64,000 nt of DNA from NCBI RefSeq assembly GCF_000003815.2, contig NC_049988.1:18264920-18328919 (forward strand), in the 5' to 3' direction. A model generated the notes under the pieces. It was not told where the DNA came from and searched no databases. It saw only the letters and a list, made by a program, of their open reading frames with translations. Numbering within the stretch: position 1 is the first letter of the stretch; every line of letters starts with the position of its first letter. The stretch comes from Branchiostoma floridae. Taxonomy: Eukaryota; Chordata; Leptocardii; Amphioxiformes; Branchiostomatidae. Positions 1-64,000 of the stretch are shown here, one piece after another. Position numbers and translations under genes: made by a program.

Positions 1-82
<82 letters not shown>
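1..82. repeat. (TG)n microsatellite
   Basis: An almost pure TG dinucleotide tract of about 41 units runs from the left edge of the window. It lies in an intron of the RBM48 gene, which begins outside the window. The open frame through it (Cys-Val repeats) is an artefact of the dinucleotide repeat. Confidence 0.97.
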
Positions 83-84
<2 letters not shown>

Positions 85-287
85 TGTACTGAAGTTTTCC
101 ATATTCTGCTAGAGAATGCTTACTCATTTGAGGGTGAAGTTACCCTGGAGACCATACCCAATCTCAAAAATATCTTTCGTGTCAGATACTTTGAGATCGG
201 GCTGGGGTTTGGTGACACCTGAGGTTAGGGTAAAGTCAGCCACCTCTGATTTTTGCCTTTTTCTTTTCTTTTCTGTCTTGTTTCCAG

Positions 288-3200
288 AGTAGCCAAGAGA
301 AAACTTGATGAGTACTCGTTCTTCGGAGGCGTGCTCCATGTGAGCTATGCTCCTGAGTTTGAGACAGTGCAGGACACGAGGGAGAAGTTGGGAGAAAGGA
401 GACTCCTCATCGCCAACAAAACTAGAGGAAATGGTAATGAAAAGTTCAAAGGGAAAATTTATTTTCATGCATTTCTTAAGCAAGTGTATATGTACATATC
501 TACCCATGTCATTTACAAATCATTAATACTTGTTGATAGTAGTACTAAGGGACCGTATGGTGTTTAGTGAGGGGGGAGGGCCGGTCACCAGAGGGTCGGG
601 TCTAAAAAATTTTGCTAGGCCCTCCCCCCAGGTAAATTTTTTTTTGCTAGGCCCTCCCCCTGGCAAAATATTTTTTTGCTAGGCCCTCCCCCCTCCTATC
701 AACTTTGAAAAAATATTCAAGACGTCAATAAAACATGCGCTCCCATTTGGAAATGTGCTTTGCGTCCTACTTTTTCACGATTTTCATCGCGAAGCATAAA
801 GCAGATCTCTCGCCCCTAGTAAAAAAAAGGAAAACAGAATGGCTCAAAATATCTGCTTAATAATAGAAGGATAAATATCTGCTTCATGGAGGCATAAATA
901 TTTGCTTTATAGAAGCTATTTCATTGTTTTGATATCAAAACAACACCTAAAAAGCATTTGTATCTGGATTTCTAGTAGATATGCGCCACGAAGCGGTGCG
1001 CGCCCCGCCCCCATAATTTACGTATTGCAAGCTCGCGGGCCTGAGCGGCTTGACGGAAACCATTTTCAATGTACATGTAACGTTACATATACATTGTATT
1101 TTTAACTTTTTCCTGGTTCTGTGGTGGTAATAACTAACGGTAAATCGGGGAAAAAATGAAAACCAAAACGACGACGCGATTGGACTAACAAAAACTCTAG
1201 TGGGGAGGGGGGCGCCGACGCATGACGCTGATTTTCCCACGGCGGGGTAGACCGGCGCCTCTCTAGCTCTATCCGCCGGCGACTTGCAGGAGATCTTTTA
1301 AAAATGCCACGCTTTTTTGCCATGATTTCCTGCATTGCTTTTTTATGGGAAAATTTGCTGGTTAAATGATATTTCTATGGAAAAATTACGAGGGTTTCAA
1401 GTTTTTGAGAACGACGTTTCCAACACCGGCATGTCTGACGCCAAAGGCACGAAGAATCGCAAGGTAACATTAGGTCCGGGGAAATTTTGAAATCTTGACC
1501 CTCTTAAAAGCTATTTCCTGCAGTTTGAGGGGAATATTTTGCTGGCAAACAAAGCTAACTTTAATGGAATTTCAATTTAGAAATACAAAATTAAATCCCC
1601 CCGAACTCATTATCACGATGTCGGCTACCAAAGGCGCGAGGCCGGTCACGTCAAAAGGGATCCAGGGAAATTTGCAAATCTTTACCCTCGAGCTCTGAAA
1701 CGCCATTTCTTACATTTTGAGGGCAACAGGACAGGGGTAAATTTTGTTGGCAGACTAATCTAGAGTTTAATAACATTTCTGTAAGTGAAAAAGGTTTTCG
1801 AGGGCGATGCATAAGCCCCGCCCCCTCCCCTTTCGCATTTTCACTGTGTCCCAAGTGCCAACCTTGGGCGATCCCTTGCGGAGGTCCAGAAAAAATTTGA
1901 AATCTTGACCCTCTGAAACGCCGTTTCTTGGATTTTAAGGGACAAATTTTGCTGGTAGACTAAGCTATTTTTTTTTGCTTGGCCCTCCCCCCAAGTCAAA
2001 ATTTTTTTGCTACGCCCTCCCCCTGGCAAAATATTTTTTTGCTAGGCCCTCCCCCCTCTGGCGACCGGCCCTCCCCCCTCGCTAAATGCCATACGGTCCC
2101 TAATACTACAGTAGGGATAGAAAGGATCTGTTCCAATACTTGTCATGATTAAAACTGGACAATGCTACAAGACTTTTTGAACCCACCTTTTGCTTTCCAA
2201 AATTAAACAATTTGCTATTCTCTTTATGTGTTGTTTTTCTAGAGGCTTTTAAGAAATCATGAAAGACTCAACATTTTGTCTGTCTATCAGTTAGATCAAC
2301 ATAACTTGATGACAACTTTTTTTGTACATTTATTTTGTAGTGTAACATATTTTACCTTTGACTACAGATCGTGTCAAGCAGCAGCCCACTCCATCACAAC
2401 AGGAAAGAAGGAAACCTCAGGCTTCAACTTCAACTTCTACATCAATCTTACAAACTGAGCCAAGTCATGGAACAAACTCCAGCTACCAGGAAACATTTCC
2501 TCCAGTGCCTTCAGAAGTGGAAACATTTCATGCTCTTCCTGCACCCCCACAGCACCAGTGGTACCACCCTGCACAGCATCACTCACAATGGGACGTTCCA
2601 AAAGTTGCTTCCAAGCAGGGGGTTTATCCTTTGGGTTACGATGCTCGCTTATCTGTTCAACCTCCTAACACAGACCAATCAAACACAAGAAACAGAACAC
2701 CTACAGATAATCAGGCTGAAGATTCTAGGCCTCTCATTGGTCCACAGCTTCCATCCAAGGACCAATCAGGTGGCAGCAATGAGGGAGCTACAGGACAAGC
2801 TGTAATAAGACCAGATCTTGTTCCAAGACAAGTCCTGGCTGGTAGGAAGAGACCAGCTCCTCCTGGTTTCTTTGGAGAAGCCTTGGAGGAAGAGAAAGAC
2901 TCTAAAGGAGAAGATGAAGAAGACAATGACCTGCAGAAGACATCTTGTCCTGACACTGGCAGCTCCTCTATGAACAGGACGGCAATCTTTGTCAGACAGA
3001 AAATGAGACAGGTATGTGTGTGATAAAAGGTTTGTTTTTTTCTGTTACAAATTCTGGAATTTATCAGTGTTTTCAAACCTATTGGTAGTAACTAGGGCTG
3101 GGTATCGGTACAGTGTACCGGTACAAAACCGGTTTTTCTTATTGGACCGGTCCAAAAAAACCGGACCTGAAAAAATTAGGTGGACCGGATGTTGGACCGG

Positions 3201-3797
3201 TTAGAAAATTAAAAGATTATTTTATCAGGCATTCACACGTTTTGGCGCTTGCAGGTGGAAGAAAATAACAAGAGTGAAGTAGAGTAGAAATTACAGTAAT
3301 TTCTACCAAGTTTTACAGCCAATCGTACAGGTGCAGTTAGCGTTGTAGGATTACAAAACGCCAGTGTTAGTCTAGTACTCCACCGAACAGATTTCTTTGT
3401 AATGAAATTGACCATTGGTATGAGTCATAATGAATCAGGTCCAGGTTCAGGTCCGGACCTGGACCTGATCCTCTGGACCTGAACTGGACCTGGACCTGAA
3501 TTTTCTGTACCGGTACCCAGCCCTAGTAGTAACCATAAAAGTAGTTGAAGAAAATGATCATAGTAGAGAGGTTGCTGCTCCTAATTCATGTGTCAATGGG
3601 AAAAATGAATGTTTAAGACATGAATGGATTTAAAGGGGGTGGAAACAAATCAAAACATCAACTTAAAGCAGTTTTTTTTTTTCCTCCTGCAGATTTCACA
3701 AACAAGGACCATGTCTTCAGGTGGCAGGTCCTCCAGGTCAGGCTCATCATCATCATCGTCAGGGTCATCCAAGTCAACAACTAGGAGGAGAATTTGA
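288..3797 (+). CDS. RBM48: RBM48 orthologue, 3' part (last three coding exons)
   Basis: RBM48 is an RRM-type RNA-binding protein. In vertebrates and plants it works with ARMC7 in splicing of minor (U12-type) introns. Three coding exons are visible: 288-433, 2368-3011 and 3693-3797 (TGA at 3795). All have AG/GT borders and phases that join exactly (1/2 split codon, then phase 0). The first encodes the end of the RRM, with AKRKLDEYSFFGGVLHVSYA, which closely matches the vertebrate family at the same place. The second is a long low-complexity linker containing the conserved GPQLP motif and ending in an FVRQKMRQ helix. The last encodes a Ser/Arg-rich tail ending TTRRRI, like the RRRI end of the human protein. 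The 5' exons lie left of the window. The first intron seen holds a Harbinger-like element and the second a hAT-like element. Confidence 0.88.
549..2100. mobile_element. Harbinger-like non-autonomous DNA transposon, copy 1
   Basis: This 1552-bp element begins GGGACCGTATGG and ends CCATACGGTCCC, giving terminal inverted repeats. The inverted similarity continues inward through G-rich and A-rich blocks. It is flanked by TAA on both sides (546-548 and 2101-2103), a 3-bp target duplication typical of the PIF/Harbinger superfamily. No transposase frame is present, so it is non-autonomous. It lies in an RBM48 intron. A second copy in opposite orientation is at 15201-16744. Confidence 0.85.
3093..3525. 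mobile_element. hAT-like MITE with perfect 8-bp target duplication
   Basis: This 433-bp element has inverted ends TAGGGCTGGGTATCGGTAC and GTACCGGTACCCAGCCCTA. It is flanked by the identical 8-bp direct repeats GTAGTAAC at 3085-3092 and 3526-3533. The 8-bp duplication and TAGGG-type ends point to the hAT superfamily. The interior is rich in GGACCGG and GGACCTG motifs and has no transposase. It sits in the last RBM48 intron. Confidence 0.85.
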
Positions 3798-4084
3798 CTT
3801 TTGTCCTTTCTTTATCGTTATTGCACCTTAAGGATACAAATTAAGTTTATTCCGTCTGTAACAAACGGCACCAAACACAAGCAAGAGATACATGATACCG
3901 GTACACTTCAACTTTGTCCTGTAAATTTATTGTTTTTATTTCATATTGTTGGAACATTAACTACGTGGAAAGGCTGATAATCATTGTACAGTTGTTTTCC
4001 AGGCATTCTGACTTGTACATGTACATTGTCTACAGCAATATGCGTTTCCAAAAGTCAAAGCATATTTCATGTTAAACTTGCATG

Positions 4085-4453
4085 TATACTCAAACCTGTC
4101 TATAGTAACCACTGAACTCAAGGGACTCGCAATAGTCGCAATAGACTGGTGGTCACAATCTGCAGCATTCTTCCTGCTTTTGTGTCAATTAATCTCCAAG
4201 CAGATCCTACGGTAGCATAAGATAGTATCAAAAGACGGCAGTGGAGTGAAGCTGGCTTAGGAGTGTGTTTCACTACCGGGCAAGGACACCTTTTGTCTGA
4301 CTACACTCCTTGGCCAGTTTGGTACTATCTTATGCCATTGTAGGATCTGCTTGGAGATTAGTGTCAATGGGAAAAATTATCTAAAGGACTAGTTGCAAGG
4401 TGGTCCATACCTTATACAGAGGTGGTCACAGTTACATGTATAAAGGTTTGACT
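4085..4453. mobile_element. Tc1/mariner-like MITE with a nested foldback MITE
   Basis: The outer element starts near CAAACCTGTCTATAG (about 4090) and ends near AGGTTTGAC (about 4450). This is the same family as the intact copy at 36002-36179. Inside it, 4191-4361 is a foldback element with arms beginning AATCTCCAAGCAGATCCTAC and ending in the inverse, GTAGGATCTGCTTGGAGATT. The second family has another copy at 5691-5838. Confidence 0.65.
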
Positions 4454-5345
4454 TTATTCTACAGAATTACATATTTTTATTTTATGTAAGCGATAAATGT
4501 CAATATTTTTCCATTTGCTGTGCCATGTTTATTTGGGAAGTACTTCTCATTTCTTGCTGTTTAAAAGTGTCTGTAGCAAACATTCTACCAAGAACATTTA
4601 ATGAAAACATCTGTGGCAAAAATACAAGTGCAATTTCTTACATACTGGCAAAAGACATTCACATTTTGTGTGTTTTTTGTTCAGAATTTGGGTTGGTGGA
4701 TTGTATCGTTACTTTAGAGCAACTTTGCAAGCGAAATACATTTGATTATCAAGTTGTGCTGTCACAAAAGTGTTTATGAGAAAGTTATGTGTACAAACAG
4801 ATGCTTCAAACAGTGATTCAAATTGTATCAAAATGTACAGTTGATTAACAGTGACACTAGTGTGGAGTTGCAAATCAATTGTACCTTATGCACATAAATG
4901 CTTATTCACAAAGATTTAATCTTAAGAGGAAGTTGTAATCTCCAAGTAAATGTTAGAAGTAAAAATCATAGCATTTTCAAGCTCTCCATTTCTGTTATCA
5001 ATGCCACTGAAAGTTCATACTTTGCAACCAAAATGGTCAAGGGGAGCTAAAAAAGAAGTTACAATTTTGCATTGCAACATCTATCTGGAGACTTAGTCTG
5101 TTCCACATGTATGAAAACCATTGGTCTTAAAAAGTTATATTCTGTTCCCTCTCATCTTGCAAATGTAAAAGTCCAGGTCAACAAAGATGCCAGAAGATAG
5201 TTTATTCTAATTTCATTTGTGATGCAGCACTGCTTTGCTTACCAATTCAAATGTCAATCTAAACAAACGGTATATTTTTCCAAGAGTGCACAAAATATAT
5301 ATATTCCATTGAAACATCAGGAAAACCTGCCAATATGGTATTTTC

Positions 5346-5490
5346 TTTTGACAAAGTGAAAGAAACTCTGGTTAAAGTCCATACTACACAACCAAAGTTT
5401 TTCACCTACCAACATTCTAGTAGTCCTGAGGAAGGTAACAGAACAACCAAAACACTGGCAAGTAAAACTGTCTTTCACTTTGTCAAATAT
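5346..5490. repeat. Inverted-repeat element
   Basis: The 17-bp arms TTTGACAAAGTGAAAGA and TCTTTCACTTTGTCAAA form a perfect inverted repeat about 110 bp apart. This is consistent with a small foldback or MITE-type element. No coding content is present. Confidence 0.6.
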
Positions 5491-5690
5491 TGACTTAACA
5501 TCCAGGTGACACCTAGCATAGCTAAGGAGGAAATATTCTGGAAGTATTGTTTAATCTTCTAAAGTTCCACAGCCTTACACCATAGCTCCCATACACCTAA
5601 ACTAGCAGACATCTAGAAACTCAAAGCAAACAAGCAGAGCACATGTAAAATCATGTATGTTCAGCTTCGCCCAACTGACTGCTTACTAAT

Positions 5691-5838
5691 CTCCAAGCAG
5701 ATCTTCGGATAGCATAAGATAGTATCAAAAGCTGGCAAAGCAGTGAAGCCGGCCTAGGAGTGTGCATTGGCTACCCTACACTCCTTTGCCAGCTTTTGAT
5801 ACTATCCTATGCTACCGTATGATGTTCTTGGAGAGTAC
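5691..5838. mobile_element. Foldback MITE, same family as 4191-4361
   Basis: The left arm has AATCTCCAAGCAGATCTTCG and AAGATAGTATCAAAAGCTGG. The right arm carries the inverse CCAGCTTTTGATACTATC and ends in CTTGGAGA. The whole unit can fold into one imperfect hairpin. Confidence 0.65.
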
Positions 5839-6446
5839 ATGTATCTCTGCTTATCACAAAAGTTGTCCTGTACAGAAAGCCCATCACATTTTATCGTTCA
5901 GTCATTTTTAAGCTACCAGCTCCTAAAATACAAGACAGTCATCTAAGACCACACCAGTTTCATTTCTTTGATTCTTAGATTCATTTTTGAGAGTCAAATT
6001 AAAAAGAAATAGATAAAATGTACCTTTCACTTTTTAATTATACTTGTATTTTGGTACCAATAGTTGAAGAAAACCCTTGTCTTCCTACCTTTTAATTTTT
6101 CAATTAATCAGTGAAGTAGTCAAAATTCATCCTTAAAAACTCATCCAGGGTCCAGGCATAGGGTCTCAAAATGCCTGTTCCATTTGTAATTTTATTCTGT
6201 TTGCTCTCTCCCCTATTTCTTGTAGAAAATGTACAAAATCTGAGAATCAAGAAATTTACCTGATGTGGCCTAACATTTATACATGTATATGGCAGCTAGG
6301 GTGAACTCGGAATGTGACTTTTTCCATCCAAGAATACGACAAGCAGAAATCATATCAACACAGTCTTTGATAACAAGCAGGGTAGCAGCCAACTTTATCT
6401 TGAGTACATTGAGTAGTGTCATTCTTCAAAATACATACTCTCCAAA

Positions 6447-6618
6447 CAGAGGTTTGGCTCTGGCTGTTTTTTGACGTTTTTAGGCATTTTTATCAGGTTT
6501 TCTATTTTGTACCGTTTTCTTTAGGTTGGGAGGAACACATACAAAAAAAGGTATAAAACAGAAACCCCGATAAAAATGCCTAAAGAAACATTAAAAAACA
6601 GTCGGAACCGAACCCCTG
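6447..6618. mobile_element. Foldback MITE (CAGAGGTTTGG / CCGAACCCCTG ends)
   Basis: This is a palindromic unit of about 172 bp. The left half contains GCATTTTTATCAGGTTTTCT, and the right half the inverse, AGAAACCCCGATAAAAATGC. The ends CAGAGGTTTGG and CCGAACCCCTG are imperfect inverted repeats. I could not define a clean target duplication. Confidence 0.55.
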
Positions 6619-6649
6619 CTCAGGGAGTACAAAATACACTGTACTGTGC

Positions 6650-6706
6650 TAGAGGTGGGTACCAGTCAATACATTCAGGTCTAGAGAATCACTGTACCCA
6701 CCCCTA
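6650..6706. mobile_element. Very short hAT-like element
   Basis: This 57-bp unit has inverted ends TAGAGGTGGGTAC and GTACCCACCCCTA. It is flanked by TACTGTGC (6642-6649) and TACTGTAC (6707-6714), a 7-of-8 matching direct repeat as expected for an aged hAT insertion. Confidence 0.55.
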
Positions 6707-6873
6707 TACTGTACCTTCTAGATTTTTCTATGTATATATGATAACCTATTTATAGTCCTAGCGAAGGCCTGTTGCCCAGAATCAAGTTGAACTTGCACTT
6801 GTTCCGTGTCTAACTCCTATATTGTAGCTACTGCACTCGTGTCCACTATATGTGACTGGCTCTGCTGACATCG

Positions 6874-9800
6874 TCATTGTAAAACCAGTCCAACCTGAAA
6901 TGGAAAAAGTACAAATCATGAATATTAAAAACAAGTCAAGAGTTAAAACATTGAAGAGTAAAACAACAAAGCTTATGTCTATTTCTACCTGCTTGGAAGT
7001 TACACTTGACACCTTTATCATAATCATGATGTGATACTGCTGGGTAGCTACATATTATAGCTAACAGTTAGCAATTTCTTTAGTTTCACCAGGTGCTATT
7101 CCAGTACACATGTAGCTATACAGGTAATAGGTAAATGAGTACTTTGCTAGCTAGTTGATAAGTCAGCAATGTACTTAAGCAGTTAGCCAAGCTATTTGAT
7201 TGCCAATGGTTAGATAACTAAATACTATTACTGAGCTACTTGATTAGTTAGCTAGGTACTTACATCATTGGGTGACATCTCCGGACACCTGTAGTTGTAC
7301 AGGTAATATTGCAGGTTGCCATCACCTGATTAGTTAACTAGTTACTTGATTGTTTAATTAGTTAGCTGATTACTACGTTAGCTGGTTATTTGATATGTTA
7401 GCTAAGTACTTACATCATTGGGTGACATCTCCGGACACCTGTAGTTGTACAGGTAATACTGCAGGTTGCCATCACCTGATTAGTTAATTAGTTACTTACT
7501 AAGTTATCTAAGTACTTACATCATTGGGTGACATCTCCGGACACCTGTAGTTATACAGGTAATACTGCAGGTTGCCATCACCTGATTAGTTAACTAGTTA
7601 GTTACTTGATTGGTTAGTTAGTTACTAAGTTATCTAAGTACTTACATCATTGGGTGACATCTCCGGACACCTGTAGTTGTACAGGTAATACTGCAGGTTG
7701 CCATCACCTATGCCGAACTTCAGCTGTTCCAAGAACTCCTTGTTCTGCATCAGGTCCAGTGCATTGAATACATCAAAATCTCTCTGAAATAGGCAAACAA
7801 TCATTTAAGTAAAGGAAGACTTTTTTCAAGTTTACATAGAATGAAATGCATGGTGACAACACCATATACTAGTGTCTGCCCTACGTGAAGCTACATGTAG
7901 CTACAAGGGTACAACAGTAGGACACTATACAGAACAGTAGGACAATAAAGGCTTTGTGTTTTCTTTCTCTTTCTAAAATGAAAATACAGGCTCCTTTGAG
8001 CTGAAAATTGCAGGGTATTTGGCAGTCAAGTGTCCATTCTAAGTACAGATTCCTTAACAAACAATTTCTGAATGTAGAAAACACTGCTATAGTAGAAATA
8101 AATTGTAGAAAGTCAATCAGGATATATACAATGTAACACTGTATTTACATTGTTTGCAAAGGATGATAGTTAGAACCAATGAAAAATTCTTCACAAAGAA
8201 AGGATGCACAAAGTAATTGATTTTTGTTCAGGTCCTCAAGTAATGGAAAAGATGGCATGAGCCTGTAATGTCTATAACTTAGCAAAGGACAGAGGGTCAC
8301 CCTTAATCTCCTTAAAGATGTAATGACTAGTGTGTCTCACCTGTTTAGCGAGGATGAGTGCATCGTTCATGATGTCCAGTAGACTGTGCTTGTTGTTGAC
8401 GTTATAGAAGGAGTAGGCAGCCTTCAGCTGAGTGTACTGGGGGTGGTGCATTATGGTGGAGGGGAGGGTGTAGAAACTGATGAAGTCTGTGATGGTCTTC
8501 TCTCCGCCTGCCTCCTCCTGTGGGGATGATTAGTGCACAGTCCGTTAATAGTTTGTCAGGTTTGTAAATTAATGGTTGACAACGTTCTTTACAAGACATC
8601 CTAAGACAGAAGAGACCAGTGTGTAAAAGGTTTTAAGATAATGGTCTTCTCTCCGCCTGCCTCCTCCTGTGGGGATGATTAGTGCACAATCCGTGAATAG
8701 TTTGTCAGGTTTGTAAATTAATGGTTGACAACGTTCTTTACAAGACATCCTAAGACAGAAGAGACCAGTGTGTAAAAGGTTTTAAGATAATGGTCTTCTC
8801 TCCGCCTGCCTCCTCCTGTGGGGGTGATTAGTGCACAGTCCGTTAATAGTTTGTCAGGTTTGTAAATTAATGGTTGACAACGTTCTTTACAAGACATCCT
8901 AAGACAGAAGAGACCAGTGTGTAAAAGGTTTTAAGATAATGGTCTTCTCTCCGCCTGCCTCCTCCTGTGGGGATGATTAGTGCACAGTCCGTTAATAGTT
9001 TGTCAGGTTTGTAAATTAATGGTTGACAACGTTCTTTACAAGACATCCTAAGACAGAAGAGACCAGTGTGTAAAAGGTTTTAAGATAATGGTCTTCTCTC
9101 CGCCTGCCTCCTCCTGTGGGGATGATTAGTGCACATACCTTGAATAGTTTGTCAAGTTTATAAATTGAAGGTTAACAAAGTTCTGCACAGAGTGTAAAAA
9201 GCCTCTCTTGGGCCATGCGGGCAGTGAGTAGTTATCCACTATGTCAAGGGCACTGTGTTGGGAGGCAGAGCACATTCCTATCCTCCCGCCACCTTTTACC
9301 AGTTTTACAACTGGGTAGAGTGGAGAATGGTGTGTCAAGATTCCCAGGACACAACATCTAGTCAGGAATACTGGGAATCAAACCTATGACCTCTTAATCT
9401 TACAGTGTTTCTGAGACACAAGTTTGTATGGACTCCAGGAAGAATAGATTTTACCTGCTATTTGTAAAGTCCAATGGAGATTAAAATAAACAAACAAACA
9501 CCCACCTCCACAACGAAGGAGTCAATGATGCCTTCTCTGGGCAGGAACCAGTGTTCAAACTCGTCCAGGGAGAAGACAGGAGACAAGTTGAACTTCTGCA
9601 GGTGTTGGTCCAGGAGGGCGTGGACCTGGGGGATGTCTGACTTCACCATGGGCCTCAGGCCGGCGGTCTTCGGTTCCTAGAACGCAAAATCCAAGTATCG
9701 TTGAGTATTGAAGCAATCTACTGCTTCCTTCGGTCAGTACTGATTATGATAAAATCCTATTATCATGGAAGCTCATCTGTGTTAATATCTTTGGTAATAA

Positions 9801-12800
9801 TCATAGTACAAAGCAAAATTTTCTTCCAACACAACAGTACAAATTTTCAATGACCACTGTCGACTTTCGGATCAGTACTGATGACCACAATCACTTCAAA
9901 ACGTAAAATCCTATTGATATCAGCCCTACAGCTTTGGCTATAAACAGTCCTATATGAGAATGATAGTCTCCGTTACATAGGGCACATCTGTAGGCTGACT
10001 CAGGTCAATTCCCACATACAGAAATATACTGTAATCCAACCATAGCATTTTAAGTCATGCAGTTCACACACCACTATTACAAACAATAACAGTAACTAAC
10101 AACATAATTAAACCTTACATCTGGCAGCTTATACAGGTTGATGGTTCTCTGCATGGTCCTGTCCCCGCCCCCAGAGGGAGACTTTCACCTCAATCAGCTT
10201 CTTGGGGTTCAAGGACCTGTGCCAATATCTGGGGAAACAAAGTAACATATTCACTATAAACAGGGCTCAAAATACCACCTGCATATGCAGGTTAGTGCAG
10301 GTAAAATTGGAGCTGTGTACTAGGTATTTGTATATGTCTACCTGCACCTGACCTGCACTGGTCTGTGAACTGAGTTTTATATATAAATGTCCTATAATGT
10401 AGGTGTATGGATTGTTCTTAGCTGCATTGACTGTTACCACCTATAAAGTATAAAAGAAAAAAATAGCAATGGTTCCTGAACAATTTTAGTGTGATCAGAT
10501 TGGTGCAGGTAAAACTGGTCCATGTACAGGGTTTAAACATAAATGTCCTATGATGTATGATGTAGGTGTACCAGTATCTGGATAGTGATTAGCTGCATTT
10601 ACTGTTAACACCTATTAAGCACTAAAGAAAAAATAGCCTTGGTTCTTCAACAACTTTAGTATGATCCATACCTCCTAAATTCAGAGTGGTACAGGTAAAA
10701 TTTGTCTGGTGCAGGTAATTTTCAGTGTCACCAAGTGCAGGTATGCAGAAAAAAGTACTGTATTTGGAGCCCTGCTATTAAGTACATATCCAGCTTCAAT
10801 GTAGGTGGGTAGGTATCAAATATTTGTGAACACAAAGATATGCAAGTGGGTGAAGCAGAAAAATCAGGAACCAAATGCAGTTAACCCCAGTGGGTGTTGC
10901 AGGAAAATCAGGAACCACTGGCATTTTTACCCGATGGGCGTAACAGTAAAATTGCGGACCACTTGCATTTTGTCCCAGTGGGGTGTAATACAAAAATCAG
11001 TACCCACTTGCTTTTTCACCAGCAGGTGTAACTGAGAAATCAGGACCCACCTGCATTTTGCCCCAGTGGGGTGTAGCACAAAAATCAGGACCCACCTACA
11101 TTTAGACCCAGTGGGTGTCACAGTAAAATCAGGACCCACCTGCATTTTGCCACCGGCCTGGGCAGCACCACCCCCGCCGTGTACACAGCTTGGAACAGTC
11201 CCTGCTGGTGCACCCGTCTCGTGATCTCTCGGATCAGGACCGGCGCCACGCGCTTCGACCGTAACTTCTTGTGGACACAAAGGAAGTTGATCTCGACCAT
11301 CTTCTGCAGACTGGTGGGAAGTACGACATATTAAGGGCTTCAGTCTCAGATGAAAAACACAGATAAATACAGCAGCCTATGTACACATTTACAAAGTATT
11401 TAATTTTATCATTTCATACAGTGAGCAAAAGTGACAGACTGTAAGTTATACGATAGAAAGATTCATTGAATTTGGGGTGGGGTTGATGTACAAAAAGTAG
11501 AAATGTTGAACATTGAATTTTGTATGTTCAATACCTTCACCATTTGTGAGCTAACAGGAGCTACATAGTAGGAATAGCATTTAAGAGTGCTAAGACTTGA
11601 GTTTGAATTAAGGTATAACAGCCTGTGATATCAACAACAACTTTCAGATCAATTCCGCGAGTTTCAACAAGACTACCACCTTACTGAAACAGCAAATCTA
11701 CAGAGATCTACTAGAACAACATCACTAATCTCAAGGCAGGCACAGGTAAGATATCCAGATGTGACAGTCTGACGTTGCATCCAAGAGTAAATACTTACTG
11801 GTCCTTTATTCTGATGGCAGCAGGCACTGCACTGATGAACCCCACTAGTTTCTTATTGGAGACCACACGGACGCCGCAGTGCCACTGGAGTAGCCAACCT
11901 GGCGGCTTTAACGCCCTGCAAAGAACAGACAAGCAAACAAACAAAATCGATTAGTAAACATACACGGCCTCCGCAGTGCCACTGGAGCAACCAACCTGGC
12001 GGCTTTAACGCCCTGCATAGAACAAACAAACAAACAAATAGTAAACATACACTAACTACTGCAGTGGCCTGCTAGGTGGCTTCAATACCCTTAAAAAAAC
12101 AGGTCAGTATACAATACACAGACACAGGCTAAGCAGTTTTGGGCCACTATACTGTCTATACGTGACTGGGTTTATCATTGGATGCTGCAGGTTAGGTACA
12201 GCCAGGTACACATCAGAAATACCTGTACAGGTCCAATAACCAGCCCTTGTTTGTATCTTTGTGTCTTTACGAAGGTTGAAAGAAAAAATTGGCAAACATT
12301 TACTTTAATTGAGAAAAAAAGGTCACAACTTACCACAGCAGGAAATCTTTGGAGTAGTCGAACCTGAACATGTTGTCATCATCCTCCACATAGTTCTCAT
12401 TCAGTAGAACGTACAGCTCACTTAACTGGAGAAAAAAATGTCTGTTTACTGAGAGGGGTATAACACATAAATCTACATAAAATGTTGTAACCTTAACTAA
12501 GATATTTCCATGAGTGAGATTTGATATACTTGTTATCTTTCATCAAGCATTGGCTACACAGAAAAATCGAGCCAGTAATAAAAGACTTGCATTGTTGGAA
12601 ATGAAAATACGCAGAAGAAAGTGTCATTCAAATTTCAGGCAAGTGATAAGTTGGTTTGGGCAAGCAAATTTTTATGTACTTGCCTGATAGGAAAAGTGAA
12701 TTTTAGAAAACTTGGTATCACATTTATGTCTTTGAAATGTGCTCATGTTACGGTATAGACTGTATTCGGTTGCTTTATATCTTTATTTTCATTATGGTGG

Positions 12801-15800
12801 TTGTGTCATCATGTGTGTCTGTAGGTTTCTCTAGAAAAAATGATCAAAAAAGAATAAAGGGGAAAGACATACATTACATGAGCTTCTGGAACCTTAAGGT
12901 TTTCAAGGCTACAAATCAATTAACAACCATTTATAATCATACACATTGCAAAGATCATTTTCAATATCACCCATAGATCTCTAACCAGCTTGTGCAGGTG
13001 GTCAGTACAACACAAATCTGGTTGATAAGACAATCCTCAGCACTTTAAAAAGCTAAAAGTTTAAGTACTAGCTGCATACCACATCAGGCTTGCTGATGTC
13101 CAGTGTGTCCCACTCGAACCCCTGGGGAAGACTGTACGGCTCCTGTCGCACTTCAGACTGAGGTTTGTCAGCTTCAATGGGCCCGTAGCCTTTCACGTCC
13201 TCTCCTGGTAGAGTCACATACAATATCACTAGTTAACTACAGAGTAATCTGCAAACTCTATACAGTGCAACAACCTCCTTTTGCCTTCTACCACGAAATT
13301 ATTGAATCTATAGCATAATTTATAGAACGGTAATGGTAGTTCCATAGCCTTTTACCTCCTCTCCTGATAGAGTGACATACAAAAGTACTGGTTAACTACA
13401 GGGTAATTGTTTCAACTGCAAACTTCAAAACACTACAAAAACCTCCTTTTGCCTCTTACCCTGAAATTAATGAAATTATAGTATACATGTGTGTTATAGA
13501 AAGGCAATGCTAGTCCCATAGCCTTTAACCTCCTCTCCTGGTAGAGTGATATACAACATCACTGGTTAACTACAGGATAAAAGTTTCAACTGCAAACTTT
13601 AAACAGTCCAACAGCCTCCTTTTAGTGCTGAATGGCAACCGATTCAGAGCCTTGCGACATTTGTATTGAGGTCACCTGAGATAATGCCGAATGGCAGCCG
13701 CTCCAGACCTTTGCAACTTACCTCCACCTATTGTAAGCTCCTCACAATTATTCAGTCCCTGTCTGTGAAAACAGAGTGGTCAGCCCATCTAATAACAACA
13801 ACATGACCCACCTATCTTGGGTACAGGTTGAGTATCCCAGAACTCGTACTTCTTGTCCCGAGCCTCGTCCACACTCTTGGGCTGCTGATGGACGGACAAC
13901 TGCTGCAGGGCCCGCTGCACTTCCTGTAGCTTCTGCAAGGGGAAGCCGTCCTGGGAAAATACATGAAAAGAAACTTAACACACAACCAAGGGATAATCAC
14001 CTTCCAATTGTTAACAGTTTGGTTAAATCAAAATCAAATACAACCGACAAATCTACCCACGCAACCACCTACCGGATTCTTCTGGCATTTCACATTCAAG
14101 TATCTAACAATAACAGTAATTATCTAAGAAGGTTAGGAAGTTTTTTTACATGTTTGAAAATGCTGGAGCTATGAATGGTTCATTCAAAGACAAAGTCATT
14201 TATAGGGACACATATAGTTTACATACCCAACCAGGGGATAGTCACCTTCCAATGTGCAACTCCCATCCAACCACCCATTACAAAGACACACCCATCCATT
14301 CATACATCCACCCACCCACACATAAACCTACCACCCACCCATACACTTCTCTCTCTCAAAACCAGATTTTCCCCTGGAATGTCTATACAAGCTGTTAGTA
14401 GTAGTACTGTACAAAATGCATGTCAAGTCTCTATGATTCACTGAAATGCAAATAAGGACACCAACATTCTGGTGGACACAGCAATGATGTCATTTAAAAA
14501 GGCTTTACAGTATTAGCTTATAAAAACAATTATTAATGTACAACAAATCTGCTGATCCTCACATCTTTCTCTTTAGTTGGCACACATACATACTACTACC
14601 TCTGTCCCAACCATCCCAACCAATGTTAAAATGTCTGTTATTACTGTGTGTACATGTTAAGCCTCACATCTGTTTTTTCTGCATCCCCAGCTGCTGCCGC
14701 CTCTCCTCCCTTCTTCTTCTTCCTCTTCTTACTCTTCTTCTTTGTCACCATGTTGTCCTGACTGTTGAAACAATAACAAAAATGTAGAGTTAAGGTTAAG
14801 AGGGACAATTAGTGGTATTTCATGGGATCTGGATAATTCTACACCAAAAAGCAGTTACCCAAGCAACTGGATATGATTTTGGAAACGGTCAGACGTTTCA
14901 GACAGCCATCTGGTGTCTTTTATCAGTCAGTGACCAACTGCTTTTTGGTGTATCTTAAATTCTTATTACCTGGATCTCTAACCTTCATTCTCTAACATTT
15001 GGGGGCTCACCTATGTAGATGTAGATAGATGTCATGTACTAAAACCACTGTAAAGCATTCATCACTGATGGGAATAGGAAACCTGATCGCATCACAACAA
15101 GCCATGACAAAATAAACATTTCTGGGAACGAGTTAAAACCTCCAAAACCACGAGGCAAATCATTTTGTGATCGTTTATCATTTTTGAACGATTCTATTAA
15201 GGGACCGTACGGCATTTAGCGAGGGGGTAGGGCCGGTCGCCAGGGGGGGGAGGGCCAAGCAAAAAAATATTTTGCCAGGGGGAGGGCCTAGCAATTTTTT
15301 TTTTACTTGGGGGGAGGGCCAAGCAAAAAAAAAATAGCTTGGTCTGCCAGCAAAATATGTCCCTTAAAATTCAAGAAACGGCGTTTCAGAGGATCAAGAT
15401 TTCAAAATTTTTCTGGACCTCTGCAAGGGATTGCCCGAGGTTGGCGCTCGGGATACAGTGAAAATGCGACAGGGAGGGGGCGGGGCTTATGCATGACGCC
15501 CTCGAAAACCTTCTTCACGCACAGAAATGTTATTAAACTCTAGATTAGTCTGGCAGCAAAATTTACCCCTGTCTTATTGCCCTCAAAATGTAAGAAATGG
15601 CGTTTAAGAGCTCGAGGGTAAATATTTGCAAATTCCCCTGGATCCCTTTTGACGTGACCGGCCTCGCGCCTTTGATGACCGACATCGTGATGATGTGTTT
15701 GGGGGGGATTTGATTTTGTATTTCTAAATTGAAATGCTATTAAAGTTAGCTTTGTTTGTCAGCAAAATATCTCCTCAAACTGAAGGAAATAGCTTTTAAG

Positions 15801-17119
15801 AGGGTCAAGATTTCAAAATTCTCCCGGACCTACCTTGCGATTCTTCGTGCCTTGGGCGCCGAACATGGTGTTCGGAACGTCGTTCTCAAAAACTTGAAAC
15901 CCTCATATTTTTTCTTTTCCATAGAAATGTCATCTAACCAGCAAATTTTCCCATAAAAAAGCAATGCAGGAAATCGTGGCAAAAAAAGCGTGGCATTTCT
16001 AAAAGATCTCCTGCAAATCTGCGGTCTCACGCCCGCCGGCGGCTAGAGAGAGGCGACCGGTCTTACCCCGCCGTGGGAAAATCAGCGTCACGCGTCGGCG
16101 CCCCCCTCCCCACTACAGTTTTGGAAGTCGAATCGTGCTGTCGTTTTGGTTTTCATTTTCCCCTCCGATTTACCGTAAGTTATTACCACCACAGAACCAA
16201 GAAAAAGTCCAAAATATATGTAAATTGAAAATAGTTTCCGTCAAGCCGCTCAGGCCCGCGCCCGCGAGCTTGCAATACGTAAATTTAGGGAGCGGGGCGC
16301 GCGCCGCTTCGTGGCGCAAATCTACTAGAAATCCAGGTACAAATGCTTTTTAGGTGTTGTTTTAATATCAAAACAATGAAATAGCTTCTATAAAGCAAAT
16401 ATTTATGCCTCTATGAAGCAGATATTTATCCCTCTATTTAGCAGATATTTTGAGCCATTCTGTTTTCCTTTTTTTACTAGGGGTGAGAGATCTGCTTCTC
16501 GATGAAAATCATGAAAAAGTATGACGCAAAGCACATTTCCAAATGCGGGAGCGCAGTGTTTTATTGGCGTCTTGAATATTTTTTTCAAAGTTGATAGGAG
16601 GGGGGAGGGCCAAGCAAAAATATTTTGTCTTGGGGGGAGGGCCTAGCAAAAAAAAATTTACCTGGGGGGAGGGCCATACCAAATTTTTTTTACCCGACCC
16701 TCTGGCGACCGGCCCTCCCCCCTCACTAAACGCCGTATGGTCCCTAATCAATCATGTCAGCCTTGCAAAATTTTGACAGGGTCTTCGAAGTGAAACAAAG
16801 GCGCAACTTCGCTTTGTGCCGCTTACAAATAAAATACAGATGCTACTTTTTGGGACACCGACATAAATCGAAACTGCAGAGATCCCTTTTCTGGTCCTCT
16901 GAGGATAGAAGGAACATGCATGTCATGTGGGGTGTCAACCAACCAAACCGGCTTGTCAGCCACTTCTCAAAGAAGCAACGCGACAAAAATAAAACGCAAC
17001 GCTTCTTTGGGATCATACCTTGTCCCCGGCTGCGGTTCGTCATCATGTTGTCCATCTAAGACGACCGAATCCTCCGTTTTGTCTTCTTCCTTCATCGCGG
17101 TAGCACGATCTTCCGCCAT
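6874..17119 (-). CDS. NMT1: Glycylpeptide N-tetradecanoyltransferase (N-myristoyltransferase)
   Basis: NMT transfers myristate from myristoyl-CoA to N-terminal glycines of cytosolic proteins. Twelve coding exons on the minus strand: 17019-17119, 14668-14761, 13812-13950, 13080-13204, 12334-12425, 11799-11915, 11140-11310, 10119-10228, 9506-9676, 8341-8517, 7646-7783, 6874-6894. The start [13 protein letters not shown] precedes a lysine-rich ribosome-targeting stretch ([11 protein letters not shown]) in exon 2. Family blocks follow in order: [47 protein letters not shown] and [17 protein letters not shown]. The final 21-nt exon encodes VGLVLQ-stop, identical to human NMT; the C-terminal carboxylate is the catalytic base in this family. 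Corrected length is about 484 residues (human NMT1 496). Exon 10119-10228 contains an apparent +1 insertion that breaks the frame. Vertebrate NMT1/NMT2 cannot be told apart here; the symbol denotes the family. Introns are rich in duplicated exon edges. Confidence 0.93.
7245..7645 (-). repeat. Three decoy copies of the NMT penultimate-exon 3' end with donor sites
   Basis: Segments 7264-7325, 7414-7475 and 7520-7581 are near-identical copies of the last 62 nt of exon 7646-7783 ([21 protein letters not shown]). Each is followed, like the real exon, by a GTAAGT donor. On the upstream side each copy begins after a CAG that could act as an acceptor. They sit between the true penultimate exon and the last exon. 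The separating sequence is rich in TTAGTTA/AACTAG motifs. Confidence 0.88.
8518..9125 (-). repeat. 149-bp tandem repeat carrying an NMT splice acceptor
   Basis: Four further copies of a unit of about 149 bp follow the 5' end of NMT exon 8341-8517, with the shared block recurring near 8642, 8791, 8940 and 9088. Each copy carries the first ~35 nt of the exon with its CCCCACAG acceptor plus upstream intron. Copies are almost identical, so the expansion is recent or is kept homogeneous. Confidence 0.92.
9185..9410 (-). repeat. SINE-like dispersed repeat, copy A
   Basis: Read on the minus strand this begins with a pol III B-box-like GGTTTGATTCC and continues with CTGGGAATCTTGAC and ACATAGTGGATAACTACTCA. 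It aligns along its length with 47745-47995, including ACAGTGGATAAAAACCCACT there. It lies in an NMT intron. Confidence 0.6.
9720..10020. repeat. Dispersed repeat shared with 18180-18290
   Basis: The block with ATTGATATCAGCCCTACAGC, ACATAGGGCACATCTGTA and CTGACTCAGGTC is repeated at 18180-18290 in CLXN intron 1. It is probably a transposable-element fragment. No ends could be defined. Confidence 0.6.
10261..10774. mobile_element. hAT-like MITE with CAGGGCTC ends
   Basis: This 514-bp element starts CAGGGCTCAAAATA and ends TATTTGGAGCCCTG, imperfect terminal inverted repeats. The interior repeats GTGCAGGTAAAATT-type motifs. The flanks CTATAAA and CTATTAAG resemble a decayed target duplication. 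A related element with CAGGGCTCGAAAT ends is at 52802-53150. Confidence 0.6.
10845..11139 (-). repeat. Roughly 48-bp minisatellite built from an NMT splice donor
   Basis: About six diverged units adjoin NMT exon 11140-11310. Each contains, on the minus strand, a variant of GGCAAAATGCAGGTGGGTCC, which is the exon's last bases plus its GTGGGT donor. Divergence rises with distance from the exon, as expected for stepwise tandem duplication. Confidence 0.85.
11947..12092 (-). repeat. Duplicated 5' edge of NMT exon 11799-11915
   Basis: One clear copy at about 11965-12018 repeats the exon start ([14 protein letters not shown], with an intact GCAG acceptor). A degenerate second copy lies at about 12058-12092. 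Both are in the intron upstream of the true exon in transcript sense. Confidence 0.8.
12588..12715. repeat. Dispersed 'ACTTGCC' repeat
   Basis: This contains TTTGGGCAAGCAAATTTTTA and ACTTGCCTGATAGG, and is related in inverse orientation to 18795-19115 and 21043-21250. These look like copies of one small element family. Confidence 0.55.
13205..13640 (-). repeat. Three-fold tandem repeat of the NMT exon 4 acceptor region
   Basis: Units of about 165 bp recur near 13183, 13349 and 13517. Each contains a variant of the exon 13080-13204 start (reading GAGAGGAGGTAAAAGGC-like in the copies) plus its CCAG acceptor and upstream intron text with GTTAACTACAG. The first is the functional exon edge. Confidence 0.8.
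14830..14985. repeat. Foldback MITE family F, copy 1
   Basis: Starts ACACCAAAAAGCAGTTACCC and ends with the inverse AACTGCTTTTTGGTGTAT. The interior has AAGCAACTGGATATGATTTT and GGTCAGACGTTTCAGA. The same family is at 36181-36385, 38400-38580, 48655-48790 and 60665-60930. Confidence 0.65.
15201..16744. mobile_element. Harbinger-like non-autonomous DNA transposon, copy 2 (inverted)
   Basis: This 1544-bp element is the reverse complement of the copy at 549-2100 along most of its length. It starts GGGACCGTACGG, ends CCGTATGGTCCC and is flanked by TAA at 15198-15200 and 16745-16747. It sits in NMT intron 1. Short open frames inside it are not conserved between the copies. Confidence 0.85.
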
Positions 17120-17535
17120 GTTGAAGAAAGCGCTGAATCCGTAGCTGTCTCAGTGCAAACATAAAGCTGCCTAAATTTTCATTGACAATTTTGTTCAATT
17201 TAAACCCCAAAATAGGCAATTTCAGGGCCAAAATAACAAAATATTTTATTGTTCTAAACTTTAGGGATATTTTTACTTGAAAGATTTATAGCATTATTAC
17301 TAAATTGCAGATTTAAGGATAATAATTTTACAGGCAGTAGAAATAACACATTGAACGCCTGAAATTGAAATCACGTTCTCCATTCTCGCGAGAATGAAAC
17401 ATTGTCTACTGCGCCGATCTACTGCGCAACTTCGTCTCTTGACAACGGGAAGAAAAGTTTCTTCTGATATCATCTCAGGTTTTTCACCATTTTCTTTACA
17501 TTTTCACCGCTTCTGGGATTTTTTTAGGACCAAGA
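17120..17535. promoter_or_regulatory. Divergent NMT / CLXN promoter region
   Basis: Only 416 bp separate the NMT and CLXN start codons, which face away from each other. At 17384-17393 lies TCTCGCGAGA inside the 14-bp palindrome ATTCTCGCGAGAAT, a motif known to be enriched in bidirectional TATA-less promoters of animals. Two CTACTGCGC repeats follow at about 17405-17425. Transcription start sites are not visible. Confidence 0.65.
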
Positions 17536-20500
17536 ATGGCGCACATCGTCGCCAAGAAGGCGCTGGCAAAGCTGGCTGAGACCTGCTACCGATCAACACA
17601 CTGTGAGTCCAGTTATTCCTCGTTGTTTACGTTGACAACCGAACATTGCCTTGAACGTTTCAGTCATGTTGCACTAGTCATATAATGTCATGAAGGATGT
17701 AGCACTTTGCAAAAGCTATAAACTTGAGTTTAGATACTATCAAAGTCCAGGAGAATCATTATGAAAGATTTTCCATCTCAACATCTGCTTGGATTATATT
17801 CTTTGTACTTGCAAGTACGGTGTCTTGTAGATTGTCTTTGACTTGTCTATTAAGTACATAATTTTGAGCTGTTGGTCCCAATTAGTTGGTAGCTTGGAGA
17901 CCCCAGTCTTGGGTAAGGCATCTCGTTTGGGGCTGCATTGTGTTTCGGAATCATGAATTGGGTGTCCCATGTTTGAGCCTTTTGAGAATCAAGTACTAAA
18001 GTACATGAAAGGGGGAAGGACTACCAACCCCTCCCTCAGTCCCTGTATAGATACAATGATAGTTCACCTTTATCCCTCGGGTAATGAAAATACATGATTT
18101 GTATACCACCATCTATCGACTTGATATCCCTAAATACCCAGTTTATAAATAAAACAGATTTCTCGTATTAATGATTGTTTGGCCTCCTTCAGTCAATATT
18201 GACCATAGTAAAATCCTAATTGATATCAGCCCTACAGCGTCAACAGTCTCTGCCACATAGGGCACATCTGTAACCTGACTCAGGTCTGTTCTTTTCGCAG
18301 GATCTGCTTGTCTTCTGCCATGCGCATCAGTCTGGTTTCTCCTGATTTTAGCTGCCTGGAGCTTAATGATTATAATAATATAATTCCTCTGTTTGTGTGG
18401 TTCCAGTTACAAAGCAGGAGGTAGAAGGTCTCCTACATGTGTTCCGGGACCTGCAGACGAGTAAGAAGGGGAAAGATGAGATGAAGATGGACCGCGCCAC
18501 TTTCCGGGAGGTGCTGCACTACACCTTCGCTATGACAGACGACATCCTCATGGACAGAGGTCAGTTTTTTAAATCATTCATAAATTTTCTTCATAAATGA
18601 GTCAAAATAGCAGACACTGACACTGACCATCCATTGGTCTACAACTCATATAAGGAAATATGAAAGGTGATGCTTCAAATAGTTAATAGAAAATAATACT
18701 AATACAGTCAAGAACATAATGTACCTCATTTGCCCCATTAATGGCTTCTTCTGTAGAATTCCCCTTCTTATGGCAATAGAATTATACTCCACAGGGTTGA
18801 ACAAGTTTTCTAAAATCCACTTGTCCTATCAGGCAAGCACATAAAAAATGTACTTGCCCGAACCAATTTTTCACTTGCCCAAAATTCAAATGTCACTGTT
18901 ACTAGTATATGCATTTTCACTTCCAGCAATGGAATTCCCTGTAGACAATTGCTTGATGTCATGACTGTAAAAAGTAAGAAGTATATCAAAATTGCACTAA
19001 AATCAATGGAAAAATCTTACTTGCCCGATCGGACAAGTGGGGTAGGACATGCACTTGCCCGAACAGCACTTTCACTTGCCCTGGACAATAGGGCTAGTGG
19101 ACTTGTTTATCCCTGCTCCACTTTCAAGAAATGATGGAAAACTAACTTGGTTGGCTTTTCTACTTTTTTTTATATATGCATACAGATTTTGTATTCCAGA
19201 ATACGGATTTTAGCTAGCAAGCAATATTACAAGATCACCTATTGATTTAAATTCAAAGTATGTGTAAGCTAAGGGGGAGAAGTCTGCTATGTCTGATTTC
19301 TGTGTTGTTATTCCTGCAGTATTCCGTGGCTTTGACCAGGACAACGACAGCTATGTCAGCGCTCAGGAGTGGGTCCAGGGCCTGTCTGTCTTCTTACGGG
19401 GAACCATGGAGGAGAAAATGAAATGTAAGGAAAATTTTTGACTAAAACTATAGACAGTTCTTTTATTTCCATGAATAATTTCAACAGGTTGGTAAATACT
19501 CATAGTAAAGTTCTTCCAACACAACACACCTAAAAGAGTACTCACCTCCAACGTTTCAATGTGTCAGACACCATCATCAGGGTTAGAATGGCTGAATATG
19601 CTTCTCACTGCTACTTATAGCCGATGTAGGTGGCGCTGCAGCAGTGAGAATGCTATCGGCTGTAAGTTTAGTTGTTCAACTGTGACCAGTACTTATTTCT
19701 TTCACAGATTGTTCTAAGGTGTACAATCTAAATTCAGATGGCTACATCTTAAGGGAAACATGTTTTGCATGTTCAATAACTGTTACCGGTACTTCTCTTT
19801 TTTACAGATTGCTTTGAAGTGTACGATCTAAACTCAGACGGCTACATCTCCAGAGAGGAGATGTTCTCCATGCTGAAGAACACACTCGCCAAACAGCCTA
19901 CAGAGGAGGATCCTGATGAGGGCATCAAGGATCTGGTGGAGATCACCCTCAAGAAAATGGTACGGCCCAACTGTAGTTTATTGGTGTTAGTTGGAGATGA
20001 GTAGGGCTAGTCCATTGAAGATTTAGGGGAAACGGTCATTTACTAAATAGTGAATTCAGCTTAATTCAAATAGGATTTTCAACCCAACTGTAGCTTATTG
20101 ATCATACTTATAGTACCTCAACCTGAAGAAAATGGTATGGCCTAACTGTAGCTTATTGATGTTAGTGTTGGAGATGAGTAGGGGTATTCCATTGAAGATT
20201 TAGGGGGCAAGATAATTTTTTTTGGTGATGACAAATTCAGCATAGTTTGCATAGAGTTTTCAATCAAAATCTTGCCAGTGACTATGACCACCGCGACAGT
20301 AGACTGTGTTTGCAGTGGTCTTTAGTTTGCGGTGAAGACAAAACCCACAAAACCTGTGAACATCATACCACTGTAAACATTTATGGTAGCGTGCGTAGCC
20401 TCTGGAACTAGAAGCCATGAGTTTTATTCCAGCTGTGTCGCTCGCCGGACATGCAAGATACCAGAAAGGAATGCAGTCCTTAGGATGGGACGTTTAGCCG

Positions 20501-21496
20501 TTGTCCACTGTACATTGTGCTTGTAAAAAAGAAGAGCTTGGAAATTTCCGCGGTACAACGAACATGTAAATACTGTACATAGCGTCTGTTCTCTCTGTCA
20601 CGACCAATGGAACATTAGCTCTACAGTGAGCTAAAACTGGGTGGAGATCACTTTCCTTTTATAACATTTCCACTGAATGAACTTACAGTACCTACATTGT
20701 TATCCCCCCCCCCCAGGACCATGACCATGACAGCAGACTGTCCTACTCAGACTACAAGACGTCTGTGGAGACAGAACCGCTTCTCCTGGAGGTGTTCGGG
20801 CCCTGCCTCCCAGCTGCTAAGGTGAGACTGAAGTCTGTTCAAACTAAACTCTGCACAGCTTAGACATAGAACTGGTAAAAAGCCTGATAGCAAGGATTGC
20901 AGAGCTTTTTTTTCAGATAATGGTGGTGCTATGGGTCTTGGGAGACTGACATTATTCCCAAAATAAGAAAATTTAAATGAATTTAAGCAAAATTACCAAA
21001 ACCCGCAGCTAAGGCGGGACTACAATTGGCTCAAACCAAACGAGGGTTGGACAAGTTTTCTAAAATCCACTTGTTCTATCAGGCAAGTACAGTCCGAACC
21101 AACTGTTCACTTGCCCAAAATTCAAACACATTTTTCCAATGTATATTACCTTGCTTCAAGCAATAAAATTCCTCTACCATAATGGCTATTGTTTTCTGTG
21201 TTGACCAATGCTTGATGTCATGACTGTGAAAAGTTACAAGTGTATAAATTAGTTTCACTTAATTTTTTCCTTCATGATTTCTACTTTAAAACAGACCTAA
21301 CAGCTAGAAATAGAGGAGGGACAGGATTGAAACAGAATTTGTTTGAGTTTAGGTTGTGGATACCGGTACTTGGATAAGTCTTAGTTTTTGTGGTTCTCAT
21401 TTGTCCTCATCCTGTTAACTAATATTTATTTTCTATTTTCAGCAAGTCCACGCCTTCACAGCGACATTTTCTGACACTTGTACAGACTATTACTGA
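17536..21496 (+). CDS. CLXN: Calaxin (EF-hand protein of outer dynein arms)
   Basis: Calaxin (EFCAB1) is a neuronal-calcium-sensor-like protein that binds axonemal outer-arm dynein and controls ciliary and sperm flagellar waveform in a calcium-dependent way. Six coding exons: 17536-17602, 18407-18559, 19320-19424, 19808-19959, 20717-20821, 21443-21496. They join in frame to 211 residues, the usual family length. Three EF-hand loops are visible: residues 79-90 ([12 protein letters not shown]), 115-126 ([12 protein letters not shown]) and 160-171 ([12 protein letters not shown], with Asp instead of Glu at position 12). Diagnostic blocks [15 protein letters not shown] and [19 protein letters not shown] are nearly identical to vertebrate calaxin. 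The C-terminus (SDTCTDYY) differs from vertebrates. AATAAA lies at 22001-22006. Exon 19808-19959 has partial copies of both its edges in the adjoining introns. Confidence 0.94.
18795..19115. repeat. Dispersed 'ACTTGCC' repeat, copy in CLXN intron 2
   Basis: Several ACTTGCCCGAAC and ATCAGGCAAGCAC motifs with ACAAGTTTTCTAAAATCCAC recur here and at 21043-21250. Their ends are unclear. Confidence 0.55.
19688..19760 (+). repeat. Partial copy of the CLXN exon 4 5' edge
   Basis: The stretch from 19700 to about 19753 repeats the acceptor and first ~45 nt of exon 19808-19959 ([14 protein letters not shown]) with about 80-85% identity, directly upstream of the true exon. In the copy TTTGAAG has become TCTAAGG and the frame is damaged. 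Confidence 0.8.
20085..20215 (+). repeat. Partial copy of the CLXN exon 4 3' edge and donor
   Basis: The stretch CTGAAGAAAATGGTATGGCC and the following ~80 bp repeat 19948-20035, including the exon's last bases, the GTACGG-type donor (here GTATGG) and the downstream intron with GTTGGAGATGAGTAGGG. Confidence 0.82.
21043..21250. repeat. Dispersed 'ACTTGCC' repeat, copy in CLXN intron 5
   Basis: GGACAAGTTTTCTAAAATCC, ATCAGGCAAGTACAG and TTGATGTCATGACTGTGAAA match the element at 18795-19115. Confidence 0.55.
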
Positions 21497-22490
21497 CCGA
21501 GAACATGGATGGAAGCACAACAACTTAAGGGACCAAGAACATTTTACTTCTCCAAGAATTTTGTAAAAATGTTTAAAACTCATTGGTAGAAGGTGCAGTG
21601 CCATTTATAACTGAGTACCTCTGTTACAACTGTTGTTTACTGCACTGTTAGAGTAGTAGAAAAGGTGTCAAAAGTGTTGTGATACACAGAATCTAATAAT
21701 CATTTGACGAGTGATTTTATTGCTTTCGATGGAAGAGAAACAAAGTTCAGCAATGTTTTCATTGAATACAAGCAGTATATGAGCTTTATAGCAAGCAGTC
21801 TTAAAACAATGAGATTTATTCAGAAAAAATATTATATATTGGGTGTTCTTTAGAACTCGCCTTGTACATTTGTATGCAACTTACTACTTAAAAGTTTTAA
21901 AAAATCAGTTTGTAGACTTGAAAATTGTATCAGACTTCTCTTTGTTCCTGAAGTCAGACTGTACATATGTTTGCTATAGACGACTGGCAAGTCTATTTTG
22001 AATAAATATTTGTGGTTGATGGTTGACCTAAAGTGATGAGTTTTTCTTTTTTCTTCTTCTCAAAGGATCTTATACAATGTATTACAAAAACCTTAAATAT
22101 ACATCAAATCTTAATAAAAATTTCAATAACAGACAAAAAAGGTATAATGTACAATGTAACATCAACTCTTATAATTCTACCAGGTGCCCTAAAACTGCAA
22201 CATCAAAAAACACTGTTATAGAGGCCTTCTCAACATTGTCTGGGACACCTAAATATTTGAAGTGTGTATACCTCAGGATTACTCTTGCTGCATTCGTAAA
22301 ACCTCGGTAAGTTTGAATTCATGCATTTTTTCTCATGTGGCATTACTAGTATTAAGGCACCCGGTGGAAATATGAGAGTTGATGTTACATATTACAAAAT
22401 TTTAACATCAAATCTTGATAAAAATCAGAAAAAACAGAAGCATAATGTACATGTAAATGAGTTGTTCTTAAAATGCCATGCTTCCCAATG
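21497..22490. other. Convergent 3' region between CLXN and C2orf76
   Basis: This is AT-rich DNA holding the CLXN 3' untranslated region, with AATAAA at 22001, and the presumed 3' untranslated region of the opposing gene. No coding signal or clear repeat was seen. Confidence 0.6.
22001..22006 (+). terminator. Likely CLXN polyadenylation signal
   Basis: AATAAA about 505 bp after the CLXN stop codon is the first canonical signal on this strand downstream of the gene that I noticed. Cleavage would fall around 22015-22035. Confidence 0.5.
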
Positions 22491-24426
22491 CTACCATCTT
22501 GTGACTGGGTTCTGCACAAATGCCTCATACTCCTCTCGCTTGAAGAAAGAAATTTCAGTCTCGTTTTCTAAAACAGAAGATCATATAACAAGTTAGGAAA
22601 AGACAAAAGGAATGAAGGCACTTTTCTACACTTGGATATTCCAAGTATATGTAAGATATACAGTGTTCACATGATAACACATCTTGGACTTTTGTGCCAG
22701 AGGAACGTAGTGTTTCAGAAATTCTGTTCATTTGGTGGAAAAAACAGGAATCACATGACATTGTATAAGATTAAGTTGTTAGCTGATACTATTCTACTAT
22801 TCTGTAATCTAGGTGATAACTATATTTCTTCATGTTCCTTATTTCCTTCTACAAGTACAATTATCTTGCCTGGAAACTAAAATGTCCTCAAACTTATCAT
22901 CAAACAAGTCAGCAAGGAGGTTAAAGAAAGTGATTCTTTAACCTCCTTGAAGTCAGCAATAGTGGAGTAAGCATTCTTAACTGGTGGCATGGCCATACAT
23001 ATCATATATCCTTACCTACTCCACTCTCCCCCAGTGTGGCTCCAGGCTTCAACATGAGCTTGTCATTGTCTTCTGTGTTCATCAGTGGGTTGTTGGTCTG
23101 GAAACAAACATATTGTGAACACCTTGGCTTAGAACTAATAGAAGTTCATACAGTAACTGTAAATGATTTTAACTACAAATTCAACATTCAGCTAAATATA
23201 ACCTAAATTTAGTCTAAGGGAACCATAGCAGACACCAAAGGTGTGCTGGTTGTATTAGAAGTTTGAAACAAGTTAAAAGAAAGCTTTATCAAACCAAGCC
23301 TAGCTTGGTATGTAGCCTGCCAAAGTGCATCAGTAAGTAAATATTGGGAGACATTCCTTACCTTGTTACCATGAGCTTTGAACTCAAGCTTCATTGTATC
23401 TGAAAAGAAAAGAAATTTTGCCAGTTTAATTTAAGTTCCTTGAAACTGCATTTTTACTGATGCCAAGCTCGCAAAATTAAAACACTGAGATATTGGTAAA
23501 AATTTGCTTGCTGTTTGTCTCCATCAAGATCAGGTTGAAATGTAAGAGGCGAGTAGAAACAGTCTCCTGGCTCCCAGGATTCGAACCCGGGCTGCCAGCT
23601 CACAAACCCAACATGCTAACCGCTACACCAAAAGGGTCAGCCTGGTCAGTTTGGCAGCACTTGAACCCCACTGTTACGGAAAGAAACACTTCTTAAACAT
23701 TTGTTCTGAATACAGACGTACCGTATGCATGCTTCCTGAATGGAGGTGGCAGCCCTGGTCTGGTCTGGATGTCTGCAAAATACAATCATTGTGTGACTCA
23801 TCATCAAACGTTGATGAAATTTTAACTCATCCGTGGTTTAACAGCAAGCAAACAGACTGAGCCAGGACTAATACTACAGAGGATTGGTACACAGGCTATC
23901 CTCTTCTCTCATGACCTATAGAGACCTCAATGAAAAGCAGTCAGCAGGTTACTATTAAAGCTCCCAAGTCTCTTCTGTCCTCTGGCAGAGAGGACAGTAG
24001 AGACTCAGGAGCTTAAATATTACTGGATACCAGGCTAGCAGGCACATGGGAGTGAGCCAAGCTCAGTACAGGCTGTGTTCCTCAAGTTGTCGTGCTCGAT
24101 CTGCAATGTTTCAATGCACCCACCCACCCGTCGCATGGTTTTCAATATTTTGAGAACATCAGTAAAACAATAAGTACTTATTTAAAGCCCACTCCTCCTG
24201 TCGCCAGAGTATCTTTTATCTCAGCATGCAGAGAAAGAGAGCAGATAATTAATAAATAAAGGTTCAAACAGATAAAACCACCTTTCCTGACCGTGTCCAT
24301 GAACGTCTCTACAGTCGTGTCCGGGTCGACCTGGTGAAACACGACGTTCTTCAGGTTCTTGTGTTCGAAGGAGCGGATCAGTCGGACGGTGACCGTCAGA
24401 CCATCGCTACGATCCTCGGTTGCCAT
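22491..24426 (-). CDS. C2orf76: C2orf76 orthologue (UPF0538 family)
   Basis: A small conserved protein of unknown function. Five coding exons on the minus strand: 24282-24426, 23722-23772, 23362-23399, 23016-23097, 22491-22567. All have AG/GT borders and continuous phase, giving 130 residues (human about 126). Recognised by VTVRLIRSFEHKNLKNVVFH at the N-terminus, LPPPFRKHAYD in exon 2, the acidic TNNPLMNTEDNDKLML segment, and TEISFFKREEYEAFVQNP at the C-terminus. These match the human protein's TVRLIRSFEHRN, LPPPFRN and ETEIAFFCEEDYKNYKANP blocks. The fold resembles a ubiquitin-like domain in length and pattern, but this is inference. The start codon at 24426 gives the family's usual N-terminal length. 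It is divergent from DHX8. Confidence 0.92.
23510..23640 (-). repeat. tRNA-derived SINE or tRNA pseudogene, copy 1
   Basis: Minus-strand 23640-23567 has a tRNA-like layout. It shows an A-box-like TGGTGTAGCGGTTAGCATG and a T-arm in which CCGGG pairs with CCTGG around TTCGAAT. The anticodon stem (TTGGG/GCTGG) is mostly wobble pairs and the acceptor stem mispairs, so it is unlikely to be a working tRNA. A related sequence with the same odd anticodon arm is at 62421-62560, and short similarity continues past the tRNA part (TTTCTACTCGCCT). Confidence 0.65.
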
Positions 24427-26109
24427 GGTGATGAACAGCTGATGTCAGCCCATGGTTCACAGACTTGTAGGTGTCTAGATATTCGAATGTACATTCAAGA
24501 TGACGTTAGAACCTCATTTGTAGAATCCTTCATTGCTAAAAAAAATACAATACACCTTAACACTTAAAACTTAATACAACAAATTAATACAATATAAAAA
24601 CTCTTGAGTTGAAAAATACCTTGCCGCAAAAACTAAAGTTTATAATTGAGTCTGAATCTATAGCAAATTAATTTATTTCACTGCAAAGAACCCACATTTT
24701 CAAAGCATTATTTCCACGAAATCGTCTTCCGGGAGGGACGTAAAACGGGGGTCCCGTGCTCGAGGAGGTGCCTCGACCACGTTAATCAGCCTCATTACTC
24801 ATAATGGGTACCTACTGGCTGGCAAAATACACCTGGTGATTATGGTCTCATAACACAGTATTTATGCGCGACCCCCGTCCCCAAAAGTAGTTCGGGTTAA
24901 AATAGTGCGTCGCGGTACTTGCAAAGGCCGTATTTATTCTTCCGTGCACGACAGCGAGGTGGAATCTATGGTGAATAGTAGAGGAATACATCGGTGTTCA
25001 TACTGTATAAGTTGGATTACGTCGCTTTTTCGGCCGGCGGGAATTTGCGCCTTGATATGTTACCGGCACTTCCTGTTCGCCACCTGCAGTTCCATGACCT
25101 CCGCTGGGGGTCAAATCAAAGTGTCTGTTATAGAAAAACGAGCCGGCAAATCTATGCTCATCTTAAGATATTTTGTAGCTTGTACCCTCAACTTCAACAT
25201 ACTAAATTCTTGTGAATTGTATCTGCACCCTACTATAGGTTTTGAGTCGTCGAACCACCTCACTTTGGGGTCCTTAACCATGTAAATCCCCATACCCGAA
25301 AAACTGTGTTCTGAGACCTTATGATTCACAAAGCCCCCCTCCCCACGTCCCTACTACGTACGTTCGGTGTTTTCAATGCAAAAGACGCGTTGTAACGTTA
25401 CAAGCAAACAAGCGACTGAAAACGCTTAAACGTAAAACTAACGTTATCCCAATGTTCTATATCATAAATTCCACTGGGTGACGCGCGTTATATTCAGTAT
25501 TACCTTATTCAAGATGCTGTATTTTTACAGCACCGTGAGCAACTGGTTTGTTCCGGAAGTTAGTAGCACGTGTTGCACTTTATGATAAAGTTGCCAGGCG
25601 GCGCTCGTGCACTCTGTGCGAGTAAAACATCCACCTGACGTCATATTACGGACGGATACATTCACCAAGAGGGACTTATAATGTTTTAACAAAATAAATA
25701 TTAAAGAATATGATGCTTGTATACAATTAGTTGTCATTATATAAGTAGAAATAGTATATTGAGTTTTGGTAATTTTAAATCTATCAATATGTATTTTGGT
25801 GATGTATAGATTGGTAATTACATCAGCTTTGAAGAAAAAGTTGTACCCTATGACATGAATGTAATGTTCCAATCACTGCAATAGTTTCAAACATGGCGGA
25901 GTAAAATATAAAGAAGAAAGACGTATTTTGGACGAACTTTTGGGCACATTTTCCCGAAACTACTGAGTTTTGGGAACATATATGCCCTTTTCTAGAACCC
26001 TAAAGAGGTTCGGCGTCTAAGGAACTCGTTTGGTTTATTGGAATTTGACGTTAGAACTTGAAAATCCCAACTGATTTGTGACCACCACGAGGAAAACAAA
26101 CCTCTGAAA
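24427..26109. promoter_or_regulatory. Divergent C2orf76 / DHX8 intergenic region
   Basis: 1683 bp between two start codons that face away from each other. No coding exon was recognised. The DHX8 side (about 25880-26109) contains ATGGCGGAG-type text and probably the DHX8 5' untranslated region. No TATA box stands out. Confidence 0.5.
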
Positions 26110-41095
<14,986 letters not shown>

Positions 41096-41129
41096 ACTGT
41101 TTCAATTATCGGTATCACTTTTACAGTAA

Positions 41130-41245
41130 GTGTAACTTTATGTTATGCCAACTTCTCTGACTCAACCAAACTCAGCTAGCAGAAGAAGTCTGGAGCTTTT
41201 CTACAACAAGAACAAATCCGGGGTCTTCTGTAGGAGATAGACTGT
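41130..41245 (+). pseudogene. Decayed copy of the DHX8 last-exon 3' end inside its 3' region
   Basis: Sequence resembling [26 protein letters not shown]...FRRR-stop of exon 40876-41095 recurs here as CTCTGACTCAACCAAACTCA through CTGTAGGAGATAGACTGT. Several internal deletions shorten it. It follows the true stop by about 50 bp. Confidence 0.8.
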
Positions 41246-41975
41246 CTGACTTCTTACAACAATGCTTGTAATTTTCTGCTACAGATACCCATAGGCTTAC
41301 TGAATTATCACTTTTTACAGAAATGATTGTTAAACACAGGCATATTGAACTGTTACTTTTTGAAGAGTGTTTGGGCAATACTGTGGATGTTTTTTACTGA
41401 AAAATCAACTTTTTGCAAAGTGTTTGTTTTTCTGTAGAAAATAGGCTTGCTGTCATGTCTAACTATTACTTTTTTGCCAAATGTGCTTTTAACTTTGTTT
41501 CTATGTGGAAAAAAGCCCTGAAAGTCAAGACTCCAAGAAACCATACATTTATTTAAAAGTTGGTTGTATTGTCAATCACATCCATAGTTACTGGTAATGT
41601 AAGTAGTCTGACAGCTTCTATAATGATACCATCTTGCATACAAAAAAAAAAAAAACATTAGATACTATATGTACATTTGTGTTTCAATGACCAAACAGAA
41701 AGTGGGCAAATTTACTTACAAGTAAAGAAACATTTTAAAGAAGTTCCTTGATAGTAAAAGACTAACATTATAATCATTGAACAGGTTTGTGTAAAATGGT
41801 GTAAGCGTTGCATTCTGTTGTCATTTTGCAATTTCTTTGGGTTGTATTGGGTGACTGTTTCGCAACATCAACTGTGACCTTCTTCTGAAGCCCTTAGTTA
41901 AATGCTAAGTTTCATTCCATTTGGTAAACCTTGAATAGTACAATGTGTTGTGTACCATGCATGTACATGTATGTA

Positions 41976-41981
41976 AATAAA
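41976..41981 (+). terminator. Candidate DHX8 polyadenylation signal
   Basis: AATAAA in GTAAATAAAGTATG lies about 880 bp after the stop. A second AATAAA in the same GTAAATAAAGT context lies at 42234-42239. Confidence 0.4.
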
Positions 41982-42411
41982 GTATGTGAAATTAGACTTG
42001 TCCATGACTTTATACTTTAGTTGAATTACACTGGCTGGCTTCCTTGTCATTGCTTGCTTTTTCTTCACTCTTATTGATAGAAAACATTAGAAAATATTCC
42101 CTGATTCAGTGAAATAAATGTTGGGGCATGCCTATATAAGGCCAATTGCTTTGGGCTAGCTGTATTGCTTACAATCTATAGTTGTATTTACAAACCACGC
42201 AACTTTAGAACAAAGCAAATAGAGACCCTTGTAAATAAAGTCTTGTTATCACAAAATTGAACATTTTGTGTTGCTGCATTATTTTTAAGGAATGTGTGTG
42301 TTTGTATTGTGTATGACTGAACAATGAAAGCCTGCTTGAATAAATTTTAACTTGTACTTATCACGGTCATACCCTAGCATTCTTTGAATAAAAAAAAAAA
42401 ACGATGAGCGT

Positions 42412-42477
42412 TACTTTGTTCTGACTTACTACATTGGATATCATAAGTTATGATGATATCTAAGTCAGAACAAAGTA
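42412..42477. repeat. Perfect inverted repeat with palindromic centre
   Basis: The 17-bp arms TACTTTGTTCTGACTTA and TAAGTCAGAACAAAGTA (42412-42428, 42461-42477) are exact inverses. The 32-bp centre itself contains GATATCATAA and its near-inverse, so the whole 66 bp folds into one hairpin. Confidence 0.8.
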
Positions 42478-44932
42478 CAATCACCCAGCCAACCTCTGCT
42501 TTGAGAGCGCTGAACAAAGGCTTAACAATGCCGAGTATGAAAGAATGTTGCCACTACAGAACTTACATGTACATACCTAGGAGTGAGACCTACCAGAATT
42601 GATTCAACATCATGCATTTACTAAGTATTTATTTCTTCATCACCAGAATTTGTTTAGTAGCATGTCTTTTTGGTATTGTGCCTTCAATTTCTTAATTTCT
42701 TCTCCTACCGTAAGATGGAAAGAGCAAGAAACGTGGACCAGGAAGCAAAGTATGAAAAGCGTAAAGAAATTCCTTACATCTGCTTGGAGGCTAGACAATG
42801 CCCATCATGTTGCGTCATTGTTACATTTGGGAGATTCCATTCTCCCTATAGGTAGGTAATAAAAAGTTCACGGTGCTATATGTCAATATTTTAGATGTTG
42901 AAACAATTGAAATAGTGCTTACGGAGGTTCAATGATTAATTCATGCATTATAGTTTTTTTAATGGTTACATTGCTGTAATTCCTATTTTGTTATTTCCTA
43001 TAATCTAATAACACCACTCTTTTGCAAAGTGTATTCTTCCTAGTTTAAAACGCACATTCAGAACACGCACACTTTCCATTTTACCCCGTAGCGTTACACT
43101 CACTAACCAAAAAAGAGCGTTTTGAAATCGTTTGAAGTCCACAAGAAAAGGGGAACAAACAATTTTTGGAAACCAGGTCACTGTAGGTCAAAGGTGAACG
43201 ACCCCGATCAGCTGATTTGACGTCACGCCCATACTCAATGACTTTTGGCGTCTGCTAGCGATCGTCCCCATTTCCTCTGAGATACGGCGAAGGACGGACG
43301 TATACGCGTACACACCGGTACACATATTCACATCCTTACTACCATTTTACAGGTATGTGGTGAACGTATATTGGTAGGGTTATCGTAAATAAGACAACGT
43401 AGCGGTAAGGGTGAGAAAATAGCAAATTTAAAGGCCGTTTCTGATGCGATTGTCAGTTGTACTTTTCCGTTTCGGACCTGAAAGTGTGTTCGTAGCCGCA
43501 GGCAACGCCCATTCAAACCGGTTTAAATTACGTAGAAATTGTCTGTATGACGTAAATTTGCCTCATCACTAGATCTGCAAGGTCTGGCTATGAATACTCT
43601 TCTTGTTTTTCTTCAATATTTTATGCATATCGATCTAACAGGCCAGATATTAATTTGTGTTCTAATGCCCTAAACTGAATGAAAAAGAGGAACAAAACCG
43701 CCTGATTTGATATAACGTTATAAGGTAATCAAATGGCTTTGATTCACCCAAGGACGTTATATCAGATATAGACCTGATATAATGTCCTTGATTCACCAAG
43801 GTTTCCCACTCTCTTTGTTATGAAACAACACAGTCGTGTAGACAGATGTGTAAAATGACATGTAAATTGCTCAAATCTCCAGTGACGGTAAATATTCATG
43901 CCGGCCGGCGATCGGTCATGTTGATAAGCGATGAATATTTCAAATGTCGTCTCTTTGTCCTGGATTTGTCTTAAATTCGTTGCCGGCTAATCGTGCCGAT
44001 TAAATTTTGTTGCCACGTTTACTGTTAATGAATTACGTAGATCGTGACGTCAAATTAATTATTTCACAAGATTTGAATATGTTGGGCAGAGGGTGTATTA
44101 GTTTAATACGTTCTCACAGAATCATCTGAGCCACTGTATAAACAACAGTTTCATAGTCCACTGAATATGCAAATGCCATTTACTCGGGACCACAAAGCTG
44201 AAAATAAAACGAACGCAAATCGGTATCAGTTTACTTGACAATTTAACAAGAAAGTCCGGAAACTGGACCATTTTGCAAGTCACCATTTGTAACGTCATTG
44301 ACACGCCAGTCATTGACACGCCACCGCCCATATCACGCCCCCTACACACCTCCAGACTACAACCGTTACCTAGGTGACACCTTGACGTCATCACATTGTT
44401 GTCACTGACGTTTTAATGTTGCATCATGTAATAGTTAAGTTAGAAGATCAAAGTTTACCTGAGGTCATTGCCTCAGTATGCTTAATCGTACGGGCAAACT
44501 TGGTTGATTTATGTGGGGTTGTATTTCTTTTTTGGGCAAGATATTTTTATTTGGAACTTTTGTGAAAGGAAATATTTTATATCAATCCCTTTTATGTATA
44601 AAAATAACTACAATGAATTGATAAACGAAGACCTTTATTGTACCTTTATTACAAGCTAAGTACAGGTCAAGATTATAAAGTAGTTCTAACATTTAAGTGA
44701 TGTAAGAATCTATCTTACCACACATAGTTTGAAGTGCACTGGCACTGTACTGGGCAATTGTACTTGTAACTGTTGTGACTTCAATCAATGAATGAATGAA
44801 TGAACAAAGTTTTATTAACGTTACCTAGTATATTTCGTCTTGCAACATTATACAATTAATGTTGCCACCACTGAAAAGGAAACACTGACATTCCTTTTTT
44901 CTAGTTTCAGTTAATTTTTAAAACAAGCAACC

Positions 44933-47900
44933 ATGGGAAAGATCAAGGCCGGACCAGTCGTGGAGGTCAAAGGTGACGAGATGACCCGGGTCATCTGGGA
45001 GCTCATCAAGGACAAGCTGATTTTCCCGTTTCTGGACGTGGAGCTTCACACCTTCGACCTGTCCATTGAGGAACGGGATCGCACGGACGACCAGATCACG
45101 ATAGACTGCGCCAACGCCATCAAGCAGTACAGCGTGGGAGTCAAGTGTGCTACCATCACTCCAGATGAAAAAAGAGTGAGTAAGATTGGTCTGTGTTTTT
45201 ATGAGCTGCTTGAACAGATAGTGATTTTGAAGGAAAAAACATATTTGACTGAACATTCTTTAGCTATGCAGGCAAAAGAGTGACTGCCAAGTGGGCTTCT
45301 TGGCCGCTTTTTCTGTCCCTTGCAATGGTCCAAGAGACCAAGACACCTCTTCACTAACTTCTTCAGCTTTGAGGAGCACTTAATTCTTTTAAGTTACTTC
45401 AGAAGCTTTTTTTTCTAATGCTGTCGTACGTGCCAAGCGGAAAGAAAACTTTCCACATAAGGCCTCCAGAGCTTTGTGTCAAAGGCCCTTGAAATTTTTG
45501 TCGTCTCGTTGACTTTAAATGTGTTTACCTTTCAACATGGATCAGTAAGACTTGAAGTATTATTCAAACAGACTGTCAATGAAAACCAACAGTCTGGACA
45601 GTAGTTTTGCCTGCTTCAATAATGAACTAAAAATACAATTTGACAGAATTTCACATAAACATTTAGAAATCATATGTTGAGTCTTGTTTCATAATGTGAC
45701 TTTTATGAGCAATTTTCATGACTCATGAATTTTCAAACTATTATCATTGCAACAAAATCAGGCCTGACAAGACTTTACTCTCCTTCTTTCAGCCTTGAAC
45801 TCTTAATATTTCTATCTTCATCTAAGGGTACCAGACAACATGGCCCTAATAGCTCTTTACATTTCAGGATCTTAAAATAATATCAGTGACCAGTCTCTGT
45901 CATCTTTTATCTGATCTTTGACACATTTTGGTAACTTCCTTCTTCCAGGTAGAGGAGTTCAACTTGAAGAAGATGTGGAGATCGCCCAATGGCACGATCC
46001 GTAACATCCTGGGTGGAACAGTGTTCCGAGAGGCCATCATCTGTAAGAACATTCCCCGATTGGTCACCGGCTGGACGAAACCTATCGTGATTGGACGTCA
46101 CGCTTTTGGAGATCAGGTAAAACAAAATAACAACAAAAGTGGGGGAATGCAGCATCGTATAATGGGTGGTAGGTAAAGATCAAATGTATTAGCGCTATGC
46201 ATGTGATGACCTTACACATTGTACAAGTGTTGATTTGATGAAATATGATGTACATTAATGAAAAAAATTAACCTTAATTAAAAGTGTTGCACGACTAGCT
46301 AACGACAAAGCTTCGTGCTTCATCCTCAGTATGTGGTAAACCAGAAAGAAAGAGAGAAATTTAAGTACAGTATCGGCTCACATTTTTCGCTATTTGTGTC
46401 TGATTTTTCATTTTCTCTCAATTTTTTTTCAGTACAAGGCCACAGACTTTGTTGTACCAGGAGCAGGTAAACTGGAGATCACATTCACACCAGAGAATGG
46501 AGGAGAGGCGCAGAAGTACACAGTCTTCGACTTCAAAGGTGAACTAACGCAACTTCTCTTCAAATGCAATTCAATCTCTAAAACTGGATAAGAATTGAGT
46601 TTTTGTAACTTCTAGTCGTTTTGAGTGACATCCATCACTCTTCCTTAGATGACATGTATATCATTGTTTTATAAACAGAAAAACAGTGATGTCAAGCTGC
46701 AATATTTAGAAAATGTTGCACTTTGTAACCACTGTCAATTCTCTAAACACCGTTTATAAAACAACAGATATACAAGGTAGGTTACCCTGCAGATAAAGGT
46801 GAACTAACATTACAAACTCTGCTCTTCTGCCTTCAGTACAGAACTTCACTAATAAACTTTCTTGTTTCCCCAGATGGTGGCGGGGTTGCGCTGGGCATGT
46901 ACAACACGGACGCCTCCATCAGGGACTTCGCCCACAGCTGCATGACCTTTGCCCTCCAGAAGGCCTGGCCGCTCTACATGTCCACTAAGAACACCATCTT
47001 AAAGAAGTACGACGGAAGGTTCAAGGACATCTTCCAGGAGATCTATGACCAGGTCAGGGTCTTGAACTTGTACTTAAATGATTGGAACTGCAGCACTCTT
47101 GTTAGAGAAGTGTTTAAACTAAGTATCTTTAAAAGGCCACTGGTTTAGATCTGAAGTGAATTCTTCCTACAGCTTCCCATGTTTCCTACAGTTTAATAAT
47201 TACATGTATGTCTTGAATACCAAATCATGTTCACAAGCTATCCAGGCAAGCAATAAGTCAACAATCACGGCAAAGACATAACTTGCTTCCTTAGTTCCTA
47301 CAATTGATATCAACATACAGTAAAACCAATAGTTAGAAAGTCATGGACATTGCCGAGTCATTTTGAAAAATGCTGAAATCGTGCCTGGGTGCCATCCTCT
47401 GTAATATTACTGCTGGCTCAATCTTTTTGGTTAGCAAACGAAATTTTGCAATCATGAATGATCAACAACATTGCCCTTGCCTGTAGAATGTAAATCTGAA
47501 TTTGGACGTTTTTCATTCTGTTTCCAGAAATACAAGACAAAGTTCGAGGAAGCAGGGATCTGGTATGAGCACCGGCTCATCGATGACATGGTGGCGTACG
47601 CCATGAAGTCTGAGGGCGGGTTTGTCTGGGCCTGTAAGAACTACGATGGGGACGTGCAGTCAGACTCTGTAGCACAGGGTAAGATTTAACTTGGCTGTAG
47701 TGAGTGAATCTATTGTGGTACTGTCAATAGCCAACACAGATTCCTGTAATGCCTACCTCCCAGCGTGCGATTGAGAAGGCAGCAGATGTCCTGGGTTTGA
47801 ATCCCCTGACATGCCATCAATGTTTTGCCTTTCCAAGCTGGGTAGAAATGGGAACCTGACTTCAGTTGGGAAGGAAAAAGACTGTGGAAAGAGATCAGTC

Positions 47901-49557
47901 TAGTGGATTGGGATCTGCCTTAAAGTTTCAATACCGTGCCTAGACACAGTGGATAAAAACCCACTGCCCCAATGGCCTCAAAAAGGCTATTGGACTGCCT
48001 TTATAGTTTATAGTCTCTACCAGACTAACAACACTGGCTGTTATAGGGAGAATAATTTACCAGTTTTGCTACCAGAGGAGCTGGCGTGGACTGACTCCCC
48101 TGGAAAATTTCCAGATTTTTTGCTGAATTCTACTATCCTCATAACCCCATGTGATGGTCTGGTGGAGGCTTCTTACAAGATAAGTTACAATTTGTTAATG
48201 ATTGTGTGTTTATTCTGTCAGGCTATGGTTCCCTGGGAATGATGACCAGCGTACTGATCTGTCCGGACGGAAAGACTGTAGAGTCTGAGGCCGCCCATGG
48301 CACCGTAACACGACACTACCGGATGCACCAACAGGGCAAGGAGACGTCCACAAACCCCATAGGTAAATATGTCCATCATCTACTGGCACAAAAGTTCATC
48401 TGTGTATTCAATCTAACATCATTCATCTTTAGCCTGATTATAACAGAGATGTCTGGGACAGCATTATATTTCCCAGTCGTACATACAAGGATGAACTGAA
48501 CTGTACTGTGGAGCTTCCAAGTAAATCAAGAAATCAATCTATTTCATAATTAGTATTCCTAGCTAGGAATTTAGCCTGGCATTCTTGTGAGAGGGGAAGG
48601 TTCTTCAGGAAGATATTGCCATGTTTGCTATTATATGGCGTCTTGTCTTTGCTACAAAAGACAGTTACTCAAGCAACTAGATATGATTATGGAAATGGTC
48701 AGATGTTTCAGATAGCATCCTGATAGCATCTTTTGTCAGTGACACTGTTGCTTTCAATGAGTAGCTGCTGTAATCTTATTACCTTCAATGACGAACATTG
48801 TAATGACTTTTGATGTTGAAACAAATGTTATTGTAATTCAATACTGGTCTCTTTCCCCCCAGCCTCCATTTTTGCGTGGACCCGAGGCCTTCTCCACCGA
48901 GCCAAGCTGGACAAGAACAATGAGCTGAAAACCTTTGCCACCAGCCTGGAGGAGACGTGCATAGAGACCATCGAGGGGGGGAAGATGACTAAAGACCTGG
49001 CTATCTGCATCAAGGGTCTGGCTAAGTAAGTAACTAAGATCAGTAACAGTAACAGTATCAGTAGAACCAAAGACCTGGCCATCTGTATCAAGGGTCTGGC
49101 TAAGTAAGTAAAACTCCATCTAGACCACTGTGACTGTCTCTGTAGTACTATTTTTTGTGTGTGTTCTCAAGAACAAGAATTTTCAATAGATCCAGAGGGA
49201 ATTTCAAATTTGTAGCCCAAGGTTTGCAGCCCTTTGATAAGTTCTCTGAAGTTAAGATTATGGTTAATTTTGAACAATTACGAGCCCAGCCCCTTAAGAG
49301 ACCAGCTGAGGTTTGGTTCCATCTGTTTCTGATGTGCTGTTGGGTGTTTCTGTCAGGCCTTCTATTTTGTCCTGTTTTCTTCATGTCCACCACAGAGGTT
49401 TGGAAGCTGCTAGCAACAAAGCAAATGCAATGCAACAACATAACAAACTGCATTTTTGTTCCCCCTCCCCAGTGTGACACGCGCCGACTATCTCAACACC
49501 TTCGAATTCCTGGACGCTCTGGCTGAGAATCTACAGAAGAAGCTGTCTGCACAATGA
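44933..49557 (+). CDS. IDH1: NADP-dependent isocitrate dehydrogenase, cytosolic type
   Basis: Oxidatively decarboxylates isocitrate to 2-oxoglutarate, producing NADPH. Eight coding exons: 44933-45175, 45949-46116, 46433-46538, 46874-47052, 47528-47678, 48222-48362, 48863-49025, 49473-49557. They join in frame to 411 residues (human IDH1 414). Key blocks are [34 protein letters not shown], the substrate-binding arginine of [10 protein letters not shown] (residue 131, equal to human R132), [16 protein letters not shown] and [13 protein letters not shown]. The start [19 protein letters not shown] aligns with the short IDH1 N-terminus and there is no mitochondrial presequence, which argues against IDH2. 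The C-terminus ends KKLSAQ, without the SKL-like peroxisomal signal of human IDH1. The 3' edge of exon 7 is duplicated at 49064-49107. Confidence 0.95.
47745..47995 (+). repeat. SINE-like dispersed repeat, copy B
   Basis: A B-box-like GGTTTGAATCC (47797-47807) is followed by GGGTAGAAATGGGAACCTGA and ACAGTGGATAAAAACCCACT, matching 9185-9410 read on the minus strand. It lies in an IDH1 intron. The head is tRNA-like in part, but I could not fold a full cloverleaf. Confidence 0.6.
48655..48790. repeat. Foldback MITE family F, copy in IDH1 intron 6
   Basis: CAGTTACTCAAGCAACTAGA, GGAAATGGTCAGATGTTTCA and TTTTGTCAGTGACACTG match the left half of the other family F copies. The right half is decayed. 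Confidence 0.55.
49064..49107 (+). repeat. Copy of the IDH1 exon 7 3' edge and donor
   Basis: AAAGACCTGGCCATCTGTAT through CTGGCTAAGTAAGTAA repeats 48992-49034 ([12 protein letters not shown] plus the GTAAGT donor) 72 bp downstream, with two third-position differences in the coding part. Confidence 0.92.
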
Positions 49558-52500
49558 CTCGATACCAGAACCTCTAAACTTTGAGCACAAACCTGTAGTA
49601 GTGACCACCTCTACATAAGGACTATCTGGGTGTTGTGATCTCTTTTGTCTTCCCTGACATCATTTTCTCATTGATCCAAGCAGTTAAAGAATTTGTTTGG
49701 CTGTACAATCAGCCAGGGTTACCCAACTAACCATTGGCTATTGTCAAGGGCTAACCTTGGGACAGGGAATACAAGATTATTACATAGAGCAATTACTGAC
49801 ACATTACTTAATTACAATAGTACAACAAAACGTAATATATTACAAAGTATACTGTGTACACACTATATAACATAATCACATGACATAGGAAATGCTGACA
49901 CTATTGGTGTTATGATTAGCCTGGCCTCAGTGGCCACCTGTCTACTCTGACCTTTTTTTATGAAGTCCCCTCATTAGACCAAGGTCCTTGATTAGACCGG
50001 TCCAACTGTACGTACTTAAACAAATGATTCAACATGCTAGGATCTCTGTCACTGTACAAGAGGTGTATGGAACGTGGGATAGAAATTCTAAGCCTGTGTT
50101 TACACAATCTCTCACTGTCTGGGGTTAATGACCCCCTCCATGACTGTAAGGCCAGCTGCTAGGAGGGCCATTTTAGTCAGGCTAAGAAATTCTATGTCCC
50201 ACATATTTTTAAGGATTTTTTTGGTCTTTTGGGAGATGTTTGGTTTGAAACTCTACCACAACTATTTTCTTAACTATTTTCTTACCATGATAGCGAAAGT
50301 TTTACTATTTTTCACAGAAAGACAGTGACAAAAAAAATAAACATCTCATTGCATCCATAGTGGCTTCTCTACCTCATGAGCTCATTACCGGTAACACTTA
50401 CTCAATCAAGTCACCACATTAAAGGAAACTTGAAAATCATAATACTACTTGAACTTTGATGACACTGAAGATTTTAATGTTTGGACCCATAACTTAATCA
50501 TGGTTTTGATTTTTAAAAGTGATCAATCATTTTTATAATGCTAACTGCATTGCACTGCTGAAACATTTATGAAACATAATGATGTAAAGAGTCCAAATTG
50601 ATTGGTAAAAAAGAGGGATTTTGATTATTTTACTGTCATCTAATCATCTTATTCTTGTAGAAAAAGACATCATGATGTTCCTTGATGATAGCAACACTTT
50701 GAAATAACAAACCTTGAGAGTTTCTGAAGATTTTAGTGTCACTAAACACTAGGATCTTTCATTTTAATGACATAAAGTTTGCTCTGCTGAAGAAGAAACT
50801 TATCTTTTTAACATTCTGAGGTAGATAGCAAATTATGAAGGATTGTACAGCAGTCTTGGAACAGATGTGCCAAGTTAGGGTGATAGTGTTACACGATACT
50901 ACAAAATACACAAGTTACACTCTATCTTTTCTATGGTATCTATATTTTCATGTATATGAAGGTGTGTATCTTAGCAACATGGTTGTTGAAACTCCATCTA
51001 AATAGTACATGATATGCATTTATCATCAGAATGACAACCCTAAATTAATGAGTTGTTAGGAGAAGAATTTGTCGCCACTTTTTAGAAAATGTACTGTAAT
51101 CAGGAATATTTTGCTGCTTTGATGTCATCAATTAGCTTAACTGTGCAATCAAGAGCAACAGCTGAGATTCTAACAATGAAGTTGATAAACTATGTTTTAG
51201 TACAATCATATAATCTCTAGACTTATGTCTTATATCATATCATTTACTTATAGTATGTTTACACAGGGTGAACTGTAGCAGAATGTAATAATTATGAAGT
51301 CGTTTTAAAAGTGCAATGACATAATTTATTCAATCATGTTACAATGTACTAAACAAATGTTATTATCAGTATTAAAATTTGATGATGGGCACCTTGTGAA
51401 TTGTTGGGTTACTTAACAAACTCTTACCAGATAGTCTTGTTTCTTGTACATCGTAATTTTTTAGACATTGCTGATGATATTTGTTCTTCCCTTGATTTTA
51501 ATCATCTGACTTTAAATTTGTTTTGTGTAGTTTACTCTAATGCTTTTTACATGGCTTGCAACTTGAAAAAATTAGTCCTTTAATGATGGTTGAAGATATA
51601 ACTGTAACATTCCTAGGAATTTGAATACAAACAAGTAGACGTAGGTTTTCTTTTGCCCCATCTTCTGTTGCAATTGGCATGACTACTTCATGTGGATGTG
51701 TTTAACTCTTTCACATTTGGTCCCAAAACTAGATCCTTTTTCTGTCAAGGACAAATCTTACGTATACCAGAAACAGGTAAATGTACTAGTATATACATGT
51801 AGCAACAAATTCTCAGAAAAGATTAACAGTACAATTATCACGGTTTTGTTTGCAACATTTATTTGCAATAAGTTAAAAAGTACACTGAGATGCATTACTA
51901 GTATTCAAGCGGCTACAATTCACCTAAAGCAGAAGTTAGGTGTTTTATCTACAATGTAACCATGTGGTATTCTAGTGAACTGAATTGTACACGTTGGAGT
52001 TGACATTGTAAAATTTAGCAAAAGTGCTAAGGAAGCAACGTAAATGAATGACTACAGGTTCTACTGCAATGAATAAATGATTTTTGTATCAATCTATTTA
52101 TTTCCATCAATCTATTTATTTCTGTGCTTTGGTGTTTTTACTGAACACAAGTTGAAAAGGAAATAGGGTAAAAAAACTAATTTTTCAGTATCCCTGCCTG
52201 TAGTACAAAAGAACCCAAGGCAATCTTAACATTTCTGGTCCAAATATTACCAGAAGGAAGTAAAGTAAAACAATGCTACTTCAAGAAGAAATGTTTTTCA
52301 AACTAGCTGTGACTTCTTTTACTTTTATATTTGAAATGACAGCAAAAGACAGCAACTGATTCATTCTTAAAACTATGTCTTGGACTATATATACAGAACA
52401 AGTTTAAGAGAACAATAATTGGTTGTAAAATGTTTTAAATTTTAAATGTTCTAAAAAATAGCACTAACAGTAACACATAGCTACATCGCAAAAATGAAAA

Positions 52501-53436
52501 CAAAGGGCACCAATAAACACTAACTGTGTCCTAACAATAACACCCTTAACTCAAAAGTTGAGGTTCTGCCTTGAAAAGACAAATCTATAGGCCATACTAC
52601 ACTTACTACATTACATTACAGAAAACTTTCTGTTGCATTTACAAATCAATTCAGCAAATAAGCAAACTTGATGTAGCACTGGCAAATCTTGATCTTGATG
52701 GACTAAGGGGACACTCTGTGAATCACTTGCTGAGTTTTTTCTGGAGAAGAAGGATTTGAAACATCTAAGTTAGTATTACAGAAGATAAGTACATAAAACA
52801 CCAGGGCTCGAAATACTGGGTGCATGTGCACCCAGGTGCGCCCAAAATTGGAGCTGTGCACCCAATTATTTTCTGTGGTTCAAATATTTTCTTGGGTTTA
52901 TGTATGTAAAGATATCAAAGTATACTAATATACATCATATTCTTGACATCTAAGTGTTAGAAAGATAATAAGAATGTCTGTCATGGTAACTTGTTTAAGA
53001 ATTTGATAGTATGTAACTAGGTTTTGTTATTAGGTTTTTCTGACGTTCTACTTAAATTGAAGTGGTGCACCCAAAAGTTTTTTGGTGCACCCAATTTTTT
53101 AAGCTGTCTCGCCCAGTGCACCTAATCCCCAAAACGAATTTCGAGCCTTGAACACAGAATAAAAGTATGGTACATTTATATTCTAAATGAATCAGAGTAC
53201 ATGCATACCATGGATAGTTACTTACTCATCAGAACAACACATACAAACTGAGAGACGCAATTTGGTTGAAACATATTTTGCTAGTAAGTCACAGAGTCCC
53301 TATGCACTTATTACTTATACCTGCCAAATGAAGAAAGAACATTGTACACCTGTATCAATTGTCACAAATGTGAACTGATGTGTACACTAAAAAAAAAGGT
53401 TTCCATGGAGGGCAAAGTAACACAGAAAGTACTCAC
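49558..53436. other. Convergent 3' region between IDH1 and shugoshin
   Basis: AT-rich DNA with the IDH1 3' untranslated region (an AATAAA lies at 50336) and unannotated sequence. Short open frames lack codon structure or similarity I recognise. A hAT-like element sits at 52802-53150. Confidence 0.6.
52802..53150. mobile_element. hAT-like MITE with CAGGGCTCGAAAT ends
   Basis: This 349-bp element starts CAGGGCTCGAAATACTGGG and ends CGAATTTCGAGCCTTG, imperfect inverted repeats. The interior repeats GTGCACCCAA motifs. AACAC on both sides may be the remains of the target duplication. Related to 10261-10774. Confidence 0.65.
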
Positions 53437-56400
53437 CCATGACTTGTGTTTATTTTTCTGGGGTGACCAGTCCCCAAACTTGATAGTCAAGGGGTCGCCT
53501 CGTCTCAACTTGCTGAAATGTTAAGGAAAGTTTGTTGCAGTTTGCTTGGCAGTATTATGTGCAAAAAGGTAAAGACATTTTCACACACACACACACACAC
53601 ACATGGGCATACTAGTACATTTTGTACATGTACCTACATGTACACACTAACATGCACAAACACACACAAACACACACACACACACACACTCTCACTAACT
53701 CACTCACTCACATTACGAGTACTGTATCCTTTAAAACATGTGTTGAAGCTCTCAAAACAATCCCATCACTCAAAAGAAAAGCAGTTTCATTACTTACCTA
53801 TGGAGGTTTGGCTCTTTGTAGCTGACTTGTTGACGAGCCCGACGAGCCCTCTTAGCCCCTCCAGCCGACGGGTCTTCACCGTTTTCATTCTGACTTTGCT
53901 CCTCATCCTGAGTCTCATCGCAACTACCCAGGGAAGAAAAGGTCCTCTTTTTCTGACCCTTGGGGCCCGTTTGTGGAGTGGTTTTGGTGCTTTTAGTGCC
54001 TGTACTGTCACTGTGCTCCTGTGGAGTGTTACCCACATCCTGGAAAGCCCGTCTCTTGGACGATGCTCGCTCCACTTGCGGTGTTGTCGCATCATTGTCT
54101 GATGAATCCTGGTACACCCGTCCGTGTCTGGCTGACAGGGATCCCTTCTCTGCGCTCTGAAGCAACCTCTGGGGGGTCCGTCGCAGGGGCATCCGTGTGC
54201 CTGTGTTTTCTTCCTCCTCGGAGAGGGAATAGCTGCTACTCCTTCTGGTAGACTTCCGTTGTTTGGACTTCCTGCTCTGACAGAAATCATCGTCTGATTC
54301 GGAGTCACTTGGGAAATACTTTACAGCAGCCGTCCTTCTTCTGGGTCTAACAACATGTCCTTCATCGCTTTGTCTGTCTGCATTCCTTCTTCCTGTTACC
54401 TTTCTTGCATTGTGTTCCTGCAAGCTGCCAGGGCTTTCTGGGATTGGAGCAATGTCTTTAAGTGTCTTTGATGTCTTCCCTCTTCTTGTATGATTTTCTT
54501 CCCTGTCTTCCTCATCAGAGGAGTCTGACTCCGTCACCAGGACGTCTTGCTTTTTCTTGCTGGCGCCCTTTGCAGAAGTCTTCGTGCTTGTGCTTTCTGG
54601 GATTGAAGGAATGTCTTTATGAGTCTTTGATGTCTTCCCTCTTCTTGTATGATTGTCTTCTTTGTCTTCCTCATCAGAGGAGTCTGACTCCATCACCAGG
54701 ACGTCTTGCTTTTTCTTGTTTGCAGAACTGGTGCCCTGTTTCCTTTTTAACTTCACCTGCTTTTTGGGCTTCCCTCCCCGGGATTGTGACTGTTTGCCGT
54801 CGTCCTCTTGTGATGTGTGACCCCTGGATACAACAGGCTTCAGTGTGAGTGGGGATGGGTCGCTGAACATGTCCCCTGAAGACAGATCAAACACTGAGAC
54901 ACTCTCTCGTCCCCTGTTCTCCTGGCTTTTCTCTGCTGTTGTTTCTTCCACGTCCTTAGCAGAAGTCTTCGTGCTTGTGCTCTGCACCACCAACCCCTTC
55001 TTTGTCATCTTGGTCGAGACTTTGACATTTCTCTCCATCACACCTTTCTGCTTCTTTTTCTTTGTACCAAAGTCGGGACGAGATTCGTTCTCAGATGATT
55101 CGGCTCCAGTGATCATGTCCCTGTCGATTTCACTCTCACTGTCTGTTGACACGATCCTTCGGGTTGCCTTCTTGCCTCTCTTGTTGACAAAATTGTCATC
55201 AGAGTCGTCGGCATGGGAAGATATTTGGCTGCACACGCTGTTTTCTGGGATGGTCTGTTCAGCGGTCCACAATGATTTAGGCACAGTTTCATCATCTGCA
55301 TCATCTGCATCAAACACTTCCGACACTTCCGGGGCTCTCTCTGACTCCTCCTGCATGGGGACTTCCTGAGTTGTTCTAGCTTCTTCCTGGACATCTTGCC
55401 CATCTTTTTCTGCTTCCTCCCTTCTTTCTGCAGTGGTTTTTGTTGATTTGACAAATGTCGGCAGTTTGCTGGCTTTCTTTTTCTTCACTCTTCTCACAGG
55501 CTTGCATCCAGACTGGTTCAAATCCTTCTGACCTGTTTTTCCTTTTGCCGGGACCGCACTTCTATCTGCATCCTTGTCAACAGGTTTGCGAGTATCTGTC
55601 TTCTGAGAAGCATCTTCCTTCTATACATGAGAAAGTGATAAAGACGCTCAGATGAAGTAACAGGCCTATTATAGGTCAGATTGCGATACATCGCTTAACA
55701 CAGAAATAGTCAGCCCAAAGTTTTGTTTGCACATGGTTAACAATAGTTATACCGTGCTTAAATAAGGCGCCTCAACTGCTAAATTGTTTCAACTACTCAT
55801 ATACATACCCAAAAAAAAGCACAGCATCTGAGGCTGCTATACTCAATAGCTATTTCTAATGTTTACAAAGTATCTGGGACAAGAAAGTTTCAGTAGCACT
55901 TGTTTTTGTGTTGCTGTGTGTTTGACAGTTTACAGCATAATTCATTAGAAATAGAAGTTATTGATTAATTCTCATGATATTTGCTGCTTAGTTAGAATAT
56001 GGGCCTCCTTGTGGCTGTCTACAGTACTGCAGTTGTATTTCATTCATTGGTATCTTTTTTTACCTGTTTAGCTTCCTCTGTGTTTATGACAGTAGCAGGA
56101 ACTGCAGTTAGGTCCATGTCCTGTTCTGTGTAGGTGTCATCAGTCGCTTCCATCTCTTCAGGCATGGTGGTTGCTGATGTCTCGGTGTTAGTGGTAGGCT
56201 AAGGCAGTGAATACAACAGTCATGTTTTCAGGGACTTCTAGCTGTGAAGTTTATAGGAACTGAACCAAATCACAGCAAAATCTGTCTATATATAGGGATT
56301 GTTTAGAGACTATAGTCAGAATAGACAGGTAGTCATAACATACAGGATCCTTACTGTTTAGCTTGGGAAAGTGACAAAAAAAGTGGTCAAATTGGCCAGG

Positions 56401-59400
56401 CAGTCCTTATGCAGAAGTGGTCACTAGTATACATTGTATGTCTCAACAGTATATAATTAGTCTATAACAATAGCTATTTCCATTAAGATCCCAATTAAAC
56501 CTTATGCACTTGTGATTTTAGCAGTTCTTACAACTAGGCCTTGTCATCCATCCAACTTACAGTACCTAGAGCTTTTTAAAGGTACACGAACGTCACAAGA
56601 ACTAAATGCATATTCTTGTATGCAGTGTTTCTGTCCTGGACTTTTGGCGAGGAGGAAAAACAAACAGCTTAACATCTTGTTCTAAACCTGCTAGATAAAA
56701 AATTAGCAACAGGAGAATTTTTTAGAAAAATACCTCAGTTGAAAGGCGGCTTTCTTGTCCTGTTGGATCTTGGGATCTCCGTTTGTGCTCAGCCACCAAG
56801 TCCATCAGACTCGCACGTTTCTCCGGAACTTCTGGAAGGAAACAGGCCAAGAAAGCATGGAACCTTGTACAAAATATGGGATTCTCAAATCTTCAGAAAC
56901 TTCAAATGATAATCAAAACTTGTAAGACTCATACAACTGTAGATTTAAAAACAGTGAGGTTAATTGTCTACAGGATATGCAATAACCTAAGGTATGATCC
57001 AGTTATTAATCTGCTATTGTGGACATGTTAGTTTTGCTTACGTTGCCTGGTGGTGGTGACATATGCTGTGAAACTAGTCAGTGTGGGTTGGGGAAAATTT
57101 TATTTCATGCAACAAAATCTTATGTCAGACAGGCATTTACATGATGATGTCATACTTATGCTGCATGCTGTTACATGTACAATTTCAGTGTGCAAATTCA
57201 TCATGCATTATGTTTTGCACCATGTATAAGGCATTTTCATTTATCCATCAATTATTACATAAAAAGTTAGTTTTTGTGCCCATTGTCTCTTGTGCAGATT
57301 TTGGATTTGAAGCAAAAGTTTTAATACCTTCCACCGTAGCTGCAACAGTATATGTGCCTCTCCTTTCCTCACATGGTAATTTGTTCAAAACTACAATAGG
57401 TACAGGTACAGTGGTGGGAACAGTGGGAACAGTGTATGTCCCTCGTCTGTCCTGTCCTGAGGAGCTTTTACTGGGCACTTTAACTGGAGGAGGCATGTTC
57501 AACGTGCTACTCCTCCTGTCTTCTGTTACCGGTACTGCAGATGATGTAGATGCACTAGTACTGTCACTAGTATTTTGGGGTTGCGTAAATGTTGACCTCT
57601 TATCAGCCTTTTTATGTACTGTGATAAAGACAGTGGAATAGAAGAAATTGTACAGGAATTTAGTACTGGGGGTAGGGGCTGGAAGACTGTGTACAACATC
57701 AAGAGGTGATCATTTAGTATGTTTCCACTAGTATTGCCAGCTACATTTACTTGTAGCATGAAAGGTGTTTTAGAATTCTATTGTTCCAGTCATAGCTTAG
57801 TTAAAGCATGTATTTTGAAGATCTTTTACAGCATGTGGGATCATAGATCTATGTATGTCTTGTTCTAGAATATTTGTTCTGGACACTGTATTCGTTCGTT
57901 ACAGGTAAAGAATTATGTATTGGTAGCAACACTGAACTGTATATAAGATTTTTTTCTATTAAGCCTGCTAATCTTAGATGTAAAGCGCAGCATATTTAAG
58001 GATCTAATTTAGATCTAGAATGTGAAAATAGTAGTTTGCGATTGTTTGAACGTACCTTGTTTTGTTGAACCTTGACTTGAAGAATCCTCTGGTTGACTGG
58101 GGACGTTGGTGTGGCGAGCTGGGTTGTCAGGTGCAACAATCTCTGCAGGACTTTGTTTGTCTGCAACAAATTATACCATTGAAAAGATATTCCTGTCTGA
58201 GAGTGGATTTATCTCATGCATTGGGAGACACACAGGAAAGGATTATATATATGAACAAAAGATGATCATAGACACTTCATGTCCAAAAAATGTGAACACA
58301 CATGTCTCTCTATAAGGGAAGTTGTGCAATGATCATTTACTAAATTTTTAGTTTGGATAGGGATAGATACTGGTTCAATCCAGGACTCAATGACTTATGA
58401 TATCATCTAATGTCATTCAAATTTAGCCTGGGTAACTGCCATCTCCAACACTGTGGTTAGCAAGTGAAAAGATTGAGTAAGAGGTAACAAAAGATGGTAA
58501 CCAGGCCAATTAAAATCAATTCTTCATAAAAAGTTTTAAACATTTTTTTCGCATTCTGACAGTCATAGAAGTGACCATACTGAATATGACAACAGTCAGA
58601 TGGGCCTGCCCATCCCTGTTGCCATGACAACCCACCTGTTTCTGCAGCCTCCTCCGTGAAGAGGATGGGGGCACTCTCCAGGGCAGCGAGGCTGTCTCTC
58701 GGGGCGGGTGGCCCTACCGAGGGCTCCTGGGCTTTGTTTTGAGGAGGGGGAACCGACACAGAAGAACTTCTGGAGAGTCTACGTCCAGGGGGTGCCAGAC
58801 TTGGTCTTTTCCCAGAGGGGTGGGGAACACGCACTGGCCCTGCTCCACTGAAACAATATAGACAACTACGGTCACTTATGCTGCTCCAACATAGCCATAA
58901 AACAACTGCAAAAGACATGACACTGTAGGCTATAAAATATCTACCTGTAACCTGCCATATGTAGAAAAATAAATGTGATTCTTGTATGAAAAGATATTTC
59001 TAAAAACTGCAAGTTGGCAAATGTTATTTTGATCCCCCTATGTTACAAAAGCAGAAACTGCACTGTTGATTTAATTTCCTGATTCTTGGTCAAGTATAGA
59101 TTTAACTTATGGGTAACTCAATAATAACATAAACTAGCTACAATAAAGGGTTAATGCCCCGCCCCGAGGTGTATATGGTGTGATAATCCCTGGTCAGGTG
59201 CGATAACCACCGAATAAACCACCGAGTGAGCGTAGCNNNNNNNNNNNNNNNNNNNNNNNNNNNNNNNNNNNNNNNNNNNNNNNNNNNNNNNNNNNNNNNN
59301 NNNNNNNNNNNNNNNNNNNNNNNNNNNNNNNNNNNNATTATCTCACCATATACACCATATACACCGAGGCATTAACGTTATTATCATATAGCCTATCCAA

Positions 59401-62400
59401 CTGACAGTTATTTCACACAAATTCCTTTATAACAAATAAACACTTTAATACATTACATAAAATACATTTGCAATATATATATTGTACAATAGTGTCTACT
59501 AGTATATATAATACAAACATTAAACTATTTCATCATCATCATTTAACTAATAATTTTAACTAATCATCTGTTTGTGAGATAGCATATCAGCATCAACATG
59601 TGGCTTATTTGCAATACAAACTACATGTATTAAGTGGAGTCCTGGTACCCCCCATGCAGAGCCTTTTCACTTGGGCACGACAAAGTACGTATATATGAAG
59701 TGATTTAGGAAGGTACCGGCTTAATCACGTTAGAAAGCCATAATGAAAATGTGTAAAATCAGCATAATTCCTTTTCAAGTATCCCTATATTCCCCATGTG
59801 GAGCCCTAATTAACATAACCAATCAATCATAATATTTTTGACAGTTATGCATGGTTTACACACAAACAACAGTACAAAAAAAATTCATGACTGTCCCCTG
59901 TATAATGGTGCGGTCCAATAAGTGGTCGGTTATTAGAATAACCGACCACTTTTGAGGTTACTGCCTGATAACCCATGGGAAATGGGGGCCTCTGATTGGC
60001 CAACTCCATCTGGCTATATGATAATATACTGTAATTCCTGATTTTTTCAATGTACTGTTATGTTCACGGTTTTCATGGTGACGACTGTAACACAAACTTG
60101 TCATTACTGATAACAAATAATTCACAGAATTTTTTATGTGCCCCTGCCACCAACGTGAACATTTAGCTCCGAGAACAAGTTCAATTTTCTCAGACCATGA
60201 AAATTTGGTACCGAGAAGACAAAGTGAATTACAGTAGCTAAATGGTACATACAGAACGCTGGGTCTCGGCTGGGGAGGAAAGGACCCATCGGAGTCGTCC
60301 GAGGCTGACACGTGAGCGGAGAGGGAGGAGATTCTCCAGCCACTGTCGCGCAGCACGGGGTGACACACCTCCATGGCGGACCCCACGTGCTCCACTGTCC
60401 CCAGCAGGCTGGTGCTGACCTTCTGTAGAACTCCCTGGATGTCGGACATCTTCTTCTGTAGGTGGAGAAAACTAGTCAGCTGGAGAAATCTAGCCTGGTA
60501 TCCAACCGTATTATAGCTCCTGAGTCTCTTCTGTATTTGCGGAGAGGACAGAAGAGACTCGGGAGCCATGATACGGCTGGATATCAGGCTAGGAGAAATC
60601 CCACAACTGGGCTTAATCTAGTTCAGGTATAATTCATTGAGAATAAATACCAGACTCGCCAACTAGCAATTACTCAAGCAACTGGATATGATTTTTTAAA
60701 TGGTCAGACCGTCTCAGACGTTTCAGATAACATCTGTTTTCTTTTTTCCCGCTATCTTTTGGTGTCACTGATGTCTGACCTTTTCCAAAATCATAACCCC
60801 CACAGGATGGGGAACAACAGACGTTAAACCGGAGAGTGAGTGAGTGTGTGAGTGATATCCAGTTGCTTGAGTAATTGCTATTTGGCATATTTTACTACTA
60901 GTACCTGGATGTCTAACCTTCATTAAAGTAAATACCAGACCATTATTATTATCATTGTGGGAACCCCACTACTGACGACCTGTCACACCTAACTTTTGCA
61001 CATCTATCTGCAAGTGTTCTTTAAAACTATCCAGCAAAGATGCCCCAACTGTGCTTGGTGATAAGCTTGGCAAGGGCCATGGAGGAGAGCCACTGACCTT
61101 GTAGTGCTGTTCGTTGTCCTTTCTGTGCTTGAGAGCTGCCTGCAGATCATGCAACTTCCCCTGTAGTGAGATGACTCGCTGAGCAAGGGCGTGATTTTCC
61201 TGCTGTAGTCCCAGGTTCTGGTTCTGGAGAAGAAATCCATTCATAGGTAAGTCTGATGCAACTAGCCTGGGTACAACCTGATTTCTACCAGGGCTTCTAA
61301 GCACTCGCTGCCCTAATAAGTAGAAATTGGATGGTACCCAGGCTATGACGGTACCCAGAGTTATGTTGAAAAAGAGCTGGGCAACCATATCGAAAAGAAA
61401 TTTTCCAAGAAGATCTTGGATGTTATCAACATGATAGATTATATCTCTCACTTGTGAGTAAACGGACATTTGACAAATAAGTTTTCCTGTAGTGACTGCT
61501 GGCTCAAAACTTTTGTGTGGTACTCTGGCTATATCCAAGACATTTGTAACAGAAAATAAGTGCCATGGTATGAAATAAATCTGACCTTGAAAGCGATAGG
61601 AAGTTTCCATGTAAAGCATGTTCTAGATTTGGTAAAACTAAAAGGTATCAGTGGAAGTTGGGAGACAGAAGCCTACCTGGAGTTTCCTCACACCCTGTCT
61701 GCTGGCAGCCAGAGTGCTCGCCAATTCCCTGTTGTTGGTTTTCAATGAGGATAGCTTCTTCCTGACAAAGGATGAATTTCCTGAAACAAAAAAAAACAAC
61801 ACTTAAAACTTTCATGGACATAAAACAAGATACGTTTTAAAAATATGCTGACCTAATTTAACAATACAAATGTTCTGATTAATCAAGGACAATTCTTTAT
61901 GCATGAAGATATTGTAGACACCTAAGAAATACTGATATCGTTGATAACTAAGTACCACTAGTAGTAGTAGACAAGGATCATCATATTTCTAAGGATTCTT
62001 ACCACTGTAAATCCTGGACCTAGGGTCTGAGATCTCCATTTTCTTCTCTTGGATCTTCTTCTTCATCTTATTTTTCAGTTCCGCCATCTTGTTGGTGGAC
62101 TTGTTGAGTCTTCCCCGAGTGACCCTGCCCACTTCCTTCTCTTGCTCCTCATCTGTAGCTCCATCAGTTTCCATGATGGTTGAACTTGATGCCATCCTTC
62201 CCCTTGGCTTGTCTTTCTCATGGGTAATCTGAAATTTCAATGAAATTATGGGTGAATCACTGAATGAAATCATAAAATTTATGAATGCATTGCTGGATGC
62301 ATGATGAGTGTAACTTGTTAAAAGTCAGAGTTATGTTTATAAAGAAATGGAATTAAATCATAGGTGTAACAGTGGGATTCAAGCGCTGCCATGCATGCCA

Positions 62401-62906
62401 AACTGACCACGTCAACAACTCAGAGCTTTTGGCGTTGTGGTTTGAACGTTGGATTTGTGATCTGCCGATCCAGGTTCGATCCCGGTTGTCTAGGCACGTT
62501 GTTTCTTTCTACTCCCCTGTTGTTTCATAGGGAAGATCAATCAATCAATCTAAGATATCTATTGGATATGTAATAGACCTGTTACCAGATACTAGTAACA
62601 TGTATTTCAGCCCGACTGTTCATTATTTAGCGTTTTTTTTCTGCATAATATTTTCTAAGGTGAAAGCCGACTATGTAGTATTTGAATTTGAAAGAACTTG
62701 AGCACTGGTCCCCTCGGATCGAATGTCTCAAAAATATCGGTAAAGAAAACGAAGTAGTGAGAATTTTTCCAACACGCGACGCTAACATTACCCTGCTTAC
62801 TATATAACTCCAATAATGCCAATAGATACCATAAATTGTCCTTATTTCTCACCTTTTTGGTTAAAATCCCCGAATCTTTCCGACGGTTCCTTCCAACCGA
62901 CGCCAT
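53437..62906 (-). CDS. SGO1: Shugoshin (protector of centromeric cohesin), 3' end not resolved
   Basis: Shugoshin recruits PP2A to centromeres and shields cohesin from removal in mitosis and meiosis. Twelve exons on the minus strand: 62853-62906, 62003-62228, 61677-61780, 61098-61223, 60253-60455, 58636-58847, 58056-58160, 57328-57618, 56734-56831, 56064-56198, 53798-55620, 53437-53512. Phases join throughout, giving at least 1151 residues, longer than human SGO1. The basic N-terminus is followed by a predicted coiled coil at about 95-170 (FVRKKLSSLKTNNRELASTL, then NQNLGLQQENHALAQRVISL), the PP2A-binding family hallmark. The C-terminal YKEPNLHSKLRRGDPLT matches the shugoshin motif that binds phosphorylated H2A. 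The long 1.8-kb exon is Ser/Asp/Glu/Lys-rich. Exon 53437-53512 ends at a strong GTGAGT donor, so a final exon is probably missed. SGO1 versus SGO2 cannot be assigned. Confidence 0.85.
53581..53715. repeat. (CA)n microsatellites
   Basis: CA tracts at about 53582-53602 and 53655-53690, then a CTCACT repeat, lie in the last resolved shugoshin intron. Confidence 0.9.
54425..54725 (-). repeat. In-frame duplicated acidic module in shugoshin
   Basis: Two units of about 160 bp each encode a version of KKKQDVLV(M/T)ESDSSDEED followed by NHTRRGKTSKT and KDI-PIPES. They are in tandem within the large exon and keep the reading frame. The SDSSDEED core resembles a casein kinase 2 target. Confidence 0.85.
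56283..56440. repeat. Possible degraded Tc1/mariner-like MITE
   Basis: CTGTCTATATATAGG, ATAGACAGGTAGTCA and AGTGGTCAAATTGGCCAGGCAG resemble the interior of the element at 36002-36179. Ends are lost. Confidence 0.4.
59145..59390. repeat. Inverted repeat spanning the assembly gap
   Basis: GTTAATGCCCCGCCCCGAGGTGTATATGGTGTGATAAT on the left is matched in inverse by text from ATTATCTCACCATATACACC to CCGAGGCATTAACG on the right. The unit probably folds back on itself, which may be why it was not assembled. Confidence 0.7.
59237..59336. other. 100-N assembly gap
   Basis: Exactly 100 N characters, a conventional placeholder, lie in the shugoshin intron between exons 60253-60455 and 58636-58847. The true length is unknown, and the exon phases on each side still agree. 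Confidence 0.99.
59920..59951. repeat. Perfect 15-bp-arm palindrome
   Basis: AAGTGGTCGGTTATT and AATAACCGACCACTT are exact inverses separated only by AG. Near-zero spacing and perfect arms imply a recent or selected hairpin. It lies in a shugoshin intron. Confidence 0.9.
60665..60930. repeat. Foldback MITE family F, copy in shugoshin
   Basis: Begins AGCAATTACTCAAGCAACTGG, folds back through ATATCCAGTTGCTTGAGTAATTGC, and ends with ACCTGGATGTCTAACCTTCATT. The centre has extra sequence (about 60795-60850) compared with the copy at 36181. Confidence 0.65.
62421..62560 (+). repeat. tRNA-derived SINE, copy 2
   Basis: CTTTTGGCGTTGTGGTTTGA and GGTTCGATCCCGG take the places of A and B boxes, and the anticodon-arm region GTTGGATTTGTGATCTG matches the copy at 23510-23640. 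Similarity continues past the tRNA part (TTTCTACTCCCCTG). It lies in shugoshin intron 1. Confidence 0.65.
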
Positions 62907-63692
62907 CTTGGAATCAAACTACCCGGCCTTCGCTCTGATTGGTCAAATCCGATGTTCCCTCGCATTACGTCATGCGCTGACCGTTGGACTTTGTAAATAG
63001 GGGTAAGTGCTATCATAGGGAAAAATAATGACATTTATTTGCTTTATTTTCACAAAATAAGTTCTTTTTTAAGCACATAATTTGAAAAAATATAAATTTT
63101 GGTATCTAATATAAACTATTAATGGTATTTGATGAAAGAATTAATTTTTTTTATTCAAAGATTTACCCAATACTGCATAATGGTCTCGCCCCACCAGCTG
63201 GAGTAACATGTGCATACAAAACGCCGTTGCGGGGAGACTGTACATTGACTGATCGCCTCTCCTAAGAGCGCCACGGAACTCGACGCCAGGTTGTTTTCCT
63301 TTGAACAATTACTTTAAAGTACAGATCAAAGAGCCTCTAACATCTCGAGCAAAACTTGAGCAGCGCGTTTCTTCGTATTATTTGCCATCGAAGACATGTT
63401 ACGTGACAAGGAAATTATTGCATCTTGAAGGTAAGCTTGAGGTGTTTTCGACCAGGTGTGGCGTCTTAACTGTCCACGCATCGATAACTTTCAATGTTAA
63501 GAATTCTGTTGCTTCGTGACCCGGCTACGGGACGACTGTCAGCAATGTGCCGAGTGTGTTTTACACGCAAACTAACACCGTTCTTGACATGTTTTCCTGA
63601 CTTAAATACTTAGTAACAGACTCCGCCCCCTTTTCAGGTGTACTGCAACATTCTTGTGGGTTCTAAGGCGAGGAGGAAGTATTCAAGAAAAT
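62907..63692. promoter_or_regulatory. Divergent shugoshin / right-edge gene promoter region
   Basis: 786 bp between outward-facing start codons. CTGATTGGTC at about 62936-62945 is a CCAAT box in inverse orientation, close to the shugoshin start. A likely non-coding first exon of the rightward gene ends at a GTAAGC donor (about 63430), and its intron ends at the TTTTCAG near 63638. Confidence 0.5.
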
Positions 63693-63745
63693 ATGGCAAT
63701 GGACGTAGACGCCCTACAGATTGCAAAATCTGTGGAGAAGAGATT
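63693..63745 (+). CDS. First coding exon of an unidentified gene, cut by the window edge
   Basis: ATG at 63693 opens MAMDVDALQIAKSVEKR and the exon closes with TT before a GTAAGT donor at 63746. The Met-acid-hydrophobic pattern looks like a helical N-terminus, but I do not recognise the family from 17 residues. An in-frame second ATG at 63699 could also start. No continuation exon is found before the window ends at 64000. The gene is divergent from shugoshin. Confidence 0.55.
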
Positions 63746-64000
63746 GTAAGTACTGTTTTCTTGTACTAGTTTTCTTGTCAAAGGGTTAAATTCAGCCTAC
63801 AATTACTGTACAATTTACAGAGTTAACAAGTTTGGCAAGCACATTAGTTAAAATTTATAGAACCAATCATGGCTAATTTTACAGTATTGTTGACTTATTG
63901 CCTGAAGGCGTTTGGTAGAAACAAGCGTTGCTTAGCTATTATCTTCCTACTGGTGGCAATACAGAGATATGGACTTTGGATTATGAACTTAATTCTCTCT

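Follow-up and report, generated by a model that had tools for sequence, protein, structure and literature searches.

The analysed window, a stretch of 64,000 nucleotides of Branchiostoma floridae (contig NC_049988.1, positions 18,264,920 to 18,328,919), contains the genes NMT, CLXN, DHX8 and IDH1. Their exons were modelled by spliced alignment to human protein sequences, and gene identities were checked by Pfam matches (NMT, EF-hand, Iso_dh) and, for DHX8, over 1203 amino acids against PDB chains. For NMT, the aligned blocks 16680-16745 and 10020-10028 (2 of 13) were omitted from the model, and the exon at 10119-10228, which shows a one-base slip and carries no array, was set by hand. A search of Rfam returned no match at the gathering threshold, and for six open reading frames outside the four genes Pfam gave one sub-threshold Shugoshin_C match.

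Tandem copies across exon-intron boundaries

A junction-centred scan of the spliced models revealed that 16 of the 84 splice junctions have a tandem copy across them (NMT 5/20, CLXN 2/8, DHX8 8/42, IDH1 1/14), in agreement with the 'at least 15' sites given in a preliminary description of the sequence. At these 16 the repeat unit crosses the exon-intron boundary, as the definition of an amphioxus 'mirage' demands. Self-alignment of the window yielded 34 tandem families at a score of at least 20; the top score in dinucleotide shuffles (n = 3) was 18. The array limits given here derive from self-alignment and the junction-centred scan, and for several arrays from a TRF table.

NMT lies on the minus strand and carries donor mirages at 7092-7709 (exon 7646-7783, junction 7645/7646, with downstream copies at 7227-7327, 7351-7477 and 7440-7583) and 10845-11168 (exon 11140-11310, period 44/88 bp, decayed), as well as acceptor mirages at 8492-9189 (exon 8341-8514, 4.7 copies of 149 bp that are about 97% identical), 11865-12038 (exon 11799-11915, a single copy at 97 bp) and 13182-13623 (exon 13080-13204, two further copies with a period of 159-174 bp). 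The remaining mirages are on the plus strand. Exon 19808-19959 of CLXN is flanked on both sides, by an acceptor mirage at 19678-19881 (copy at 100 bp, 77% identical) and a donor mirage at 19943-20275 (copy at 175 bp). Acceptor mirages of DHX8 are found at 29059-29571 (exon 7, 29507-29640, four upstream copies with a period of about 100 bp and a TTTG microsatellite), 32601-32986 (exon 32906-33087, two upstream copies, one of them short, period about 152 bp), 34568-34893 (exon 34794-35004, a decayed copy at 138 bp), 37367-37898 (exon 37794-38087, three upstream copies) and 39215-39643 (exon 39543-39739, 2.7 copies of 168 bp). Its donor mirages are at 31951-32599 (exon 11, 31879-32026, copies 32355-32441 and 32531-32599 in TG-rich DNA), 34346-34476 (exon 14, 34190-34375, a short copy beyond a GTA microsatellite) and 35810-35989 (exon 35667-35848, copy at 120 bp). 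The one mirage of IDH1, of donor type, occupies 48988-49111 (exon 48863-49025, copy at 78 bp, 93% identical). Exon-internal duplication with the frame kept does also exist: a related tandem duplication at 54426-54723 on the minus strand consists of two in-frame copies, offset by 159 bp, within the open reading frame 53794-55620.

The geometry of the copies is one-sided. On a stricter list of 56 copies at 22 junctions of seven genes, from which IDH1 and DHX8 exon 14 drop out on margin, acceptor copies lie upstream (40/40) and donor copies downstream (16/16), exactly as the preliminary description had it; tandem copying together with an intact protein forces such placement. The real exon at the array edge is intact and in frame, the spliced models giving homologous proteins, and all copies fall within introns already present in the gene models, with no duplicated segment turned into a new intron. 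Across 24 junction families in eleven genes, periods range from 59 to 175 bp and identities from 73 to 98%, which bears out the suggested spread from near identity to heavy decay and thus differing ages. The position of the junction within the unit is variable (exon share of the period 0.10 to 1). A sharp breakpoint at the splice site was looked for and none was seen.

Canonical dinucleotides are retained in 55 of the 56 copies. When copies are treated as independent, all 40 acceptor copies have AG, against an expected 32.9 (P = 2e-4), and 15/16 donor copies have GT, against an expected 12.1 (P = 0.06); at the family level significance is reached with acceptors (14 families, P = 2.5e-4) and not with donors (8 families, P = 0.35). 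Several further positions besides the splice dinucleotides also show a conservation of 1.0. Predicted strength is within 2 bits of the real site for 43/56 decoys and at least equal to it for 30/56.

Placement of the arrays against chance

The assembly that was searched comprises 513,431,437 bases of one haplotype. Outside the four window genes, 12 of 16 ab initio chains were inspected, and the recognised ones used were SCAP, CTNS, RBM48 and SH3BP5. The SCAP model retains 18 of 34 aligned exons, with boundaries 5936, 16393, 21700, 22689 and 23423 (region coordinates) adopted from the ab initio finder after the arrays had been seen; CTNS retains 7 of 9 exons and RBM48 4 of 4, its first and last being weak. 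These three models are partial, which lowers the expected count in the comparison below. VCP (13 partial copies tabulated) and ADH3 were excluded from the blind tally because only their array-bearing parts were read, and the tally further leaves out the located loci EEF2, CCT2, GOT2, PGK1, ENO1, CS and the second ATP5F1B locus.

For the null model, each array was collapsed to one unit and this ancestral single unit was placed at random. Of 21 families in the window, 16 span a junction where 5.4 would be expected (P = 6e-7); for seven other genes the figures are 8 of 15, against an expectation of 2.3 (P = 4e-4), so that the claim of a density above random placement held in both sets. Pooled over tolerated placements, counts that exclude one exon-only family, 24 of 35 families span a junction against 8.3 expected (odds 8.9, 95% 4.3-19.7); circular shifts of the junctions gave a mean of 6.5 and a maximum of 16 in 20,000 shifts. 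Masking the coding sequence leaves 32 families, of which 17 are junction-spanning (5.8 expected, P = 1.6e-6). The excess is strongest among young families of at least 85% identity, with 14 at junctions versus 2 that are intron-only. Shifting whole arrays in the window gave P values of 0.070, 0.036 and 0.022 at score cut-offs of 20, 25 and 30, and 0.009, 0.005 and 0.002 with tolerated placements; this null was replaced because an array is the outcome of copying and it is the single ancestral unit that must be randomised. The preliminary description had named junction-spanning duplications no more frequent than intron-only ones as the result that would speak against it, and the comparison, at a scope of 202 junctions in eleven genes rather than genome-wide, brought no refutation.

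Mirages are rarer in the seven other genes (8/118 junctions versus 16/84 in the window, Fisher P = 0.014), the window density being biased upward because the window was chosen for the feature. The sample is small, with eleven genes and 8 of the 24 junctions from DHX8. No junction-spanning copy was found in SDHA (0/24 junctions), ATP5F1B (0/18) or SH3BP5 (0/10), and mirage density is therefore very uneven, bearing in mind that copies could hide in the SDHA and SH3BP5 stretches, which contain 1330 and 2035 N, respectively. Short tandem families with a unit of at least 50 bp numbered 79 in 304 kb, and 55 of these are clear of exons, whether modelled or predicted ab initio. GC-rich sequence as a simple driver of births is unsupported, with a GC of 0.406 in non-exonic families versus 0.402 in the background.

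Origin of the junction excess

We consider it probable that a genome-wide, minisatellite-like duplication process is filtered by purifying selection, with the junction excess coming on top of this. A mirage would then be a minisatellite-like tandem duplication whose unit happens to cross an exon-intron boundary, born of a general process active across the genome, with arrays presumably growing and shrinking afterwards. Purifying selection would purge units that are wholly coding or copy whole exons, and would tolerate intron-only and single-junction units, since these leave the real exon unharmed and confine any partial copy to the intron. Such a filter would fix the geometry; the junction count would be left over. 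Most simply, the excess over intron-only families may mean that duplications are born at a higher rate in exons or close to them, a component that we favour by a little and hold less firmly than the rest, birth rates being deduced rather than observed. More tentatively, a lancelet mutational process might favour exon edges for short tandem duplications several-fold above introns and intergenic DNA and thereby keep supplying introns with fragments of exons and with decoy splice sites of full strength that splicing must ignore.

Uniform births could also suffice if geometry and purifying selection are combined with a longer survival of junction copies through their constrained exon copy. This accounts for the one-sided geometry and, with 8.3 of 35 families expected at equal odds, for some of the count; in the blind set by itself P is 0.02 at doubled odds and an unsurprising 0.22 at fourfold odds. 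Even so, pooled P at doubled odds is 5e-5 unmasked and 0.0014 with coding sequence masked, and the young families carry the strongest excess; we therefore see this explanation as possible but rather unlikely. The persistence of the excess after masking and doubled odds, and its weight among young families, would suit a junction-targeted duplication, a special case of births biased towards exons, in which splicing or transcription (R-loops, pausing, nicks near splice sites) breaks the DNA at the edge of an exon and 60-175 bp around the break are copied by fill-in or template switching. We find this doubtful, given that the junction may lie anywhere in the unit, with no breakpoint at the splice site, and that no spanning copies occur in SDHA and ATP5F1B, two genes whose transcription is presumably high.

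Three further candidates had been put forward in the preliminary description. Selection that retains the copies, perhaps in the role of reserve or regulatory splice sites, draws on the dinucleotide counts, of which the acceptor family test is suggestive; the donor test is not, copies of one array are non-independent, other positions are equally conserved, and a decoy acceptor upstream, if used, would add intron to the message, which makes it very unlikely. Slippage in flanking microsatellites fits at most 3 of the 16 arrays, those of DHX8 exons 7, 11 and 14 with their TTTG, TG and GTA runs; the other 13 have no 1-4-base unit in the TRF table and the periods are too long for slippage, so that we regard it as very improbable for the set. 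Wrongly joined haplotypes or reads could create false tandem copies, and the published B. floridae assembly was, according to its description, merged from two divergent haplotypes by HaploMerger2, which leaves copy numbers unsure; those of known mirages reportedly vary between haplotypes and between assemblies. One would not expect mis-joins to favour splice junctions, however, or the divergence they produce to be graded, and the PGBD5 repeats are described as re-verified by other workers using new reads, and such an artefact is most improbable as the general cause.

Relation to known systems

The preliminary description treated the pattern as unnamed. Its account of recurrent, junction-spanning copies of mixed age, denser than random, is upheld; the absence of a name is not, for tandem repeats over exon-intron boundaries are in print as amphioxus 'mirages' for Adh3, TnC, the globins BflGb6 and BflGb9, and PGBD5, and the reports consulted proceed gene by gene and leave the origin open. 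In the present genome, Adh3 exon 2 likewise has an acceptor array (6.9 x 59 bp) and a donor array (9.8 x 33 bp). The recurrent junction-spanning copies are confirmed as real, and the window arrays are thus further cases of these mirages. No genome-wide mirage count was recognised from titles and abstract openings among the matches listed, a search with subscription papers mostly outside it. The placement count against a null given here shows exon edges to be affected above chance, an excess that survives simple nulls. With such a bias, the origin of mirages would become a question of mutation that can be put to the test. Splice-site choice, too, could be studied on these arrays as a natural experiment, since a real acceptor has to be recognised despite near-identical ones just upstream, and the arrays may mislead gene prediction in lancelets.

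The window arrays share with published mirages short units over one boundary, acceptor and donor types, decoy AG or GT often kept and varied divergence, and differ in that 16 occur in four adjacent genes and their placement was counted. Intron gain through tandemly duplicated proto-splice sites, for which PMC3087553 cites Rogers as well as Gao and Lynch, is similar in that, as outlined there, internal tandem duplication yields extra splice sites within genes, but the window models have no new intron or exon and the copies remain within existing introns. Ordinary minisatellites or VNTRs share the tandem arrays, repeated units and partial end units, whereas placement here favours splice junctions.

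Tandem copies at exon-intron junctions

Exon models were built by spliced alignment with human proteins as guides. They place NMT on the minus strand (exons between 6877 and 14739), CLXN at 17554-20833, DHX8 at 26116-41092 (22 exons) and IDH1 at 44939-49548 (8 exons). The identity of DHX8 is confirmed across 1203 residues by comparison with PDB chains, and those of NMT, CLXN and IDH1 by Pfam. NMT exon 10119-10228 shows a one-base frame slip against its protein guide, which may reflect an assembly error, a polymorphism or a mis-set exon. An assembly gap of 100 N lies at 59237-59336.

Self-alignment at a score of at least 20 yielded 34 families in the window, while the top score in three dinucleotide shuffles did not exceed 18. 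According to a junction-by-junction scan, 16 of the 84 junctions of the four window genes carry a spanning tandem copy, in line with the "at least 15" sites of the preliminary description. Together with seven further genes that were not chosen for the feature (the blind set: SDHA, ATP5F1B, MDH2, SCAP, CTNS, RBM48 and SH3BP5), the count is 24 of 202. The window is denser than the blind set (16/84 versus 8/118, P 0.014), as expected because it was picked for the feature. SDHA, ATP5F1B and SH3BP5 contained no junction-spanning copies, and the SDHA and SH3BP5 stretches contain N.

The geometry proposed earlier held throughout a stricter list of 56 copies (22 junctions, seven genes), where each of the 40 acceptor copies lies upstream of the true exon and each of the 16 donor copies downstream of it. 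Such one-sidedness follows from tandem copying together with the need to keep the message intact. The graded decay that had been described is likewise seen, with identities of 73-98% in junction families, that is, tandem families whose unit spans a junction.

Other repeats are present nearby. A dispersed repeat of ~240 bp (about 10261-10497), which looks like a short transposable element, has 40 other copies of 82-90% identity among the candidates scored, spread over many contigs. A 32-bp GC-rich/A-rich repeat occurs in both orientations (610-693, 1970-2056, 15246-15331 and 16600-16694), possibly representing the ends of paired elements. Elsewhere in the genome, the final two exons of EEF2 (C2:28080000-28083450) seem to be tandemly doubled at the protein level.

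Placement against null models

Within 304 kb, 79 tandem families have a unit of at least 50 bp, 55 of which touch no modelled or predicted exon. Because exons sit close together, many randomly placed units would cross a junction. In one null, each array was collapsed to one ancestral unit and placed randomly in the collapsed gene. Junction families were in excess both in the window (16/21 versus 5.4 expected, P 5.9e-7) and in the blind set (8/15 versus 2.3, P 4.1e-4). Across 20,000 circular shifts of the junctions, the count averaged 6.5 and peaked at 16, against 24/35 observed. Least favourable to the excess was shifting whole arrays (window P 0.02-0.07); we consider this null wrong, since an array is the outcome of copying and the ancestral single unit should be randomised instead.

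The excess might also stem from detection and survival, as a copy beside a constrained exon would diverge or disappear more slowly, by our reasoning at most about two-fold. When coding sequence was masked to leave non-coding similarity alone, junction families still numbered 10/16 in the window (3.9 expected, P 7.6e-4), 7/16 in the blind set (1.9 expected, P 7.1e-4) and 17/32 pooled (5.8 expected; P 0.0014 at doubled odds). Unmasked, the pooled junction odds were 8.9 (95% 4.3-19.7). Doubling the odds gave P 5e-5 for the pooled families and 0.02 for the blind set alone; at four-fold odds the corresponding values were 0.025 and 0.22. Masking and raised odds together thus indicate that the junction excess is likely real, its size being uncertain.

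Decoy splice sites and possible origin

Most copies had been said to keep their splice sites, and on the stricter list this is borne out for the dinucleotides (AG 40/40, GT 15/16). Splice sites were scored with a simple weight matrix, for which 42 introns of the window served as training set. Of the 56 copied sites (decoys), 30 equal or exceed the real site, and 43 fall at most 2 bits short of it. As array copies share history and retention above neutral is significant at the family level for acceptors only, we regard such retention as suggestive.

We posit that the duplication process is probably ongoing, that units turn over after array birth, that selection clears harmful placements and, less firmly, that births are commoner in or near exons. 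One frame-keeping duplication is internal to an exon: two copies at 54426-54723 (minus strand), offset by 159 bp or 53 codons, within a 608-codon ORF (53794-55620) that matches Shugoshin_C below threshold at its C-terminus. GC content was not supported as a driver. Nor was there support for a constant breakpoint at the splice site, as exon sequence makes up anything from 0.10 to 1 of the period.

Amphioxus mirages

The preliminary description knew of no named mechanism that would predict such a density; the pattern itself is already called "mirages" in the amphioxus literature, as stated in a globin paper (PMC3087553), which cites an Adh paper by Canestro and colleagues. For two globin genes it gives unit lengths of 150-160 bp and 157 bp; it also reports copy number variation between haplotypes, suggests that mirages are possibly more general among cephalochordates and calls the mechanism unclear. 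A further lancelet gene with such repeats, borne out by new sequencing data, is PGBD5 (PMC3902484). A count of mirage placement against a null was not found in our literature search, and is the part of this analysis for which that search found no precedent.

A blind query for VCP gave a match table in which one exon is accompanied by 13 partial copies of itself, and the VCP DNA (C15:18637500-18641000) contains a donor-side array of ~14.6 units of 178 bp at 375-2975 of that stretch. The 5' part of Adh3 in the present genome served as a positive control. Two short-period arrays flank its first modelled exon (18-162 and 271-359 of the Adh3 stretch). Exon 2 carries two arrays, one on the acceptor side (6.9 x 59 bp) and one on the donor side (9.8 x 33 bp), of the same kind as those described for amphioxus Adh3. 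The window arrays are further cases of these known mirages.
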